Shown here piece after piece: positions 1 to 64,000 of a DNA stretch of 64,000 bases (positions are counted from its first letter, which is position 1; each line of letters opens with the position of its first letter). The translations under genes and the position numbers were made by a program. The stretch comes from Vogesella indigofera (GTDB lineage Bacteria; Pseudomonadota; Gammaproteobacteria; Burkholderiales; Chromobacteriaceae), in assembly GCF_003633895.1 (NCBI RefSeq), contig NZ_RBID01000014.1, positions 62,001 through 126,000 on the forward strand, written 5' to 3'. The notes beneath the pieces were generated by a model, which was not told the origin of the DNA, made no database searches, and saw only the letters and a program-made list of their open reading frames with translations.

Positions 1-760
1 GCGAGTAGACGGTTGCCGTGGCCAGCACTTCCGGCACGTCGCCGCCGACGATGCGCCGCGCCAGACCTTCGGCGATGGCGGTCTTGCCGACCCCGGCCTC
101 GCCGACCAGCAGCGGGTTGTTCTTGCGGCGGCGGCACAGGATCTGGATCACGCGCTCGACTTCGCTGGCACGGCCGATCAGCGGATCGATCTTGCCGTCG
201 CGGGCCAGCTGGTTCAGGTTCTGGGTATAGCTCTCCAGTGCCCGTCCAGGGTTGGCCGCGGCTTCTTCCTGGTCGGCATCATTGTTTTCGCTGTGCTCGC
301 TGCTGCCGGCACCGCTGGCTTTCGGGCTTTGCTTGGTGATGCCGTGCGAGATGAAGTTGACCACATCCAGGCGTGAGGTTCCCTGCTGGTGCAGGTAGTA
401 CACGGCATGGGAGTCCTTTTCGCCGAAGATCGCCACCAGAATGTTGGCGCCGGTGACTTCTTTTTTGCCGGAGGACTGCACGTGCAGGATGGCGCGCTGG
501 ATCACGCGCTGGAAGCCGAGCGTGGGCTGGGTTTCCACTTCGTTGTCACCCGGGACGATCGGGGTGTGTTCGTCGATGAAATCGCCCAGCTGTTTCTTCA
601 GCTGTTCGATATTGGCGCCACAAGCGCGCAACACTTCGGCAGCAGACGGATTGTCTGTCATCGCCAGCAGCAGATGCTCAACGCTGATGAGTTCATGCCG
701 CTTGCGCCGTGCCTCCATAAATGCCATGTGCAGGCTTACTTCCAGTTCTTGGGCAATCAT
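1..760 (-). CDS. clpA: ATP-dependent Clp protease ATP-binding subunit ClpA (N-terminal part; runs off the window)
   Basis: About 253 residues of the N-terminal half are visible. The protein starts [14 protein letters not shown], the classic ClpA repeat domain that docks ClpS. Around residues 217-226 it reaches the Walker A of the first AAA+ module (GEAGVGKTA, antisense of about 83-111). ClpA is the hexameric unfoldase that feeds N-end-rule and ssrA-tagged substrates to ClpP. The ATG at 760 shares one base with the clpS stop (TGATG), so translation is probably coupled. A GGAGGA-like Shine-Dalgarno lies inside the clpS 3' end. The C-terminus is beyond base 1. Confidence 0.96.
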
Positions 761-1068
761 CAGTTTTCCTCCATGACACACTGCAGCGGTTGCTGGTGCG
801 CCCGTGCGTGCTGCGAAACTTGTTCAACTTTGGTCGCGGCGACATCTTTAGTATAAACACCGCAAACGCCTTTGCCTTCTGTATGTACCTGCAACATGAC
901 GCGTGTTGCCTTGGTCTCGTCCATGTAAAAAAACTGCTGCAACACGGCGACCACAAAATCCATCGGGGTAAAGTCGTCGTTCAGCAGCAAGACCTTGTAC
1001 AGGGGGGGCGGGGCCGTCTTGCTGCGAGACGCCTTGAGCGTCGTGTCATCCTGATACTGCGTAGACAT
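760..1068 (-). CDS. clpS: ATP-dependent Clp protease adaptor ClpS
   Basis: This 102-residue protein has the usual ClpS length. Its core carries [19 protein letters not shown], the conserved NDD.TPM segment that binds N-degron residues, followed by the M-V-H-G-G-V-type strand seen here as [14 protein letters not shown]. ClpS delivers N-end-rule substrates to ClpA and inhibits ssrA-tag degradation. It is the first gene of the clpS-clpA operon and is divergent from the cold-shock gene across a 229-bp spacer. Confidence 0.97.
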
Positions 1069-1297
1069 GTGGGCTTTCTACTAATTCATGCTTGCTTGAA
1101 GTTTGGTTCGCGGTGCTTTTTTTTCAAGAGTAACGCATGGTATTGTGCTTGTCGCTTGACGTCTTAGTACGGCTGGCGTAAAAACGAACTGTAAGTTGGC
1201 TTACCAGTTTGCATAAGGTTGTCCTTTGCATGCTTGTAGGCTCGAATTGTCAGGCTGCTGCAGCCTGTTTTCATTATGCATGTAAGGATAGTTACAG
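1069..1297. promoter_or_regulatory. Divergent promoter region clpS / cold-shock gene with long cold-shock leader
   Basis: The spacer is AT-richer than its flanks. On the + strand, TTGACG (1156-1161) lies 17 bp before TAAAAA (1179-1184), a plausible sigma70 promoter. It would give a leader of roughly 105 nt in front of the cold-shock gene, as is typical for cspA mRNAs. A small hairpin, GTAAG-TTGG-CTTAC (1191-1204), sits at the predicted transcript start. The promoter assignment is by eye only. Confidence 0.45.
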
Positions 1298-1501
1298 ATG
1301 GCAACTGGTATTGTTAAATGGTTTAACGACGCTAAAGGTTTCGGTTTCATCACTCCTGATGGTGGTGGTGATGACCTGTTCGCGCACTTCTCCGCGATCA
1401 ATATGCAAGGTTTCAAAACCCTGACCGAAGGTCAGCGTGTATCTTTCGACATCGTCCAGGGCCCGAAAGGCAACCAGGCGTCGAACATCCAGGCTGCCTG
1501 A
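1298..1501 (+). CDS. Cold-shock protein, CspA family
   Basis: This 67-residue single OB-fold protein carries both nucleic-acid-binding motifs: RNP1-like KGFGFI (about residues 13-18) and RNP2-like DLFAHF (about 26-31). It binds single-stranded RNA/DNA and acts as an RNA chaperone. The codon choice (GGT, CGT, AAA) differs from the GC-ending codons of its neighbours, as in highly expressed genes. The leader is long and a strong terminator follows directly. The exact csp paralogue cannot be assigned. Confidence 0.96.
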
Positions 1502-1519
1502 TTTAGCCGCGTCTGACGC

Positions 1520-1553
1520 AAAACCCCCGCCAGCTGTGCTGGCGGGGGTTTTT
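1520..1553. terminator. Bidirectional intrinsic terminator between the cold-shock gene and mdtH-like gene
   Basis: A 13-bp stem AAACCCCCGCCAG / CTGGCGGGGGTTT (1521-1533 and 1539-1551) with a 5-nt loop has an A-run on the left and T-run on the right, so it can serve both convergent genes. Confidence 0.92.
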
Positions 1554-1566
1554 GCATGGTGCGGCC

Positions 1567-2793
1567 TCAGTGCGTGGGCTGTGCTGCCAGCCACCAGCGC
1601 CGCTGCCGCTCGGCGCCGCGGTCGGCCCGGAACTGGCGGTGCAGCAGCAGGCAGGTCAGGTAGCCGACCAGGCCGAGCACCAGCCACGGCAAACCGGGCT
1701 GCTGCAGCTGGCGGGCGATGTCCAGCAGCCAGCCGCCGCCGACATAGCCGCTGGCGCCACCCAGCGCCAGCCCCATGCGGCTCATGCCCATATAGCTGGC
1801 GCGGGCCTCGGCCCTGGCGAAGCCGGCGATGCGCGCCTCGCGTGGCGGCTCGGTGATGATGGTGCCGAGATAGAACAGCCCCAGAATGACGAAGGCGGGC
1901 TGCCAGGACTGGATCTGGCTCATCAGCAGCAGGCTGCTGCTCATCAGCAGGATGCCGGCCAGAATGCGCGCCTCCAGCGACAGATAGCGTTCGCCCAGCC
2001 GCGCCAGCGGGTACAGCAGGCTCAGCGACAGCAGCGTTTCCAGCGTGTACATCCAGCCGACGGCGGCGGCGGTGCCGGCCAGCTGTTTCAGCGTCACCGG
2101 CACCAGCAGCATGATCTGTACCCCCAGCGCGTAGTAGCCGCTGAGGATCAGCACGAAGCGCATATAGGCACGATCGCGCAGCACGGTGCGCGCTGCGGCC
2201 AACGGTGGCGCGCGTTTGCTGGCCACGCGGTAGGGCGGCAGCAGCAGCGCGTTGACCAGCGCCGCCAGCAGGAAGATGGCACAGCCGCTCATGCCGACCC
2301 ACCAGAAATCGTAGTGCAGCAGCCAGGAGCCGAGCAGGGCGCCGATCACCGCGCCGGCGCTGTCCTGCATCATCAGCAGGGTGTAGAAGCGGTTGCGCTC
2401 GTGCGGGCGGGTCAGCTTCACGATCAGCGCCGAGCGCGGCGGATCGAACAGCGTGCCGCCCAGCCCGGAGAACACGCAGGAGGCGATCAGCCACCACGGC
2501 GAGCTGGCGTTGGCCATCATCGCGAAGCCGGCGGCGCGCAGCAGCATGCCGCTGACGATCAGCGGCTTGGCGCCGTAGCGGTCGGCCAGCGTGCCACCAA
2601 GCAGACCCAGGCCCTGCTGCAGCAGCTGGCGGATGGCCAGCGCCACCCCGACCAGCGTGGCGGCCCAGCCGAGCCGGTCGACAAAGTGCAGGCTGATCAG
2701 CGGAAAGACGATGAAGAAGCCCATCACCACCAGCAGGTTGTCGGTCATGATGAACCATCGGCCGTAACGGCGGGCTTGTTCCGGGCTGGACAT
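1567..2793 (-). CDS. mdtH: MFS multidrug efflux transporter, MdtH-like
   Basis: This 408-residue inner-membrane protein has about 12 hydrophobic segments. Blocks match Escherichia coli MdtH closely from memory: DNLLVVMGFFIVFPLIS near the start, then FSGLGGTLFDPPRSALIVKL, and LLMMQDSAGAVIGALLGSWLL. MdtH is a proton-driven drug exporter. The ATG at 2793 (MSSPEQARRYGRW) matches the family start. An in-frame extension to 2856 would run into the regulatory spacer. It is divergent from a LysR regulator, its likely controller by context. The substrate is unknown. Confidence 0.85.
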   Translation of the reverse strand: MSSPEQARRYGRWFIMTDNLLVVMGFFIVFPLISLHFVDRLGWAATLVGVALAIRQLLQQGLGLLGGTLADRYGAKPLIVSGMLLRAAGFAMMANASSPWWLIASCVFSGLGGTLFDPPRSALIVKLTRPHERNRFYTLLMMQDSAGAVIGALLGSWLLHYDFWWVGMSGCAIFLLAALVNALLLPPYRVASKRAPPLAAARTVLRDRAYMRFVLILSGYYALGVQIMLLVPVTLKQLAGTAAAVGWMYTLETLLSLSLLYPLARLGERYLSLEARILAGILLMSSSLLLMSQIQSWQPAFVILGLFYLGTIITEPPREARIAGFARAEARASYMGMSRMGLALGGASGYVGGGWLLDIARQLQQPGLPWLVLGLVGYLTCLLLHRQFRADRGAERQRRWWLAAQPTH

Positions 2794-2887
2794 GATAGGC
2801 TTTCTGCAGGGTTGATAACGGCATTTTCCGCGCGCTTCAGTTATTATTGAAGCCATTAACTTGCAATATTTGCTATCCGGATTGCTT

Positions 2888-3775
2888 ATGTCTATTGCGA
2901 TGGATGACCTGCAGTTGCTGCTCGATATCGTGGCCTGCGGCAGTTTCAGCCAGGCGGCGGCGCGGCGTGGCTGGTCGCAGCCGCAGGTGAGCCAGCGCGT
3001 GGCGCTGCTGGAGGCCGAGGTCGGCGCACAGCTGTTTCGCCGCCACCGGCGCGGCGCCTTGCCGACGCCGGCGTGCGAGGCGTTCCTGCCGGCGGCGCAG
3101 CAGGCACTGGATGCGCTACAACGCGGGCGCGAGGCACTGCAGCGCGAGCCGGCGCTGCCACGGCTGACGCTGGCCAGCCTGCCGTCGCTGTCGTCGGTGA
3201 TCTTCGGCCCGGTGCTGCTGGCGCTGGCCGATGCCGCGCTGGAAATCCGCTGCAGTACCGATCATTCGCCGGCGATCATGGAACGCCTGCTGACCGGGCA
3301 GGCGCAGGTCGGCTTCGTGCTGCGCTGCCCGCCGATGGCCGGCATCCAGATGGAGCGTATCTGGCGCTCGCCGATGGTGGCGGTGGTGCACAACCGTCAC
3401 CCGCTGGCCAGCGCCGGCAGCCTGCAGCTGGCCGACATCGCCAACGAGCGGCTGGCGCCGCAGTACTGGGGTGAGGGCTGCGACGAGCTGCTGGCGCTGA
3501 TCCGCGCCGCGCGGCGGGTGGCCGGCCCGATCCACGCGGTGCAGCCGGCGGTGGCGGCGCGCGAGCTGGCGATGGAGCACGGTTTCCTGACCTTCATGCC
3601 GGAGGTGGCGGTGCGGCGCGACCTGCGCGATGGCCGGCTGGTGAAGCTGGCGCTGAGCGATCTGCCGCTGTGGGAGTGGGAGGTGATGATGGCGTGGCGC
3701 ACCGGCAAGCGCGCGGATGCGCCGTTGCAGCAGGTGCTGGACACCGTGCGCGCGCTGGCCGGCGAGTGGCGCTAG
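2888..3775 (+). CDS. LysR-family transcriptional regulator
   Basis: The protein is 295 residues. The N-terminal winged helix-turn-helix (DLQLLLDIVACGSFSQAAAR...QPQVSQRVALLEAEVGAQLF) is textbook LysR, followed by a periplasmic-binding-like effector domain. The start at 2888 (MSIAMDDLQ) was chosen; MDDLQ at 2900 is an alternative. It is divergent from the mdtH-like exporter with a 94-bp shared spacer, so it probably regulates that gene, but no effector can be inferred. Its stop codon overlaps a perfect 28-bp palindrome built from two copies of the GTTGGCCGCA word. Confidence 0.9.
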   Translation: MSIAMDDLQLLLDIVACGSFSQAAARRGWSQPQVSQRVALLEAEVGAQLFRRHRRGALPTPACEAFLPAAQQALDALQRGREALQREPALPRLTLASLPSLSSVIFGPVLLALADAALEIRCSTDHSPAIMERLLTGQAQVGFVLRCPPMAGIQMERIWRSPMVAVVHNRHPLASAGSLQLADIANERLAPQYWGEGCDELLALIRAARRVAGPIHAVQPAVAARELAMEHGFLTFMPEVAVRRDLRDGRLVKLALSDLPLWEWEVMMAWRTGKRADAPLQQVLDTVRALAGEWR

Positions 3776-3802
3776 CGTTGCGGCCAACGTTGGCCGCAAC
3801 GC
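3775..3802. repeat. Perfect palindrome made of two inverted DUS-like words
   Basis: Two 14-base halves, GCGTTGCGGCCAAC and its reverse complement, abut without a loop, starting at the last base of the LysR stop codon. Each half holds one copy of the recurrent word AACGTTGGCCGCA. It lies just before the icd terminator. Confidence 0.9.
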
Positions 3803-3824
3803 AAAAGGCCCGCCGTGGCGGGCC
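3803..3824 (-). terminator. Intrinsic terminator of icd
   Basis: The stem GGCCCGCC / GGCGGGCC (3807-3814 and 3817-3824) is followed, in icd orientation, by a TTTT run (3803-3806 antisense). Confidence 0.75.
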
Positions 3825-3845
3825 GGACTGGAAGGGCTGCGGGAT

Positions 3846-5090
3846 TTACATGCGCGCGATCATGGCGTCGCCGAAGGCGGAGCACGACACCTCGGTGGCG
3901 CCGTCCATCAGCCGCGCGAAGTCGTAGGTCACCTGCTTGTCGGCAATGGCGGCTTCCATGGCCTTGATCACCAGATCGGCGGCTTCCTTCCAGCCCAGGT
4001 GGCGCAGCATCATCTCGGCGGACAGGATCAGCGAGCCCGGGTTCACCTTGTCGAGGCCGGCGTACTTCGGCGCGGTGCCGTGGGTGGCTTCGAAGCAGGC
4101 GTAGTGGTCGGAGATATTGGCGCCGGGCGCGATGCCGATGCCGCCGACCTGCGCCGCCAGCGCGTCAGAGATGTAGTCGCCGTTGAGGTTGGTGGTGACG
4201 ATGGTGTCGTATTCAGCCGGCCGCAGCAGGATCTGCTGCAGGAAGGCGTCGGCGATCGCGTCCTTGACGATGATGTCGCGACCGGTGTGCGGGTTCTTGA
4301 ACTGGCACCACGGGCCGCCGTCGATCGCCTGGGCGCCGAACTCTTCCTGTGCCACCTTGTAGGCGACATCACGGAACAGGCCCTCGGTGAACTTCATGAT
4401 GTTGCCCTTGTGCACGATGGTCAGCGACTGGCGGTCGTTGGCGATCACGTACTTCAGCGCGGCGCGTACCAGGCGGGTGGTGCCCTCGATGGAGATCGGC
4501 TTGATGCCGATGCCGGAGCTGTCAGGGAAGCGGATCTTCCTGACTCCCATTTCCTGCTGCAGGAATTCGATGATCTTCTTGGCGCCTTCGGACTCGGCCG
4601 CCCATTCGATACCGGCGTAGATGTCCTCGGTGTTCTCGCGGAAGATCACCATATTGACCAGTTCCGGGTGCTTCAGTGGCGATGGCACGCCGTTGAAGTA
4701 CTGCACCGGGCGCACGCACTGGTACAGGTCCAGTTCCTGGCGCAGTGCCACGTTCAGCGAGCGGATGCCGCCGCCGACCGGGGTGGTCATCGGGCCCTTG
4801 ATCGACACCGCGTATTCCTTCAGCGCATCGAAGGTTTCCTTCGGCAGCCATTCGTCCGGGCCGTACAGACGGGTCGACTTCTCGCCGGCATAGACTTCCA
4901 TCCAGTGGATTTTCTTGTCGCCGCCGTAGGCCTTGGCCACCGCGGCATCAATGACCTTGATCATCACCGGGGTGATGTCGATGCCGATGCCGTCGCCTTC
5001 GATGAACGGGATGATCGGGTGGTTCGGAATCGGCTGGCCCGGGATGATCTTCTGTCCGCCGGCCGGAACCGTGATATGGGATGCGCTCAT
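3846..5090 (-). CDS. icd: NADP-dependent isocitrate dehydrogenase, homodimeric (prokaryotic type I)
   Basis: The protein is 414 residues, as in E. coli Icd. It oxidatively decarboxylates isocitrate to 2-oxoglutarate in the TCA cycle. The phosphorylatable serine loop [13 protein letters not shown] is intact at about Ser111 (E. coli Ser113), the target of AceK encoded 4 kb away. Also visible are [14 protein letters not shown] and the cofactor region HGTAPKYAG. The ATG at 5090 has the Shine-Dalgarno AGGAGAGG 7 nt upstream; a TTG one codon earlier is not needed. It lies downstream of a second, unrelated isocitrate dehydrogenase in the same orientation, separated by a terminator. Confidence 0.97.
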
Positions 5091-5394
5091 CAATACCTCT
5101 CCTTTGTGGACTCCATCTGTGTTGACCTGTGTCGTGGCAATCCGCGTTGCCGTCCCTGGCCTGTCGCACCCTGCGTGACCGAGGGCTGCCGTTTGTTATT
5201 GTTAGCTCAAGGTTGGCCGCAGCGGTATCGGTGTTTGCTGCCGTGCCACGCCGTTGCATTGTAGCCGAGCACGTGCTTGGTGGAACATGATCGACCGCAA
5301 GCGCTCATCGACGGCAAGAAAAAACGCCAGGGCGAGGCCCTGGCGTTGTCGGATGCTGGCAGTGCGGTCTGGCCGCGCTGCCCTTGCTTGCGGT
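5091..5394. other. Intergenic region between the two isocitrate dehydrogenase genes
   Basis: The 304-bp spacer holds the icd promoter/leader, one exact copy of the recurrent word AAGGTTGGCCGCA (5209-5221), and the terminator of the upstream gene (5317-5347). No small ORF with a convincing ribosome binding site was seen. Confidence 0.6.
5317..5347 (-). terminator. Intrinsic terminator of the monomeric isocitrate dehydrogenase gene
   Basis: An 11-bp stem AACGCCAGGGC / GCCCTGGCGTT (5323-5333, 5337-5347) with a GAG loop is followed by a T-rich tract on the minus strand. Confidence 0.9.
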
Positions 5395-7632
5395 TTAGCC
5401 GCGTGCTGCCGCCAGCGCGGCGTTGAAGGTGGCGCTCGGGCGCATTACCGCCTGGCACTTGGCGCGGTCGGCCAGGTAGTAGCCGCCGATGTCCACCGGC
5501 TTGCCCTGCACGGCCTTCAGCTCGTCCACGATCTGCTGTTCGCTCTCGCTCAGCGTCTTGGCCAGCGGCGCGAACTGGGCCGCCAGGGCGGCGTCCTCGG
5601 TCTGCGCGGCCAGTTCCTGCGCCCAGTACATGGCGAGGTAGAACTGGCTGCCGCGGTTGTCCAGCTCGCCGGTCTTCGGCGACGGACCCTTGCTGTTGTC
5701 CAGCAGCTTGCCGGTGGCGGCGTCCAGGGTCTTGGCCAGGATCTTGGCCTTGTCGTTGCCGGTCTTCAGTCCCAGGTCTTCCAGCGATACCGCCAGTGCC
5801 AGGAATTCACCCAGCGAATCCCAGCGCAGGTGGTTTTCTTCCACCAGCTGCTGCACGTGCTTCGGTGCCGAACCACCGGCGCCAGTTTCGTACATGCCGC
5901 CACCGGCCATCAGAGGCACGATGGACAGCATCTTGGCGGAGGTGCCCAGTTCCATGATCGGGAACAGGTCGGTCAGGTAGTCGCGCAGGATGTTGCCGGT
6001 GACCGAGATGGTGTCCAGGCCACGGATCACGCGTTCCAGCGTGTAGCGCATGGCGCGCACCTGCGACATGCACTCGATGTGCAGGCCGGTGGTGTCGTGA
6101 TCCTTCAGGTACAGCTTCACCTTCTTGATCAGCTCGTTTTCGTGCGGACGGTACGGGTCCAGCCAGAAGATCGCCGGCATGCCGGAGTTGCGGGCGCGGG
6201 TCACCGCCAGCTTCACCCAGTCGCGGATCGGGGCGTCCTTCACCTGGCACATGCGCCAGATGTCGCCTTGCTCCACGTCCTGGCTCAGCAGCACTTCGCC
6301 GGTCGCCAGGTCAACGATGTTGGCCACGCCGTCTTCGGAGATCTCGAAGGTCTTGTCGTGCGAGCCGTACTCTTCGGCTTTTTGCGCCATCAGGCCAACG
6401 TTCGGCACCGTGCCCATGGTCTTCGGATCGAAGTTGCCATGCCATTTGCAGAAGTTGATCATCTCCTGGTAGATGCGGGCGAAGGTCGATTCCGGCATCA
6501 CCGCCTTCACGTCCTTCAGGCGGCCGTCGGCGCCCCACATCTTGCCGCCGTTGCGGATCATCGCCGGCATCGAGGCGTCGACGATGATGTCGTTCGGCGA
6601 GTGGAAGTTGGTGATGCCCTTGGCGGAATCCACCATCGCCAGTTCCGGACGGTATTCGTGGCAGGCGTGCAGGTCGCGCTTGATCTCGTCCTGCTTGGAT
6701 TGCGGCAGGGTGGCGATCTTGTCGTACAGGTTGGCCATGCCGTTGTTCACGTTCACGCCCAGCTCGTCGAACAGCGCACCGTGCTTGGCGAACGCGTCCT
6801 TGTAGAAGATCTTCACGCAGTGACCGAACACGATCGGGTGCGACACCTTCATCATGGTGGCCTTCACGTGCAGCGAGAACATCACGCCGGTCTTGTGCGC
6901 GTCTTCGATTTCCTTCTCGTAGAACTCGCACAGCGCCTTCTTGCTCATGAACATGCTGTCGATGATCTCGCCTTCCAGCAGCGATACCTTCGGCTTCAGC
7001 ACGATGGTCTGGCCGCTCTTGGTCACCAGCTCCATCTTCACGTCACGGGCGCGATCCAGAGTCATGGATTTCTCGCCGTGGTAGAAGTCGCCGTGGTGCA
7101 TGTGCGATACGTGGGTGCGCGATGCCTGGCTCCACTCGGCCATGCTGTGCGGGTGCTTGCGCGCGTATTCTTTGACCGCCTTCGGTGCGCGGCGGTCGGA
7201 GTTGCCTTCACGCAGCACCGGGTTGACGGCGGAGCCCAGGCACTTGCTGTAGCGTGCCTTGATCGCTTTTTCTTCGTCGGTTGTCGGGTTTTCCGGGAAG
7301 TCCGGCACCGCGTAGCCCTTGGCTTGCAGTTCCTTGATGCAGGCCTGCAGCTGGCCGACGGAGGCGCTGATGTTCGGCAGCTTGATGATGTTGGCGTCCG
7401 GGTCCTGCGTCAGGCGGCCCAGTGCGGCCAGGGTGTCCGGCACCTTCTGGGCGTCGGTCAGGTAATCGGGGAATTCGGCCAGCACGCGCGCCGCGACCGA
7501 AATGTCGGCGGTGTCGATGTGGATGCCGGCGGCGCCGGTAAAGGTCTGGATGATCGGCAGGAAGGCGTTGGTTGCCAGCGCGGGCGCTTCGTCGGTGAGG
7601 GTGTAGATGATGGTCGGTTGTTCCGAAGGCAT
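5395..7632 (-). CDS. NADP-dependent isocitrate dehydrogenase, monomeric type
   Basis: The protein is 745 residues, the normal length for the roughly 80-kDa monomeric ICDH (icd2/IDH-II), which is unrelated in sequence to the dimeric enzyme. Visible family blocks include [24 protein letters not shown] near residues 128-150, [15 protein letters not shown], and [13 protein letters not shown]. It catalyses the same reaction as icd but lacks the AceK-phosphorylated serine loop, so it should escape that control. The start at 7632 gives [21 protein letters not shown], the family N-terminus. A 479-bp regulatory spacer lies upstream. Confidence 0.96.
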
Positions 7633-8111
7633 TACTCTATCTCCATGATTATTTTGTGACGACTAAACGATGGCACGGGGCGATGGCACGGGGGCTTGCG
7701 GTGCTGGACGACAACCCGTGTCGACGCGGGGAAAGGCTGTGAAAGGCCGGCTCTTGGTTCGTCAGGTGCCAGCGGCGCCCGGAACGGTGATGCCCGGTGA
7801 CTCTCGGGCGACTTTTCAGATGCGAATTATACTCCGTCCGCGCCCTGCTGTTCGACGCACATTCGAACTTTGGCGTCGTTTTTCCGGTGAACGCTTGTTC
7901 GAATGTGAATTGTGTTGCGCCGCGGCTACGCCGGGCGCCGCCTATTCCGAAGCGCTATATCTGCTATGGTGTCGCCGTTTTCTAAAACGAATGTTTGAAT
8001 TGCCGCGCAGAGCGCAAGGTTGGCCGCGTCCGCCGGCGGCAACGCGCATGTGACTGCAGGCGACCAGCCTTGTTATCATCCGGCCCATTGCTTAATACCG
8101 GCGGCGCGGAC
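7633..8111. promoter_or_regulatory. Long divergent regulatory spacer between monomeric ICDH gene and rluE
   Basis: The 479-bp region has no convincing gene. The part at 7800-8000 is AT-richer and holds a perfect 11-bp inverted repeat, CACATTCGAAC (7858-7868) and GTTCGAATGTG (7897-7907), separated by 28 bp. This could be an operator pair or an RNA stem. A copy of the recurrent word lies at 8015-8027 with a G in place of the last A. The in-frame upstream extension of rluE through this region (from 7995) is judged non-coding. Confidence 0.5.
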
Positions 8112-8846
8112 ATGTCCCAACTCTTCTTGCTCAACAAGCCTTATGGCGTGATTTGCCAGTTTTCCGAGCACCCCTTGCATCCCACGCTCAAGTCCTGTGT
8201 CGCCCAGCCCGGCATCTACCCGGCCGGGCGGCTGGACACCGACAGCGAAGGGCTGTTGCTGCTCACCGGCGACGGCGAGCTGCAGCACCGCATCAGCGAC
8301 CCGCGCTGGAAGCTGCCGAAGACCTACTGGGTGCAGGTGGAAGGGCGACCGGACGAGGACAAGCTGGCCGCGCTGCGCGCCGGGGTCGATCTTGGCGATT
8401 TCATTACCCAGCCGGCCGAAGTGCGCGTGCTGCCGGAAGCGCCGGCACTGTGGGAGCGCAAGCCGCCGGTGCGCTTTCGCAAGACGGTGCCGGACACCTG
8501 GCTGGAGATCATCATCAGCGAAGGCAAGAACCGCCAGGTGCGGCGCATGACCGCCAAGGTCGGCCTGCCGACGCTGCGTCTGGTGCGGGTGGCGATCGGG
8601 CCGTGGCGGCTGGACGAGCTGCAGCCGGGCATGCTGCGCAGCATCGAGGTGTCGCTTGCCGACTTGCCACGCACGCGGCATGCTAAACCGGCCGCGCCGG
8701 CACCGGCGCGCAGGGAGCCCGCGGGCAAGAACTTCGCGAACCAGAATCCGGCAGGCAAGAACGCCGCGAACCAGAGCAGAACGCAGCCCGCCGCGCCGCA
8801 GGCCGCGTCCGCCCCGGCGCCGCGTTTCCGTTTCGCCAAGAAGTAA
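8112..8846 (+). CDS. rluE: 23S rRNA pseudouridine synthase, RluE-like
   Basis: This 244-residue protein of the RsuA/RluE group has no N-terminal S4 domain, as is normal for RluE. The catalytic motif YPAGRLDTDSEGLLLLT (about residues 36-52) carries the nucleophilic Asp. EGKNRQVRRMTAKVG and PTLRLVRVAIGPW are further hallmarks. RluE modifies a uridine in the peptidyl-transferase region of 23S rRNA (U2457 in E. coli). The last 50 residues are an Ala/Pro/basic tail with two approximate repeats (PAGKNFANQN, PAGKNAANQS), probably disordered. The ATG at 8112 matches the family start MSQLFLLNKPYGV. Confidence 0.88.
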   Translation: MSQLFLLNKPYGVICQFSEHPLHPTLKSCVAQPGIYPAGRLDTDSEGLLLLTGDGELQHRISDPRWKLPKTYWVQVEGRPDEDKLAALRAGVDLGDFITQPAEVRVLPEAPALWERKPPVRFRKTVPDTWLEIIISEGKNRQVRRMTAKVGLPTLRLVRVAIGPWRLDELQPGMLRSIEVSLADLPRTRHAKPAAPAPARREPAGKNFANQNPAGKNAANQSRTQPAAPQAASAPAPRFRFAKK

Positions 8847-8904
8847 GTAAGGCCGCAGCAGTCATTCCTCTGCGCCGGACAGTCGGCGCCAGCGAGGTGC
8901 CACG

Positions 8905-10686
8905 ATGCAGATCCCCGAATACTACAACCCGGTGGCGCGCGAGATTGCGCAGGCGCTGGTGGACGGCTTCAACCGCCACTACCAGCTGTTTCGCGAGGTC
9001 AGCCAGCAGGCCAAGCAGCTGTTCGAGGACGCCGCGTGGCAGGGGGTGCAGCGGCTGGTACGCGACCGCATCCAGTTCTACGACGAGCGGGTGCACGAGA
9101 CGGTGCAGCGGCTGCAGCACCAGTTTCACGCCGACCTGCTGGACGACGAAATCTGGCAGCAGGCCAAGCTGTACTTCATCGGCCTGTTGACCAACCACAA
9201 GCAGCCGGAGCTGGCAGAGACCTTCTTCAACTCGGTGTTCACCCGCATCCTGCACCGCGACTACTTCAACAACGATTTCATCTTCATCCGCCCGGCGATC
9301 TCCACCGAGTACATCGAGTCCGACCCGCCGTCCTATCGCAGCTACTATCCCAAGCAGCGCGGCTTGCGCCACACGCTGCGCCAGATCGTGGCCGACTTCG
9401 GCTGGCGGCGGCCGTTTGCCAAGCTGTCGCGCGACCTGGCGTGGGTGATCCGCGCGGTGGACGAATACTTCGCGCAACGTTGGCCGCAGGCCGAGGCCAA
9501 CCTGCAGATCCAGCTGCTGTCCAGCGCCTTCTACCGCAACAAGACCGCCTACCTCTTCGGCAAGGTGGTGAATGGCGGCCAGGTCTACCCGTTTGCCGTG
9601 CCGGTACTGCACGACGCCGACGGCTGCCTGTACCTGGACACCGTGCTGCTGGAGCCGTGGCGCATCGGCGTGCTGTTCTCCTTCAGCCGCGCCTACTTCA
9701 TGGCCGACATGGAAGTGCCGTCCGGCTACGTGCAGTTTTTGCGCTCGATGCTGCCGACCAAGACCAAGGCCGAGCTGTACACCATGCTCGGGCTGCAGAA
9801 GCAGGGCAAGAACACCTTCTACCGCGACTTCATGCAGCACCTGCAGCACTCCAACGACCAGTTCACGGTGGCGCCGGGCATCCGCGGCCTGGTGATGCTG
9901 GTGTTCACCCTGCCGTCCTACCCCTACGTGTTCAAGCTGATCAAGGACGTGTTCGGCGGGCCGAAGGAGGTGGATCGTGCCACGGTGAAGGCCAAGTACC
10001 AGCTGGTGAAACGCCACGACCGCGTCGGCCGCATGGCCGACACGCTGGAGTTTTCCAACGTCGCGTTTCCCAAGGCGCGCTTCAGCGACGAGCTGCTGGA
10101 CGAATTGCGCCGGCTGGCCACCAGCAGCATCGAAGAAGGTCCGGACACGCTGGTGATCAAGCACCTGTACATCGAGCGGCGCATGAAGCCGCTGAACCTG
10201 TACCTGATGAACAGCGACACGGCGGAAAAGGAGCGCGTGGTGCGCGAGTACGGCGACGCGATCCGCGATCTGGCGGCGGCCAACATCTTCCCCGGCGACA
10301 TGCTGTTCAAGAACTTCGGCGTCACCCGTTACGGGCGGGTGATCTTCTACGACTACGATGAAATCGAGTACATGACCGACTGCCACTTCCGCCGCATTCC
10401 GCCGGCGCCGAACCCGGAAATGGAGCTGTCCGGCGAGGTGTGGTATCCGGTGGCGCGTAACGACGTGTTTCCGGAGGAGTTCGGCACCTTCCTGCTGGGC
10501 GATCCGCTGGTGCGGCGGGTATTTCTGCAGTACCACCGCGAGCTGCTGGACGCCGGCTTCTGGCAGCACAAGCAGCAGCGCATCCGCGATGGCTATATCG
10601 AGGACTTCTATCCCTACCCGGTGGAGCTGCGCTTCTGCCACCGCTACGCCGCCCGGCTGCGAGGGCAGGATGCCGGCGCGCCGTAA
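8905..10686 (+). CDS. aceK: Isocitrate dehydrogenase kinase/phosphatase AceK
   Basis: This 593-residue protein matches AceK across its length. The N-terminal regulatory half includes YDERVHETVQRLQHQF. The C-terminal kinase-like half has the P-loop-like segment PGIRGLVMLVFTLPSYPYVFK and the metal/catalytic region FYDYDEIEYMTDC. AceK phosphorylates and dephosphorylates dimeric Icd to divert isocitrate into the glyoxylate bypass. The usual partners aceB/aceA are not adjacent; instead both ICDH genes are within 5 kb upstream. One copy of the recurrent 13-mer lies in frame at 9476-9488, encoding RWPQ. Confidence 0.96.
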   Translation: MQIPEYYNPVAREIAQALVDGFNRHYQLFREVSQQAKQLFEDAAWQGVQRLVRDRIQFYDERVHETVQRLQHQFHADLLDDEIWQQAKLYFIGLLTNHKQPELAETFFNSVFTRILHRDYFNNDFIFIRPAISTEYIESDPPSYRSYYPKQRGLRHTLRQIVADFGWRRPFAKLSRDLAWVIRAVDEYFAQRWPQAEANLQIQLLSSAFYRNKTAYLFGKVVNGGQVYPFAVPVLHDADGCLYLDTVLLEPWRIGVLFSFSRAYFMADMEVPSGYVQFLRSMLPTKTKAELYTMLGLQKQGKNTFYRDFMQHLQHSNDQFTVAPGIRGLVMLVFTLPSYPYVFKLIKDVFGGPKEVDRATVKAKYQLVKRHDRVGRMADTLEFSNVAFPKARFSDELLDELRRLATSSIEEGPDTLVIKHLYIERRMKPLNLYLMNSDTAEKERVVREYGDAIRDLAAANIFPGDMLFKNFGVTRYGRVIFYDYDEIEYMTDCHFRRIPPAPNPEMELSGEVWYPVARNDVFPEEFGTFLLGDPLVRRVFLQYHRELLDAGFWQHKQQRIRDGYIEDFYPYPVELRFCHRYAARLRGQDAGAP

Positions 10687-10703
10687 CGGCCGGCGGCGGG
10701 CAT

Positions 10704-10732
10704 AAAAAAACCGGGAGTTCAGCGCTCCCGGT
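10704..10732 (-). terminator. Intrinsic terminator facing the unknown gene at 10751-11182
   Basis: The stem ACCGGGAG / CTCCCGGT (10710-10717, 10725-10732) has seven T on the minus strand side. It may also end aceK transcripts, though it lacks a T-run on the + strand. Confidence 0.8.
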
Positions 10733-10750
10733 GTGGTGGTGACCCCGTGC

Positions 10751-11182
10751 CTATTGTGGCGTGCACTGGTGGTCCTGGAAGTAGGCGATCGGGCCCGCGC
10801 TGGTCAGGCCGATATGAAAACAGCTGTCCTCCGCAAAAGTGACACCCAGGTTTTCGGTGGCGCGTACCACCTCGAACAGCACTTCAACTTCCTTGAAATA
10901 CTTGGCAACGCGGTCATTGCCGTCCAGCCACGCCAGAATGCGGTCCCGCTGCGGGTGTTCGCTTTCCAGACTGAGCTGGCAATCGGAACAACTGACCAGG
11001 CTGATTGCCGGTGGGATGGAAATATTCAGGCGGGCAAGCTCTTCACGCACAATGGCGGAGAATTGCGACAACTCCCGCATCGCGCGCTCGCGGATGCCTG
11101 AAAGAGGGAGGGCTTCGCCACCGTTGGCCGTACCGAACAGGCGGGCCAGAGCGGATGTAACGGCGTAACCTTCTGCATGCAT
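10751..11182 (-). CDS. Conserved hypothetical protein
   Basis: A 143-residue soluble protein of no family I recognise. The start MHAEGYAVTSALARLFG (11182) was chosen because GGAGGA lies about 10 nt upstream; the longer form from 11236 lacks this. A mid-region helix with charged residues (IRERAMRELSQFSAIVREELARL) precedes a segment with a CSDC dithiol pair. No signal peptide or membrane span is visible. It lies directly downstream of mutS in the same orientation, with a terminator after it. Coding status is supported by the ribosome binding site and its own terminator. Confidence 0.7.
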   Translation of the reverse strand: MHAEGYAVTSALARLFGTANGGEALPLSGIRERAMRELSQFSAIVREELARLNISIPPAISLVSCSDCQLSLESEHPQRDRILAWLDGNDRVAKYFKEVEVLFEVVRATENLGVTFAEDSCFHIGLTSAGPIAYFQDHQCTPQ

Positions 11183-11294
11183 GATATGGGGTTCCTCCAG
11201 TGGGACAGCGTTGATCGGGTGCTCACTTATCTGCACTGTGTTTGCGGCAGATTCGTGTTTGTATTGTAGGCAACCGTATGCAGAACGCCTGTCT

Positions 11295-13838
11295 TTATTT
11301 TGTCATTTTTTGCAATTCGTACAGCAGCTCCAGCGCCTGCCGCGGCGTCAGGCTGTCGCTGTCGATATCGCGCAGCCGCTCCAGCGCCGGGTGCGGCTCA
11401 GCCTCCACTTCCACCACGCGCGGGGTGCTGAACAGGTCCGGCTGCTGGCTGGCGGCGGACTGGTTTTCCAGCTCGGTGAGATAGCGTTTCGCCTCGCGGA
11501 TCACCTTGGGCGGCACGCCGGCCAGCTGCGCCACCGCCAGGCCGTAGCTCTGGCTGGCCGGGCCGTCCTCGACGTGGTGCAGGAACACGATGCGGTCCTT
11601 GTGCTCCACCGCCGACAGGTGCACGTTGGCCACCGTGTTGTAGCTGGCGGCGAGGCTGGTCAGCTCGAAGTAGTGGGTGGCGAACAGGGTGTAGGCGCGG
11701 TTCTTCTCGATCAGCGCCTTGGCGATCGCCCACGCCAGCGCCAGGCCGTCGAAGGTGGAAGTGCCGCGGCCAACCTCGTCCATCAGCACCAGCGACTTGT
11801 CGGTCGCATTGTTGAGGATGTTGGCGGTCTCGGTCATCTCCACCATGAAGGTGGAACGGCCGCCGGCGAGGTCGTCGCTGGCGCCGATGCGGGTGAAGAT
11901 GCGGTCGATCTGGCCGATGGTGGCGGCGTCGGCCGGTACGAAGCTGCCGATGTGCGCCATCAGCGTGATCAGCGCGTTCTGCCGCATATAGGTCGACTTA
12001 CCGCCCATGTTCGGGCCGGTGATCAAGAGCAGCTTCCGTTCTGCGGCCAACCTGGTGTCGTTGGCGATGAAGCGCTCCACCTCCGCTTCCACCACCGGGT
12101 GGCGGCCGGCAACGATGTCCAGCCGCGTCTCCGCCACGAACTGCGGCTCCACGTAGTTGTGGTTGGCGGCGCGCTCGGCAAAGGCGGCCAGCACGTCCAG
12201 CCCGGCCACCGCCTGCGCGATCAGCTTCAGCTCGCTGATGTGCGGCGCCAGCTGGTCCAGCACCAGCTCGTACAGCTGTTTTTCCAGTGCCAGCGACTTG
12301 TCCTGCGCCGACAGCGCCTTGTCCTCGAAGGTTTTCAGCTCCGGCGTGATGTAGCGCTCGGCGTTCTTCAGCGTCTGGCGGCGGCGGTAGTCTTCCGGCA
12401 CGTTCACCGATTGCGCCTTCGACACCTCGATGTAGAAGCCGTGCACGCGGTTGAATTCCACCTTCAGCGTGCTGATGCCGGTGCGCTCCTTCTCGCGCGC
12501 CTCCAGCTGCAGCAGGAAGTCGCCGCAGTCGTTCTGGATCGCGCGCAGCTCGTCGAGGTCGGCATTGAGGCCGTGGTTGATCACGCCGCCGTCGCGCAGG
12601 AAAGTGGCCGGCTCCGGCAGGATGGCGGCGCGCAGCAGGCTTTCCACCGGCGAATTGTCCGGCAGCAGCGTCGCCAGCTCGGCCAGCAGTGGCGCGTCCA
12701 GGCTGGCGGCCAAGGTTTTGGCGCCGCCGAGCGCGTTCAGCGAATCGCGCAGTGCGGCGAGGTCGCGCGGCCGCGCCGAGCGCAGCGCGATGCGCGCGGT
12801 GATGCGCTCGATGTCGGCCACCTCGCGCAGCTGGGCGTGGATGTCGCCGTGACGGGTTAGCAGCGCGCGCACCGCCTGCAGGCGGCGCGCCAGCTTGTCG
12901 TGGCGGCGGATCGGGTGGTGCAGCCAGTGGCGCAGCAGGCGGCTGCCCATGCTGGTGGCGCAGCCATCCAGCAGCGACGCCAGCGTCGGCGACGCTTCGC
13001 CGCGGATGGTTTCGGTCAGTTCCAGATTGCGGCGGGTGGCGGCGTCCATGCGGATCAGCTCGCCGGCGTCTTCCACCGCCAGTTGCGCGATGTGCGCCGG
13101 ATTCACGCCCTGCGTCGACTTCACGTACTCCAGCAGCGCGCCGGCGGCGCCGACCGCCACCGGCAGGGTGTCGGCGCCGAAGCCGGCCAGGTCGCGGGTG
13201 CCAAAGTGACGGGTCAGCGCCAGCTGCGACGATTCGGCGTCGAACTGCCACGGCGGCAGCTTCTTTTTCGGCATCGTGATGCTGTCGAACACCGCGAGGC
13301 CGGTGTCGTCGGGGATCACCAGCTCGGCCGGCTTCAGCCGCTCCAGCTCGCTGGAGAGCTCCTCGACGCCGGTCTGCATCACCTTGAAGTCGCCGCTGGC
13401 CAGCGACAGCCAGGCCAGGCCCAGCACGCCCTTGTGCAGGTTGATGGCCAGCACCAGGTTGTCGCGCTTGTCATCGAGCAGCGCGGCGTCGGTGAGGGTG
13501 CCGGGGGTGACGATGCGCACCACCTTGCGCTCCACCGGGCCCTTGCTGGTCGCCGGGTCGCCGATCTGCTCGGCGATGGCCACCGACTCGCCCATCTTCA
13601 CCAGTCGCGCGAGATAGCCCTCGGCGGCGTGATAGGGGATGCCGGCCATGCGGATCGGGTTGCCGCCGCTGGCACCGCGCGCGGTGAGGGTGATGTCCAG
13701 CAGCCGCGACGCTTTCTCGGCGTCGTCGTAGAACAGCTCGTAGAAGTCACCCATGCGGTAGAACAGCAGCTTGTCGGCGTGTTCGCGTTTCAGGGCGAGA
13801 TACTGCTGCATCATCGGCGTGTGCTGGGGTGTGGTCAT
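11295..13838 (-). CDS. mutS: DNA mismatch repair protein MutS
   Basis: The protein is 847 residues (E. coli 853). The mismatch-recognition domain with the [13 protein letters not shown] motif is near residue 30, where its Phe inserts at the mismatch. The core and lever domains follow. The ATPase Walker A is GPNMGGKST around residue 606, with STFMVEM and [14 protein letters not shown] downstream. MutS binds mispairs and recruits MutL. The ATG at 13838 ([17 protein letters not shown]) is the family start; the upstream TTG at 13874 falls inside a copy of the recurrent word. No strong Shine-Dalgarno is seen. Confidence 0.97.
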
Positions 13839-13860
13839 CAGGCTGTCCGTCGGAGGTAAA

Positions 13861-13874
13861 AAGGTTGGCCGCAA
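13861..13874 (+). repeat. DUS-like word copy in the mutS upstream region
   Basis: An exact AAGGTTGGCCGCAA lies in the 96-bp gap between mutS and the diguanylate cyclase gene. Confidence 0.85.
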
Positions 13875-13934
13875 TAGGCAACGCCCCGACAGGCGGGGCG
13901 CGGCAAGCTATTTTACGGGATGTGACCGGTGCCG

Positions 13935-15791
<1,857 letters not shown>

Positions 15792-15891
15792 GGCTGGCGC
15801 GCTCGGTGCGTATCCGTTTCAGTATGCAACTTAGTTCCGGCTTGCGGAAGCAATGAATGGTGGCCGTCACGGCACGGGGCTGGCGTGTGGT

Positions 15892-15950
15892 TTGACAAGC
15901 ATTATTTCCAGCGTCTATGATCCATATCAAACTTTCAGAAATTACTGAAA
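15892..15950 (+). promoter_or_regulatory. Promoter and candidate autoregulatory operator of the cio operon
   Basis: TTGACA (15892-15897), an 18-bp spacer, then TATGAT (15916-15921) form a strong sigma70 promoter. Just downstream is the inverted repeat TTTCAG-N6-CTGAAA (15933-15950), 13 bp before the regulator ATG, a natural site for repression by the MarR/GbsR-type product. Confidence 0.75.
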
Positions 15951-15963
15951 ATTGGAAAACGAC

Positions 15964-16545
15964 ATGAACCTGCCACCCCTGATTCAATCCTTCGTACTGC
16001 ATTTCGGCGAAATGGGCAGCCATTGGGGCATCAACCGCACCGTGGGCCAGATCTACGCCTTGCTGTACGTCTCCGACAAACCACTGAACGCCGACGACAT
16101 CGTCGAGGCCATCGGCTGTTCGCGCTCCAATACCAGCATGGCGCTGAAGGAGCTGCAGGCGTGGCGGCTGGTCAAGCTGCAGCACCTGCCCGGCGACCGT
16201 CGCGAATACTTCTCCACCCCGGAGGACGTGTGGGCGATCTTCAAGACCCTGGCCGAGGAGCGGCAGAAGCGCGAGGTGGAGCCGACGCTGACCATGCTGC
16301 GCGGCGCGATCATGGAAACGCCGTCCGGCGACGCCGAGCGCCACGCACAGGCACGCATGAACGAGATGTACCAGCTGATCGAACTGGTGACCAAGTGGTT
16401 CGCCGACATCCGCGACATGGACGTGGACACGCTGCAGAAGCTGATGAAGCTGGGCAGCCAGGTGCAGAAGGTGTTGCAGTTCACGCAGAGCATCGGCCGT
16501 CTCACCGGCCGCGACAGCAACCGTAACGCCGACGCGGAGGCCTGA
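15964..16545 (+). CDS. GbsR/MarR-family transcriptional regulator of the cytochrome bd genes
   Basis: A 193-residue protein. The winged HTH (NRTVGQIYALLYVSDKPLNADDIVEAIGCSRSNTSMALKELQAW, about 22-66) is typical of the GbsR branch of MarR-like regulators. A long helical C-terminal dimerisation region follows. The ATG at 15964 was chosen over the in-frame TTG at 15952. It is the first gene of an operon with cioA 2 bp downstream, so by context it controls the oxidase, perhaps in response to redox or quinone state; the signal cannot be read from the sequence. Confidence 0.88.
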   Translation: MNLPPLIQSFVLHFGEMGSHWGINRTVGQIYALLYVSDKPLNADDIVEAIGCSRSNTSMALKELQAWRLVKLQHLPGDRREYFSTPEDVWAIFKTLAEERQKREVEPTLTMLRGAIMETPSGDAERHAQARMNEMYQLIELVTKWFADIRDMDVDTLQKLMKLGSQVQKVLQFTQSIGRLTGRDSNRNADAEA

Positions 16546-16547
16546 AC

Positions 16548-17881
16548 ATGGACAGCTTCGATCCGCTGACGCTGGCGCGCATCCAGTTTGCGGCCAACAT
16601 CAGTTTCCACATCCTGTTTCCCACCATCAGCATCGCCATGGGCTGGGTGCTGCTGTACTTCAAGACCCGCTTTGACCGCAGCGGCGACCAAGCGTGGCTG
16701 GACGCCTACGGCTTCTGGGTGAAGATCTTTGCGCTCACCTTCGCGCTGGGGGTGGTGTCCGGCATCACCATGAGCTTCCAGTTCGGCACCAACTGGCCGG
16801 GCTATATGCAGAAGGTCGGCAACGTCGCCGGGCCGCTGCTGGCCTACGAGGTGCTGACCGCCTTTTTCCTGGAGGCAACCTTCCTCGGCATCATGCTGTT
16901 CGGCCGCTCGCGGGTGAGCAACCGCGTGCACACGCTGGCCACCTTCCTGGTGGCGTTCGGCACCACGGTGTCGGCGTTCTGGATCATCGCGCTGAATTCG
17001 TGGATGCAGACCCCGGCCGGCGTCAGCGTGGTGGACGGCAAGGTGCACGTAGAGAGCTGGCTGGCGGTGATCTTCAACCCGTCGATGCCCTACCGGCTGA
17101 CGCACATGCTGCTGGCCTCCGGCCTGACGGTGGCCTTCCTGGTGGCCGGAGTGTCGGCCTACCGCTGGCTGCGCGGCGACCGTGGCGCCGGCGTGCGTCA
17201 CGCGCTGAAGACCGGCGTCACCCTGGCCGCCATGCTGATCCCGCTGCAGATCCTGGTCGGCGACGCGCACGGCTTGAATACCTTCCACCACCAGCCGGCC
17301 AAGCTGGCGGCGATCGAGGGCGTGTGGCACACCGAGCGCGGCGCGCCGCTGCTGCTGTTCGCACTGCCGGACGAGGCGACACAGTCCAACCGCTACGCGC
17401 TGGGCATTCCCAAGCTGGCCAGCCTGATCATCACCCACCAGCCGGACGGCGAGATTCGCGGCCTGAACGAGTTTGCCGGCGCGCATCCGCCGGTGGCCAA
17501 GGTGTTCTGGAGCTTCCGCGTGATGGTGGCGGTGGGGGTGGCGATGCTGCTGGCCAGCTGGCTGGCGGCGTGGCAGCTGCGCCGCCGCGGCGAGCCGGCG
17601 CCATGGCTGGCACGCGCGCTGGTGGCGATGACCTTCTCCGGCTGGCTGGCGACGCTGGCCGGCTGGTACGTGACCGAGATCGGCCGCCAGCCGTGGTTGG
17701 TGACCGGCATCCTGCGCACCGCCGATGCCGCCTCGGCGGTGGGCGGCGGCATGATCCTGTCCACCTTGCTGATGTATCTGGCGCTGTACGCGGTGCTGCT
17801 GGCCAGCTACGTGTCGGTGGTGTTTTATCTGGCGAAGAAGGCCGGCCAGCCGGCTGCGGCCAACCTTGAAGGAGTCTCGGC

Positions 17882-17885
<4 letters not shown>
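16548..17885 (+). CDS. cioA: Cytochrome bd-type quinol oxidase subunit I, CIO type (short Q-loop)
   Basis: This 445-residue protein has nine or so membrane segments. Heme-axial His candidates sit in NISFHILFPTISIAMGW (b595/d region, about residue 20) and TSYRLTHMLLASG-like PYRLTHMLLASG. The conserved GWYVTEIGRQPW motif is present near residue 370. At 445 residues it lacks the long Q-loop of E. coli CydA (522), matching the CIO/CydA short-loop group, which is often relatively cyanide-tolerant. It oxidises ubiquinol and reduces O2 without pumping protons. The stop overlaps cioB by 4 bp. A recurrent-word copy encodes AANL eight residues before the stop. Confidence 0.94.
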
Positions 17886-18892
<1,007 letters not shown>

Positions 18893-18943
18893 GGGTGAGC
18901 GCGGCAGCGGGCTGTTGCTTTCCCGCGGGTGCCTCGCGGCGGA

Positions 18944-18984
18944 TTGACCTGTATCAAAGTCCCTGTCAAGGGTAGGGGTAAGAT
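18944..18984 (+). promoter_or_regulatory. FNR-type anaerobic promoter in front of the DUF3149 small membrane protein
   Basis: TTGAC-CTGT-ATCAA (18944-18957) matches the FNR consensus TTGAT-N4-ATCAA with one mismatch. TAAGAT (18979-18984) follows at the spacing expected for a class II FNR promoter, with the box centred near -41.5 if transcription starts around 18992. Confidence 0.7.
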
Positions 18985-19030
18985 CGAATTTATCCTGATT
19001 AGATACCGGAAACACCGGGAGGAGCTTGAA

Positions 19031-19165
19031 ATGGAACTGTGGAAACAACTGCTCTCTGACGATGTCGGCCTGCTGAGTGTCATCACCATCGGCGTCACTT
19101 CGGTGATCGTCACCACCATCATCGTGATGTTCATCAAGAAGGTGAAAAACAGCGACCGCAAGTAA
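19031..19165 (+). CDS. Small single-span membrane protein, DUF3149-like
   Basis: A 44-residue protein, MELWKQLLSDDVGLLS followed by a single hydrophobic helix (about 15-35) and a basic tail KKVKNSDRK, implying the C-terminus is cytoplasmic. The N-terminal pattern ELWK.L..DDVGL matches DUF3149 proteins from memory; function is unknown. Shine-Dalgarno GGGAGGAG lies about 6 nt before the ATG at 19031. It sits 138 bp after cioB behind its own FNR-like promoter and before a strong terminator, so it is a monocistronic, probably oxygen-regulated gene. Confidence 0.82.
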   Translation: MELWKQLLSDDVGLLSVITIGVTSVIVTTIIVMFIKKVKNSDRK

Positions 19166-19184
19166 GCGCGACGCCGATTTCCGC

Positions 19185-19217
19185 AAAAAGGGTGCGACCG
19201 TGGTCGTACCCTTTTTC
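19185..19217. terminator. Intrinsic terminator after the small membrane protein gene
   Basis: A 15-bp stem (AAAAAGGGTGCGACC with GGTCGTACCCTTTTT, one G-T wobble) with a 2-nt loop carries A and T runs on both sides. It can also stop arsA transcripts from the right. Confidence 0.88.
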
Positions 19218-19349
19218 ATGGCTGTGCCGCTGCTTGTGGCGTGGCTGGCAACACCCCGCAAACCAGTTAAGCCCGGGTGCGCCGCCGCCGATCGTCGCGG
19301 CAGCACGCCGCGGCGGCGCAAGACCGGTCAGCGGTTTTGCTCGCGGTGC

Positions 19350-21107
19350 CTAGTGGCGCGCCAGCCGCTGCAGCTGCGCCACGCCGACCGGCTCTTCCGC
19401 CTGCAGCGGCACGATCGCCCAGCGCCGCGCGTGCTGCCGTGCCACCAGCTCGATCTGCGCCAGCTCGTTGCCGGCACGCTGTTGCAACAGTGGCGACTGC
19501 GGCCGCGCTAGCGCCAGGCTGTTGTTGATCAGCCAGGCCCACGGCTCGATGCCGGCACGGCGCAGATCGGTCTGCAGGTTGGCCGCCTCCAGCACCGGTG
19601 TGGTTTCCGCCAGCGTCACCAGCAGCACCTTGGTCTGCACCGGGTCCTGCAACTGCATCATCGGAGTGGTGAAGTGCAGGCCCTTGCTGCCCATCTGCCG
19701 CGCCACCTCGCGGTGATAGGCGCCGGTGGCGTCCAGTAGCAGCAGGGTGTGGCCGGTGGGCGCGGTGTCCATCACCACGAACTGGCGGCCGGCGCTGCGG
19801 ATGATGCGGGAAAAGGCCTGGAACACGGCGATTTCCTCGGTGCACGGCGAGCGCAGGTCTTCTTCCAGCATCGCGCGGCCGGCGGCATCCAGATGCTTGC
19901 CCTTGCTGGCCAGCACCTGTTCGCGGTAGCGCGCGGTTTCCGCTTGCGGGTCGATGCGGCTGAGCTGCAGCGTGGGTAGCGCGCCGGCCACGGTTTCGGC
20001 GAGGTGGGCGGCCGGATCGGAGGTGGTCAGGTGCACGGCGTGGCCGCGGCTGGCCAGCTCCACCGCCACCGCGGCGGCCAGCGTGGTCTTGCCGACACCG
20101 CCCTTGCCCATCAGCATGATCAGACCGTGACCGTCCCGCGCCAGCTCGTCGACCAGGCTGGCCAGATCCGGCGCCGGCGGCGGGGTGGGTGCTGCCGTCG
20201 TCGCGCCGGCCGGCACGCTGGCGCCCGGTTGCAGTAGCGCCTGCAGCGCTGACACCCCCACCAGATTGAACGGCAGCAAGGGCAGCAGGTCGCGCGGCAG
20301 CGTCTGCAGTGGCGCCGGCATCGCCGCCAAGGCCGCCTGTTCGCGTTGCCAGAGCGCGCGCGCCAGCGGGTCGTCGCCGACTGCCTGCTGCGGCAGTACG
20401 CCATTGAGCACCAGGTACTGCTGCTGCAGGCCGAGGGCGGCCAGCTCGCCCTGTGTGCGTGCCACCTCGCGCAGCGTCGCCGGCTGCGGCCGTGCCACCA
20501 GGATCAGCCGCGTCCTGCTGCCGTCGGCCAGCGCCGCCACCGCCGCCTGGTACTGGCTGCGCTGCTTGTCGAGGCCGGCCAGCGGCCCGAGGCAGGAGGC
20601 GTCGCCCTTGCCGGCCTGCAGGAAGCCGCTCCAGGCGCCGGGCAGCTGCAGCAGGCGGATGGTGTGGCCTGTGGGCGCGGTGTCGAACACGATGTGCTGG
20701 TATTGCCGCTGCAGCGCGGCATCGGTGAGCAGGGCGGTGAATTCGTCAAAGGCGGCGATCTCGGTGGTGCAGGCGCCGGACAGCTGTTCGGTCAGGCTGT
20801 TGACCTCGGCGTCCGGCAGCACACCGCGCAGCGGGGTGATGATGCGGTCGCGGTACTGCTGCGCCGCCGCCTGCGGGTCGATCTCCAGTGCCGACAGCCC
20901 GGCGACGCTGTCGATGGCGGTGATGCGGTTGCCGATCTCGGTGCCGAACACCTGGCCGACATTGGAGGCCGGATCGGTGCTGACCAGCAGCACGCGCTTG
21001 CCTTGTGCCGCGAGGTGGATGGCGCAGGCGCAGGCCAGCGAGGTCTTGCCGACACCGCCTTTGCCGGTGAAAAACAGGAAGGGTGGGGCCTGGTCGAGAA
21101 AGTGCAT
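19350..21107 (-). CDS. arsA: Arsenical pump-driving ATPase ArsA
   Basis: A 585-residue protein with two homologous halves. Each half has a deviant Walker A: TGKGGVGKTS near residue 14 and MGKGGVGKTT near 335. Each also has a signal-transduction motif DTAPTGHT. The putative As(III)-binding cysteines appear in SGACTTEIA and RSPCTEEIA. ArsA energises the ArsB arsenite exporter. The start MHFLDQAPPFLFFTGKGG (21107) matches plasmid R773 ArsA; the ORF extends further upstream but without similarity. No arsB, arsD or arsR is adjacent. The ars operon in this window (41.7-43.8 kb) lacks arsA. Confidence 0.93.
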   Translation of the reverse strand: MHFLDQAPPFLFFTGKGGVGKTSLACACAIHLAAQGKRVLLVSTDPASNVGQVFGTEIGNRITAIDSVAGLSALEIDPQAAAQQYRDRIITPLRGVLPDAEVNSLTEQLSGACTTEIAAFDEFTALLTDAALQRQYQHIVFDTAPTGHTIRLLQLPGAWSGFLQAGKGDASCLGPLAGLDKQRSQYQAAVAALADGSRTRLILVARPQPATLREVARTQGELAALGLQQQYLVLNGVLPQQAVGDDPLARALWQREQAALAAMPAPLQTLPRDLLPLLPFNLVGVSALQALLQPGASVPAGATTAAPTPPPAPDLASLVDELARDGHGLIMLMGKGGVGKTTLAAAVAVELASRGHAVHLTTSDPAAHLAETVAGALPTLQLSRIDPQAETARYREQVLASKGKHLDAAGRAMLEEDLRSPCTEEIAVFQAFSRIIRSAGRQFVVMDTAPTGHTLLLLDATGAYHREVARQMGSKGLHFTTPMMQLQDPVQTKVLLVTLAETTPVLEAANLQTDLRRAGIEPWAWLINNSLALARPQSPLLQQRAGNELAQIELVARQHARRWAIVPLQAEEPVGVAQLQRLARH

Positions 21108-21236
21108 GGGCAACCTTTCGGCAGTGCGGCCGGCGACGCCAGCGGCGGGCAGGCAGCGTGGGGGAGGGGGCACTACAGCATGGCAGATTCGCGGTGCGGC
21201 GGGGGTGATCGCCGTCAACGGTGCGCCACAAACGGC

Positions 21237-21272
21237 AAAAGCCGGAAGCGCTGGGCAGCACTTCCGGCTTTC
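21237..21272 (-). terminator. Intrinsic terminator of tRNA-Pro
   Basis: The stem AAAGCCGGAAG / CTTCCGGCTTT (21238-21248, 21261-21271) has a T-run on the minus strand, directly after the tRNA. Confidence 0.85.
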
Positions 21273-21278
21273 TGATCC

Positions 21279-21355
21279 TGGTCGGGGTGAGAGGATTCGA
21301 ACCTCCGGCCTCTACGTCCCGAACGTAGCGCTCTACCAGGCTAAGCTACACCCCG
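21279..21355 (-). tRNA. tRNA-Pro (anticodon CGG)
   Basis: A 77-nt cloverleaf read on the minus strand. The acceptor stem CGGGGTG pairs with CACCCCG, the anticodon loop is TTCGGGA in stem CTACG/CGTAG, and the T-loop is GGTTCGAATCC. The 3' CCA is encoded. It decodes CCG proline codons. Confidence 0.95.
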
Positions 21356-21497
21356 AATGCTGCGTATTTTAGCCAGCTTGCCGGCCAAAGAAAAGCCCCC
21401 TGCCGCGGTGTGGCTTCAGGCTGTGCGCCAGTGCCGGCGCTACCGGCAGCGATTTTTCCGGCAAAACAAGGCCTTAGCCGTCACCGCGTGGGCAGGC

Positions 21498-22211
21498 TCA
21501 GGGCGCGGCTTTTTTCTTGCGTCCGCGCGGGGTTTTCTGCTGGCTTTCCTGCGCGCGATACCACGCCTCCAGCGCTTCCTCCGCATTCATCACGTGCTGG
21601 CGCAAAAAGGCCGCCGCGCTGATGGCGTCCTTCTGCTTGCACAGCTCCAGCAGCTGGGTGTGTTCGCGGTGGGCGCGGTCGTTGAAGCCGGTGAGCAGGA
21701 TCTGCATCCGCGTGTAGCGGTCGGTACGGTTGTGCAGCTGCTCGATGATGGCCAGCGTCTGCGGCCGGGCGGCGGCGCGGTACAGCGCGAGGTGGAACTG
21801 CGCGTTGAGGATGCCCCAGGCGCTGATGTCCTTGTCGCGCAGCGCGTTCTCGAAGCGGGTGAGCAGTGCCTCGGCCTCGGCGATGTCGGCGCTGGTCTGG
21901 CGCGGAATCGCCTCCAGCAGCACGTCGCACTCCAGCAGCACGCGCACGCGCAGCAGCTCGACGATTTCCGGCAGCGACAGCTGTGACACCACCGCGCCCT
22001 TGTTGTCCTCGATATTGACCAGCCCTTCCGCTTCCAGCTGGCGCAGTGCCTCGCGCACCGGAACCCGGCTCATGCCCAGCTCGCGCGACAGCGCTTCCTG
22101 GCGCAGCTGGCTGCCGTCCGCCCATTCGCCGGCCAGAATGCGCTGGCGGATGGCGTCGGTGGCGACGGTGGTGAGTGACAGCGGTGCGCTGTCCTTGCTT
22201 TCCTGACTCAT
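21498..22211 (-). CDS. GntR-family (FCD domain) transcriptional regulator, probable hydroxyproline regulator
   Basis: A 237-residue protein. The N-terminal GntR winged helix (RQRILAGEWADGSQLRQEALSRELGMSRVPVREALRQLEAEGLV, about 20-65) precedes an all-helical FCD ligand domain with the metal-site residues expected in that fold (N.QFH, and later H.EH and H pairs). The start at 22211 (MSQESKD) has AGAGGT upstream. It stands next to the hydroxyproline catabolic genes, so control of that cluster is likely by context. Candidate operators TTGTAT(C/G)CAA lie in the divergent promoter at 24.8-25.1 kb. The tail KTPRGRKKKAAP is basic. Confidence 0.88.
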   Translation of the reverse strand: MSQESKDSAPLSLTTVATDAIRQRILAGEWADGSQLRQEALSRELGMSRVPVREALRQLEAEGLVNIEDNKGAVVSQLSLPEIVELLRVRVLLECDVLLEAIPRQTSADIAEAEALLTRFENALRDKDISAWGILNAQFHLALYRAAARPQTLAIIEQLHNRTDRYTRMQILLTGFNDRAHREHTQLLELCKQKDAISAAAFLRQHVMNAEEALEAWYRAQESQQKTPRGRKKKAAP

Positions 22212-22346
22212 GGTGACCTCTTTCATGCAGGCGCTACCTTACCATAGCTGGCCGGCCGGCCACGCGCTTGTCATTGCTGGCGGCGACAAAAAAGCGCCCC
22301 GCAGGGCGCAAGGTGCAGTCAGGGGCGCCTGCACGCAGAGCAAGCA

Positions 22347-23774
22347 TTACAGGCCGAGATAGCTGGTCTTCACCGTGGTGTAGAACTCCGCGGCGTAGCG
22401 GCCCTGTTCGCGCGGGCCGTGGCTGGAGCCTTTGCGGCCGCCGAACGGCACGTGGTAGTCCACCCCGGCGGTGGGCAGGTTGACCATCACCATGCCGGCC
22501 TCGGCATGGCGGCGGAAGTGCGTCGCCAGCGCCAGCGACTGGGTGCAGATGCCGGCGGCCAGGCCGAACGGCGTGTCGTTGGCCAGCGCCAGCGCGTGCT
22601 CGTAGTCGTCGGCGCGCAGCACCGCCGCCACCGGGCCGAAGATCTCCTCGCGGCTGATCGCCATCTGCGGCGTGCAGCCGGCAAACAGCGCCGGTGACTG
22701 GTAGTAGCCGCGGGTGGCCAGCGACAGCCGTTCGCCACCGCACAGCAGGCTGGCGCCGTCGGCCAGGCCCTTGTCCACGTAGGACAGGTTGCCGGCCAGT
22801 TGCGCTTCGCTGGCCACCGGGCCGATCTGGCTGCTGCTGTCCAGCGCGTGGCCGACGCGCAGCGCCGCGGTGCGCTCGGCCAGCCGCGCGACGAAGGCAT
22901 CGTGGATGCCATGGCAGACGATGATGCGGCTGCTGGCAGTGCAGCGCTGGCCGGTGGAATAGAACGCGCCGTTGATCGCGCACTCCACCGCCTGCTCCAG
23001 CTGCGCGTCGTCGGCGATGAGCAGCGGGTTCTTGCCGCCCATCTCCAGCTGCACCTTGATGCCGAGCGCGGCGCAGTCTGCGGCCAAGCTTTCGCCGGTG
23101 GCCTGCGAGCCGGTAAAGCTCAACGCGTCGATGCCGGCATCCAGCATGGCCGGGCCCAGCACGCGGCCGCTGCCCATCACCAGGTTGAACACCCCGGCCG
23201 GCAGACCGGCGCGCTGCAGGATGTCGGCCAGCGCCCACGCCGAGCCCGGCACCAGCTCCGCCGGTTTCATGACCACGCAGTTGCCGAAGGCCAGTGCCGG
23301 CGCCGCCTTCCACGCCGGAATCGCGATCGGGAAGTTCCACGGCGTGATCAGCCCCACCACGCCCACCGGCTCGCGGCTGATCAGCACCTCGACGCCGGGG
23401 CGCACCGAATCCAGTAGTTCGCCCTGCTGGCGCAGCGCCTCGCCGGCAAAAAACTTGAAGATCTGGCCGGCGCGCGCCACTTCGCCGATGGCTTCCGGCA
23501 GCGTCTTGCCTTCCTCGCGCGCCAGCAGCGTGCCCAGCTCGATCTTGCGCGTCAGGATCTCGTTGCCGGCGGCATCGAGGATGTCGGCGCGCTGCTGCGG
23601 CGTGCTGCGCGACCACGCCGGAAAGGCGGCGCGCGCGGCGGCGACGGCATCGCGCATGTCGGCGGCACTGGCGCTGGCGTAGTCGCCGACCACGTCGTCG
23701 AGGTCGGACGGATTACGGTTGACGATGGCCGGCTGTCCGCCGCGCCACTCGCCGTTGATCAGGTTGCAATGCAT
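22347..23774 (-). CDS. Aldehyde dehydrogenase, probable 2-oxoglutarate (alpha-ketoglutarate) semialdehyde dehydrogenase
   Basis: A 475-residue ALDH-superfamily enzyme. ITPWNFPIAIPAWK (oxyanion Asn), the Glu in LEMGGKNPLLI, and the catalytic Cys in GAFYSTGQRCTASSRIIV (about residue 285) are all present, as is EEIFGPV. In this context it oxidises 2-oxoglutarate semialdehyde to 2-oxoglutarate, the last step of trans-4-hydroxyproline degradation. The ATG at 23774 (MHCNLINGEW) has GGGAG upstream. Substrate assignment rests on neighbours; other semialdehydes are possible. It lies downstream of the deaminase gene. Confidence 0.9.
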   Translation of the reverse strand: MHCNLINGEWRGGQPAIVNRNPSDLDDVVGDYASASAADMRDAVAAARAAFPAWSRSTPQQRADILDAAGNEILTRKIELGTLLAREEGKTLPEAIGEVARAGQIFKFFAGEALRQQGELLDSVRPGVEVLISREPVGVVGLITPWNFPIAIPAWKAAPALAFGNCVVMKPAELVPGSAWALADILQRAGLPAGVFNLVMGSGRVLGPAMLDAGIDALSFTGSQATGESLAADCAALGIKVQLEMGGKNPLLIADDAQLEQAVECAINGAFYSTGQRCTASSRIIVCHGIHDAFVARLAERTAALRVGHALDSSSQIGPVASEAQLAGNLSYVDKGLADGASLLCGGERLSLATRGYYQSPALFAGCTPQMAISREEIFGPVAAVLRADDYEHALALANDTPFGLAAGICTQSLALATHFRRHAEAGMVMVNLPTAGVDYHVPFGGRKGSSHGPREQGRYAAEFYTTVKTSYLGL

Positions 23775-23882
23775 GGAAACTCCCGGTGGCTGCCGGCAGG
23801 CGGCAGCGCGCATCCGCCGCAGGGGCGGGCCTATGGACAGGAAGGCCGCCGGCCATGACGGGCATGGCCGGCGGCTGCGGTC

Positions 23883-23898
23883 AGGGTTGGCCGCAACG
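23883..23898 (+). repeat. DUS-like word just after the deaminase stop codon
   Basis: AGGGTTGGCCGCAACG differs from the 13-mer consensus in the second base. It lies within 20 bp of the stop codon of the gene at 23901-24803. Confidence 0.8.
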
Positions 23899-23900
23899 GC

Positions 23901-24803
23901 TTACAGCGTCGGCAGCGCCGGACGGCTGGCGAGGCCCGCCTTGATCACCGCCGCCACGCGTTCGCGCTCGGCACCGACCAGTGGCAAACGCGGCGCGCGT
24001 ACGTGCTCGGTGCCGACGCCCACCATCGCTTCACACAGCTTCAGGTTCTGCACCAGCTTCATCGAGACGTCCAGGTGCAGCAGCGGCGCGAACCAGCGGT
24101 AGATGGCGCGCGCTTCTTCCACGCGGCCAGCCTTGGCCAGCTTGTAGATGGCCACGGTTTCTTTCGGGAACGCCACCACCAGGCCGGCGACCCAGCCGTC
24201 GGCGCCCATCACGATGCTTTCCAGCGCCAGGTCATCGACACCGCTGAAGATGGCGAAGCGGCTGCCCACCGCGTTGATCACGTTGGTCAGGGTGCGGATG
24301 TCGCCACTGGATTCCTTGATCGCCACGTACTTCGGCTCTTTCGCCATCTCAACGTACATCTCCGGGGTGATGTTCACGCCGTAAGCGATCGGGTTGTTGT
24401 AGATCATGATCGGCAGCGGGCTGGCATCGGCCACGCGCTGGTAGTGGTTGAGGGTCTCGCGCGCGTCGGACACGTAGCGCATCGCCGGCAGCAGCATGAT
24501 GCCGTCGGCGCCGGCAGCGTGGGCCGCCTGCGCCAGCGCGGCGGCGGCGCGGGTGCTGTCTTCGGCCACGGTCAGCAGCACCGGCTTGTCGCCGGCGACT
24601 TCCTTGGCCGCCTTCAGGATGGTGATTTTTTCATCGGCGGTGAGGGTGGAGGCTTCGCCCAGCGAGCCGCAGACGATGATGCCGTCGGCGCCGCATTCCA
24701 GCTGCCACTTGATGTGGTTCACGGTGCCGGCGAGATCCAGCGATTCGTCGGCGTGGAATTTGGTGGTGACAGCGGGGAAAACGCCAGTCCAGAGATGTGC
24801 CAT
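23901..24803 (-). CDS. lhpC: Pyrroline-4-hydroxy-2-carboxylate deaminase (DapA-family)
   Basis: This 300-residue TIM-barrel protein belongs to the dihydrodipicolinate synthase superfamily. The substrate loop GSLGEASTLTADEK is near residues 46-59, YNNP is near 136, and the Schiff-base lysine lies in YVAIKESSGD (about Lys164). In hydroxyproline clusters this family deaminates 1-pyrroline-4-hydroxy-2-carboxylate to 2-oxoglutarate semialdehyde plus ammonia, which the adjacent aldehyde dehydrogenase consumes. The ATG at 24803 has AAGGAG upstream. True DapA is unlikely given the flanking genes. Confidence 0.88.
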   Translation of the reverse strand: MAHLWTGVFPAVTTKFHADESLDLAGTVNHIKWQLECGADGIIVCGSLGEASTLTADEKITILKAAKEVAGDKPVLLTVAEDSTRAAAALAQAAHAAGADGIMLLPAMRYVSDARETLNHYQRVADASPLPIMIYNNPIAYGVNITPEMYVEMAKEPKYVAIKESSGDIRTLTNVINAVGSRFAIFSGVDDLALESIVMGADGWVAGLVVAFPKETVAIYKLAKAGRVEEARAIYRWFAPLLHLDVSMKLVQNLKLCEAMVGVGTEHVRAPRLPLVGAERERVAAVIKAGLASRPALPTL

Positions 24804-25114
24804 GAAGTGTGCTCCTTGCGGGTGTGCTGCAGCCGGGTGCTGCGTTCGGTTCCCATGCTAGGACTTTTTGTATCCAATCCTCAAGCTTTTTTGTATGCAA
24901 TGTTTGCATTTCTCTGCGATGTAAAAATGCTGCGCTGCGGCTGTGTTTTTTTGCGACAACGGCTGTAAGTGTTGATTTTATTGGTTGTTTGCCGGTTTTG
25001 TCGGGGTGCGTGTGGCGGGCGGTGACTGTATCATTTCGGCACAATGCATTCAGTTATTGCATTCAAAACGTCAAAATCCTACAGTGGGTTCAACGCAAGC
25101 AAGGAGCAAACGTG
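24804..25114. promoter_or_regulatory. Divergent hydroxyproline promoter region with candidate regulator sites
   Basis: This 311-bp AT-rich spacer separates two divergent halves of the pathway. TTGTATCCAA (24868-24877) and TTGTATGCAA (24891-24900) are near-identical palindromic sites 23 bp apart, a spacing of about two helical turns. Two direct repeats TGCATTCA (25045-25052, 25058-25065) lie nearer the epimerase. The first pair resembles operators of FCD-type GntR regulators. The reading frame that runs through here into the epimerase is not considered coding. Confidence 0.55.
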
Positions 25115-26116
25115 ATGGCAGTGACAGAATTTGAATGCATAGACGGCCACACCTGCGGCAACCCGGTGCGGCTGGTGACCAAGGGGGCGCCGGCGCTGAA
25201 CGGCAACACCCAGGCCGAGCGGCGGCTGGATTTCCTGGCACGCTACGACTGGATGCGCACCGGCCTGATGGACGAGCCGCGCGGCCATGCGCAGATGTCC
25301 GGCGCCTTTCTCTACCCGCCCACCCGCGACGACTGCGACGTGGCGGTGCTGTACATCGAAACCAGCGGCTGCCTGCCGATGTGCGGCCACGGCACCATCG
25401 GCGTGGTCACCATGGCCATCGAGCACGGCATCGTTACCCCGAAGACCCCGGGCGTGCTGAACCTGGACACCCCGGCCGGCAAGGTGGTGGCCGAGTACAC
25501 GCAAGTTGGCCGCAAGGTGAAATCGGTGAAGCTCACCAATGTGCCGTCCTTCCTGCTGCTGAAAGATGTGGAAGTGGAGATCGCCGCGCTGGGCAAGCTG
25601 AAAGTGGATATCGCCTACGGCGGCAACTTCTATCCCATCGTCGAAGCGCAGGACAACTACCGCGACATGGCCGACTACACGCCGGCGCAGCTGGTGGCGA
25701 TGGGCAATGAGCTGCGCGACTACCTCAACGCGCACTACGACATCGTGCATCCGCTGGATGCCAATATCCGCGGCGTGCGCCACGTGCAGTGGACCGGCGC
25801 GCCGAAGACGCCCGGCTCGCATGCGGCCAACGCGGTGTTGTACGGCGCGGCGGCACTGGACCGCTCGCCGTGCGGCACCGGCACCTCGGCACGGCTGGCG
25901 CAGCGCTACGGCCGCGGCCTGATGAAGGCCGGCGACGTGCTGGTGCACGAGAGCCTCATCGGCAGCCAGTTCACCGGCAGCATCGAGGCGGAATGCGAAG
26001 TGGCCGGCATCGCCGCCATCATCCCCGGCATCGAGGGCTGGGCGATCACCACCGGCTACAACCGCATCCTGCTGGACGATGCCGACCCGTACGTGCACGG
26101 CTTCGTGGTGGCCTGA
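25115..26116 (+). CDS. lhpA: 4-hydroxyproline 2-epimerase
   Basis: A 333-residue protein of the proline racemase superfamily. The two catalytic cysteines are present: Cys90 in MCGHGTIG and Cys253 in DRSPCGTGTSAR, the pattern expected for epimerase/racemase activity. It converts trans-4-hydroxy-L-proline to cis-4-hydroxy-D-proline. The ATG at 25115 follows AGGAG by 9 nt; a GTG one codon earlier is an alternative. Its stop overlaps the next start (TGATG), coupling it to the dehydrogenase. A near-copy of the recurrent word (one G short) lies in frame at 25502-25515. Confidence 0.93.
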   Translation: MAVTEFECIDGHTCGNPVRLVTKGAPALNGNTQAERRLDFLARYDWMRTGLMDEPRGHAQMSGAFLYPPTRDDCDVAVLYIETSGCLPMCGHGTIGVVTMAIEHGIVTPKTPGVLNLDTPAGKVVAEYTQVGRKVKSVKLTNVPSFLLLKDVEVEIAALGKLKVDIAYGGNFYPIVEAQDNYRDMADYTPAQLVAMGNELRDYLNAHYDIVHPLDANIRGVRHVQWTGAPKTPGSHAANAVLYGAAALDRSPCGTGTSARLAQRYGRGLMKAGDVLVHESLIGSQFTGSIEAECEVAGIAAIIPGIEGWAITTGYNRILLDDADPYVHGFVVA

Positions 26117-27411
26117 TGATGAGCGCACCGCGAGACAACACCCTGTTGCAGCCGGCGAGTACGGCTGGCGGCCGCCACGTGATCGTGGTCGGCGCCGGTA
26201 TCGTCGGCATCGCCACCGCGCTGCAGCTGCGCCTCGCCGGTTGCGAGGTGACCCTGCTCGACCGCGGCGAACCGGCGATGGAAACCAGCTACGGCAATGC
26301 CGGCGCCTTCGCGGTCAGCGACATCATCCCGCTGGCCGAGCCGGGCGTGCTGCGCAAGGTGCCGGGCTGGATGTTCGACCCGCTGGGGCCGCTGGCGCTG
26401 CGCTGGCGCTACCTACCCAGCCTCACGCCGTGGCTGCTGCGCTTTCTGGCCGCCAGCCGCCCTAGCAGGGTGGCCGAGCTGACCCGCCAGCTGAGCGCGC
26501 TGCTGTCGCGGGTCAATGCCGACTACGCACCGCTGATCGAGCGCGCCGGGCTGGCGTCCATGTGGCGCCGCCACGGCAACCTCACCCTGTACCGCAGCGA
26601 GGCGGAATTCCGCGCCGCCGCCGGCGCCTGGCACAGCAAGCGCCAGCACGGTGTCGAGTGGCGCAAGCTGGCGCGCGCCGACCTGGCCGCCATCGCGCCG
26701 CAGATCGCCGACGAGTGGCAGGTGGCAGTGCAGGTGCCGCAGTGGTCGCACGTCGACGACCCGTACCTGTTCAGCCGTGGCCTGTTCGATGCCTTCATCC
26801 GCGAAGGCGGGCGCTTCATCCAGGACGAGGTGCTGGCCACTGCGGCCAATGTTGGCCGCATCGTCGGCGTCGACACCGCCGGTAATGGCCGGCTGCAGGC
26901 GGACACGGTGGTGATCGCCTGCGGCGTGTGGAGCGACCGCTTTGCCCGCCAGCAGCGCTGCCGCCTGCCGCTGGAGAGCGAGCGCGGCTACCACGTCACC
27001 CTGCCCAACGCCGGCGTGGCGCTGCACCACTTCATCCAGTGCGCCAGCGAGAGCTTCGTGATCCTGCCGATGGCGAACGGCGGCCTGCGCCTGGCCGGCA
27101 CCGTGGAGCTGGCGCACCGCGACGCGCCGCCGAACTGGCAGCGCGCCCACATCCTGATCGAGCGCGCCCGCCGCATCGTCGGCGACTTCAGCACCGAGGG
27201 CATGAGCGTGTGGATGGGCAACCGCCCGTCGCTGCCGGACACCATCCCGGTGATCGGCCCGGCACCGGACTGCGGCGGCCTGTATTTCGCCACCGGCCAC
27301 GGCCACCTCGGCCTGACGCTGGCGGCCACCACCGGCGCGCTGCTGACCGAGCAGATCTGCGGTCAGGCCTGCAGCCTGGACGCCAGTGCCTATCGCCCGG
27401 ACCGTTTTTGA
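26116..27411 (+). CDS. FAD-dependent D-hydroxyproline dehydrogenase (DadA-like)
   Basis: A 431-residue DAO-superfamily oxidoreductase. The FAD-binding GxGxxG appears as HVIVVGAGIVGIATALQLRLAG near residue 22, with the acidic residue D44 of LLDRG ending the Rossmann unit. The C-terminal GLYFATGHGHLGLTLAATTG contacts flavin. In this context it oxidises cis-4-hydroxy-D-proline to 1-pyrroline-4-hydroxy-2-carboxylate, feeding the deaminase. It starts inside the epimerase stop (ATGATG; the second ATG at 26119 is equally possible). It appears to be a single-subunit type, with no small partner genes. Confidence 0.9.
   Translation: MMSAPRDNTLLQPASTAGGRHVIVVGAGIVGIATALQLRLAGCEVTLLDRGEPAMETSYGNAGAFAVSDIIPLAEPGVLRKVPGWMFDPLGPLALRWRYLPSLTPWLLRFLAASRPSRVAELTRQLSALLSRVNADYAPLIERAGLASMWRRHGNLTLYRSEAEFRAAAGAWHSKRQHGVEWRKLARADLAAIAPQIADEWQVAVQVPQWSHVDDPYLFSRGLFDAFIREGGRFIQDEVLATAANVGRIVGVDTAGNGRLQADTVVIACGVWSDRFARQQRCRLPLESERGYHVTLPNAGVALHHFIQCASESFVILPMANGGLRLAGTVELAHRDAPPNWQRAHILIERARRIVGDFSTEGMSVWMGNRPSLPDTIPVIGPAPDCGGLYFATGHGHLGLTLAATTGALLTEQICGQACSLDASAYRPDRF
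26841..26860. repeat. Inverted pair of DUS-like words inside the dehydrogenase gene
   Basis: TGCGGCCAAT and GTTGGCCGCA abut, palindromic except for one central position, encoding AANVGR in frame. Confidence 0.8.
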
Positions 27412-27452
27412 GCCGCACCGTTTTCGCCGCCGTGCCCCGGCACGGCGGCTGG

Positions 27453-27568
27453 TTTGTAGTGGATGAGGAGTCGCTAACAACGGCACCTGAGACAAGGCGC
27501 GCCGACGCAGACAGTACAAGTCGTACGGCAAGGGGGCGCAACGCAGGATCAGGGATGTGGTTAGCGAC
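27453..27568. mobile_element. Correia-like (CREE-like) repeat remnant
   Basis: TAGTGGAT near the left end, then GACAAGGCG, GCAGACAGTACAAG and GTACGGCAAGG in order recall, from memory, the core of Neisseria Correia repeat-enclosed elements. A perfect 9-bp inverted repeat GTCGCTAAC (27470-27478) and GTTAGCGAC (27560-27568) encloses most of it. It sits in the 252-bp gap between the dehydrogenase and the binding-protein gene. Confidence 0.5.
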
Positions 27569-27622
27569 GCCAGGCGCGGCAACAAGACCGCAAGACAGAC
27601 CTTGGGCAACAAACAGCCGCCT

Positions 27623-27636
27623 TTGCGGCCAACCTT
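27623..27636 (-). repeat. DUS-like word copy upstream of the binding-protein gene
   Basis: An exact TTGCGGCCAACCTT (reverse orientation) lies 27 bp before the ATG at 27664, just left of its Shine-Dalgarno. Confidence 0.85.
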
Positions 27637-27663
27637 CAGTCGTGAACACAAAGGAGAAACAGC

Positions 27664-28812
27664 ATGAAGCATTCCATCGCACCACGCGCACTGCATCTGG
27701 TCCTGGCACTGGGCGGCATGATGGCCCCGTTCGCCATCAGCGCGGCGCAGGCCGACACCGTGGTCAAGATCGGCTTTTCCTCGCCGCTGTCCGGCCCGCA
27801 GGCGCACTACGGCAAGGACAACGAGAACGCCACCCGCATGGCCATCGACGACCTCAACGCCAAGCCGATCACCATCGGCGGCCAGAAAGTGAAGTTCGAG
27901 CTGGTGTCCGAGGATGACCAGGCCGACCCGCGCGTCGGCACCCAGGTGGCACAGCGGCTGGTCGATGCCGGCGTCAAGGCGGTGATCGGCCACTTCAACT
28001 CCGGGGTGTCGATCCCGGCGTCGCGCATCTATTCCGATGCCGGCATCCCGCAGCTGTCGGTGTCCACCAACCCGGCCTACACCACCGCCGGCTACAAGAC
28101 CGCCTTCCGCCTGGTCGGCAGTGACAGCCAGGTCGGCGGCTCGCTCGGCCGCTACGCGGTGATGCAGCTGAAAGCGCAGCGCATCGCGGTGATCGACGAC
28201 CGCTCCGCCTACGGCCAGGGCATCGCCGACGAGTTCATCAAGTCGCTGCAGACCATGGGCAAGAAGCCGGTGAAGCGTGAATACACCAGCGACAAGGCCA
28301 CCGACTTCACCGCCATCCTCACCGCGCTGAAGGCGCAGAACCCGGACGTGGTGTTCTACGGCGGCGCCGACGCGCAGGCGGCACCGATGGCGCGGCAGAT
28401 GAAACGCCTCGGTATCAACGCCAAGCTGATGGGCGGCGACATGCTCAGCACCCCGACCTTCATCAAGCTGGCCGGCGCCGACTCGGCCGGCCATTTCTCG
28501 GCGGTACCGGGTGGCGAACTGGGCTCGCGTCCGGCTGGCAAGGACTTTGAAAGCCGCTACAAGGCACGCTTCAAGCAGGAAGTGGTGCTGCTCGGGCCGC
28601 AGTTCTACGACGGCGTGATGATCGTGGCCGACGCGATGAAGCGGGCCAACTCCACCGAGCCGGGCAAGTTCCTGCCGCTGATCGCCAGGACCGGCTACAA
28701 GGGCGTCACCGCCGATTTCAGCTTTGACGGCATGGGCAACCTGAAGAACGCGCCGGTGACCATCTCGGCGGTGGAGGGCAACGACTGGAAGGTGAAGACC
28801 GTGGTGCAGTAA
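27664..28812 (+). CDS. Branched-chain-type ABC transporter periplasmic binding protein
   Basis: A 382-residue protein with a signal peptide (about residues 1-30, cleavage after SAAQA-D). The mature part is a LivJ/BraC-type type I periplasmic binding fold: VKIGFSSPLSGPQAHYGKDNENATRMAIDD, then the ligand-contact region GHFNSGVSIPASRIYSDAGIPQLSVSTNP. By position it probably captures hydroxyproline or proline. No permease or ATPase gene is beside it, so it must share a transporter encoded elsewhere. AAAGGAG precedes the ATG. A terminator hairpin (28928-28954) separates it from the reductase gene. Confidence 0.9.
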   Translation: MKHSIAPRALHLVLALGGMMAPFAISAAQADTVVKIGFSSPLSGPQAHYGKDNENATRMAIDDLNAKPITIGGQKVKFELVSEDDQADPRVGTQVAQRLVDAGVKAVIGHFNSGVSIPASRIYSDAGIPQLSVSTNPAYTTAGYKTAFRLVGSDSQVGGSLGRYAVMQLKAQRIAVIDDRSAYGQGIADEFIKSLQTMGKKPVKREYTSDKATDFTAILTALKAQNPDVVFYGGADAQAAPMARQMKRLGINAKLMGGDMLSTPTFIKLAGADSAGHFSAVPGGELGSRPAGKDFESRYKARFKQEVVLLGPQFYDGVMIVADAMKRANSTEPGKFLPLIARTGYKGVTADFSFDGMGNLKNAPVTISAVEGNDWKVKTVVQ

Positions 28813-28927
28813 GCGCGGTGGCGCGTCGCCGCCGGTCGCGCGTCATGCGCCGGTGCGGTGGCGCGCCGTTGTGGTGGTGCCGCTGGCGGCCGGCCGTGCC
28901 GGTGCTGGCAGTTGCAGTTGCATTTGG

Positions 28928-28954
28928 GGCCGGCGCAAGCCGGCCACTTTTTTT
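28928..28954 (+). terminator. Intrinsic terminator/attenuator between the binding-protein gene and lhpI
   Basis: The stem GGCCGGC / GCCGGCC with GCAA loop is followed by AC and seven T. It lies only 15 bp before the lhpI ATG, so lhpI expression needs read-through or a promoter within the 157-bp gap. Confidence 0.8.
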
Positions 28955-28969
28955 AGCGGAGATTGCCCG

Positions 28970-29902
28970 ATGTCCATTGTTTCCCCCTTGCCGGTGCTCG
29001 ACGCCGCCACTACCCAGGCGCGGCTGCCGATGGCCGAATTGTGCCGCGAGGTCGCCCTGGCCGCCGCCGAGCTGGCCGCCGGCCACATCCACAGCCCGGA
29101 GCGGCAGGCGCTGCCGCTGCCCGCGGGCGGCACCCTGCTGTCGATGCCGGCCAGCGCCGCCGACATCGCCATCCACAAGCTGGTCAACGTCTGCCCGCGT
29201 AACGCCGGGCTGGGCCTCGCCACCATCCACGGCGTGGTCAGCGTCTACGACGCGGCAAGCGGTGTGCCGCAGCTGTTGCTGGACGGCCCCAGCGTCACCG
29301 CGCGCCGCACCGCTGCGGTATCGCTGCTGGCGATCCAGACCCTGCTACCGCAAGCGCCGCGCCACGTGGCGCTGGTGGGCACCGGCAAACAGGCGCGCGC
29401 CCATGCCGCGGCGCTGGCCGAAACCTGGCCCGGCCTGCGCGTGGACATCCACAGCCGCAGCGCGGACAGCGCCGCCACCTGCTGTCAGCAACTGGCGTCG
29501 CTGCCGCTGCAACTGACGCCCAAGGTTGGCCGCATCGACGACGGCGCCGAGGTGGTGATCCTGCTCACCACCAGCCGCAGCCCGCTGTACAACGAGCCGG
29601 CGCGCGCCGGTCGCTTGCTGATCGGCACCGGCGCCTTCCGCCCGGACATGGCCGAGCTGGGGCCGACCAGCATCGCCGGCAGCCAGCTGTTCTGCGACGA
29701 CGTGCCCGGCGCCCGCCACGAAGCCGGCGACCTGATCCAGGCCGGCGTCGACTGGGCACAGGTACACAGCCTGGCCGACGCGCTGGCCGGCCGCTTCGAC
29801 CCGGCCGCGCCCAGGCTGTTCAAGAGCGTGGGCAGCGCCGCCTGGGACCTGGCCGCCGCCCGTTGCGCACTGGCCGCCAGCCGACAGGAGCAAGCCACAT
29901 GA
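28970..29902 (+). CDS. lhpI: 1-Pyrroline-2-carboxylate reductase (ornithine cyclodeaminase/mu-crystallin family)
   Basis: A 310-residue NAD(P)H-dependent enzyme of the OCD/mu-crystallin family. The Rossmann motif HVALVGTGKQARAHAAAL is near residue 128, the substrate-side VNVCPRNAGLGLATIHG is near 66-82, and DGPSVTARRTAAVSLLA follows. Paired with the following gene it would reduce 1-pyrroline-2-carboxylate to L-proline, as described for the trans-3-hydroxyproline pathway. Start MSIVSPLPVL at 28970. Overlaps the next gene by 4 bp (ATGA). Other cyclic-imine reductions are possible biochemically. Confidence 0.85.
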   Translation: MSIVSPLPVLDAATTQARLPMAELCREVALAAAELAAGHIHSPERQALPLPAGGTLLSMPASAADIAIHKLVNVCPRNAGLGLATIHGVVSVYDAASGVPQLLLDGPSVTARRTAAVSLLAIQTLLPQAPRHVALVGTGKQARAHAAALAETWPGLRVDIHSRSADSAATCCQQLASLPLQLTPKVGRIDDGAEVVILLTTSRSPLYNEPARAGRLLIGTGAFRPDMAELGPTSIAGSQLFCDDVPGARHEAGDLIQAGVDWAQVHSLADALAGRFDPAAPRLFKSVGSAAWDLAAARCALAASRQEQAT

Positions 29903-30897
29903 ACTGGCAGAGCCGAACTTTCGACACCATCGACATGCACACCGGCGGCGAGCCGGTGCGCATCATCCCCGGCCTGCAGGGCGACATCCACGGCGATGAC
30001 ATCCTGGCCAAGCGCCGCGACATGCGCGAGCGGCTGGACGGCGTGCGCAAATTGCTGATGTTCGAACCGCGCGGCCACTACGACATGTACGGCGCGGTAC
30101 TGGTGCGCCCCAGCCTGCCCGGCGCGGACCTCGCGGTGCTGTTCATCCACAACGAGGGCTACAGCACCATGTGCGGCCACGCGGTGATCGCGCTGGCGCG
30201 CTACGCGGTGGAGCACGGCCTGGTGCCGCGCAGCGCGCCGCTGACCCGGGTCGGCATCGAATGCCCGTGCGGGCTGGTGAGCGCCTGGCTGGCGGAAGAC
30301 GGCAGTGTGCGCTTCGACAGCGTGCCGGCCTTCGCCTTTGTACTCGATCACCCGGTACACGTGCCGGGCATCGGCAACATCAACGTCGACATCGGCTACG
30401 GCGGCGCCTTCTACGCGGTGACCTCTGCGGCCAACCTTGGCGTGTCGCTGGACGGCCGCCTGCGCGACGTGGTGGACGCCGCCAGCGCACTGAGTGAGGC
30501 GGTTCGCCGCAGCATCAGCGTGCGCCACCCGGAGGCCGAGGACCTGGGCTTTCTGTACGGCAGCATCCTTACCGACGGCGTGGAGCGCGCCGGCGACGGC
30601 CCCAGCCGCAACGTGTGCGTGTTCGCCGACGCCGAAGTGGACCGCAGCCCCACCGGCTCCGGCGTCACCACCCGCATGGCGCTACGCCACGCGCGTGGCC
30701 TGGTGGCGGTAGGGGAGGCCTGCCAGTTCGAGAGCCTCACTGGCGCGCGTTTTGGCGCCAGCGTGAACGGTGCGACCAAGCTGCCCGGCCATGACGCGGT
30801 AACCGTCCGCGTCAGCGGCCGCGCCCACTACAGCGGCCGCGCCAGCTGGACGCTGGAGGCGGACGACGAGATCGGGCGGGGGTTTCTGCTGCGCTAG
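29899..30897 (+). CDS. lhpH: trans-3-hydroxy-L-proline dehydratase
   Basis: A 332-residue member of the proline racemase superfamily. Cys92 is retained in MCGHAVIALAR, but the second catalytic Cys is replaced by Thr252 in DRSPTGSGVTTR. The Cys/Thr pair marks trans-3-hydroxy-L-proline dehydratases (like human L3HYPDH) rather than epimerases. The product tautomerises to 1-pyrroline-2-carboxylate, the substrate of the upstream overlapping reductase gene. It ends in CTAG, shared tail to tail with the stop of the next gene. An exact recurrent-word copy encodes AANL at 30426-30438. Confidence 0.88.
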   Translation: MNWQSRTFDTIDMHTGGEPVRIIPGLQGDIHGDDILAKRRDMRERLDGVRKLLMFEPRGHYDMYGAVLVRPSLPGADLAVLFIHNEGYSTMCGHAVIALARYAVEHGLVPRSAPLTRVGIECPCGLVSAWLAEDGSVRFDSVPAFAFVLDHPVHVPGIGNINVDIGYGGAFYAVTSAANLGVSLDGRLRDVVDAASALSEAVRRSISVRHPEAEDLGFLYGSILTDGVERAGDGPSRNVCVFADAEVDRSPTGSGVTTRMALRHARGLVAVGEACQFESLTGARFGASVNGATKLPGHDAVTVRVSGRAHYSGRASWTLEADDEIGRGFLLR

Positions 30898-31115
30898 CGC
30901 CAGCCGCGCTGCCACTGGGCGGCGTCGGCCAGCTCGCGCCACGGCAGGGTGTAGTGGCGGCGGCTGAGCACCGCTTCCAGCGTGATGGTGGTGACGCGCT
31001 GCGCGTCCAGCGGGTCATGCTCGACGGCGACGACCAGGAAATGCTTCTCGCGATCGCGTGGCGCGAGCGCGCTCCACTTGCTGTGCAGCAGTTTTTTCGG
31101 GCTGAGGGCGGTCAT
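30894..31115 (-). CDS. TIGR02450-type (DUF2389) Trp-rich small protein
   Basis: A 73-residue protein starting MTALSPKKLLHSKWSALAPRDREKHFLV and ending LPWRELADAAQWQRGWR. The SPKKLL.SKW, REKHF and W.RGW blocks match the conserved small tryptophan-containing family TIGR02450/DUF2389 from memory; no function is known. The ATG at 31115 was chosen; the longer frame from 31196 adds an unconserved segment. It is convergent with the hydroxyproline dehydratase gene, sharing the CTAG stop bases 30894-30897. Confidence 0.82.
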   Translation of the reverse strand: MTALSPKKLLHSKWSALAPRDREKHFLVVAVEHDPLDAQRVTTITLEAVLSRRHYTLPWRELADAAQWQRGWR

Positions 31116-31189
31116 GGTGCGGTGCCTGGCTGGTGAACGGGCTAGGGCTGTGAGCCGCGGCGGCGGCGGCGGTTCCCGTGTCGTAAAAC

Positions 31190-31224
31190 AAAACACCCCC
31201 GGCCGTGAGGCGCGGGGGTGTTTT
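31190..31224. terminator. Bidirectional intrinsic terminator near suhB
   Basis: The stem AAAACACCCCCG / CGGGGGTGTTTT (31190-31201, 31213-31224) with an 11-nt loop lies downstream of suhB. A DUS-like word (31238-31250) lies between it and the suhB stop. Confidence 0.88.
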
Positions 31225-31256
31225 GTGCTGGCGGCCAGGGTTGGCCGCAGCGGGGA

Positions 31257-32045
31257 TTACTTGACGTGCTTGCCGATGATAGGCAGCAGCTGGCCCAGTA
31301 CTTTTGGCGGTGCGGCCACGATGTCGCCGCTTTCCAGCCAGGTCTGCTCGCCGTGCATGTCGGTGACGATGCCGCCTGCCTCTTGCACGATCAGGCTGCC
31401 GGCGGCGATATCCCACGGCTTGAGGTTGAATTCGAAGAAACCGTCAACGCGGCCGATGGCGACGTTGCACAGGTCCAGCGCGGCGGAGCCTTCGCGGCGG
31501 GCGCCGGCGGTCTTGCCCAGCACGTCCTTCAGGATGGCCAGATGGGTGTCGAGCATGCTCTGGTCCACAACCGGGAAGCCGGTGGAGATCAGGCATTCGT
31601 TCATGTTGATGCGCTTGGAGACGCGGATGCGGCGGTCGTTCATGAACGAGCCGACGCCGCGGCTGGCGGAGTACAGTTCGTTACGGTTCGGGTCGTAGAC
31701 CACGGCTTGCTGGATCTGGCCGCGATGCGCCATCGCGATGGAAATGCAGTATTGCGGGTGGCCGTGCAGGAAGTTGGTGGTACCGTCCAGTGGGTCGATG
31801 ATCCATTCGTATTCGGACTCGCCGATGCCTTTGGCGCCGGACTCTTCTGCTAGAATCGCGTGCTTCGGATAGGCTTCCATGATCACATCAATGATCGCCT
31901 GTTCGGCGGCACGGTCTACGTCGGAAACAAAGTCGTTGTGCTTCTTGTTTTCGACACGAACGGATTCCATGTTCAGCGATGCTCGCTGGATGATGTTGCC
32001 CGCACGGCGTGCTGCTTTGATGGCGATGGTGAGAATTGGATGCAT
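31257..32045 (-). CDS. suhB: Inositol-1-monophosphatase SuhB
   Basis: A 262-residue Mg-dependent phosphatase of the IMPase fold. Metal ligands appear in LAEESGA (Glu near residue 67) and in WIIDPLDGTTNFLHG (about 81-95), with the later KPWDIAAGSLIVQEAGG (Asp near 213). Besides hydrolysing myo-inositol-1-phosphate, SuhB in E. coli acts with Nus factors in rRNA antitermination; that role is not testable here. The start at 32045 (MHPILTIAIKAARRAG) is standard. It is divergent from trmJ, the arrangement seen in many betaproteobacteria. Confidence 0.96.
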   Translation of the reverse strand: MHPILTIAIKAARRAGNIIQRASLNMESVRVENKKHNDFVSDVDRAAEQAIIDVIMEAYPKHAILAEESGAKGIGESEYEWIIDPLDGTTNFLHGHPQYCISIAMAHRGQIQQAVVYDPNRNELYSASRGVGSFMNDRRIRVSKRINMNECLISTGFPVVDQSMLDTHLAILKDVLGKTAGARREGSAALDLCNVAIGRVDGFFEFNLKPWDIAAGSLIVQEAGGIVTDMHGEQTWLESGDIVAAPPKVLGQLLPIIGKHVK

Positions 32046-32130
32046 TGATAGCCTCTGAATGAATCATCTGGGCAGGCGCGCGGGCGAGGTCGCCACGGCG
32101 CGGCTGCCGTATTACTGGTCGATGTTAAGG

Positions 32131-32165
32131 AACAAAAAAACCCCGCGTGGTGCGGAGTTTTTGAA
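32131..32165. terminator. Terminator-like hairpin in the trmJ leader
   Basis: Seven A, then ACCCCGC-GTGGT-GCGGAGT and five T form a 7-bp stem (one G-T wobble) ending 30 bp before the trmJ ATG. It is intrinsic-terminator-like in both directions, although it lies between two divergent genes. Confidence 0.6.
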
Positions 32166-32194
32166 TAAACCGCGATTCTACGCAAAAGTAGCCA

Positions 32195-32968
32195 ATGAAT
32201 AAACCCCAAGTACCTGATTTTTTGAAGAACATTCGCGTCGTGCTGGCGCGTCCCAGCCATCCGGGCAATATCGGCTCGGCGGCGCGGGCGATGAAAACCA
32301 TGGGCCTGACCCGGCTGTATCTGGTCGAGCCGAAGGCGTTCCCGCACGAGGAGGCCAATGTGCTGGCCTCCGGCGCGGTGGACGTGGTGGAAAACGCCAT
32401 CGTGGTGTCCAGCCTGGCCGAGGCGCTGGCCGATGTCAGCGTCGCCTGCGCGCTGACCAGCCGCCGCCGCGAGCTGTCCACCCCGCTGTCGACGCCGCGC
32501 GAGACCGCGCCGGAGCTGATGGCGCGGGCGCGCGACGGCGAGCAGGTGGCGCTGGTGTTCGGCAACGAGACCTTCGGCCTGTCCATCGACGAGGTGGAGC
32601 AGTGCAACCGGCTGGTGACGGTGCCGGGCAATCCGGACTACTTCTCGCTGAATCTGGCAATGGCGGTGCAGGTGATGACCTACGAGCTGTTCAGCCACAG
32701 CGGCGTCAGCGTCGACTACCTGAAGCCGGAAGACCGCAGCGCGACGCTGGGCGAGGTCGACAGCTTCTGCGGCCATCTGGAAGCGGCGATGGCCGACGTC
32801 GGCTATCTGGAGCACCGCAACAGCGAGCGCCTGCTGCGCCGCATGCGCACGCTGTTCCATCGCGCCGCGCTGCAGCGCGAGGAGATCGACATCCTGCGCG
32901 GCTTCTTCAAGCAGGCGCAGCGCTTTGCCGACGGCACGTTGCCGCCGCGCAAGAAAAGCGGCGACTGA
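32195..32968 (+). CDS. trmJ: tRNA (cytidine/uridine-2'-O-)-methyltransferase TrmJ
   Basis: A 257-residue SPOUT-class methyltransferase. Motif 1 is VVLARPSHPGNIGSAARAMKTMGL (about 15-38). The knot region is ALVFGNETFGLSIDEVEQCN and VTVPGNPDYFSLNLAMAVQVMTYEL (about 127-170), both characteristic of TrmJ. It methylates the ribose of nucleotide 32 in several tRNAs. The DUF1853 gene begins 2 bp after its stop. No clear Shine-Dalgarno is seen at the ATG 32195. Confidence 0.95.
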   Translation: MNKPQVPDFLKNIRVVLARPSHPGNIGSAARAMKTMGLTRLYLVEPKAFPHEEANVLASGAVDVVENAIVVSSLAEALADVSVACALTSRRRELSTPLSTPRETAPELMARARDGEQVALVFGNETFGLSIDEVEQCNRLVTVPGNPDYFSLNLAMAVQVMTYELFSHSGVSVDYLKPEDRSATLGEVDSFCGHLEAAMADVGYLEHRNSERLLRRMRTLFHRAALQREEIDILRGFFKQAQRFADGTLPPRKKSGD

Positions 32969-32969
32969 G

Positions 32970-33869
32970 ATGACGGCGGCCACGCTTGCGGCGCTGCACA
33001 CGCCGGCAGTGCGCGACCTGGCCTGGTTGCTGATGTCCGCGTCGCCGTGGCAGGACAGCGCCGACATCGACCCCGCGCGGCTGCTCGGGGCGCAAGGTTG
33101 GCCGCAGCTGCTGGCACTGGATGCGGCGCCGCAGCCCTTGCTGGCCTATCTCGCCGCGCATCCGGTGCGGCGGCTGGGTTTTTACGCCGAGCGGCTGCTG
33201 GCGTTCTGGTTCGGCATCGCGCCGCACATCGAGCTGGTGGCGGCCAACCTGCCGGTGCGCGACGGCGGCAAGACGGTCGGCGAGTTCGACTTCCTGCTGC
33301 GCGTCGACGGTGTGCCGCTGCATCTGGAGGCGGCCAGCAAGTTCTATCTGCAGCTGGATGACGGCGCCTGGGTCGGTGCCAGCCTGCGCGACGCGCTGCT
33401 GCTGAAGGCCGGCAAGACGCGGCAGCAGCTGCAGTTGTCGCGTCACCCGGCGGCCTGCCTGCCGGCGGGGTTTGCCGGCTGCGAGGTGGCGGCGCGCACC
33501 AGCGGCTGGCTGTTCTCGCCGCCGCAGGCAGCGGCGACAAGGTTGGCCGCACCGCTGAATACCGCGGCCAATCGCGGCTGGTGGATCACGTGCGACGACG
33601 ACTGGCCGCAGCAGGCGGCGGACAGTCGCTGGTGCCAGCTGCCGCGCCTGCGCTGGCTGGCGCCGGCCTTGCTCGATCGTGAGGACACGCTGTCGCTGGC
33701 CGAGCTGCAACTGGCCAGCCGGCAGTTTGTTTCGCCGCAGCTGGTGGCGGAGCTGCAAGTGCGCGGCGACGGACGCTGGCAGGAAGTGGCGCGCGGCTTT
33801 GTCGCGCCGTCGGCGTGGCCGCAGCCGGTGCTGCTGGCACCCTTGCTGGCGCGACTGGGGGCGGCATGA
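32970..33869 (+). CDS. DUF1853 family protein
   Basis: A 299-residue cytosolic protein of unknown function. The block RRLGFYAERLLAFWFGIAPHIELVAANLPV...TVGEFDFLLRVDGVPLHLEAASKFYLQL (about 58-130) is the conserved DUF1853 core. Its E-x-D-F-L-L and H-L-E-x-x-x-K-F-Y spacing recalls nuclease-fold (PD-D/ExK-like) signatures, which is my inference only. It follows trmJ by 1 bp and overlaps the flavodoxin gene by 4 bp. Two exact recurrent-word copies lie in frame (33094, encoding GWPQ; 33539, encoding RLAA). Confidence 0.82.
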   Translation: MTAATLAALHTPAVRDLAWLLMSASPWQDSADIDPARLLGAQGWPQLLALDAAPQPLLAYLAAHPVRRLGFYAERLLAFWFGIAPHIELVAANLPVRDGGKTVGEFDFLLRVDGVPLHLEAASKFYLQLDDGAWVGASLRDALLLKAGKTRQQLQLSRHPAACLPAGFAGCEVAARTSGWLFSPPQAAATRLAAPLNTAANRGWWITCDDDWPQQAADSRWCQLPRLRWLAPALLDREDTLSLAELQLASRQFVSPQLVAELQVRGDGRWQEVARGFVAPSAWPQPVLLAPLLARLGAA

Positions 33870-34324
33870 AGACGCTGCTGCTGGTGTACGCCAGCCAGAG
33901 CGGTCACACCCTGCAGCTGGCCGATGCCGCCGCGCGCGGCATCGTCACGCTGGCGGAGGAGGTCAGCCTGCGGCAGCTGCCGGCGCTGCAGGCCGGCATC
34001 GACGACCTGCTGCACGCCGACGCCTTGCTGCTGGCGACGCCGGAAAACTTCGGCTACATGGCCGGCGCGCTGAAGGATTTTTTCGACCGAACCTACTATC
34101 CGGCGCAGGGGAGGGTCGACGGTCTGCCCTACGCGCTGCTGGTGTCGGCCGGCAATGACGGTCGCGGCGCGGTGCAGGCGGTGGAGCGCATCGCGCGCGG
34201 CTATCCGCTGCAGCAGGTGCTGCCGCCGCTGATCGTGCGCGGCGAGGCGACGGCGGCGGATCTGGCGGCGGCGGAGGAGCTGGGCGCCACGCTGGCGGCG
34301 GGGCTGTCGATCGGCATGTACTGA
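33866..34324 (+). CDS. Flavodoxin-like / NAD(P)H-dependent FMN reductase family protein
   Basis: A 152-residue flavodoxin-fold protein. The phosphate-binding loop is VYASQSGHTLQLADAA (about 6-21), and the ring-binding TPENFGYMAGALKDFFDRTYY (about 64-84) is typical of flavodoxin-like oxidoreductases. It probably binds FMN and carries or delivers electrons; the partner is unknown. Start codon overlaps the DUF1853 stop (ATGA), so it is the last gene of the trmJ operon. A copy of the recurrent word with one mismatch follows the stop at once. Confidence 0.85.
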   Translation: MKTLLLVYASQSGHTLQLADAAARGIVTLAEEVSLRQLPALQAGIDDLLHADALLLATPENFGYMAGALKDFFDRTYYPAQGRVDGLPYALLVSAGNDGRGAVQAVERIARGYPLQQVLPPLIVRGEATAADLAAAEELGATLAAGLSIGMY

Positions 34325-34327
34325 GCG

Positions 34328-34343
34328 TTGCGGCCAACCCTGG
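34328..34343 (-). repeat. DUS-like word just after the flavodoxin-like gene
   Basis: GTTGCGGCCAACCCTGG begins four bases after the stop codon. The core GTTGGCCGCA is intact, and the A/T-side flank has one extra C. Confidence 0.75.
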
Positions 34344-34385
34344 TCGTGGCTGCCAACCGTACCACGCCAGGCAGGTAGCAAAGAA

Positions 34386-34408
34386 AAAGCCACCGCAGAG
34401 GTGGCTTT
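34386..34408. terminator. Bidirectional intrinsic terminator between flavodoxin-like gene and mlaA
   Basis: The 9-bp stem AAAGCCACC / GGTGGCTTT with GCAGA loop and A/T flanks on both sides lies between convergent operons. Confidence 0.88.
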
Positions 34409-34428
34409 GTTCGTGGCGGGGCGCCGGC

Positions 34429-35226
34429 TCAGGGCGCGCTGGCGTCCTTTGCCTCCGGGGCGCTGGCATCGTTCGTGTCATTCACCGCCGGGGCGCTGGC
34501 GTCCGGCTCGTCGACCAGGTCGTCGATGTTCAGCTCTTCTTCCTGCTGCCGCTTGCCCTGCGGCAGGCCCAGCTGGTGGGCGCGCATCTGCAGGAAGCCG
34601 TCACGCACGTAGCTGTAGTTGTCCAGCGCGGCGCCGTCGACCATCTCTTCCAGTCCCAGCAGCTTTTCGCGGGTGTTGACCGCATTCAGCACCCGCGCCA
34701 CGGAGGCCTGGGTGTGGGTGTGGAACACGCTGGTGGCCGGCTCCAGCGAGTTGCTGATCAGCATGCCGCTGCCGTCACGCACGGTGGACGGCCCCAGCAG
34801 TGGCAGCACCAGGTAGCTGCTGTCCTGCCAGCCGTAGTGGGCGAAGGTGTCACCCAGCGTCGCCTTGCTGCTTTTCAGTCCCATCGGCGTGGCGATGTCG
34901 ATCAGGCCGAACAGGCCGAAGGTGCTGTTGAACGACACGCGCAGCACGTCGGTGAGCGCCAGTTCCGCCTTGCCCTGCAGGGTGTTGTTGGCGGCGCTGT
35001 ACACGTCGCGCAGGTTGTCGAAGAAGTTGCCGACCCCGGTGCGCAGCGGTTGCGGTGTCACCTGCTGGTAGGCCTGCGCCACCGGTTTCAGCACCGCCTT
35101 GTCCGCGGCGTCGTTGAAGCGGTAAACGGCGCGGTTCAGCGGCTCCAGCGGGTCCTGCGGATGGCTGGGGGTACTGGCACAGGCGGTCAGCAACAGGCAG
35201 CCGCCGACAACAAGCAGACGTTTCAT
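34429..35226 (-). CDS. mlaA: Outer-membrane lipoprotein MlaA (VacJ)
   Basis: A 265-residue lipoprotein. The signal peptide ends in the lipobox LLTAC (Cys15). The MlaA body follows with DPLEPLNRAVYRFNDAADKAVLKPVAQAYQ, the GVGNFFDNL and FGLFGLIDIATPMGL blocks. MlaA extracts mislocalised phospholipids from the outer leaflet with porins and passes them to MlaC. The last 30 residues are low complexity with three DASAP units. It is the final gene of the mlaFEDCBA operon, 2 bp after mlaB. Confidence 0.94.
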   Translation of the reverse strand: MKRLLVVGGCLLLTACASTPSHPQDPLEPLNRAVYRFNDAADKAVLKPVAQAYQQVTPQPLRTGVGNFFDNLRDVYSAANNTLQGKAELALTDVLRVSFNSTFGLFGLIDIATPMGLKSSKATLGDTFAHYGWQDSSYLVLPLLGPSTVRDGSGMLISNSLEPATSVFHTHTQASVARVLNAVNTREKLLGLEEMVDGAALDNYSYVRDGFLQMRAHQLGLPQGKRQQEEELNIDDLVDEPDASAPAVNDTNDASAPEAKDASAP

Positions 35227-35228
35227 GA

Positions 35229-35519
35229 TCAGGTTTCCGGGGGCAGTTCCAGCAGCGGGGTCAGTTCGTAGAGCCGGGCGAGGCCATACAGGCTGGCCGG
35301 GATGTGGCTCAGCTTGATGTTGCGCGCATCCTTGCGCCGGCGCAACGCCAAGAGCAGCGCTAGCGCCGCGGAGTCGCAGTGGCTGACGCCGCCGAAATCC
35401 AGCGTCATGGCGCCGTTGACCAGCATCTTGTCCAGCTGCAGCTGGGTGTCGGCGACGCTGTCCATGGTCAGCGCGCCGTCAAGGCGCACCACGCCGGTCT
35501 GGGTTTCGGTCAGTTTCAT
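35229..35519 (-). CDS. mlaB: STAS-domain protein MlaB
   Basis: A 96-residue STAS protein. The fold's conserved loop appears as DFGGVSHCDSAALALLLALRRR (about 41-62), with the Ser following the Asp-Ser signature. MlaB binds and stabilises the MlaF ATPase in the inner-membrane MlaFEDB complex. Its ATG overlaps the mlaC stop (ATGA). Length and position fit the betaproteobacterial mla operon. Confidence 0.9.
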   Translation of the reverse strand: MKLTETQTGVVRLDGALTMDSVADTQLQLDKMLVNGAMTLDFGGVSHCDSAALALLLALRRRKDARNIKLSHIPASLYGLARLYELTPLLELPPET

Positions 35520-36124
35520 GCCGCCTTGGCGCCGCTGTTCTTGTCCTGCAGCGACTTGATCAGGCCGTCGATGCCGCTCTTGCGCACCTGTTCGCCGAAC
35601 TGGTTGCGGTAGATGGTGACCAGGCTGCCGCCTTCAACGGTGACGTTGAACACCTTCCAGCCCTGTGGCGTCTTGTACAGGGTGTAGTCGACGTTGATCG
35701 GCTTCTTCTCGGCCGAGCCCGGCAGGGTCACTTCCGACTTCACCACCGCCTCGCGGCCTTCGTTGTTGAGCAGCACGTTCGGCTTGATCTCGATCTGCGC
35801 GTTCTTGAAGCGGGTCATGGTGGCGGAGTAGGTGCCGACCAGCAGGGTCTCGAATTCCTTGGCCAGTTGCTGCTTCTGTGCCGGGGTGGCGGCGCGCCAG
35901 TCCTTGCCGACCGCCAGTGCGGTCATGCGCTGGAAGTCGAACTTCGGCGTCACCATGCTGATCAGCTGCTCGCGAACCTTGGCGCTGTTCTTGCCATTGT
36001 CCTTGCTCAGCATTTCCAGCGCCTGGCGCGAGGTGTCACGGACCAGATCCACCGGGGTATCGGCGGCGTGGGCCACGCTGCTCAGACCGAACAGCAGGGC
36101 AAAACAGGCAAACAGCTTTTTCAT
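35516..36124 (-). CDS. mlaC: Periplasmic phospholipid-binding protein MlaC
   Basis: A 202-residue protein with a Sec signal peptide (MKKLFACFALLFGLSSVAHA, cleaved near residue 20). The mature part carries the MlaC/Ttg2D hallmarks: VTPKFDFQRMTALAVGKDWRAATPAQKQQLAKEF and GWKVFNVTVEGGSLVTIYRNQF. It shuttles phospholipids between MlaA and MlaD. The start MKKLF at 36124 was preferred over the TTG/longer form at 36151 because it gives a clean signal peptide. Overlaps mlaB. Confidence 0.94.
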   Translation of the reverse strand: MKKLFACFALLFGLSSVAHAADTPVDLVRDTSRQALEMLSKDNGKNSAKVREQLISMVTPKFDFQRMTALAVGKDWRAATPAQKQQLAKEFETLLVGTYSATMTRFKNAQIEIKPNVLLNNEGREAVVKSEVTLPGSAEKKPINVDYTLYKTPQGWKVFNVTVEGGSLVTIYRNQFGEQVRKSGIDGLIKSLQDKNSGAKAA

Positions 36125-36168
36125 GATGGTTTTCCGTATCTCGGGTAACAAGGGCTTGGATGGTTTTT

Positions 36169-36672
36169 TCAGGGTGCAGTTTCCGCAGCGGCGGCATCGG
36201 CCGCTGCGGCTTTGTTGTTGCCTTCGGCAAAACTGGTCATGAACTTGCCGATCAGCTGTTCCAGCACCAGTGCCGACGAGGTCAGCTGCAGGCGGTCGCC
36301 GGGCTTCAGGTTTTCTTCCTCGCCGCCCTGCACCAGGCCGACGTACTGTTCGCCGAGCAGGCCGGCGGTGAGGATTTCGGCGCTGGTGTCACGGCTGAAA
36401 TGGTACTGGCCGTCCAGCGTCAGCGTGGCGCGGGCGACGTAGCGCTGGGTGTCCAGCTCGATATTGCTGACGCGGCCGACCACCACGCCGGACGATTTCA
36501 CCGGCGCCTTCACTTTCAGGCCGCCGATATTGTCGAATTCGGCGATCAGGGTGTAGCTGTTGTTGTTGCTTTGCGGTGTCAGGTTGGCCACTTTCAGCGC
36601 CAGGAAGGTCACCGAGGCGAGACCGATGGCGACGAAGATGCCGACCCACAAATCAATGATGGAACGTTTCAT
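36169..36672 (-). CDS. mlaD: Phospholipid transport protein MlaD (MCE domain)
   Basis: A 167-residue protein with one N-terminal membrane anchor (about 8-27) and a single MCE domain (SYTLIAEFDNIGGLKVKAPVKSSGVVVGRVSNIELD, about 40-115). It forms the periplasmic hexameric ring of MlaFEDB through which lipids pass. The C-terminal tail is Ala-rich (AAAADAAAAETAP). It lies between mlaE and mlaC in the same operon. Confidence 0.94.
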   Translation of the reverse strand: MKRSIIDLWVGIFVAIGLASVTFLALKVANLTPQSNNNSYTLIAEFDNIGGLKVKAPVKSSGVVVGRVSNIELDTQRYVARATLTLDGQYHFSRDTSAEILTAGLLGEQYVGLVQGGEEENLKPGDRLQLTSSALVLEQLIGKFMTSFAEGNNKAAAADAAAAETAP

Positions 36673-36684
36673 GATGGCGAATTC

Positions 36685-37473
36685 CTAAAACATGAAGGCG
36701 GTCAGGACAAAGTCCAGCGCCAGGATAACCAGGGCCGAGGTCACCACGGTACGGGTGGTGGCAGAAGAGACGCCCGCGGCAGTGGGCGTGGCGTCAAAGC
36801 CTTCGAACACCGCGATCAGCGTCACCGCGATGCCGAAGAACAGGCTCTTGATCAGGCCGTTGATCACGTCGAAGTGCAGGTCGACGTTGTTCTGCATCTG
36901 CGACCAGAAGGTGCCTTCGTCCAGGCCTATCATCACCACGCCGACCAGATAGCCGCCGAAGATGCCCATCACGTTGAACAGCGCGGCGAGAATCGGCATC
37001 GAGATCACGCCGGCCCAGAAGCGCGGCGCCACCACGCGGGCGATCGGATCGACCGCCATCACGCTCATCGCCTCCAGTTGTTCGGTGGCCTTCATCAGGC
37101 CGATCTCGGCGGTCATCGCGCTGCCGGAGCGGCTGGCGAACAGCAGCGCGGCCAGCACCGGGCCCAGTTCGCGCAGCAGCGACAGCGCCACCAGCGCGCC
37201 CAGCGCGTCGGCGGAGCCGAAGCGCGATAGCGTGTTGTAGCCCTGCAGTCCCAGCACCATGCCGACGAACAGGCCGGACACCACGATGATGATCAGCGAC
37301 AGCACGCCGGCGAAGTACACCTCGCGGATGGTGAGCTGGAAGCGCAACAGGCTTTGCCCGGAGTGGGCGATGATGGCCAGCAGGAAGCGGCTCATCACGC
37401 CCAGCTTCCAGACGGCATTGATGGTGCTGTGGCCGAGGTGGCGCAGCGGTGCGAGCAGATTGTCCAGCATCAT
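36685..37473 (-). CDS. mlaE: Phospholipid ABC transporter permease MlaE
   Basis: A 262-residue inner-membrane permease of the MlaE/YrbE family with about six hydrophobic segments. LLRELGPVLAALLFASRSGSAMTAEIGLMKATEQLEAMSVMAVDPIARVVAPR (about 110-165) is the conserved family block that couples to MlaF. Its ATG at 37473 overlaps the mlaF stop (ATGATGA arrangement); the next ATG (37470) is a possible alternative. The reading frame stays open far upstream over mlaF, but that part is antisense-like noise in another frame of mlaF. Confidence 0.93.
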   Translation of the reverse strand: MMLDNLLAPLRHLGHSTINAVWKLGVMSRFLLAIIAHSGQSLLRFQLTIREVYFAGVLSLIIIVVSGLFVGMVLGLQGYNTLSRFGSADALGALVALSLLRELGPVLAALLFASRSGSAMTAEIGLMKATEQLEAMSVMAVDPIARVVAPRFWAGVISMPILAALFNVMGIFGGYLVGVVMIGLDEGTFWSQMQNNVDLHFDVINGLIKSLFFGIAVTLIAVFEGFDATPTAAGVSSATTRTVVTSALVILALDFVLTAFMF

Positions 37474-38279
37474 GCGCCCTCCAGGCCGAAGCTGCCGGCC
37501 AGACTTTGCTGTGCCGGGTAGGCGAAATGCACCGGGCCGTCGGCCTCGCCGTGCACGAACTGGTGTACCCAAGGCGAGTCGGAGGCGCGGACCTCGTCCG
37601 GGGTACCGGCGGCGGCGATCTTGCCGCCGGCGATGAAGTAGACGTAGTCGACGATTTCCAGCGACTTGTGCACGTCGTGGGTGACCATCACCGCCGAGGT
37701 ACCCAGCGCGTCGCTCAGCTTCTTGATCAAGAGCGCGATGGTGGCCAGCGAGATCGGGTCCAGCCCGGTGAACGGTTCGTCGTAGAGCATGATCTGCGGG
37801 TCGAGCGCGATGGCGCGAGCCAGTGCGACGCGGCGCGACATGCCGCCGGACAGCTCGGCCGGCATCAGCGCCTCGGTGCCGCGCAGGCCGACGGCGTGCA
37901 GTTTCATCAGCACCAGATCGCGCACCATCTCCGGGCTGAGCGAGGTGTGCTCGCGGATCGGGAACGCGACGTTGTCGAACACCGGCAGGTCGGTAAACAG
38001 CGCGCCGAACTGGAACAGCATGCCCATGCGACGGCGGTGCTGGTACAGCTCGCGCTGGTTCATGCGGCCAACGTCGCGGCCGTCGACCAGCACCTGGCCC
38101 TGCTGGGCGCGGATCTGGCCGGCGATCAGTCGCAGCAGCGTGGTCTTGCCGCTGCCGCTGCCGCCCATGATGGCGACCAGCTGGCCACGGCCGATTTTCA
38201 GCGAGATGTCCTGCAGGATGAGCCGGTCGCCATAGCCGAAGCTGACGCGGTTGAATTCGATGAAACTGTCGTTTTGCAC
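37470..38279 (-). CDS. mlaF: Phospholipid ABC transporter ATP-binding protein MlaF
   Basis: A 269-residue ABC ATPase. Walker A is GGSGSGKTT (about 39-47), the signature is LSGGMSRRVALARA (about 141), and Walker B is IMLYDEPFTGLDP (about 162). LFQFGALFTDL at the Q-loop is typical of the Mla subfamily. It powers retrograde lipid transport in MlaFEDB. The start is a GTG at 38279 (no in-frame ATG upstream). A promoter with -10 TACAAT is about 70 bp upstream. Confidence 0.94.
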   Translation of the reverse strand: MQNDSFIEFNRVSFGYGDRLILQDISLKIGRGQLVAIMGGSGSGKTTLLRLIAGQIRAQQGQVLVDGRDVGRMNQRELYQHRRRMGMLFQFGALFTDLPVFDNVAFPIREHTSLSPEMVRDLVLMKLHAVGLRGTEALMPAELSGGMSRRVALARAIALDPQIMLYDEPFTGLDPISLATIALLIKKLSDALGTSAVMVTHDVHKSLEIVDYVYFIAGGKIAAAGTPDEVRASDSPWVHQFVHGEADGPVHFAYPAQQSLAGSFGLEGA

Positions 38280-38312
38280 GATGTGGTGGCGAGTCCTTGG
38301 GGGGAACAGGTA

Positions 38313-38336
38313 AGGGGATCGTATTCACGATCCCCT
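38313..38336. other. Hairpin in the mla leader / after dapD
   Basis: A 10-bp perfect stem AGGGGATCGT / ACGATCCCCT with ATTC loop and no T-run. It would be in the 5' leader of the mla mRNA, about 34 nt before the mlaF GTG. It could be a weak dapD terminator or a leader structure. Confidence 0.5.
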
Positions 38337-38351
38337 CCGCTTTGCCCCGCT

Positions 38352-38380
38352 ATTGTACCTGCCTATGCTGCATGGCGCAA
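38352..38380 (-). promoter_or_regulatory. Probable sigma70 promoter of the mla operon
   Basis: On the minus strand, TTGCGC (38375-38380) and TACAAT (38352-38357) are separated by 17 bp, between dapD and mlaF. Confidence 0.55.
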
Positions 38381-38444
38381 AAAGGCGGCGCCATGACGGG
38401 TGCAAGTGTGGCAGGCCGGTGCATGGTGTGGCACCGGCGCCGGC

Positions 38445-39266
38445 TTACACGCCGCGCAGCAGTTCGTTGATGCTGGTCTTGCTGCGCGTCTGCGCGTCGA
38501 CCTTCTTCACGATCACCGCGCAGTACAGGCTGTGGCTGCCGTCTTTCGATGGCAGGTTGCCGGATACCACCACCGAGCCCGGCGGAATGCGACCGTAGCT
38601 GACTTCGCCGGTTTCGCGGTCGTAGATCTTGGTCGACTGGCCGATGTAGACGCCCATCGAGATCACCGAGCCTTCGCCGACGATCACGCCTTCCACCACT
38701 TCCGAACGCGCGCCGATGAAGCAGTTGTCCTCGATGATGGTCGGGTTGGCCTGCAGTGGCTCCAGCACGCCGCCGATGCCGACGCCGCCGGACAGGTGCA
38801 CGTTCTTGCCGATTTGCGCGCAGCTGCCGACGGTGGCCCAGGTGTCGACCATGGTGCCTTCGTCAACGTAGGCGCCGATGTTCACGTAGGACGGCATCAG
38901 CACGGTGTTCTTGGCGATGAAGCTGCCCTTGCGCGCCACGGCGCCCGGTACCACGCGGAAGCCGGCGTCCTGGAAGCGCTGCTGGTTCCAGTCGTTGAAC
39001 TTGGTGTCGACCTTGTCGAAGTAGCGCGACACGCCGTCGTCCAGCACTTCGTTGTCGCGGATGCGGAACGACAGCAGGACGGCTTTCTTCACCCACTGGT
39101 TGACCACCCAGTCGCTGCCGTTCTTCTCGGCGACGCGCAGGCGACCTTCATCCAGCTCGTTGATCACTTGTTCGATTGCCGACTTCAGCTCGGCGGAGAC
39201 GGTGGCCGGGGTGATCTCGGCGCGTTTTTCAAAAGCTTCTTCGATGAGGGCTTGAATCGGGTGCAT
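38445..39266 (-). CDS. dapD: 2,3,4,5-Tetrahydropyridine-2,6-dicarboxylate N-succinyltransferase DapD
   Basis: A 273-residue protein, essentially the E. coli length. The left-handed beta-helix hexapeptide repeats are visible from about residue 105 ([47 protein letters not shown]). It succinylates tetrahydrodipicolinate in lysine/meso-diaminopimelate synthesis. The start [19 protein letters not shown] (39266) aligns with the family and has AAGGA 9 nt upstream; longer in-frame starts add unconserved residues. It lies 83 bp after dapC, which acts later in the same pathway. Confidence 0.96.
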
Positions 39267-39349
39267 GTGGCTCAGTCCTTTGGCAAGGTGGATTTCTACA
39301 GACATGATGGGTTTTCTGCTGGTTTGGTTGTTCGGTGGTGTTATTGGTT

Positions 39350-40540
39350 TTAGTGGTACTGCTGCAAAAACTGTTCGATGCGCGCGGCGGCGGCGACGCA
39401 TTCCGCCAGCGGCGCCACCAGCGCCAGGCGCACACGGCCGGCGCCGGGGTTGACGCCGTGCGCGTCACGGGCGAGGAAGCTGCCGGGCAGCACGGTGATG
39501 TGCTGCTGCGCGAACAGCTCGCGGGCGAAGCGGGCATCGTCACCGCCGGGCACCGCCGCCCACAGGTAGAAGCCGGCATCCGGCCGCGTGACGTCCAGCA
39601 CCTGCGCCAGGCGCGCGGTGACGGCGTCGAATTTGGCAGTATACGCGTCACGGTTGGCCGCAACATGCTCTTCGTCGTTCCACGCGGCGATGCTGGCCTG
39701 CTGGATGGTGACGCTCATCGCGCTGCCATGATAGGTACGATATAGCAGGAATTTTTCCAGCACTTTGGCATTGCCGGCGACGAAGCCGGAACGCAGGCCG
39801 GGGGCATTGCTGCGCTTGGACAGGCTGGTGAACATCACCAGCCGCTCAAAGCCGCGGCCGAGCTGTTGCGCCGCCTGCAGCCCGCCCAGCGGCGGGGTGC
39901 CGAAGTGGATCTCGGAGTAGCACTCGTCGCTGGCGATGATGAAACCGTAGCGGTCGGACAGCGAGAACAGTGTGTTCCAGTCGGCAAGCGACATCACCGC
40001 CCCGGTCGGGTTGCCCGGGCTGCATACTACGACCACCTGCGTGCGCTGCCAGACGGCCTCCGGCACCGCGGCCCAGTCCGGCTGGTAGCGGTTGGCGGCC
40101 AGGCAATTGACATAGTAAGGTTCGGCGCCGGTCAGCAGCGCGGCGCCTTCGTAGATCTGGTAGAACGGGTTGGGCGAGATCAGCACCGGCTTCTGCTCGC
40201 CGCGCGGATCGATCACCGCCTGCACGAAGGAAAACAGTGCCTCGCGGCTGCCGCACACCGGCAGGATTTCGCGGGCGGCGTCCACGCTGACGCCATAGCG
40301 GCGCTGCAGCCAGCCGGCACAGGCGCCGCGCAGTGCGTCGCTGCCGAGGGTGGCCGGGTAGGCGGCGAGGCCGTCCAGCGCATCGATCAGCGCCTGTTTC
40401 ACCACCGCCGGGGTCGGGTGCTTTGGCTCGCCGATCGACAGGTTGATGTGCGGCAGGTCGGCGGGAGGCGTCACGCCGGCCAGCAGGCCGCGCAAACGCT
40501 GGAACGGGTAGGGCTGCAACAGTTCGAGGTGGGGATTCAA
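39350..40540 (-). CDS. dapC: Succinyldiaminopimelate transaminase DapC
   Basis: A 396-residue class I/II PLP aminotransferase. Visible are [12 protein letters not shown], the [12 protein letters not shown] loop, [10 protein letters not shown], and the PLP lysine in [20 protein letters not shown] (about residue 235). It transaminates N-succinyl-2-amino-6-oxopimelate in the succinylase branch of lysine synthesis. The likely start is TTG at 40540 (protein beginning [16 protein letters not shown]) because AAGGAAG lies 7 nt before it and no suitable ATG exists. It is divergent from the EamA transporter and next to dapD. Confidence 0.92.
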
Positions 40541-40587
40541 CGCCGCTTCCTTGCAATGCAACAAAACGACAAGTGTAAGAAAAGACT

Positions 40588-41505
40588 ATGAATCTGGCAA
40601 AACAAAAGCTGCTGGCGGTGACGTGCGCACTGACCACGGCACTGGTGTGGGGGCTGATGTGGTTCCCGTTTCGCGCGCTGCACGAGGCCGGCTTTTCCAC
40701 CGCTGCCACCTCGCTGACGGTGTACCTGGTCTCCGCCGCGCTGGGCGTGGTGCTGTTCCGCGAGGTGTTCCGCCGCGAGGCGCGCTTCGAGTTCATCCTG
40801 CTGCCGCTGGCCCTGCTGTATGGCTGGTGCAACTTCAGCTACACCTGGGCGGTGTCGGAGGGGCAGGTGATGCGCGTGCTGCTGCTGTTCTACCTGTCGC
40901 CGCTGTGGAGCGCGCTGTTTTCCTGGCTGCTGCTGCACGAGCGGCTGAGCCGCATCGGCTGGCTGGTGATCGCGATGTCGCTGGGTGGCATGCTGGTGAT
41001 CCTGTACCGCCCGGGGCTGTTTAGCGGCGATTTCTTCTCCAGCCGCGCCGACTGGCTGGCGCTGTCCGGCGGCATCAGCTTCGCGCTGGGCAATGTGCTG
41101 TCGAAGAAGGCGCACGCGCTGCCGGTGGCGCTGAAGTCGGCGATGGTGTGGCTGGGCGTGGCCGCCTGCGGCCTGGCGTCGCTGCTGTGGCGCGGCCAGC
41201 TGGGTGCGGAGCTTATGCTGCTGCACGGCGAGGTGCTGCTGATCGTGCTGGTGCTGGGCGTCACGCTGCTGGCGACCAGCATCATCTCGATGCACGGGCT
41301 GTCCATCCTGCCGGCGACGCAGGTGATGACGCTGATGCTGATGGAGCTACTGTTCGCCGCCATTTCCGCCTATCTGCTCGCCGGCGAGCGCATGCAGCTG
41401 CAGGAGTGGATCGGTGGCGCGCTGATCGCCAGCGCCAGCCTGCTGTCCGGCCACATCGTCGCCAAACCGAAGCCGGCGGCACCGCCGCTGCCACAGGCGG
41501 CGTAG
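40588..41505 (+). CDS. EamA/DMT-family transporter
   Basis: A 305-residue protein with ten hydrophobic segments in two EamA halves (about 10-135 and 155-290). The first includes LVWGLMWFPFRALHEAGFS; the second ends AYLLAGERMQLQEWIGGALIASASLLSG, with the conserved acidic Glu. It probably exports or imports a metabolite, and the substrate is unknown. It is divergent from dapC with a 47-bp gap, which raises, but does not prove, a link to amino acids. A hairpin of two recurrent words follows its stop by 2 bp. Confidence 0.88.
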   Translation: MNLAKQKLLAVTCALTTALVWGLMWFPFRALHEAGFSTAATSLTVYLVSAALGVVLFREVFRREARFEFILLPLALLYGWCNFSYTWAVSEGQVMRVLLLFYLSPLWSALFSWLLLHERLSRIGWLVIAMSLGGMLVILYRPGLFSGDFFSSRADWLALSGGISFALGNVLSKKAHALPVALKSAMVWLGVAACGLASLLWRGQLGAELMLLHGEVLLIVLVLGVTLLATSIISMHGLSILPATQVMTLMLMELLFAAISAYLLAGERMQLQEWIGGALIASASLLSGHIVAKPKPAAPPLPQAA

Positions 41506-41507
41506 CG

Positions 41508-41540
41508 CAAGGTTGGCCGCAGACCTTGCGGCCAACCTTG
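41508..41540. repeat. Inverted pair of DUS-like words forming a hairpin after the EamA gene
   Basis: CAAGGTTGGCCGCA (41508-41521) and its perfect complement (41527-41540) flank a 5-nt loop: a 14-bp stem placed 3 bp after the stop codon, without a T-run. Confidence 0.92.
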
Positions 41541-41669
41541 TGTCGAGCGCAAGCGCTGTCGCTAACGCTCCCATCGCTACTGCCAGCCCGCCAGCGCGGT
41601 GCCGGCGGTGCGGCCACCCACTTTCCCGCGTTGTCTTTTCGCTACTTGTGTTTTGCCACGGCGTTGGCG

Positions 41670-41705
41670 ATAATTCGTTCAATATTTCAACGATTGTCAA
41701 AATAT
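41670..41705 (+). promoter_or_regulatory. Candidate ArsR operator
   Basis: An AT-rich, imperfect inverted repeat (AATATTTCAA and TTGTCAAAATAT around 41680-41705) directly abuts the arsR start, as expected for ArsR autoregulation. Confidence 0.45.
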
Positions 41706-42012
41706 GGAAACGAAATCCGCCGTCAAGATGCTGGCCGCGCTGGCGCAGGAAACCCGCCTCGCGGTGTTCCGCCAGCTGGTGGAGGCCGGCCCCGCCGGTC
41801 GTGCCGCCGGCGAGCTGGCCGAGGTGCTGGGCTGCGCGCCGGCCACGCTGTCCTTCCATCTGAAAGAGCTGTCCAACGCGGCGCTGATCGAGGGGCGTCA
41901 GGATGGCCGCTTCGTGATCTACGCCGCCAACTTCGCCAGCATGAACGCGCTGCTGGCGTTTATGACCGAAAACTGCTGTCGCGCCTCCAGTGCCGACGGC
42001 TGTGCTTGCTGA
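41704..42012 (+). CDS. arsR: Arsenic-responsive repressor ArsR
   Basis: A 102-residue winged-helix ArsR/SmtB repressor with HTH core LAEVLGCAPATLSFHLKELSNAALI (about 38-62). The inducer site is not the classic CVC in the DNA helix. Instead there is a C-terminal cluster Cys91-Cys92 and Cys100/Cys102 (ENCCRASSADGCAC), resembling the Acidithiobacillus-type ArsR with a C-terminal As(III) site. It is the first gene of arsR-arsI-arsC-aquaporin and should derepress the operon on binding arsenite or methylarsenite. Confidence 0.93.
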   Translation: METKSAVKMLAALAQETRLAVFRQLVEAGPAGRAAGELAEVLGCAPATLSFHLKELSNAALIEGRQDGRFVIYAANFASMNALLAFMTENCCRASSADGCAC

Positions 42013-42026
42013 ACCGGAGAACTGTG

Positions 42027-42605
42027 ATGAAACGACTGCATATTCACGTGTCGGTGGATGAGCTGGCCACCAGCGTGCGCTTCTACAACGCGCTGTTCGG
42101 CGCCGAGCCGACGGTATTGAAACCGGACTACGCCAAGTGGCTGCTGGACGACCCGCGCGTCAACTTTGCCATCAGCCAGCGCGGCGCCCCGGCCGGGCTG
42201 GATCACCTCGGCATCCAGGCCGAGAACGGCGACGAGCTGGCCGAGCTGAAGCAGCGCATCGACGCCGCCGGCATGGCGGCGCTGACGGAAGAGGGGACCA
42301 CCTGCTGCTACGCCAAATCGGACAAGCACTGGGTGCAGGACCCGTCCGGCATCGCCTGGGAAACCTACCACACGCTGGACAGCGCGCCGACCTACAACGA
42401 CGCGCCGGCAGCCGCTGCGGCCAACCCCGACAGCTGCTGTGCCCCGGCTCCCGCCGCGCTGGCCGCCGCCGACGCCTGTTGCGCCCCGGCCGATAGCAGC
42501 GCCACGGCCAGCGCCTGCTGCGCGCCGGCCCCGCAAAAAATCCAGCTGATCGCACGCAAGAACATCGAGGCCATCGTATCCCGCGAAAGGAAGTCCCGTG
42601 ACTGA
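42027..42605 (+). CDS. arsI: ArsI/CadI-type extradiol dioxygenase (C-As lyase) with Cys-rich C-terminal tail
   Basis: A 192-residue vicinal-oxygen-chelate fold protein. MKRLHIHVSVDELATSVRFYNALFGAEPTVLKPDYAKWLLDDPRVNFAISQRG opens it, with metal ligand candidates His5/His7, His60 and Glu112. A vicinal Cys93-Cys94 pair (GTTCCYA) matches the trivalent organoarsenical site of ArsI, which cleaves the C-As bond of methylarsenite. Residues about 120-175 form an Ala-rich linker with three CCAPA units (six extra Cys), an unusual probable metalloid-binding tail. Overlaps arsC by 8 bp. A CadI-like cadmium role is the alternative. Confidence 0.87.
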   Translation: MKRLHIHVSVDELATSVRFYNALFGAEPTVLKPDYAKWLLDDPRVNFAISQRGAPAGLDHLGIQAENGDELAELKQRIDAAGMAALTEEGTTCCYAKSDKHWVQDPSGIAWETYHTLDSAPTYNDAPAAAAANPDSCCAPAPAALAAADACCAPADSSATASACCAPAPQKIQLIARKNIEAIVSRERKSRD

Positions 42606-43092
42606 CAAGGTCTACAATGTACTGATCCTGTGCACCGGCAACTCGGCGCGCAGCATCCTCGGCGAAGCACTGATCAACCATCTGGGCCAGGGCCGCTTCA
42701 AGGGTTACAGTGCTGGCAGCCAGCCTGCCGGCAAGGTCAATCTCTATGCGCTCAAGACGCTGGAAAAGCACGGTCTGGATACCGCCGGCTACCGCAGCAA
42801 GAGCTGGGACGAGTTCGGCGTGGCGGGCGCGCCGCAAATGGACTTCGTGTTCACCGTCTGCGGCAGCGCCGCCGGCGAAACCTGCCCGCTGTGGCCGGGC
42901 ACGCCGCTGCGTGCGCACTGGGGGCTGGAAGATCCGGCCGGCGTCGGCAGCAACGACGACGAGGCGATGGCGGCGTTCGCGAAGGCGTACCAGATCATCC
43001 ATCGCCGCGTCAGCCGCTTCGTGGCGCTGGACATCGCCGCGTTGGGCGAGGACGAACTGAAGGCCGAACTGGCCGCCATCGGGAAGGCATAA
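42598..43092 (+). CDS. arsC: Arsenate reductase ArsC (low-molecular-weight phosphatase type)
   Basis: A 164-residue protein. The phosphate-loop CTGNSARS (about 12-19) replaces the classic CX5R of LMW phosphatases, and the downstream DPAG and Cys in FTVCGSAAGETCP fit the ArsC relay. It reduces As(V) to As(III) using thioredoxin or glutaredoxin/glutathione. The start is a GTG at 42598, overlapping arsI, with GAAAGGAAG upstream. The product As(III) would leave through the adjacent aquaporin. Confidence 0.92.
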   Translation: MTDKVYNVLILCTGNSARSILGEALINHLGQGRFKGYSAGSQPAGKVNLYALKTLEKHGLDTAGYRSKSWDEFGVAGAPQMDFVFTVCGSAAGETCPLWPGTPLRAHWGLEDPAGVGSNDDEAMAAFAKAYQIIHRRVSRFVALDIAALGEDELKAELAAIGKA

Positions 43093-43095
43093 GCG

Positions 43096-43761
43096 ATGCG
43101 GGCATTGGTTGCAGAAGCCATCGGCAGTGCCTTGCTGCTGGCGGTGGTGGTCGGCTCCGGCATCATGGGCCAAACGTTGGCCGCAGGGAATGACGCGGTC
43201 GCCTTGCTGGCCAATGCGCTGGCCACCGGCGCCGGCCTGCTGGTGCTGATCACGCTGTTTGCGCCCTTGTCGGGCGCGCACTTCAATCCGGCGGTCAGCC
43301 TGGTGATGGCGGCGCGCGGCGAGCTGCCGTGGCCGCGCGTGTTGCCGTATCTGGCGGCGCAAGTGGCCGGCGCCGTCGCCGGCGTGCTGCTGGCGCACGC
43401 GATGTTCGGCCTGCCCTTGCTGCAGGAATCGCAGCACCTGCGCAGCGGTTGGCCGCAGTGGCTGGCCGAGGTCACCGCCACCGCCGGCCTGCTGCTGACC
43501 ATTCTGGGCGGCGTGCGTCACGCCCGCGACAAGGTGCCGCTGCTGGTGGCGCTGTACATCGTGGCGGCGTACTGGTTTACCGCCTCGACCTCGTTCGCCA
43601 ATCCGGCGGTGACGCTGGCGCGCAGCCTGAGCGATACCTTTGCCGGCATCGCGCCGGCCGATGTCGGCGGCTTTGTGCTGGCGCAGCTGGCGGGGGCGGC
43701 CATCGGCGGCGGGCTGGGCGGCTGGCTGTTCGCCGCCGAGCAGGATACCGCCGGCGCCTGA
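43096..43761 (+). CDS. MIP-family aquaglyceroporin, AqpS-like arsenite channel
   Basis: A 221-residue channel with six membrane spans and both half-helix motifs, NPAVSLV (about 64) and NPAVTLARS (about 168). Position in an ars operon parallels AqpS of Sinorhizobium, which replaces ArsB and lets As(III) (and methylarsenite) exit down its gradient. Residues around the second motif (TASTSFANPAVT) suggest a wide selectivity filter; this is inference. Two copies of the recurrent word lie in frame (43174, 43447), the second encoding GWPQ. Terminator follows. Confidence 0.9.
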   Translation: MRALVAEAIGSALLLAVVVGSGIMGQTLAAGNDAVALLANALATGAGLLVLITLFAPLSGAHFNPAVSLVMAARGELPWPRVLPYLAAQVAGAVAGVLLAHAMFGLPLLQESQHLRSGWPQWLAEVTATAGLLLTILGGVRHARDKVPLLVALYIVAAYWFTASTSFANPAVTLARSLSDTFAGIAPADVGGFVLAQLAGAAIGGGLGGWLFAAEQDTAGA

Positions 43762-43779
43762 GGCGGCTTGATCGGTCTG

Positions 43780-43806
43780 GGGCCGCAGCGAGCTGCGGCC
43801 CTTTTC
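43780..43806 (+). terminator. Intrinsic terminator of the ars operon
   Basis: The 9-bp stem GGGCCGCAG / CTGCGGCCC with CGAG loop is followed by TTTT. Confidence 0.9.
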
Positions 43807-43812
43807 GCGTCC

Positions 43813-43835
43813 AAAAAAAACGGCCCGCAGGCCGT
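43813..43835 (-). terminator. Intrinsic terminator of the lut operon
   Basis: The stem ACGGCC / GGCCGT with CGCA loop (43820-43835) is followed on the minus strand by eight T. Confidence 0.88.
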
Positions 43836-43864
43836 GTCAAGAGAAGCTACAACGCAGATTCGGT

Positions 43865-44431
43865 TCACACGAAGATCACCAGCGCCGCCATCGCGCCGTG
43901 CGCGCCCATTACCAGGCTCTGTTCGATGTCGGCGGTGCGCGAGCTGCCGCTGATGAAGCCGCCAAAGCCGTGCTCGCGGATGCTGACGCGGGCGTAGGCG
44001 TCGCGCATGGTGTCGACGATGGCGTCTTTCGGCACCACCAGCACCAGCTTCTGGGTGAGGAAATACAGCGCGCGCTGGCTGTTGCCGGCGTGGCTGACCC
44101 ACACCGCCGCGCTCTCCGCTACCGCCAGTTCGCCGGGCACGATGGCGATATCGACGTCGTGCCAGTCGTGCGGCGCGCTCACCTGTTCCGGGTTGGCGGC
44201 GGTGACATCGACCACGCGGCCGGGTTGCGGCCAACGTTGCGCCACGATGCCGGCGACGGTTTCGCCCGGCTGCAGTTGTACCGCGTCGCCGCCGAGATTG
44301 CGCACCAGCGTGGCAAAGGCGTCGAACTTGTCGGCAAAGGTGATGAACGGTACGGCGTCGATGTCCGGCAAGGCCGGGCCGTGCGGGCGCTTGTGCCGCA
44401 GTTTGGCCAGTATCTGTTCGCGGCTGCTCAT
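43865..44431 (-). CDS. lutC: Lactate utilization protein C (LUD domain)
   Basis: A 188-residue LUD-domain protein (YkgG/LutC). VAESAAVWVSHAGNSQRALYFLTQKLVLVVPKDAIVDTMRDAY (about 108-150) and the terminal GSSRTADIEQSLVMGAHGAMAALVIFV are hallmark blocks. With LutA and LutB it oxidises L-lactate to pyruvate. Its ATG at 44431 overlaps the stop of the acetyltransferase gene. It is the last gene of lutA-lutB-GNAT-lutC. The recurrent word at 44224 lies in frame, encoding QRWPQ. Confidence 0.92.
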   Translation of the reverse strand: MSSREQILAKLRHKRPHGPALPDIDAVPFITFADKFDAFATLVRNLGGDAVQLQPGETVAGIVAQRWPQPGRVVDVTAANPEQVSAPHDWHDVDIAIVPGELAVAESAAVWVSHAGNSQRALYFLTQKLVLVVPKDAIVDTMRDAYARVSIREHGFGGFISGSSRTADIEQSLVMGAHGAMAALVIFV

Positions 44432-44868
44432 GGCGCGCTCCATTGGTAATGGTTGTCCCAGTCGTCGGCCTGCAACAGTACAAAGCCGTGACGCTGGTAG
44501 AAAAGGTTGGCCGCACTGTGCTTCAGCGCGCCAAGCCGGAGCGGCAAGCCTTGTGCGGCGGCCTGCTGCTGCAACTGCCACAGCAGCGCGCTGCCGATGC
44601 CGTGGCCGCTGTGTGCCGGCGCCAGGTAGAGGTGATGCAGGTACAGGTGGTCGGCGGCGGTGTGCAGCGCGTACCAGCCGATGCGCTCGCCATGCTGCAC
44701 GATCCAGCGGCTGTGCTGTGGCGCAAAGCTGGCGGCCAGCCGGTCGCGGGCGCGTTGGGCGTCGAAGCGGCCGATGGCGCTCAGGCTGGGCTGCATCGCG
44801 GCGATGCGCAGTGCCAGCAGCGCCTCGAAATCGTCGGCCGCTACCGACGCGGTGTGCCAGTCGCTCAT
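44428..44868 (-). CDS. GNAT-family N-acetyltransferase embedded in the lut operon
   Basis: A 146-residue single-domain GNAT. The acetyl-CoA motif appears as HHLYLAPAHSGHGIGSALLWQLQQQAAAQG (about 79-108), and the C-terminal AANLFYQRHGFVLL is typical. It overlaps lutB and lutC by 4 bp on each side, so it is translated as part of the lactate operon. Substrate is unknown; regulation of a Lut protein by acetylation would be speculative. The frame remains open upstream across lutB, but that part is not coding. Confidence 0.86.
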   Translation of the reverse strand: MSDWHTASVAADDFEALLALRIAAMQPSLSAIGRFDAQRARDRLAASFAPQHSRWIVQHGERIGWYALHTAADHLYLHHLYLAPAHSGHGIGSALLWQLQQQAAAQGLPLRLGALKHSAANLFYQRHGFVLLQADDWDNHYQWSAP

Positions 44869-46247
44869 GGCTTGTCCTTCTGCCGTGCCTGCCACATTTC
44901 CTTGAAGCTCTGCGCCGGCATCTGCGGCAGATCGCGTCCCGGCCGGCTCCACGCGCTGTGCTGCGTCAGCGCCTGCGGCAGGATCGGTACCACCTTGCGC
45001 ATCAGCTTGCCGCCGGTGTCCATCAGCGACGGGTGCTGGGTCAGGAAGCGCATCGCCAGCAGGCCCATCTTCTTCACCGGCTTCAGCGTGCCGGCGTCGA
45101 AGGCGCGCTTGCGTTGCAGGATCAGTTGTTCGTGCAGGTTGATCTTCACCGGGCAGACATTGCTGCACGAGCCGCAGGTGGTGCAGGCAAACGCCATGCT
45201 GCCGTGTTTCTTGATGTCGCGGCTGGGGCCCAGCGTCGAGCCGATCGGCCCCGGAATGATGTAGCTGTAGCTGTGGCCGGTGGAGCGGCGGTATACCGGG
45301 CAGGTGTTCATGCAGGCGCCGCAGCGGATGCAGCGCAGGCTCTGCGAGAAGTCGTCGCTGCCGAGGATGTCGCTGCGGCCGTTATCGACGATGACGATGT
45401 GCATCTCGCCGCCCGGCCGCGCCTGCTGGAAGTGCGACGTGTAAGTCGTAATCGGCGAGCCGATGGCGGAGCGTGCCAACAGCCGGGTGAACACACCCAG
45501 GTGCGCCTGCTTGGGGATGATTTTTTCCAGCCCCATGCTGGCGATGTGGATCGGCGGTAGCGCGGTGCCGAGGTCGGCATTGCCTTCGTTGGTGCACACC
45601 ACCACACCACCGGTTTCGGCGATGGCGAAGTTGACGCCGGTCAGACCGGCACCGGCAGTGAGGAAATGCTCGCGCAGGTTGGCGCGCGCGGCGTGGGTCA
45701 GGTAGGTCGGGTCGTTGTTGCCGGCCTCGGTGCCCAGCTCCTTGTGAAACAGCTCAGAGATCTGTTCCTTCTTCAGGTGAATCGCCGGCATCACGATGTG
45801 GCTCGGCGGCTCGTGGCGCAGCTGCACGATGCGCTCGCCGAGGTCGGTATCGATTACCTCGATGCCGCGCTGCTCCAGATACGGGTTCAGCCCGCATTCC
45901 TCGGTCAGCATCGACTTTGACTTCACCAGCTTCTTGACGCCCCCCGCGGCCAGGATGCCGTGCACGATGCGGTTGTGCTCATCGGCGTCGGCCGCCCAGT
46001 GCACGGTGACGCCGTTCTGCTCGGCGTTACGCTGGAACTGTTCGAGGTACTCGTCCAGCCGCGACAGCGTGTGCGCCTTGATCTGCTGCGCCAGTGCGCG
46101 CAGCTGTTCCCACTCCGGCAACTGTTTGGCCTGCGCATCGCGCTTCTGCCGCACCCACCAGATGGCGCTGTCGTGCCAGCGTGCCTGTTCGCGGTCCTGC
46201 AAAAAGGCGGCCGCCGCTTCGGCGTGGTTGATGTTGTCGTTCTTCAT
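44865..46247 (-). CDS. lutB: Lactate utilization iron-sulfur protein LutB
   Basis: A 460-residue protein. An N-terminal LUD-type region (GLTGVNFAIAETGGVVVCTNEGN, about 195-218) precedes two 4Fe-4S motifs, CIRCGACMNTCPVYR (about 302) and CTTCGSCSNVCPVKI (about 353). It carries electrons in the LutABC L-lactate dehydrogenase complex. The ATG at 46247 (MKNDNINHAEAA) overlaps the lutA stop by 4 bp. Confidence 0.95.
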   Translation of the reverse strand: MKNDNINHAEAAAAFLQDREQARWHDSAIWWVRQKRDAQAKQLPEWEQLRALAQQIKAHTLSRLDEYLEQFQRNAEQNGVTVHWAADADEHNRIVHGILAAGGVKKLVKSKSMLTEECGLNPYLEQRGIEVIDTDLGERIVQLRHEPPSHIVMPAIHLKKEQISELFHKELGTEAGNNDPTYLTHAARANLREHFLTAGAGLTGVNFAIAETGGVVVCTNEGNADLGTALPPIHIASMGLEKIIPKQAHLGVFTRLLARSAIGSPITTYTSHFQQARPGGEMHIVIVDNGRSDILGSDDFSQSLRCIRCGACMNTCPVYRRSTGHSYSYIIPGPIGSTLGPSRDIKKHGSMAFACTTCGSCSNVCPVKINLHEQLILQRKRAFDAGTLKPVKKMGLLAMRFLTQHPSLMDTGGKLMRKVVPILPQALTQHSAWSRPGRDLPQMPAQSFKEMWQARQKDKP

Positions 46248-46999
46248 GCCGCGCCCCCGCGTCCGGTCAGGATTTCGACGATGTGCAGCGGGCGGATCGG
46301 ACGGCACTTGTGACGGATGATGCCGCCCATGTGCATCAGACAGGACGGGTCGGCGCCGACGATGAATTCGGCGCCGGTGGCTTCGTGCTGCGCGACGCGG
46401 TCCTCGCCCATCGCGACCGACACTTCCGGCTCGTCGACACTGAAGGTGCCGCCAAAGCCGCAGCACTCGTCGCGGCGTTCCGGCAGCCGCACGTCGATGC
46501 CGTCCACCAGCTGCAGGATGCGTTCCAGCCGCGAGTGGTAGGGAATCATCAGCTCCGACGGCGCAGCGTGGCCCAGCTCGCGCAGGCCGTGGCAGCTCTG
46601 GTGGATGGACACCGGGTGCGGGAAGTACACCGGCTTGGGCAGCTTGTCCACCTTCAGCACGTCCTGCAGGAATTCCACGATCTCGTACACCCTGGGCTGC
46701 AGGCGCTGGTAGTCGGCGTTGTCGGCGATGTACCAGCCGTAGTGATGCTTGACGTGCGAGGTGCAGCTGCCGGATGGCGACACGATGTAGTCGTAGTCCT
46801 TGAACACGCCGGTAAAGCGGCGCGCGGCGTCGCAGGCGCCCTGGCTGTCGCCGTTGTTGCTCAACGGTTGGCCGCAACAGGACTGTTCCAGCGGGTAGAC
46901 GACATCGATACCGTAGCCTTCCAGCAGCTCGGCGGTGGCCATCGCCACGTGCGGATACAGTTCGTTGACGAAACAGGGAATGAAAAGGGCGACGTTCAT
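46244..46999 (-). CDS. lutA: Lactate utilization protein LutA (CCG domains)
   Basis: A 251-residue protein with two cysteine-rich CCG domains: SCCGQPLSNNG (about 40-50) and ECCGFGGTFS (about 179-188), each with a preceding Cys (FIPCF; HQSCHG). These bind an Fe-S or heterodisulfide-like centre in the lactate oxidation complex. It is the first gene of the operon. A recurrent-word copy lies in frame at 46864-46876. Confidence 0.95.
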   Translation of the reverse strand: MNVALFIPCFVNELYPHVAMATAELLEGYGIDVVYPLEQSCCGQPLSNNGDSQGACDAARRFTGVFKDYDYIVSPSGSCTSHVKHHYGWYIADNADYQRLQPRVYEIVEFLQDVLKVDKLPKPVYFPHPVSIHQSCHGLRELGHAAPSELMIPYHSRLERILQLVDGIDVRLPERRDECCGFGGTFSVDEPEVSVAMGEDRVAQHEATGAEFIVGADPSCLMHMGGIIRHKCRPIRPLHIVEILTGRGGAA

Positions 47000-47179
47000 G
47001 GCGTAAGCGGGGTCTCCAGCGCAATGCCCGGGCAGGCTTGTTCTGGATTAAAGCCCGTGCCGGCGCGCCTGCCAATGCGGAATTACCCTTGCGGCGGCGA
47101 TTGTCAGCAGCCTGATACATTGCGGTGATGATGGCGACAACTTGCTGCGCTGAAATGGGCATCCGTATTGGAGGATGTC

Positions 47180-48361
47180 ATGACGCAACAATCAGCAAAT
47201 CCGGCAGCAAATCCGGCACGCCGCTGGCGCCGCTACGGCCTCGGCCTGCTGCTGCTCGCGGCGGCGGTGTTGGCCGCCTGCACGCTGTGGCCGCAGCCGG
47301 CGGCGACCACCCAATGGCTGACGCAGCGCGTCAGCATCGGCGAGCTGGAACAAACCGTGACCGCGCAGGGCGCGCTGGCGCCGCGCGACTATGTCGATGT
47401 CGGTGCGCAGGTGTCCGGCCAGCTCAGCCGTGTCTATGTCGCCATCGGCGACCAGGTGAAAAAAGGCCAGCTGCTGGCGCAGATCGATCCCGAGGTGTAC
47501 CAGACCAAGGTCGCCGCCGACCAGGCCGCGGTCGCCGACCTGCAGGCGCAGCTGGAGCAGCAGCAGGTCGCCACCGTGCGTGCGCGCCAGCTGCTGATCC
47601 GGCAAACCGCACTGGCCAAGGTGGACGCCACCACCAGCGAGACGCTGGAGCAGGCGCAGGCCGGCTTTGACCAGGCGCGTGCCGGCGAACGCTCGCTGCA
47701 GGCGCAGCTGGCCAAGGCGCAGGCGACGCTGAAGGGCGATGCGGCCAACCTTGGCTACACCCGCATCTATGCGCCGCTCGACGGCACCGTGGTGTCGCAG
47801 ACGGTGTTGCAGGGGCAGACCATCAACGCCAGCCAGTCGGCGCCGACGCTGTTGCGCGTGGCGCGGCTGGACACCATGACGGTGGAGGCGGAGGTGGCCG
47901 AGGCCGACATCCCGCTGCTGCGCCCCGGCATGGCCGCCTATTTCACCACGCTGGGCGACAGCCAGACCCGCCACGCCGCCAGCATCCGCCAGATCAAGCC
48001 GACCCCGACCACCAGCAACGACGTGGTGCTGTACACCGTGCTGCTCGATGTTGCCAACCCCGGCCACAAGCTGATGATCGACATGACGGCGCAGGTATTT
48101 TTCCGCCTCGCCCGCGTCAGCGGCCTGCCGGTGGTGCCGCTTTCCGCGCTGCAGCCGCTGGCATCGGGCGGCAAGCGCTACCGCGCACAGGTGCTGAACC
48201 GCGACGGCCAGCCGGAAACGCGCGAGGTGGAGGTGGCGCTGGTCACCCGCAGCCAGGCGGCGATCCGCAGCGGCCTGCGCGTCGGCGAGCAGCTGATACT
48301 GGCGCAGCAGAGCGCCGACAGCAGCAAGGCCGACAGCATGCCGCCGCCACCGGGAGGCTGA
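47180..48361 (+). CDS. macA: Membrane fusion protein of a MacAB-type efflux pump
   Basis: A 393-residue periplasmic adaptor with an N-terminal hydrophobic segment ending in VLAAC (about residue 34), which could be a lipobox. Then come a barrel-sandwich half (VGAQVSGQLSRVYVAIGDQVKKGQLLAQID), a coiled-coil hairpin (about 105-185, Gln/Ala rich) and the second half NLGYTRIYAPLDGTVVSQTVLQGQTINASQ. It links MacB to the outer-membrane channel. GGAGG precedes the ATG. It is the first of three genes of a complete tripartite pump. Confidence 0.9.
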   Translation: MTQQSANPAANPARRWRRYGLGLLLLAAAVLAACTLWPQPAATTQWLTQRVSIGELEQTVTAQGALAPRDYVDVGAQVSGQLSRVYVAIGDQVKKGQLLAQIDPEVYQTKVAADQAAVADLQAQLEQQQVATVRARQLLIRQTALAKVDATTSETLEQAQAGFDQARAGERSLQAQLAKAQATLKGDAANLGYTRIYAPLDGTVVSQTVLQGQTINASQSAPTLLRVARLDTMTVEAEVAEADIPLLRPGMAAYFTTLGDSQTRHAASIRQIKPTPTTSNDVVLYTVLLDVANPGHKLMIDMTAQVFFRLARVSGLPVVPLSALQPLASGGKRYRAQVLNRDGQPETREVEVALVTRSQAAIRSGLRVGEQLILAQQSADSSKADSMPPPPGG

Positions 48362-48362
48362 C

Positions 48363-50300
48363 ATGGGCGCACTGTTAAGCCTGCAACAACTGGGCAAGCA
48401 CTACCCCAGCGGCGACGAGACGGTGCCGGTGCTGGCCGACATCACGCTGGACATCGCCGCCGGCGAGTTCGTCGCGCTGCTGGGGCCGTCCGGCTGCGGC
48501 AAGTCGACGCTGATGAACATCCTCGGCTGCCTCGACCGCCCCAGCCACGGCCGCTATCTGGTCAACGGCCAGGACGTGGCGACGCTGGACGGCAACGCGC
48601 TGGCGGTGCTGCGCCGCGACAGCTTCGGCTTCGTGTTCCAGCGCTACAACCTGCTGGCGACGGCGAGCGCCGAGGACAACGTGGCGCTGCCGGCGATCTA
48701 CGCCGGCGTCGGTCGCCAGCAGCGCCGCCAGCGGGCGCAGCAGCTGCTGACCAGGCTGGGGCTGGGCACGCGGCTGACACACAAGCCGGGGCAGCTGTCC
48801 GGCGGCCAGCAGCAGCGGGTGTCGATCGCGCGTGCGCTGATCAACGACGCGCCGGTGATCCTCGCCGACGAGCCGACCGGCGCGCTGGACAGCCACAGCG
48901 GCGAGCAGGTGCTGGCGCTATTGCAGCAGCTGCACCGCGAGGGGCGCACCATCGTGCTGATCACCCACGATCTTGATATTGCCCGCCACGCCGAGCGCAT
49001 CGTGCGCTTGCGCGACGGCCGTATCGAATCCGACAGCGGCGCGCTGGCGCGGCCAACGTTGGCCGCAGCCGTCGCGGCAACGCCGGCGCCGGTGCGGCAG
49101 CCCGCCGCGGTGCCGTGGCTGGAGACGCTGCACATGGCGCTGGGCAGCCTGCGCGCCAAGCTGTTCCGTACCGCGCTGACGCTGCTGGGGGTGATCATCG
49201 GCGTCGCCGCGGTGGTGACCATGCTGGCGATCGGTGACGGCAGCAAGGCCGACGTGCTGCAGCGCATTGAAGCGATGGGTACCAACCTGTTGCTGGTGCG
49301 CCCCGGCGCCGCCGGCATCCGCGCGACGGGCGAGATTGCCACCCTCACCGCCGCCGACGCCAGCGCGATGCAGGGGCTGCCCAATATCGACGGCGTGGTG
49401 CCGATGCGCAGTGGCAGCGCCACCCTGCGCGTCGGCAACCGCGACTACCAGACGCAGCAGGTACAGGGCGTGTGGCCGAGCTACGGCCGCGTCAAGGACT
49501 GGACGGTCAGCCGCGGCGCCTTCTTCGGCGCGGCGGAAGAACGGGCACAGGCGGCGGTGATCGTGCTGGGGCAGACCGTGGTCGACAGCCTGTTCCCGGC
49601 CGGGCAGGAGCCGGTCGGCCAGTACGTGATGGTGTCCAACATCCCGTTCGAGGTGGTGGGGGTGATGAGCAGCAAGGGCGCCAATACCTTCGGCCAGGAT
49701 CAGGACGACGTCGCCTTCGTGCCGCTGTCCACCGCGCAGTCGCGGCTGTTCGGCGGCCAGTTCGTCAGTTCGATCACGGTGAAGATCGCCGACATCGGCG
49801 TCAGCGGCGCCACCGAAAGCATGCTGCAGCAGCTGCTGCGTGCGCGCCACGGCAGCGAGGACTTCCAGCTGCGCAATACCGCGTCACTGGTGGAGATGAT
49901 CACCTCGACGCAGAACACGCTGACGCTGCTGCTGGGCTCGGTGGCGGCGGTGTCGCTGCTGGTCGGCGGCATCGGGGTGATGAACATCATGCTGGTGTCG
50001 GTGACCGAGCGCACCCGCGAGATCGGGCTGCGCATGGCCACCGGCGCGCGGATGCAGGCCATCCTGCTGCAGTTCAATGTCGAGGCGGTGCTGGTGTGCG
50101 GCCTCGGCGGCGTGATCGGCATCGTGCTGGGACTGGCGCTGGTGTGGGGCCTGCGCCTGGGCGGGGTGTCGGTGGCGTTTTCATTGCTGCCGCCGCTGCT
50201 GGCGTTCGGCTGCGCCTTTGCCATCGGCTGCGTGTTCGGCTACCTGCCGGCGCGCAAGGCGGCGCAGCTGGACCCGGTGCTGGCACTGGCCGCGGAATAA
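48363..50300 (+). CDS. macB: MacB-type ABC efflux ATPase/permease
   Basis: A 645-residue fused protein. The N-terminal ABC domain has Walker A GPSGCGKST (about 41), the LSGGQQQRVSIARAL signature and the ADEPTGALD Walker B. A membrane helix (about 270) follows, then a large periplasmic domain (about 295-515) and three more helices with the FtsX-type block GGIGVMNIMLVSVTERTREIGLRMATGA. It exports macrolide-like compounds, peptides or siderophores in related systems. One base separates it from macA. An inverted recurrent-word pair (49049-49066) lies at the ABC/membrane junction linker. Confidence 0.93.
   Translation: MGALLSLQQLGKHYPSGDETVPVLADITLDIAAGEFVALLGPSGCGKSTLMNILGCLDRPSHGRYLVNGQDVATLDGNALAVLRRDSFGFVFQRYNLLATASAEDNVALPAIYAGVGRQQRRQRAQQLLTRLGLGTRLTHKPGQLSGGQQQRVSIARALINDAPVILADEPTGALDSHSGEQVLALLQQLHREGRTIVLITHDLDIARHAERIVRLRDGRIESDSGALARPTLAAAVAATPAPVRQPAAVPWLETLHMALGSLRAKLFRTALTLLGVIIGVAAVVTMLAIGDGSKADVLQRIEAMGTNLLLVRPGAAGIRATGEIATLTAADASAMQGLPNIDGVVPMRSGSATLRVGNRDYQTQQVQGVWPSYGRVKDWTVSRGAFFGAAEERAQAAVIVLGQTVVDSLFPAGQEPVGQYVMVSNIPFEVVGVMSSKGANTFGQDQDDVAFVPLSTAQSRLFGGQFVSSITVKIADIGVSGATESMLQQLLRARHGSEDFQLRNTASLVEMITSTQNTLTLLLGSVAAVSLLVGGIGVMNIMLVSVTERTREIGLRMATGARMQAILLQFNVEAVLVCGLGGVIGIVLGLALVWGLRLGGVSVAFSLLPPLLAFGCAFAIGCVFGYLPARKAAQLDPVLALAAE
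49049..49066. repeat. Palindromic pair of DUS-like words in macB
   Basis: GCGGCCAAC and GTTGGCCGC abut perfectly, encoding RPTLAA in the poorly conserved linker between the ATPase and membrane parts. Confidence 0.82.
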
Positions 50301-50314
50301 TCAGGAACACAATC

Positions 50315-51691
50315 ATGAAACAACATTCATCCTGGCGTCGGCGTCTGAGCGTGCTGGCGCTGGCACTGGCCTGCAGCACGACAACGTTGGCCGCAACGCC
50401 TGGTACTGCCGACATCCCGCTGCAGCAGGACAGCTGGCGCGCGCCGGCCGGCCAGTGGCACGCGCCGCGCAGCAATGCCGCATGGTGGCAGGCCTTCGGC
50501 AGCGCCGAGCTGGTGCAGCTGATCGCCGACGCCCGCGCCGCCAACCCGGAGCTGCTGGCGGCGCAGGCGGCGATCGCCAAGGCGCAGGCGGTGCGGACGC
50601 AGACCGCCGCCGGCAGCCTGCCGCAGCTGAACCTGTCCGGCAGCGCGCAGCGGCAGCAGGGCAGCAGCAGCGTCAGCCTGACGCCGACGCTGAGCTACCA
50701 GCTCGACTGGTGGGGGCAGCAGCAGGCGCTGCTGGCCGGCGACAGCGCGCGGCTGGTGGCCAGTGTCGCCAGCCGCGATGCGGCGGCGTTGACGCTGGAG
50801 AGCGAGGTGGCACGCCAGTATTTCTCGCTGCTGCTACTGGACGAACAGCAGCAGCTGGACAGCCGGCGACTGTTGCTGCTGACGCAGCGGCTGAGCCTGT
50901 TGCAGCAGCAGATCCGGCTGGGGCAGACGGCGCCGCGCGACGAGGCGGAGCTGGTGCAGACGATCGCCACGCTGCAGGCGACTCTGGCGGCGCAGCGCCT
51001 GGAATTGCAGCAGGCCTACAACGCGCTGGCGGTGCTGTGCGGCAAGGCGCCGCAGGATTTCCGGCCGCAGGGCAGCAAGTTGCAGGCACTGGCCCTGCCG
51101 TTGCCGGCCGACATCCAGCCGGCAGCGCTGCTGCAGCGGCGGCCAGATATCCGCGCCGCCGACGCCACGCTGCAAGCACTGCAGGGCGACGTGGTGGCGG
51201 CGCGCGCCGCGCTGTATCCGACGCTGACGCTGTCGCTGCAGGGCGTACTCAGCAGCGCCGGCGGCGGCCCGGCACAGTGGCTGGGCAGCGCACTGGCCAG
51301 TCTGGCGGCACCGTTGTTCGACGGCGGCAAGCTGAAGGCCGGCGTGGCGCTGAGCGAGGCGCAGTATCAGGAACAGTTGCAGAACTGGCGTAGCACGGTG
51401 CTGGCTGCGTTGCAGCAGGCGGATGACGCGCTGCACGAAGTGGCCAGCGGCGAGCAGGGGATGCAGGCGCAGCAGGCAAAGCTGGGCGCGGCGCGGCGCA
51501 CGGAACAGATCGACAGCGCGCGTTACCGGCTGGGGGCGCTGGAACGCGGCACGCTGTTGGAAACGCAGGCGAACACGCTGGCGGCGGAGTCGGCATGGCT
51601 GGCGGCGCGACAGGCGCAGCTGGCGGCCACGGTCACGCTGTATCAGGCGCTGGGCGGGGCGCCGCTGGCGGCAGAACACGACGCCGCCTGA
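50315..51691 (+). CDS. Outer-membrane efflux channel protein (TolC/NodT superfamily)
   Basis: A 458-residue outer-membrane factor. The signal peptide (about 1-26) overlaps an in-frame recurrent-word copy encoding TLAAT near the cleavage site. The two OEP repeats follow: WWQAFGSAELVQLIADARAANPELLAAQAAI (about 50-80) and PADIQPAALLQRRPDIRAADATLQALQGDVVAARAALYPTLTL (about 265-310). No lipobox Cys is evident at the usual position, though a Cys occurs inside the signal peptide. It completes the MacA-MacB pump and is 14 bp after macB. Confidence 0.92.
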   Translation: MKQHSSWRRRLSVLALALACSTTTLAATPGTADIPLQQDSWRAPAGQWHAPRSNAAWWQAFGSAELVQLIADARAANPELLAAQAAIAKAQAVRTQTAAGSLPQLNLSGSAQRQQGSSSVSLTPTLSYQLDWWGQQQALLAGDSARLVASVASRDAAALTLESEVARQYFSLLLLDEQQQLDSRRLLLLTQRLSLLQQQIRLGQTAPRDEAELVQTIATLQATLAAQRLELQQAYNALAVLCGKAPQDFRPQGSKLQALALPLPADIQPAALLQRRPDIRAADATLQALQGDVVAARAALYPTLTLSLQGVLSSAGGGPAQWLGSALASLAAPLFDGGKLKAGVALSEAQYQEQLQNWRSTVLAALQQADDALHEVASGEQGMQAQQAKLGAARRTEQIDSARYRLGALERGTLLETQANTLAAESAWLAARQAQLAATVTLYQALGGAPLAAEHDAA

Positions 51692-51763
51692 GGCGGTGTG
51701 CGTGACGGTGTCGCGTCGGCCTGGCGGCGGCCGGGGCGGCGGGGTGAACGGCACCGTACCAAG

Positions 51764-51797
51764 ACACCGTGACGCCATGGCGGCGTCACGGTGTTTT
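51764..51797 (+). terminator. Intrinsic terminator of the macAB operon
   Basis: The 13-bp stem ACACCGTGACGCC / GGCGTCACGGTGT with a 5-nt loop is followed by TTT. Confidence 0.88.
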
Positions 51798-51811
51798 CCT
51801 GTGTGCGGTTT

Positions 51812-51828
51812 AGATCGTGAACAGGTTC
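51812..51828. mobile_element. Solo terminal repeat of the 150-bp MITE-like family
   Basis: AGATCGTGAACAGGTTC is identical to the reverse complement of the left end of the element at 54407-54553. No body or second end is seen here. It directly abuts a DUS-like word. Confidence 0.7.
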
Positions 51829-51842
51829 CAAGGTTGGCCGCA
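51829..51842 (+). repeat. DUS-like word after the CDF transporter stop
   Basis: An exact CAAGGTTGGCCGCA lies 6 bp beyond the stop codon of the gene at 51848-52726, immediately next to the solo MITE end. Confidence 0.85.
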
Positions 51843-51847
51843 GGCGT

Positions 51848-52726
51848 TCACACCGGGTCGATGTGGGTCATCACGTCCAGCACCGGCTGGCTGCTCATCA
51901 CCCGCAGCCGCGCCGCGGCGGCGATGTCGTGGCCCTGGTGCACGGTCAGGTTGCCGTCGATCTCGAGGTGGACGTCGACCTGGATCTGGTCGGCCATGCG
52001 CCGCGTGCGCAGGTCGTGCACGCCCTGCACCCCCGGCGTCGCCAGCAGCGTGGCGCGGATGGCGGCCACGGTGTCCGCGTCAGCGGCGCGGTCCATCAGG
52101 TCGTGCAGCGCGTCCCAGGCGAAGCCCCAGCCGGTCTTGCCGACCATGAAGCCGACCAGCGCCGCCGCCAGCGGATCTAGCCAGCTGTAGCCGGCGAGGT
52201 TGCCGGCGATGCCCAGCGCCACCACCAGCGACGAGGCGGCATCGGCGCGCGCATGCCAGGCGTTGGCCACCAGCATGCTGGATTTGACTTCGCTGGCGAT
52301 CTTCAGCATGTAGCGGAACAGCAATTCCTTGGCCAGCAGCGTCAGCAGCGCGACCCACAGCGCCGCCTGGTGTACCGGCGCCAGCGGTGTGGCGCTGGTG
52401 ATCTTGTTGCCGGCGCCGAGCAGCATGCTGGCACCGGCGCCCAGCAGCAGCAGGCCCAGCGCCAGCGAGGCGGCGGTCTCGTAGCGCTGGTGGCCGTAGT
52501 GGTGGTCGTCGTCCGGCGCCTTGTGGCTGTGGCGGCGCGCCAGCAGCGCGACGAAGTCGGCGATCAGGTCGGACAGCGAGTGCAGCGCGTCGGCGACCAG
52601 CGCCTGCGAGCCTGCCCACAGCCCGGTGACGATCTGCAGCACGGTGAGCACGACGTTGACGGCGACGCTGAGCCACAGGCTGCGCTGTGCGGCCTGCTGC
52701 AGGGAGGGCGACGGATGCGGGTTCAT
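51848..52726 (-). CDS. Cation diffusion facilitator (CDF) family metal exporter
   Basis: A 292-residue protein with six membrane spans. The metal-site pattern appears in DALHSLSDLIADFVALLARRHSHK (HxxxD-like, about 48-70) and in HARADAASSLVVALGIAG (about 158-175). The C-terminal cytoplasmic domain carries the CDF LRTRRMADQIQVDVHLEIDGNLTVHQGHDI block. Probably exports Zn, Fe or Mn; the metal cannot be set from sequence alone. Upstream of it (toward higher coordinates) is an unknown gene in the same orientation. Confidence 0.92.
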   Translation of the reverse strand: MNPHPSPSLQQAAQRSLWLSVAVNVVLTVLQIVTGLWAGSQALVADALHSLSDLIADFVALLARRHSHKAPDDDHHYGHQRYETAASLALGLLLLGAGASMLLGAGNKITSATPLAPVHQAALWVALLTLLAKELLFRYMLKIASEVKSSMLVANAWHARADAASSLVVALGIAGNLAGYSWLDPLAAALVGFMVGKTGWGFAWDALHDLMDRAADADTVAAIRATLLATPGVQGVHDLRTRRMADQIQVDVHLEIDGNLTVHQGHDIAAAARLRVMSSQPVLDVMTHIDPV

Positions 52727-52796
52727 GCCGGGCTCCGGAAAAAAGGGGGAATGCTGGCAGCGGCGGCTGAAGCCAGCCTTAACGCGTGCCGGTGGC

Positions 52797-53354
52797 TCAT
52801 GGCAGATCCTGCTCGTCGTTTTCGTCCAGCGGCGGCAGGTTGGCCAGCAGCTCGCCGAGCAGGCTCTGCGTCAGCCACGCCGGCACCGCCGGCAGCTGCC
52901 ATTCGGCCTTGTCGGCGCACAGCAGCAGCGTGCGCAGGAAACGGTGAAAACCGGGACGGCTCTGGCGCAGGTTCAGCGTCTTGTCGCCGCAGACAAAGCT
53001 GAGGCTGGCGTAGTCGCGGCCCAGCTGCGCATCCAGCCCGGTGCACAGCAGGATGTCGCTGTCGCCCGGCCGCGCCGGCGCGCTGTCGCTGAACTGCAGC
53101 GGGCGGTGATGCTGGTCGCGGCCGTCGAGGTCTTCCTCGTTCATCGCCATGCGGTGTTCCAGCGCGATGCGCTCGTCCTCGTTGCCGGCACCGGGAATGC
53201 CGTCGCCGGGCACCTGGCTGGCGAACAGGCGCGCGATGTCGTCGACGATGGAGCAGGTCAGGCGCCGGGTCAGCCACAGCTTGTGGTCGCCCGGCTGCAC
53301 CACCACCAGCAGGCGGTCTTCGGACTGGAAATAGCTAAAGGAAGTTGAACTCAT
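52797..53354 (-). CDS. Conserved hypothetical protein
   Basis: A 185-residue protein I do not recognise, starting MSSTSFSYFQSEDRLLVVVQPGDHKLWLTRRLTCSIVDDIARLF and acidic at the end (PPLDENDEQDLP). It has no signal peptide or membrane span. The central stretch is polar, and the second half contains DKTLNLRQSRPGFHRFLRTLLLCADKAEW, perhaps an amphipathic helix. It is 70 bp upstream of the CDF gene and divergent from srkA, with a 66-bp spacer. The in-frame open stretch upstream over srkA is not coding. Confidence 0.68.
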   Translation of the reverse strand: MSSTSFSYFQSEDRLLVVVQPGDHKLWLTRRLTCSIVDDIARLFASQVPGDGIPGAGNEDERIALEHRMAMNEEDLDGRDQHHRPLQFSDSAPARPGDSDILLCTGLDAQLGRDYASLSFVCGDKTLNLRQSRPGFHRFLRTLLLCADKAEWQLPAVPAWLTQSLLGELLANLPPLDENDEQDLP

Positions 53355-53407
53355 CCGCGGATGGTAAAGGCTGGCCGACAAATCGCAAAGCATCGCGCCA
53401 TGCGCCT

Positions 53408-53413
53408 TATAAT
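53408..53413 (+). promoter_or_regulatory. -10 element TATAAT immediately before srkA
   Basis: A perfect TATAAT ends 7 bp before the srkA ATG at 53421, so transcription would start almost at the start codon. No clear -35 was seen. Confidence 0.4.
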
Positions 53414-53420
53414 GCCGGCC

Positions 53421-54407
53421 ATGACAGCCAACTCCCTGCACCCCTTTTCGCGCCTGACCCCGGATTTCCTGCTCGATGCGGTGGAAAGCCTCGGCCTGCG
53501 CTGCGACGGCCGCCTGCTGGCGCTGAACAGCTACGAAAATCGCGTCTACCAGATCGGCATCGAGGACGGCACGCCGCTGGTGGCGAAGTTCTACCGCCCG
53601 GAGCGCTGGAGCGACGCGCAGATCCAGGAGGAGCACGACTTCGCCGCCGAGCTGGCCGCGCGCGACATCCCGGTGGTGACGGCGCTGGCCTTCGGCGGCC
53701 GCACGCTGCACCACTACCAGGATTTCCGCCTCGCGCTGTTCCCGCGCCGCGGCGGCCACGCGCCGGAGCTGGACGACGCGGACACCCTCGCCTGGCTGGG
53801 GCGCTTCCTCGGCCGCCTGCACGCGCACGGCGCGGTGGCGCCCTACCACTTGCGGCCAACCCTGGACCTCGACAGCTATGGCGAGGCCTCGCTGCGTTGC
53901 GTGCAGGAACAGGCGCAGCTGCCCTACGACCTGGCCACCCCTTACGAGCAGGCGGCACGACAGGCGTTGGACGAGGTGCGCCGCGCCTTCGACCGCGCCG
54001 GCGACATCAGCTGGCGCCGCGTGCACGGCGACTGTCACGTCGGCAACATCCTGTGGACGCAGGAGGGGCCGCACTTCGTCGATCTCGACGACAGCTGCAT
54101 GGCACCGGCGCTGCAGGACTTGTGGATGCTGCTCAGCGGCGACCGCGCGCAGCAACAGGCGCAGCTGCTGGAGCTGATCGTCGGCTACGAGGACTTCTGC
54201 GATTTCGACCGCCGCGAGCTGCACCTGCTGGAAGCGCTGCGCACGCTGCGCCTGCTGCACTACAGCGCGTGGCTGACGCGGCGGCGCGAGGATCCGGCCT
54301 TTGTCGTCGCCTTTCCGTGGTTCGATACCGCGCAGTACTGGCAGGAGCGCATTGTCGAACTGCAACAGCAGCTGGAGGCGATGCGAGAAGCCCCGCTCTG
54401 CGTCTGA
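53421..54407 (+). CDS. srkA: Stress response serine/threonine protein kinase SrkA (YihE)
   Basis: A 328-residue kinase of the aminoglycoside-phosphotransferase-like fold. ALNSYENRVYQIGIEDGTPLVAKFYRPERW (about 31-60) is the N-lobe, with the catalytic HGDCHVGNILW (about 203-213) and the metal Asp in FVDLDDSCMAP (about 219). It is implicated in countering stress-induced cell death in E. coli. The start MTANSLHPFSRLTPD (53421) fits the family. An unusual feature is the -10 box ending 7 bp before ATG and no Shine-Dalgarno, suggesting a leaderless message. Confidence 0.93.
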   Translation: MTANSLHPFSRLTPDFLLDAVESLGLRCDGRLLALNSYENRVYQIGIEDGTPLVAKFYRPERWSDAQIQEEHDFAAELAARDIPVVTALAFGGRTLHHYQDFRLALFPRRGGHAPELDDADTLAWLGRFLGRLHAHGAVAPYHLRPTLDLDSYGEASLRCVQEQAQLPYDLATPYEQAARQALDEVRRAFDRAGDISWRRVHGDCHVGNILWTQEGPHFVDLDDSCMAPALQDLWMLLSGDRAQQQAQLLELIVGYEDFCDFDRRELHLLEALRTLRLLHYSAWLTRRREDPAFVVAFPWFDTAQYWQERIVELQQQLEAMREAPLCV

Positions 54408-54553
54408 GAACCTGTTCACGATCTGCTGCGCGTCGTGAAACGTGACGCGGTGAGTACGGCTTCGGTAGGCTTGTTTATATTTCAGCCAGGCGCCGCTTCC
54501 TCAGCTGTTTTCATCTTGTCTCGCGTGAGCGTGCGAGATCGTGAACACGTTCT
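54407..54553. mobile_element. MITE-like element, copy A
   Basis: The 147-bp element is bounded by 18-bp inverted ends, AGAACCTGTTCACGATCT and AGATCGTGAACACGTTCT (17 of 18 pair). It starts at the last base of the srkA stop. Its right half shares CGCCGCTTCCTC, CTTGTCTCGCGTGAGC and GCGAGATCGT with copy B at 61071-61221. No ORF lies inside. Confidence 0.8.
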
Positions 54554-54733
54554 GAACCCGCCCTCCGGCGGGTTTTTTTGACCCCGGAATGGCCGCGGTC
54601 GCGCACGGTTGCGGCACGGCTTGCTGCACTGCGGGACAGGGCGTGTTTTTTGCGGCGCGGCGGCTTGCATTTCTGTAGCAGATCAGGCAAGAATCATCGT
54701 TCGACATCCAAAACCCTATCAAGAAAACATAAC
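54408..54733. other. Intergenic region between srkA and lysC
   Basis: 326 bp made up of the MITE-like element, a strong terminator (54555-54579) and roughly 150 bp of lysC leader/promoter sequence. No small gene was recognised. Confidence 0.6.
54555..54579 (+). terminator. Intrinsic terminator after srkA
   Basis: The 8-bp stem AACCCGCC / GGCGGGTT with CTCC loop is followed by seven T; it sits directly after the MITE-like element. Confidence 0.9.
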
Positions 54734-55966
54734 ATGGCACTTATCGTACAAAAGTACGGCGGTACCTCGATGGGCTCCCCGGAGCGCATCAAGAACGTGG
54801 CCCGCCGTGTCGCCAAATGGAAAGCCCAGGGACATGATGTGGTGGTTGTCGTATCCGCCATGAGCGGGGAAACCAACCGCCTGATCGCATTGGCCAAGGA
54901 AATCCAGGATCAGCCCGATCCGCGCGAACTCGATGTAATCATCTCTACCGGCGAACAGGTCACCATCGGCCTCTTGTCCATGGCGCTGAAGGAAATCGGC
55001 GTCGAGGCCAAGAGTTACTGCGGCTGGCAGGTGCGTGTCGTTACCGACAGCGCCTTCAACAAGGCCCGCATCCAGTCGATTGACGAAGCCGCGATGCGTG
55101 GCGACTTGGGCGAAGGCCGCGTGGTCGTTGTTGCCGGCTTCCAGGGCATCGACGAGCAGGGCAACCTCACCACGCTGGGCCGTGGCGGCTCCGACACCTC
55201 CGCGGTGGCACTGGCGGCGGCACTGAAGGCCGACGAATGCCAGATCTACACCGACGTGGACGGGGTTTACACCACCGACCCGCGCGTGGTGCCGGAAGCG
55301 CGCCGCCTGAAGACCATCACCTTCGAAGAGATGATCGAGATGGCGTCGCTGGGTTCCAAGATCCTGCAGATCCGCTCGGTGGAGTTCGCCGGCAAGTACA
55401 AGGTACGCCTGCGCGTGCTCTCCAGCTTTGAAGACGAGGGCGAGGGCACACTGATTACGTTTGAGGAAGATGAGAATATGGAAAAGGCCGTAGTTGCCGG
55501 TATCGCGTTCGACCGTAACGAAGCACGCATCAACGTCAAGGGCGTGCCGGACAAGCCGGGCATCGCCTACCAGATCCTGGGCCCGATCGCCGATGCCAAC
55601 GTTGAAGTCGACATGATCATCCAGAACGTCGGCGAAAACGGCACCACCGATTTCTCCTTCACCGTGCCGCGCGGCGAGTTCCCGCGCACCATGGGCGTGC
55701 TGCGCGACGTGCAGACCCACATCGGCGCCGCCAAGATCGACGCCGACGACAAGGTGGCCAAGGTGTCCATCGTCGGTGTCGGCATGCGCTCGCACTGCGG
55801 CATCGCCTCCACCATGTTCCGCACCCTGGCGGAAGAGGGCATCAACATCCAGATGATCTCCACTTCCGAGATCAAGGTGTCGGTGCTGATCGACGAGAAG
55901 TATCTGGAGCTGGCGGTGCGCGTGTTGCACAAGGCCTTCGGTCTGGACCAGGCAATTGCCAATTAA
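54734..55966 (+). CDS. lysC: Aspartate kinase (aspartokinase, LysC type with internal beta start)
   Basis: A 410-residue aspartokinase. Catalytic KYGGTSMG is at about residues 7-14. FQGIDEQGNLTTLGRGGSDTSAVALA and the ATP-site YTDVDGVYTTDPR follow. Two ACT domains (about 265-335 and 345-405) give lysine/threonine feedback. It commits aspartate to lysine, methionine and threonine. An in-frame ATG at 55478 (residue 249) preceded by GAGGAAG could start an ACT-only beta subunit, as in Bacillus and Corynebacterium enzymes. It contains no copy of the recurrent 10-mer. Three tRNA genes follow. Confidence 0.96.
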   Translation: MALIVQKYGGTSMGSPERIKNVARRVAKWKAQGHDVVVVVSAMSGETNRLIALAKEIQDQPDPRELDVIISTGEQVTIGLLSMALKEIGVEAKSYCGWQVRVVTDSAFNKARIQSIDEAAMRGDLGEGRVVVVAGFQGIDEQGNLTTLGRGGSDTSAVALAAALKADECQIYTDVDGVYTTDPRVVPEARRLKTITFEEMIEMASLGSKILQIRSVEFAGKYKVRLRVLSSFEDEGEGTLITFEEDENMEKAVVAGIAFDRNEARINVKGVPDKPGIAYQILGPIADANVEVDMIIQNVGENGTTDFSFTVPRGEFPRTMGVLRDVQTHIGAAKIDADDKVAKVSIVGVGMRSHCGIASTMFRTLAEEGINIQMISTSEIKVSVLIDEKYLELAVRVLHKAFGLDQAIAN

Positions 55967-56023
55967 TTGGCACTAAAGCTTGACAGCAGGCGCCTTCGTT
56001 AGTATTATGGCGCCTCGCTTGAC

Positions 56024-56117
56024 GGAGAAATGGCCGAGAGGTCGAAGGCACTTCCCTGCTAAGGAAGCATACGGGCTTAAACCTGTATCGAGGGTTCGAA
56101 TCCCTCTTTCTCCGCCA
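56024..56117 (+). tRNA. tRNA-Ser (anticodon GCT)
   Basis: A 94-nt class II tRNA with a long variable arm. The acceptor GGAGAAA pairs with TTTCTCC, and the anticodon loop is CTGCTAA in stem CTTCC/GGAAG. CCA is encoded. Confidence 0.96.
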
Positions 56118-56122
56118 GCACT

Positions 56123-56199
56123 GCACCCGTAGCTCAGTTGGATAGAGTATTTGGCTACGAACCAAAGGGTCGGGCGTTCGAATCGCTCCGGGTGCACCA
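56123..56199 (+). tRNA. tRNA-Arg (anticodon ACG)
   Basis: A 77-nt tRNA; acceptor GCACCCG/CGGGTGC, anticodon loop CTACGAA in stem TTTGG/CCAAA, encoded CCA. A34 would be edited to inosine by TadA. Confidence 0.96.
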
Positions 56200-56201
56200 C
56201 A

Positions 56202-56276
56202 GTCCCTATAGTTTAGCGGTTAGAACACTGCCCTTTCACGGCGGCGGCCGGGGTTCGATTCCCCGTGGGGACGCCA
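56202..56276 (+). tRNA. tRNA-Glu (anticodon TTC)
   Basis: Acceptor GTCCCTA/TGGGGAC, anticodon loop CTTTCAC in stem CTGCC/GGCGG, encoded CCA. It is the last of three tandem tRNAs and is followed by a terminator. Confidence 0.96.
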
Positions 56277-56286
56277 GGATTCAAGC

Positions 56287-56320
56287 AAAAACACCACCTT
56301 CGGGTGGTGTTTTTGTTTTG
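56287..56320 (+). terminator. Intrinsic terminator of the tRNA cluster
   Basis: The stem AAACACCACC / GGTGGTGTTT with the stable TTCG tetraloop is followed by a T-rich tract. Confidence 0.92.
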
Positions 56321-56347
56321 TCTGCCGCCGGCGTGTGCCGGCCGCAA

Positions 56348-56376
56348 AAAAGCCCACCGCAGCGCGGTGGGCTTTT
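56348..56376 (-). terminator. Intrinsic terminator of the DUF1615 gene
   Basis: The 13-bp stem AAAAGCCCACCGC / GCGGTGGGCTTTT with AGC loop has a T-run on the minus strand, just after the stop. Confidence 0.9.
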
Positions 56377-56381
56377 GCCGT

Positions 56382-57599
56382 TTATAGCGGGCTGCGCTTC
56401 AGGCAGTTGTCGTAGCGCCAGCCGACGCGTTTGGCAAACCACTCGGTGGTCAGCTTGCGCGTGATCTTCGGGCTGTTCAGCCGGATCTGCGGAAACGCCT
56501 CGCGCGCCACCTTGCGGCCCAGCTGCTGGTCGGCCAGCGCCATCACCTTCTGGTACAGCGCGCTCTGGCTGAAGCTGCTGTTCTTTTCCTGTTTCAGGTC
56601 GCGCAGGATGGCGCTGTCGCTCAACCCCAGGCGCTGGCTCATCTGGTACAGCGCACGCTCGGTGCTGCTGGCCTCGCCGGAGGGCAGGCCGTCGCGGTAG
56701 CGCAGCAGGTCGCCGTCCGGCGCCAGCTGGCGCCCGCTCAGCTGCGCTACCGCGAGCTGGAAGGCGGCGTTGCGGCTGGAGTAGCGACCGGCGTTGAAAT
56801 CGGCGAAGCGGTACACCATGTCGCGGTAGCCGGCCGGGTAGTGCAGCAGGTTGGCGGTGCCGAAGTAGATGCCGCCGCGGCGGCTGAACACCTCGTCACG
56901 CAGGCTGCCCTGGTAGCGGTAGGGATAGGGCCAGGCGCGGATGTGGCCCTGGGCGAAATCGACGCTGACCTGCATGGTGCCGGCGGTGCGGATCGGGTTC
57001 TTCATGCCCACCGGCAGGCCGAGCTTGCCGGCCTCGGCCGCCATGTCCTCGAACAGGTCGTTCATCTGCCGCTCGGTGCGCAGGCTGTCGATGCGCGACT
57101 TGTAGCTCTCGCCGGTCGGCGACGGTTTCAGCAGCGCCGCCTTCACTAGCGGCAGCGGGATGTGGTAACCGGCGACCTTTTCCTCGATCTTGTTCCACAC
57201 GATGGCCGGCAGGCCCGGCACCACCGGGTCGGCCTGGAAGGTCGATTCCTGCTCGATCACCGCGATCACCGCGCAGAAGTTCTCCGCCGTCGGCGGCAGC
57301 TGCAGCGCGCCGATGGCGTTGACGATGTCGTCGCGCCAGCCGCTGCGCGGCTTGACGTAGGTCGGCAGCAGCTTATCCAGCAGCTGCGCCGGCGGCAGGG
57401 TCGCCTTTTTCGGTGGCACCACGCTGGGCGGGATGCTCGGGGTGATTACCGGCGTGGTGGCAACCGGCGCCGAGGCCGGCTCGGCCAGGCCGTCCTGCTG
57501 GCTTAGCAGCGGGAACGGCGTGGCCACCGGGGTCGGGGTGTGGCTGGCGCAGCCGCCCAGCAGCGACAGCAGGACAACAGGGAAAAACAGCGATCTCAT
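56382..57599 (-). CDS. DUF1615 family lipoprotein
   Basis: A 405-residue lipoprotein with signal peptide and lipobox LLGGC (Cys17), then a Pro/Thr-rich linker (about 20-70). The conserved domain begins at LPTYVKPRSGWRDDIVNAIGALQLPPTAENFCAVIAVIEQESTFQADP (about 80-126). IEQESTFQ and the later GTMQVSVDFA resemble a lysozyme/transglycosylase-like active region (Glu near 117), an inference. The family function is not established. The start at 57599 gives a good signal sequence. Confidence 0.86.
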   Translation of the reverse strand: MRSLFFPVVLLSLLGGCASHTPTPVATPFPLLSQQDGLAEPASAPVATTPVITPSIPPSVVPPKKATLPPAQLLDKLLPTYVKPRSGWRDDIVNAIGALQLPPTAENFCAVIAVIEQESTFQADPVVPGLPAIVWNKIEEKVAGYHIPLPLVKAALLKPSPTGESYKSRIDSLRTERQMNDLFEDMAAEAGKLGLPVGMKNPIRTAGTMQVSVDFAQGHIRAWPYPYRYQGSLRDEVFSRRGGIYFGTANLLHYPAGYRDMVYRFADFNAGRYSSRNAAFQLAVAQLSGRQLAPDGDLLRYRDGLPSGEASSTERALYQMSQRLGLSDSAILRDLKQEKNSSFSQSALYQKVMALADQQLGRKVAREAFPQIRLNSPKITRKLTTEWFAKRVGWRYDNCLKRSPL

Positions 57600-57654
57600 G
57601 GCACGGTGTTCCGCTAATCGGCAAAGGGCAGATTCTAGCGTAACTGCCCGCCGT

Positions 57655-58404
57655 TCAGTCGACGCTGTCGGCGTACTGGAAGCGGTTGAGGATCTGCTGG
57701 TACAGGCCGTTGCCGTTGAGCGTGGCCAGCCCGCGGTTGAAGCGGTCGCGCAGCGCGGCAGAGCGGAAGGCGACGCGGTAGGGCAGCTTCTCGAACAGCA
57801 GGTGGTAGCTGACCGGCTGCACCACCTCGCGGAAGTCGCTGACCACGCGCTGGTTCATGTACTTGAAGATGCGCTGGTCGGCGACCACCACGTCGATCAG
57901 GTGGCGGTACAGCAGCCGGTTCTGGTCGACCTGGTTGCCGGTCTCGCCGTAGCGCGGATTGTTCGCCGCCATGCGCGCGAACTCGGCGCCCAGGTACTGA
58001 GTCGCCAGCGGAAAGGCGGAGATGCTGTACTTGCCCAGCTCGGCCACCTCGCGCAGCTGCAGGTTGCGGCTGCGCAGGGTGACGGCGACATCCTCGTAGT
58101 AGACGTAGGGCTCGGAATAGGCCGCCTTCAGCCCGGAATCGGGGCGGATGGTGGCAATGGCGTCGATGCGCGGGTTTTTCAGCGCCAGCGGCAGCCGCTT
58201 CTGCGCCATGAACACCGGCTGCATGCCCAGCCCCTCGGCGCGCAATGCCTCGCGGATGATCTCCACCTCGATACCGGATGCCTGCTGCGGCATCACGTAC
58301 GGCTCCAGCGATTCGCCGAAGGCGACGTTCAGCACCTGCGCTGCGGCCAACGTTGGATACAGGCTCAACAGCACGGCGGGCAGCAGACGGTAATGACGGC
58401 TCAT
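57655..58404 (-). CDS. Periplasmic substrate-binding protein, amino-acid (SBP_bac_3) type
   Basis: A 249-residue secreted protein; the signal peptide MSRHYRLLPAVLLSLYPTLAAA is followed by a type II binding fold starting VLNVAFGESLEPYVMPQQASGIEVEIIREALRAEGL. The stretch PRIDAIATIRPDSGLKAAYSEPYVYYEDVAVTL is typical of polar amino-acid binding proteins. No transporter genes are adjacent, so it may be a stand-alone sensor-like or orphan protein. The start at 58404 has AGGA 8 nt upstream; ATG at 58413 is possible. A recurrent-word copy at 58341-58353 lies in the signal region. Confidence 0.82.
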   Translation of the reverse strand: MSRHYRLLPAVLLSLYPTLAAAQVLNVAFGESLEPYVMPQQASGIEVEIIREALRAEGLGMQPVFMAQKRLPLALKNPRIDAIATIRPDSGLKAAYSEPYVYYEDVAVTLRSRNLQLREVAELGKYSISAFPLATQYLGAEFARMAANNPRYGETGNQVDQNRLLYRHLIDVVVADQRIFKYMNQRVVSDFREVVQPVSYHLLFEKLPYRVAFRSAALRDRFNRGLATLNGNGLYQQILNRFQYADSVD

Positions 58405-58682
58405 GGGGTGCATCCTGGACTAGGTAATGACATTTGCCTGAGTGATTGGCCGCGTCAATTGTCGCCGCCGCTTTCATGCTACACCTTCTGCCCGCAAGGT
58501 GAACGGCCGGCACTGGCCGCCGCCGGCAGAACAGCCTGTTCTGCCACCACCCGGGCGCTGCAAAAGCCGTAACTTTTTTATGGGTATTGCAACGCTATGT
58601 CAATGAAAAAAAAGCCTTTTTCAGGTGAAAGCCGCGCCGCTTTCTGGCACAATGCGCGGTCTTACACGGAATACCTGCCACG

Positions 58683-60980
58683 ATGACGCTTCCTGCCGCA
58701 CCACAACCGATCAACAGTTACCGCAAATACTGGGCGCAACGCTTCGGCACCGCGCCGTTCCTGCCGATGAGCCGCGCCGAGATGGACGAGCTGGGCTGGG
58801 ATTCCTGCGACATCATCATTGTCAGCGGCGACTGCTACATCGACCATCCGAGCTTCGGCATGGCGCTGATCGGACGGCTGCTGGAGGCGCAGGGCTTCCG
58901 CGTCGGCATCATCGCGCAGCCGGACTGGAACAGCGCCGACGCCTTCCGCGAGCTGGGCAAGCCCAACCTGTTCTTCGGCGTCACCGCCGGCAACATGGAC
59001 TCGATGATCAACCGCTACACCGCCGATCGCCGCCCGCGCTCCGACGACGCCTACACCCCGCACGCCGAGGCCAACAAGCGCCCGGACCGCGCGGTGACGG
59101 TGTACGCGCAGCGCTGCCGCGAGGCCTATCCCGGCGTCGGCGTGATGATCGGCAGCATCGAGGCATCGTTGCGCCGCATCGCCCACTACGACTACTGGAG
59201 CGAGAAGGTGCGCCCGTCGGTGCTGGTGAACTCCAAGGCCGACATCCTGCTGTACGGCAACGCCGAGCGCGCGCTGGTGGAAATCGCCCACCGCGCCTCG
59301 CGCGGCGAGAAGCTGTCCGAGATGCGCGACATCCGCGGTACCGCCTTCGTGGTGCCGCACGGCTGGCTGCCGGACGAAGAATGGCAGGAGATGGACTCCA
59401 GCGTGGTCGACGTGCCGGGCAAGGTCGATGTCCACCTCAACCCGTACGAAGAGATTCCGGAACAGGCGGCCAAGGCCACCGCCGGCAACGATGCGGCCAA
59501 ACCGCAGGTGATCCGCATCGAGTCGCGCGAGGAGCGCCTGGCCAAGCGCCGCGCCGAACGCGCCAAGACCGTGATCCGCATCCCGTCCTACGAGGCAGTG
59601 GCGCATGATCCGGTACTGTACGCACACGCCAGCCGCACCCTGCACCTGGAATCCAACCCCGGCAACGCCCGCGCGCTGGTGCAGGGCCACGGCACGCGCG
59701 ACGTGTGGCTGACGCCGCCACCGATCCCGCTGACCACCGAGGAAATGGACTTCGTGTTCGGCGCGCCCTACGCCCGCAATCCGCACCCGAGCTATGGCGA
59801 CGCGCACATCCCGGCGTGGGAGATGATCAAGTACTCGGTCAACATCATGCGCGGCTGTTTCGGCGGCTGTACCTTCTGCTCGATCACCGAGCACGAAGGC
59901 CGCATCATCCAGAGCCGCTCGGAAGAGTCGATCCTGAAAGAGATCGAGGAAATCCGCGACAAGACGCCGGGCTTCACCGGCCACATCTCCGATCTGGGCG
60001 GCCCGACCGCCAACATGTACCGCCTCAGCTGCAAGGACCCGAAGATCGAGCGTTCCTGTCGCAAGCTGTCCTGTGTCTATCCCGACGTGTGCGAGAACCT
60101 CGGCACCGACCACGGCCCGCTGATCCAGCTGTACCGCAAGGCGCGCGCGCTGCCGGGCATCAAGAAGATCAACATCCAGTCCGGCCTGCGCTACGACCTG
60201 GCGGTGAAATCGCCGGAGTACATCAAGGAGCTGGTGCAGCACCACGTCGGCGGCTACCTGAAGATCGCGCCGGAACACACCGAAGAAGGCCCGCTGTCCA
60301 AGATGATGAAGCCGGGCATGGGCGCCTACGACAAGTTCAAGGAGCTGTTCGAGCGCTTCAGCCGCCAAGCCGGCAAGGAACAGTACCTGATCCCGTACTT
60401 CATCGCCGCCCACCCGGGCACCAGCGACGAAGACATGGTCAACCTGGCGCTGTGGCTGAAGAAGAACAACTTCCGCCTCGACCAGGTGCAGACCTTCACC
60501 CCGACGCCGATGGCGATGGCCACCACCATGTGGCACACCCGCCGCAACCCGCTGAAGCGCCTGTCCCGCAGCTCGGAAAAGGTGGATGTGGTGCGCGACG
60601 GCTACCGCCGCAAGCTGCACAAGGCGCTGCTGCGCTACCACCACCCGGACAACTGGCAGATCATCTACGAGGCGCTGATCGACATGGGGCGTGGCGACCT
60701 GATCGGCCACAGCAAGCAGTGCCTGATCCCGCCGACACCGCCGGGCGACAAGGCCGCCGCCGCGCGCCACCGTTTCGGTCAGCAGCCGCTGGGCCGTGGC
60801 AAGCCGCAGGGCCAGCGCGCCCCGGCCGGCAGCCCGCGTGGCAGTGGCAAGACCTTCACCGCCAGCGCCAAACCGGCCGCCACCAAGGCGCCAGCCGGCA
60901 AACCCGCCGCCGCCAAGCCCAACACCGGTCGTGGCGGTGGTGGCGCCAAACCGGGCAGCAAGGTTGGCCGCAGCCGTTAA
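58683..60980 (+). CDS. YgiQ family radical SAM protein
   Basis: A 765-residue protein. A UPF0313-type N-terminal cobalamin-binding-like region ([34 protein letters not shown], about 42-75) precedes a radical SAM domain with CFGGCTFCS (about 396-404) holding the three cluster cysteines. The enzymatic role is unknown in this family. The last 75 residues are a basic Gly/Pro/Ala/Lys tail, and the final codons coincide with an exact recurrent-word copy (KVGRSR then stop). ATG at 58683 as in homologues; terminator follows. Confidence 0.92.
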
Positions 60981-60989
60981 CCGATAGTC

Positions 60990-61013
60990 AGCCGCCCTCC
61001 GGGGCGGCTTTTT
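60990..61013 (+). terminator. Intrinsic terminator of the ygiQ-like gene
   Basis: The 8-bp stem AGCCGCCC / GGGCGGCT with TCCG loop is followed by TTTT. Confidence 0.88.
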
Positions 61014-61070
61014 GCTGCCGCGCACGGCGCACCTTGCCGCCGCGGCGCGGTCGAACCCCCATCAGTCTTG

Positions 61071-61221
61071 GAACCTGTTTACGATCTGCTGCCACTGATA
61101 TCAATGGGGCGATACGGTGTTAAAAACGCCTTCGGCATGTTGGTTTATCTCCGGATAAACGCCGCTTCCTCCGCCGTTTTTGCCTTGTCTCGCGTGAGCT
61201 CGCGAGATCGTAAACAGGTTT
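61071..61221. mobile_element. MITE-like element, copy B
   Basis: The 151-bp element has inverted ends GAACCTGTTTACGATCT and AGATCGTAAACAGGTTT (16 of 17 pair), matching copy A with C-to-T changes that are mirrored in the other end. Internal motifs CGCCGCTTCCTC and CTTGTCTCGCGTGAGC are shared. It lies between the ygiQ-like terminator and selO, ending 21 bp before the selO ATG. Confidence 0.8.
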
Positions 61222-61242
61222 TTATAGCCAGAAAGCCAGATC

Positions 61243-62718
61243 ATGCCCCTCATCGCCTTCGATAACAGCTACGCCCGCGACCTGCCGCAACACGCGGTGC
61301 CATGGCAACCGGCCATCCCGCCGCAACCGCAGCTGCTGTACTGGAACGCCGCGCTGGCACAGGAACTGGGGCTGGATAGCGCGACAGTCGCACCGGAAAC
61401 GCTGGCTGCCCAGTTTTCCGGCGCGGTGCTGCCGGACGGTGCGCAGCCGATCGCGCAGGCCTACGCCGGCCACCAGTTCGGTGGCTACTCGCCGACGCTG
61501 GGCGACGGCCGCGCACTGCTGCTGGGCGAGGTAATCGACCGCTGCGGCCAACGTCGTGACCTCGCTTTCAAGGGCAGCGGCCGCACCCCGTTCTCGCGTC
61601 GCGGCGACGGCAAGGCGGCGGTAGGGCCGATGCTGCGCGAGCTGATCATCGGCGAGGCGATGCAGGCGCTGGCCATTCCCACCACCCGCGCGCTGGCGGT
61701 AGTGGCCACCGGCGAGACCGTGTCGCGCGAACGGCCTCTGCCCGGCGCGGTGCTGACCCGCGTCGCTGCCAGCCACCTGCGCGTCGGCACCTTCGAATAC
61801 TTCGCCAACGGCGAGGACGAGGACGCGCTGCAGCAACTGGCCGACTACGCCATCCGCCGCCACGATCCGGCGCTGCTGGGTGCGGCCAACCCTTATCTTG
61901 CCTTCCTCGACGCGGTGTGCCGGCGCCAGGCGCGGCTGATTGCCCAGTGGATGCACGCCGGCTTCATCCACGGCGTGATGAACACCGACAACATGACCAT
62001 CAGCGGCGAAACCATCGACTACGGCCCGTGCGCGTTCATGGACGCCTATGACCCGGCCACCGTGTTCAGCTCCATCGACGAGCGCGGCCGCTACGCCTAC
62101 GGCAACCAGCCCGCCATCGCGCAGTGGAACCTGGCGCGGCTGGCGGAAACGCTGCTGCCGCTGCTGGACGCCGAATCGCAGCAACAGGCCGTGGCGCAGG
62201 CCACCGACGTCATCCACCGCTTTGTCGATCATTACCGCGAACAGTGGCTGGCGCAGGCGCGGCGCAAGCTCGGCCTCTACACGGCAGAGGACGACGACCA
62301 GCAGCTGGCAGACGACTGGCTGGCGCTGCTGCAGGCACAGAAGGCGGACTTCACCCTTTGCTGGCGCTACCTTGCCGACGCGGTGGATGGCGACGGTTCA
62401 AGGTTGGCCGCACAGTTTGCCGATCCGGCCGCGTTGCAGCCGTGGCTGGCGCGCTGGCAGCAACGCCTCGCCGCCGAGCCGCAAGCCGCCGCCGTGCGCG
62501 CCAGCGCGATGCGCGCACTCAATCCGCTGTACATCGCGCGCAATCATCTGGTGGAAGAAGCGCTGGCCGCCGCCAGCGAACACGGCGACATGAGCCTGAC
62601 GCTGCGCCTGCTGGACGTGCTGGCCGACCCGTTCACCGAACGTGACGGGCGGGAGCGCTACGCGCTGCCGGCGGCGCCGGAGCTGGCGGCCGGTTACCGC
62701 ACCTTCTGCGGCACGTGA
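61243..62718 (+). CDS. selO: Protein adenylyltransferase SelO (YdiU)
   Basis: A 491-residue pseudokinase-fold AMPylase. AQAYAGHQFGGYSPTLGDGRALLLGEV (about 71-98), DLAFKGSGRTPFSRRGDGKAAVGPMLRE (about 105-132), and HGVMNTDNMTISGETIDYGPCAFMD (about 244-267) are family signatures. The C-terminus is FCGT, with Cys in the place of the selenocysteine of eukaryotic SelO. It transfers AMP to hydroxyl residues of target proteins and supports oxidative-stress resistance. Four in-frame recurrent-word cores occur or nearly so (61542, 61881, 62400). The MITE end is just upstream and could supply promoter sequence. Confidence 0.93.
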   Translation: MPLIAFDNSYARDLPQHAVPWQPAIPPQPQLLYWNAALAQELGLDSATVAPETLAAQFSGAVLPDGAQPIAQAYAGHQFGGYSPTLGDGRALLLGEVIDRCGQRRDLAFKGSGRTPFSRRGDGKAAVGPMLRELIIGEAMQALAIPTTRALAVVATGETVSRERPLPGAVLTRVAASHLRVGTFEYFANGEDEDALQQLADYAIRRHDPALLGAANPYLAFLDAVCRRQARLIAQWMHAGFIHGVMNTDNMTISGETIDYGPCAFMDAYDPATVFSSIDERGRYAYGNQPAIAQWNLARLAETLLPLLDAESQQQAVAQATDVIHRFVDHYREQWLAQARRKLGLYTAEDDDQQLADDWLALLQAQKADFTLCWRYLADAVDGDGSRLAAQFADPAALQPWLARWQQRLAAEPQAAAVRASAMRALNPLYIARNHLVEEALAAASEHGDMSLTLRLLDVLADPFTERDGRERYALPAAPELAAGYRTFCGT

Positions 62719-62761
62719 CCTTGGCCGGATAACTCCTGTTGATCTGATCAATGAAGGAATG

Positions 62762-62800
62762 AAGGTTGGCCGCAAACCATGACGGTTTGCGGCCAACCTT
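62762..62800. repeat. Inverted pair of DUS-like words forming a 17-bp hairpin after selO
   Basis: AAGGTTGGCCGCAAACC (62762-62778) and its perfect complement (62784-62800) flank the loop ATGAC, 43 bp after the selO stop. It is the best candidate terminator of selO, with only TT after the stem. Confidence 0.93.
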
Positions 62801-62922
62801 GTTATCAGGCGGGTGGTGCGGTGGATTATTTGGGCTTTTGTGGTGACTATCGGAATCAGCGGCTAATTCCGGCGATCCGCTGCCTGGATTTTTAGGGACA
62901 TCAGCCGCGTGCAATGGCGTAG

Positions 62923-64000
62923 TCAGTCTCCGTTGGACTTCGCGGCCTGATGCTCGGCCCACAGCCGTTCGACCATTGCCCGGAAGCCTTCGTCTTCCGC
63001 AATCGTATGCTGCTCAATGTCGGCCACTGTACCTTTGTACAGCGCCTCGCCACTATTCTGGGGGGCGGCCAGTGCGCTACGGAAACTGTTTTCGGCTGCC
63101 AGTGCTTCGCCGAACAGCCACTGCACGTAGGCAAGATTGCCATACGTCATGCCGCAATCGGTACGTAGTTCGAGGCTGGCAAGCAGATCGTTCTGCGCTT
63201 CTCTCAGCAGGGATAGAGCTTGCTCCCTGTTCTGCCACACTTTCTTGGCTTTCAACAGTTGGACAAAGCCTTTGCCGTTGAATGCATTGGCGACTTGTTC
63301 GCGGATAGCTGGGGTAGTGTCGGACGAATAGGCGGTGATCAGCTGCTGGTAGGCAGCACAGGCCTCGTCGGGCTTCTGGATGGCCCCAAGAGAGTTGCCC
63401 ATATCGAACAAGGCCTTGGCAACCTGTTCGCGGATAGCGGGTGTATTGTCAGATGAGTAATTGGTGATTAGCTGCTGATAGATGGCGACTTCCTCGACTG
63501 GTTTCTGCATTTGTCCGAGGACAATCCCCATATTGCGCATGGCCATGGTGACCTGTTTGCGGATGGCCGGTGTATTGTCGGACGAGTAAGTGTCGATTAG
63601 CTGCTGGTAGGCGGCGATTTCCTCAGCGGGCTTCTGCATTTGTCCGCAGGTGGCTCCCATGTTGAGCATAGCCTTGGCGACCTGTTCGCGGATGGCGGGC
63701 GTGTTGTCGGACGAATAGGTGTCGATCAGCTGCTGGTAGGTGGTACAAGCTTCAGAATGCCGTTGCAGCTGATTTAATGTGATCGCGCGATTGAAAAGGG
63801 CCTGCGCCGCTTTGACCGTACCGGTATTGGGGATGCTGCTCGCGTGTTTCCAGTACAGCGCGGCATCTTCATATTGTTTGGCGTGGTAAGCGTTGAAGGC
63901 CCGGGTGTTCCAGTCATCAAAAGAATAACTGGCTTCCGGTCTGGTCTTGATCTCTTCGGCGCTTTGACGCAGTGCAGCTTCTTCGTCACGGTTGATGGGC
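62923..64000 (-). CDS. TPR-like repeat protein (N-terminus beyond the window)
   Basis: An open frame of 358 residues runs off the right edge; the visible start at 63669 is only an internal Met. Four tandem repeats of 43 residues (129 bp) follow the pattern YQQLI.TYSSD.TPAIREQVA.A..NMG...GQMQKP.EE.AA, typical of tetratricopeptide-type scaffolds. A more divergent C-terminal TPR-like part (LASLELRTDCGMTYGNLAYVQWLFGEALAAENSFRSAL) ends it. GC is visibly lower than in neighbours, and no copy of the recurrent word occurs, which suggests horizontal acquisition. The partner or function is unknown. Confidence 0.82.
   Translation of the reverse strand, partial: PINRDEEAALRQSAEEIKTRPEASYSFDDWNTRAFNAYHAKQYEDAALYWKHASSIPNTGTVKAAQALFNRAITLNQLQRHSEACTTYQQLIDTYSSDNTPAIREQVAKAMLNMGATCGQMQKPAEEIAAYQQLIDTYSSDNTPAIRKQVTMAMRNMGIVLGQMQKPVEEVAIYQQLITNYSSDNTPAIREQVAKALFDMGNSLGAIQKPDEACAAYQQLITAYSSDTTPAIREQVANAFNGKGFVQLLKAKKVWQNREQALSLLREAQNDLLASLELRTDCGMTYGNLAYVQWLFGEALAAENSFRSALAAPQNSGEALYKGTVADIEQHTIAEDEGFRAMVERLWAEHQAAKSNGD

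Follow-up and report, generated by a model that had tools for sequence, protein, structure and literature searches.

Self-recognising DNA uptake by means of a word repeated throughout the genome has, in the literature that we found and as far as the available parts of it go, been described for two families, the Neisseriaceae and the Pasteurellaceae. The eight published dialects of the Neisseriaceae DNA uptake sequence (DUS) all share the trinucleotide CTG in the portions of the papers available to us (PMC3630211, PMC12061091, PMC12616744), where CTG is regarded as universal, DUS-guided uptake is considered to have arisen after the split between Neisseriaceae and Chromobacteriaceae, and the earlier-studied members of the Chromobacteriaceae are reported to be without such labels. 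Among the literature matches listed, which covered few preprints and subscription papers, we recognised no report of GTTGGCCGCA as an uptake word and none of a DUS in the Chromobacteriaceae; for Vogesella these matches held no uptake, binding or transformation data. The hosts, Vogesella and its family, are freshwater, non-model bacteria.

The window analysed here is a stretch of 64 kb of a Vogesella genome (G000). Its commonest 10-mer is GTTGGCCGCA, present in 43 exact copies, 24 on the plus and 19 on the minus strand, the first at 2194 and the last at 62788, against an expectation of 0.4-1.9 under Markov models of orders 1-5 (Poisson P <= 1e-42). Eighteen of these copies extend to AAGGTTGGCCGCA and eight to AACGTTGGCCGCA. 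The preliminary description of this DNA had counted about 44 copies split 25/19, which comes close, and 18 exact AAGGTTGGCCGCA, which agrees; 18 of its 20 example coordinates are exact (as starts of the 13-mer on the plus and of the core on the minus strand), 43174 and 58341 are one base off each, and there is no exact GTTGGCCGCA near position 250, where its range began. By exact match, AAGGTTGGCCGCA lies on the plus strand at 5209-5221, 13861-13873, 18613-18625, 29522-29534, 33094-33106, 33539-33551, 44503-44515, 51830-51842, 60960-60972 and 62400-62412, and on the minus strand at 17855-17867, 27624-27636, 30426-30438 and 47740-47752; two intergenic inverted pairs of AAGGTTGGCCGCA occupy 41509-41539 (plus core at 41512, minus core at 41527) and 62762-62800 (plus core at 62765, minus core at 62788). 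AACGTTGGCCGCA is found at 9476-9488, 43173-43185, 49055-49067 and 50383-50395 (plus) and at 44226-44238 and 58342-58354 (minus), and the core GTTGGCCGCA at 23886-23895, 25505-25514, 26851-26860, 31240-31249, 39653-39662, 43448-43457 and 46867-46876 (plus) and at 2194-2203, 12042-12051, 16589-16598, 25822-25831, 34329-34338, 38063-38072, 42416-42425, 53851-53860, 61543-61552 and 61881-61890 (minus). At 3779-3798 two abutting inverted cores (minus at 3779, plus at 3789) form the intergenic palindrome TGCGGCCAACGTTGGCCGCA. The over-representation extends to the whole Vogesella genome (3.6 Mb), as had been proposed for checking, with 2,057 copies of GTTGGCCGCA against 9 (4 + 5) of the reversed word; its single-mismatch versions show no overall enrichment (131 vs 127 expected).

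The distribution of the word was followed across the family and the order, with a k-mer survey that drew on 164 kb of the Vogesella genome itself and on a 100 kb stretch of 11 further genomes each. All 13 Vogesella genomes carry 1,871-2,895 copies of GTTGGCCGCA, about one per 1.4-2.1 kb, and the remaining 48 Chromobacteriaceae genomes have 8-58 copies each. Sister genera have words of their own, GTTGGCCGAG in 2 genomes and GTTGGCCGAA in 8; in G036 the word is mixed (579 AA + 165 AG), and G047 was counted as word-bearing at just 183 copies in a fragmented genome that is 84% complete. No comparable word was found in 100 kb from one genome each of g2, g3, g4 and g8, a sample from which a rare or longer word could escape. 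Order-wide, GTTGGCCGCA, GTTGGCCGAG and GTTGGCCGAA do not exceed 223 copies in 386 genomes from 50 other families. The Neisseria word GCCGTCTGAA has 2-12 copies in the 12 Chromobacteriaceae genomes tested and, as a positive control, 247-4,285 in a single Neisseriaceae genus (9 genomes). With at least two sister words beside it in the family, GTTGGCCGCA goes beyond the oddity of one genus; the single new uptake dialect suggested by the preliminary description is supported as a probable one, and was too narrowly drawn.

We consider it very probable (roughly 0.88) that CAA(G/C)GTTGGCCGCA serves Vogesella as its DNA uptake sequence, read by ComP of the competence pilus and spread by drive. Observed directly are the words, with their counts, spread, location and preservation, and the genes for ComP, ComEC and DprA. 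The steps that we infer, namely binding by ComP, preferential uptake and drive, would fit together as follows. A competence pilus would carry the minor pilin ComP homologue, encoded beside a FimT-like pilin gene, and this homologue would bind CAA(G/C)GTTGGCCGCA on free duplex DNA; DNA of kin would thereby be drawn in, pass through ComEC as a single strand, gain protection from DprA and recombine. Because marked DNA would be taken up preferentially, copies of the word would spread and be kept by recombination (molecular drive), persisting mostly at permissive sites, namely the ends of genes, hairpins where two genes converge and, within genes, whatever frame is tolerated. In sister genera GTTGGCCGAA or GTTGGCCGAG would be paired with a ComP of their own. 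The com and pilin genes whose presence was to be checked are encoded in the Vogesella genome, as a ComP homologue, ComEC and DprA; ComEC is found in 59 of the 61 family genomes, G000 included, with no match in G057 and G058.

The gene of the ComP homologue lies on the minus strand at G000:C11:94160-94585. In phmmer searches its soluble domain matches the Neisseria ComP structures 2nba (7.9e-10), 2m3k (4.4e-7) and 5hz7 (2.3e-6); the 2nba match (42 bits, residues 40-137) reaches beyond the common pilin helix and ranks fifth, the best E-values being those of major pilins via the shared N-terminal helix. Pfam ComP_DUS gives the homologue 46 bits and another minor pilin of the genome 70.6 bits, and the genome has ten N_methyl (pilin-type) matches. 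ComP was called by the motif W[PA]..L[PA] within the domain, with loci drawn from 30 + 29 of the 61 family genomes, and is kept in 28 of the 38 word-less genomes, so that the presence of ComP is by itself no predictor of the word; in both word-less genomes checked (G013 and G029) it sits in the same gene cluster as in word-bearing genera. Word-less genomes G011, G015, G023 and G030-G033 gave only pilins classed as PilE-type, G016 had no ComP in the stretch examined, and G040 and G043 were left out of the ComP set. In the ComP tree (140 columns, several long branches) a branch with support 98/92 puts the Neisseria and family ComPs together and shuts off the PilE-type pilins; Neisseria ComP has another pilin of Neisseria as its first partner (98/71), and need not be a strict orthologue of the Chromobacteriaceae ComP. 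An order-wide profile search also found pilins of family f41 whose scores equal those of Neisseriaceae ComPs (up to 5e-34); the one placed in the tree fell among the PilE-type pilins.

It is unlikely that GTTGGCCGCA is an uptake sequence with a receptor other than ComP, for example the FimT-like pilin, whose gene directly adjoins comP in G000 (Pfam GspH 17.7, below the cut-off of 21). FimT mediates DNA uptake in other bacteria, according to the part of the source available (PMC8897410), and the Vogesella ComP lacks the DNA-binding DD region, which in Neisseria ComP has two disulfides (four cysteines) in the accessible part of its description (PMC4906244). Soluble-part cysteines number 2 in 12 of the 13 Vogesella ComPs, 3 in one and 4 in 6/6 Neisseria ComPs, from which the DD region is judged absent in Vogesella; the median net charge of the soluble part is +2 in Vogesella, -1 in the AA/AG genera and +6 in Neisseria. 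Against another receptor stands the loop that aligns with the DNA-binding beta1-beta2 loop of ComP, the motif N[TVA]D.[GD] being present in 22 of 23 word-bearing genomes (the exception is G045) vs 0 of 28 word-less genomes with ComP, an association that falls short of significance on the ComP tree because it comprises only 2-3 changes (one contrast when starred branches are counted, 2-3 over all branches). Both the loop and the cysteines were judged from alignment.

Placement relative to genes was analysed in 464 kb of the Vogesella genome (the window and C1:1-400000), with genes called by our own codon-usage script. Intergenic positions hold 97 of the 238 copies of GTTGGCCGCA and make up 13.9% of the sequence; in the window 13 of 43 copies are wholly intergenic and 11% is noncoding. 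The clustering just after stop codons that had been described is borne out, since of 129 spacings measured between an intergenic copy and a neighbouring stop codon, 73 are 60 bases or fewer. Density is 3.27/kb between convergent, 1.54 between co-directional and 0.36 between divergent genes, and all 27 close pairs are inverted, 9 of them without spacer. This enrichment between convergent genes, with rarity between divergent ones, and the inverted pairs are what would be expected if GTTGGCCGCA were chiefly an element of transcription terminators or RNA 3' ends that had multiplied, with no part in uptake, an explanation that we regard as very improbable. Only 54 of the 238 copies sit in close pairs, T-runs of at least 4 stand beside 7 of 27 inverted pairs vs 12% of random intergenic places, and 139 of the 238 copies fall within genes, in either orientation (73/66) and in all frames (the preliminary description had noted different frames), on which ground a pure terminator was rejected. 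Inside genes the codon-matched null gave 6.1 +/- 2.2 copies (maximum 12 in 200 shuffles) vs 140 observed, about 23 times expectation; the preliminary description had named a count no higher than this expectation as a refutation, and that outcome did not occur. The uptake words of Neisseria and Pasteurellaceae also occur frequently in terminators, in the part of the source available (PMC13020248), and terminator-like placement is therefore no argument against uptake.

The very high copy number, the conservation and the GGCC contained in GTTGGCCGCA could also be accommodated by a chromosome-maintenance motif (Chi, KOPS or macrodomain-type), a nucleoid-protein site or a methylase site, for which we see scarcely any chance. 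The absence of strand polarity that the preliminary description had argued from mixed orientations holds genome-wide (1040 plus, 1017 minus; P 0.63) and along 400 kb of one contig, where the split is near even in seven of eight 50 kb steps and 23/12 in the other; a strand-polarised motif was rejected on this balance, and the strong polarity that the preliminary description had named as a refutation of its reading is not seen. The words moreover vary from genus to genus in the one family, while other genera and an island lack them, and intergenic enrichment and inverted pairs fit such a role poorly. The island is the largest GTTGGCCGCA-free gap in the single 400 kb stretch, 26.2 kb against a random maximum of 12.1 kb (mean; 99% 19.4 kb), and its low-GC sequence carries transposition and defence genes, as judged from searches of 10 of the 36 called proteins of the four largest gaps. 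Two further gaps of 9-10 kb were seen on C1. At 14 sites aligned across 8 genomes, the core was intact in 40 of 43 close-species cells vs 220 of 415 flank 10-mers, and in 13 of 19 distant cells vs 30 of 190 flank 10-mers, comparisons whose Fisher values assume independence among related genomes and among adjacent 10-mers; in the window, the cores at 38063, 44226-44238 and 46867 are intact in 8/8 aligned Vogesella genomes and that at 39653 in 3/8. DUS-like behaviour, as the preliminary description had proposed, is therefore seen in strand balance, frames, intergenic enrichment, inverted pairs, conservation above flanks and the gap at the transposon/defence island. A dispersed mobile repeat (REP- or MITE-like), suggested by the short palindromes that some copies form, was rejected and has next to no probability because flanks are unique, with little shared sequence outside about -4 to +10 of the core and many copies single and inside genes.

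On a wider scale, there is somewhat less than an even chance that these words represent a second great DUS/ComP branch outside the Neisseriaceae, with at least three dialects on the core GTTGGCCG, without CTG, read chiefly via the beta1-beta2 loop of DD-less ComP homologues, and that uptake of this kind is older than the parting of Neisseriaceae and Chromobacteriaceae, several genera having lost it. If so, some genera that lost the word would keep a ComP with an altered loop, and the published post-split origin and universal CTG would be contradicted; this reading is weakened because Neisseria ComP groups first with the second Neisseria pilin. A third family with its own dialect set and a DD-less candidate receptor would offer a natural experiment in the reading of DNA by ComP and in the joint change of word and receptor, and close relatives with and without word and loop motif (G010 vs nine congeners) make specificity testable by loop swaps. 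DNA meant to transform Vogesella would probably need GTTGGCCGCA.

Among known systems, FimT-type DNA-binding minor pilins have a parallel in the FimT-like gene adjoining comP; we know of no genome-wide word for FimT. The Pasteurellaceae uptake signal sequence is alike in function and genomic behaviour (PMC2397512, PMC12616744) and differs in its unrelated word AAGTGCGGT and in its candidate receptor PpdA/ComN (PMC12616744), as far as the available parts of these papers go. From the Neisseriaceae DUS, Vogesella is set apart by belonging to another family, the Chromobacteriaceae, with a core GTTGGCCG without CTG, and by one cysteine pair in ComP, not two. Where the Neisseriaceae DUS has CTG at +6 to +8 and A at +10, AGGTTGGCCGCA in register has CCG and keeps the final A, whereas the Chromobacteriaceae AG word ends in G instead. 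Compared with the AG-simDUS dialect, in what we take to be its sequence, the family word AGGTTGGCCGAA agrees in register at 9 of 12 positions (against shuffled words, P 0.0046 in register and P 0.0155 when either strand and offsets of at most two are allowed), which is suggestive of a possible remote common origin with the Neisseriaceae dialects. The earlier statement that no core is shared with GCCGTCTGAA is thus true for CTG and overlooks this match. In the available parts of the sources, the Neisseriaceae DUS resembles the Vogesella word in being a non-palindromic word of 10-13 bases on both strands, found in intergenic inverted pairs and conserved above its flanks (PMC3630211, PMC2397512), split into genus-level dialects and, as the widest gap of the 400 kb examined may suggest for Vogesella, scarce in acquired DNA. 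Vogesella further shares a ComP-family minor pilin and ComEC with the Neisseriaceae, and the density of its word, 2,057 copies in 3.6 Mb, is like that of GCCGTCTGAA in the control genomes.

Forty-three exact copies of the 10-base core word GTTGGCCGCA are present in the 64-kb window (24 on the plus and 19 on the minus strand; G+C 66.3%), where no 10-mer is commoner and where Markov models of orders 1 to 5 trained on the window predict 0.4 to 1.9. The 13-base form AAGGTTGGCCGCA makes up 18 of these copies and AACGTTGGCCGCA another 8, in agreement with the preliminary description, which had counted about 44 cores and about 18 exact 13-mers on mixed strands. The whole genome of Vogesella indigofera, in which the window occupies C3:62001-126000, comprises 3.62 Mb in 20 contigs and carries 1040 and 1017 copies on its two strands, so that the strand polarity which might have pointed to another kind of signal is absent; the reversed word, used as control, occurs 4 and 5 times. 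The 238 copies in 464 kb (the window and C1:1-400000 of the same genome) give the consensus C (0.67), A (0.79), A (0.82), G/C (0.62/0.33), GTTGGCCGCA, A (0.46), with little beyond. Words with one mismatch showed no summed enrichment (131 against 127 expected), though the final base is looser.

Across the same 464 kb, 97 copies are intergenic, in 13.9% of the sequence, 139 are intragenic and two lie at gene edges. Within genes 73 copies run along the gene and 66 opposite to it, all six frames are used, if unequally, and the intragenic count of 140 compares with 6.1 +/- 2.2 after synonymous-codon shuffling, an excess over codon-matched expectation, the absence of which the preliminary description had named as refuting an uptake word. 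Density depends on the neighbouring genes, with 3.27 copies per kb between convergent, 1.54 between co-directional and 0.36 between divergent genes. All 27 pairs of neighbouring copies at most 60 bases apart are inverted; 23 of these are fully intergenic and nine have no spacer. A T-run of at least four adjoins 7 of the 27 inverted pairs, against 12% of random intergenic places, which hints faintly at a use as terminator. Abutting inverted cores form a perfect 20-base palindrome, TGCGGCCAACGTTGGCCGCA, at window 3779-3798 and at eight places in C1:1-400000. Overlapping dyads of the DNA uptake sequence (DUS) are described in Simonsiella, and dimeric recognition was suggested by the authors (PMC3630211).

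The distribution of the word was addressed in 61 genomes of ten genera of the family as sampled here. All 13 Vogesella genomes hold 1,871-2,895 copies of GTTGGCCGCA and the remaining 48 hold 8-58. In a 10-mer survey (order-4 Markov model; 164 kb of the V. indigofera genome and 100 kb from each of 11 others) a GTTGGCCG word ranked first in 8 of the 12 genomes: GTTGGCCGCA in three Vogesella, GTTGGCCGAG (the AG word) in G034 and GTTGGCCGAA (the AA word) in G037, G038, G045 and G048. No such word was prominent in the 100 kb surveyed of each of G002, G029, G030 and G039. In whole genomes the AA word is found 1368 times in G010, 579 in G036, 2168 in G037, 1245 in G038, 1851 in G045, 1104 in G046, 183 in G047 and 893 in G048, with 8-78 in the remaining 53; the AG word is found 1940 times in G034, 1590 in G035 and 165 in G036, with 13-92 in the remaining 58. 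Of the ten genomes of its genus (g2), G010 alone has a word. Intermediate counts, in G036 (579 AA, 165 AG), G047 (183 AA), G040 (62 AA, 92 AG) and G043 (45 AA, 85 AG), may reflect dialect change or decay.

For the order, GTTGGCCGMR was counted in 399 genomes, 13 from this family and 386 from 50 other families. It reached 1,304-3,107 in eight word-bearing family genomes and at most 223 in the 386 outside, where reversed-word controls were mostly similar in size. The control Neisseria word GCCGTCTGAA occurred 247-4,285 times in nine genomes of one genus taken as Neisseria, four times and twice in two further genera of its family, and 2-12 times in 12 genomes of the family of the window. NCBI places Vogesella in the Chromobacteriaceae, order Neisseriales. 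The family as sampled is not identical to that of NCBI, since one of its genera (g4) includes, with Craterilacuibacter sp. RT1T, also Crenobacter caeni, whose genus NCBI files under Neisseriaceae.

The com and pilin genes that the preliminary description thought worth seeking are encoded in the genome, namely a homologue of ComP, the minor pilin that is the DUS receptor of Neisseria, together with ComEC and DprA. Among ten N_methyl pilin matches, the 142-residue pilin at C11:94160-94585(-) matches Neisseria ComP structures over the soluble domain (2nba, 7.9e-10; 2m3k, 4.4e-7; 5hz7, 2.3e-6); the E-values of four major-pilin entries are better still, owing to the shared N-terminal helix. Its Pfam ComP_DUS score of 46 bits is unspecific, as a PilE-like minor pilin at C5:200898, closest to other pilins, scores 70.6. 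The comP gene matches contigs of V. alkaliphila (94%), V. margarita (81%) and V. fluminis (85%). ComP relatives are found in 61 of 61 family genomes at E 1e-6, and 51 fall in the ComP class, defined by a motif within the domain. In G010, G013, G029, G034, G036 and G037 comP comes after a fimT-like gene and other conserved genes, taken from their order to be of minor-pilin type, within a single cluster; in Vogesella the fimT-like gene is the sole such neighbour found. ComEC is present in 59 of the 61 genomes. In V. alkaliphila (G049:C9:9030-9572) its match is split in two, perhaps by a frameshift or an error in the assembly. G011, G015, G016 and G023 (g3) and G030-G033 (g4) have ComEC, and the pilins retrieved for them are PilE-type or, in G016, do not span the domain; competence genes may therefore persist there without ComP.

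Neisseria ComP binds DNA through the DD region, with two disulfides, and the beta1-beta2 loop, according to Berry et al. (2016; PMC4906244). In the stretch aligned to this loop, N[TVA]D.[GD] is found in 22 of the 23 word-bearing genomes (RNTDDG in V. indigofera) and in none of the 28 word-less genomes with a ComP; within g2, G010 has both word and motif and its nine congeners neither. These represent two to three changes on the tree, so the loop-word association comprises too few for a test. The sole word-bearing genome whose ComP lacks the motif is G045. It has two ComP-like pilins close together (L149, outside the window), and receptor duplication and change may thus be under way. Two cysteines lie in the soluble part of 12 of the 13 Vogesella ComPs, of 9 of 10 from other word-bearing genomes and of all 28 from word-less genomes, whereas each of the 6 Neisseria ComPs has four, which argues that the family ComPs, including those of Vogesella, have no DD region.

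Conservation was followed at 14 sites in window 38000-52000. Of the alignable cells in four close Vogesella genomes, 40 of 43 keep an intact core (flanking 10-mers, 220 of 415), as do 13 of 19 in four distant ones (flanking, 30 of 190). The longest word-free stretch in the 400 kb of C1 is 26.2 kb (random placement: mean maximum 12.1 kb, 99% 19.4 kb) and has a G+C of 55% against 63%. Searches with seven of the ten proteins called in it identified two IS-type transposases, a Mu/TniA-type transposase, a TniB protein, a DRT-type primase/reverse transcriptase, an Avs1a-like metallo-hydrolase and an HTH protein. The primase/reverse transcriptase, at C1:371668-379323 (L206, outside the window), joins a CHC2/Toprim primase to a reverse transcriptase in 2,551 residues; it falls in PADLOC DRT family RT_UG29 (2,728 bits) and lies with the TniA/TniB-type genes and the Avs1a-like protein. 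The next three gaps adjoin at 51.7-92.0 kb (about 58% G+C); of the 26 proteins called there, the three searched are a PifA-like KAP NTPase, a DUF932 protein and an RND pump. Neisseria DUS are likewise conserved, common in permissive core regions and missing from newly acquired genes (PMC2397512), a pattern which the Vogesella word resembles, the gap evidence coming from one contig stretch.

The word most likely serves Vogesella as a label for recognising its own DNA, and the receptor is most likely the candidate ComP, acting through its loop. The pilus-borne receptor would bind the word, the pilus would pull the bound DNA inward, and ComEC, DprA and recombination would complete the transfer; marked alleles would then spread and the word build up where it is harmless. 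Binding, uptake and drive are what we infer from the observed word, its placement and conservation, and the genes.

Among the matches listed in the literature search we found no description of this word as an uptake word. Frye et al. (2013; PMC3630211) report that five genomes from Laribacter, Lutiella, Pseudogulbenkiania and Chromobacterium lack a DUS, that BLAST detected no ComP in C. violaceum and that CTG is shared by all DUS dialects, and they conclude that the DUS system postdates the divergence from C. violaceum; later papers restate the eight dialects and CTG core (PMC12061091, PMC12616744). Chromobacterium and Pseudogulbenkiania belong to the same NCBI family as Vogesella. In the present analysis other genera of this family carry dense words lacking CTG, with a recognisable ComP. 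The Vogesella word is not a Neisseriaceae DUS dialect, since two defining features, CTG and a Neisseriaceae host, are absent. In an order-wide profile search Neisseriaceae ComPs are among the top matches outside the family, beside pilins of f41, another family of the order, and a 98/92 branch, in a tree of few columns and several long branches, parts Neisseria and family ComPs from PilE-type pilins. Neisseria ComP itself joins another pilin of Neisseria first (98/71), which counts against simple orthology. Two Neisseria-like genomes (G187 and G257; L226 and L233, outside the window) carry a further gene for a ComP-like pilin close to comP, and that of G187 groups with Neisseria ComP on the tree. 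The family word AGGTTGGCCGAA is alike in 9 of 12 places to AG-simDUS (P 0.005-0.016 against shuffles). We put common ancestry with the Neisseriaceae DUS, followed by losses, at slightly under even odds; alternatively, the system may have arisen a second time with a related pilin. The Vogesella word appears, from sequence, to be DUS-like in behaviour and is accompanied by a relative of ComP.
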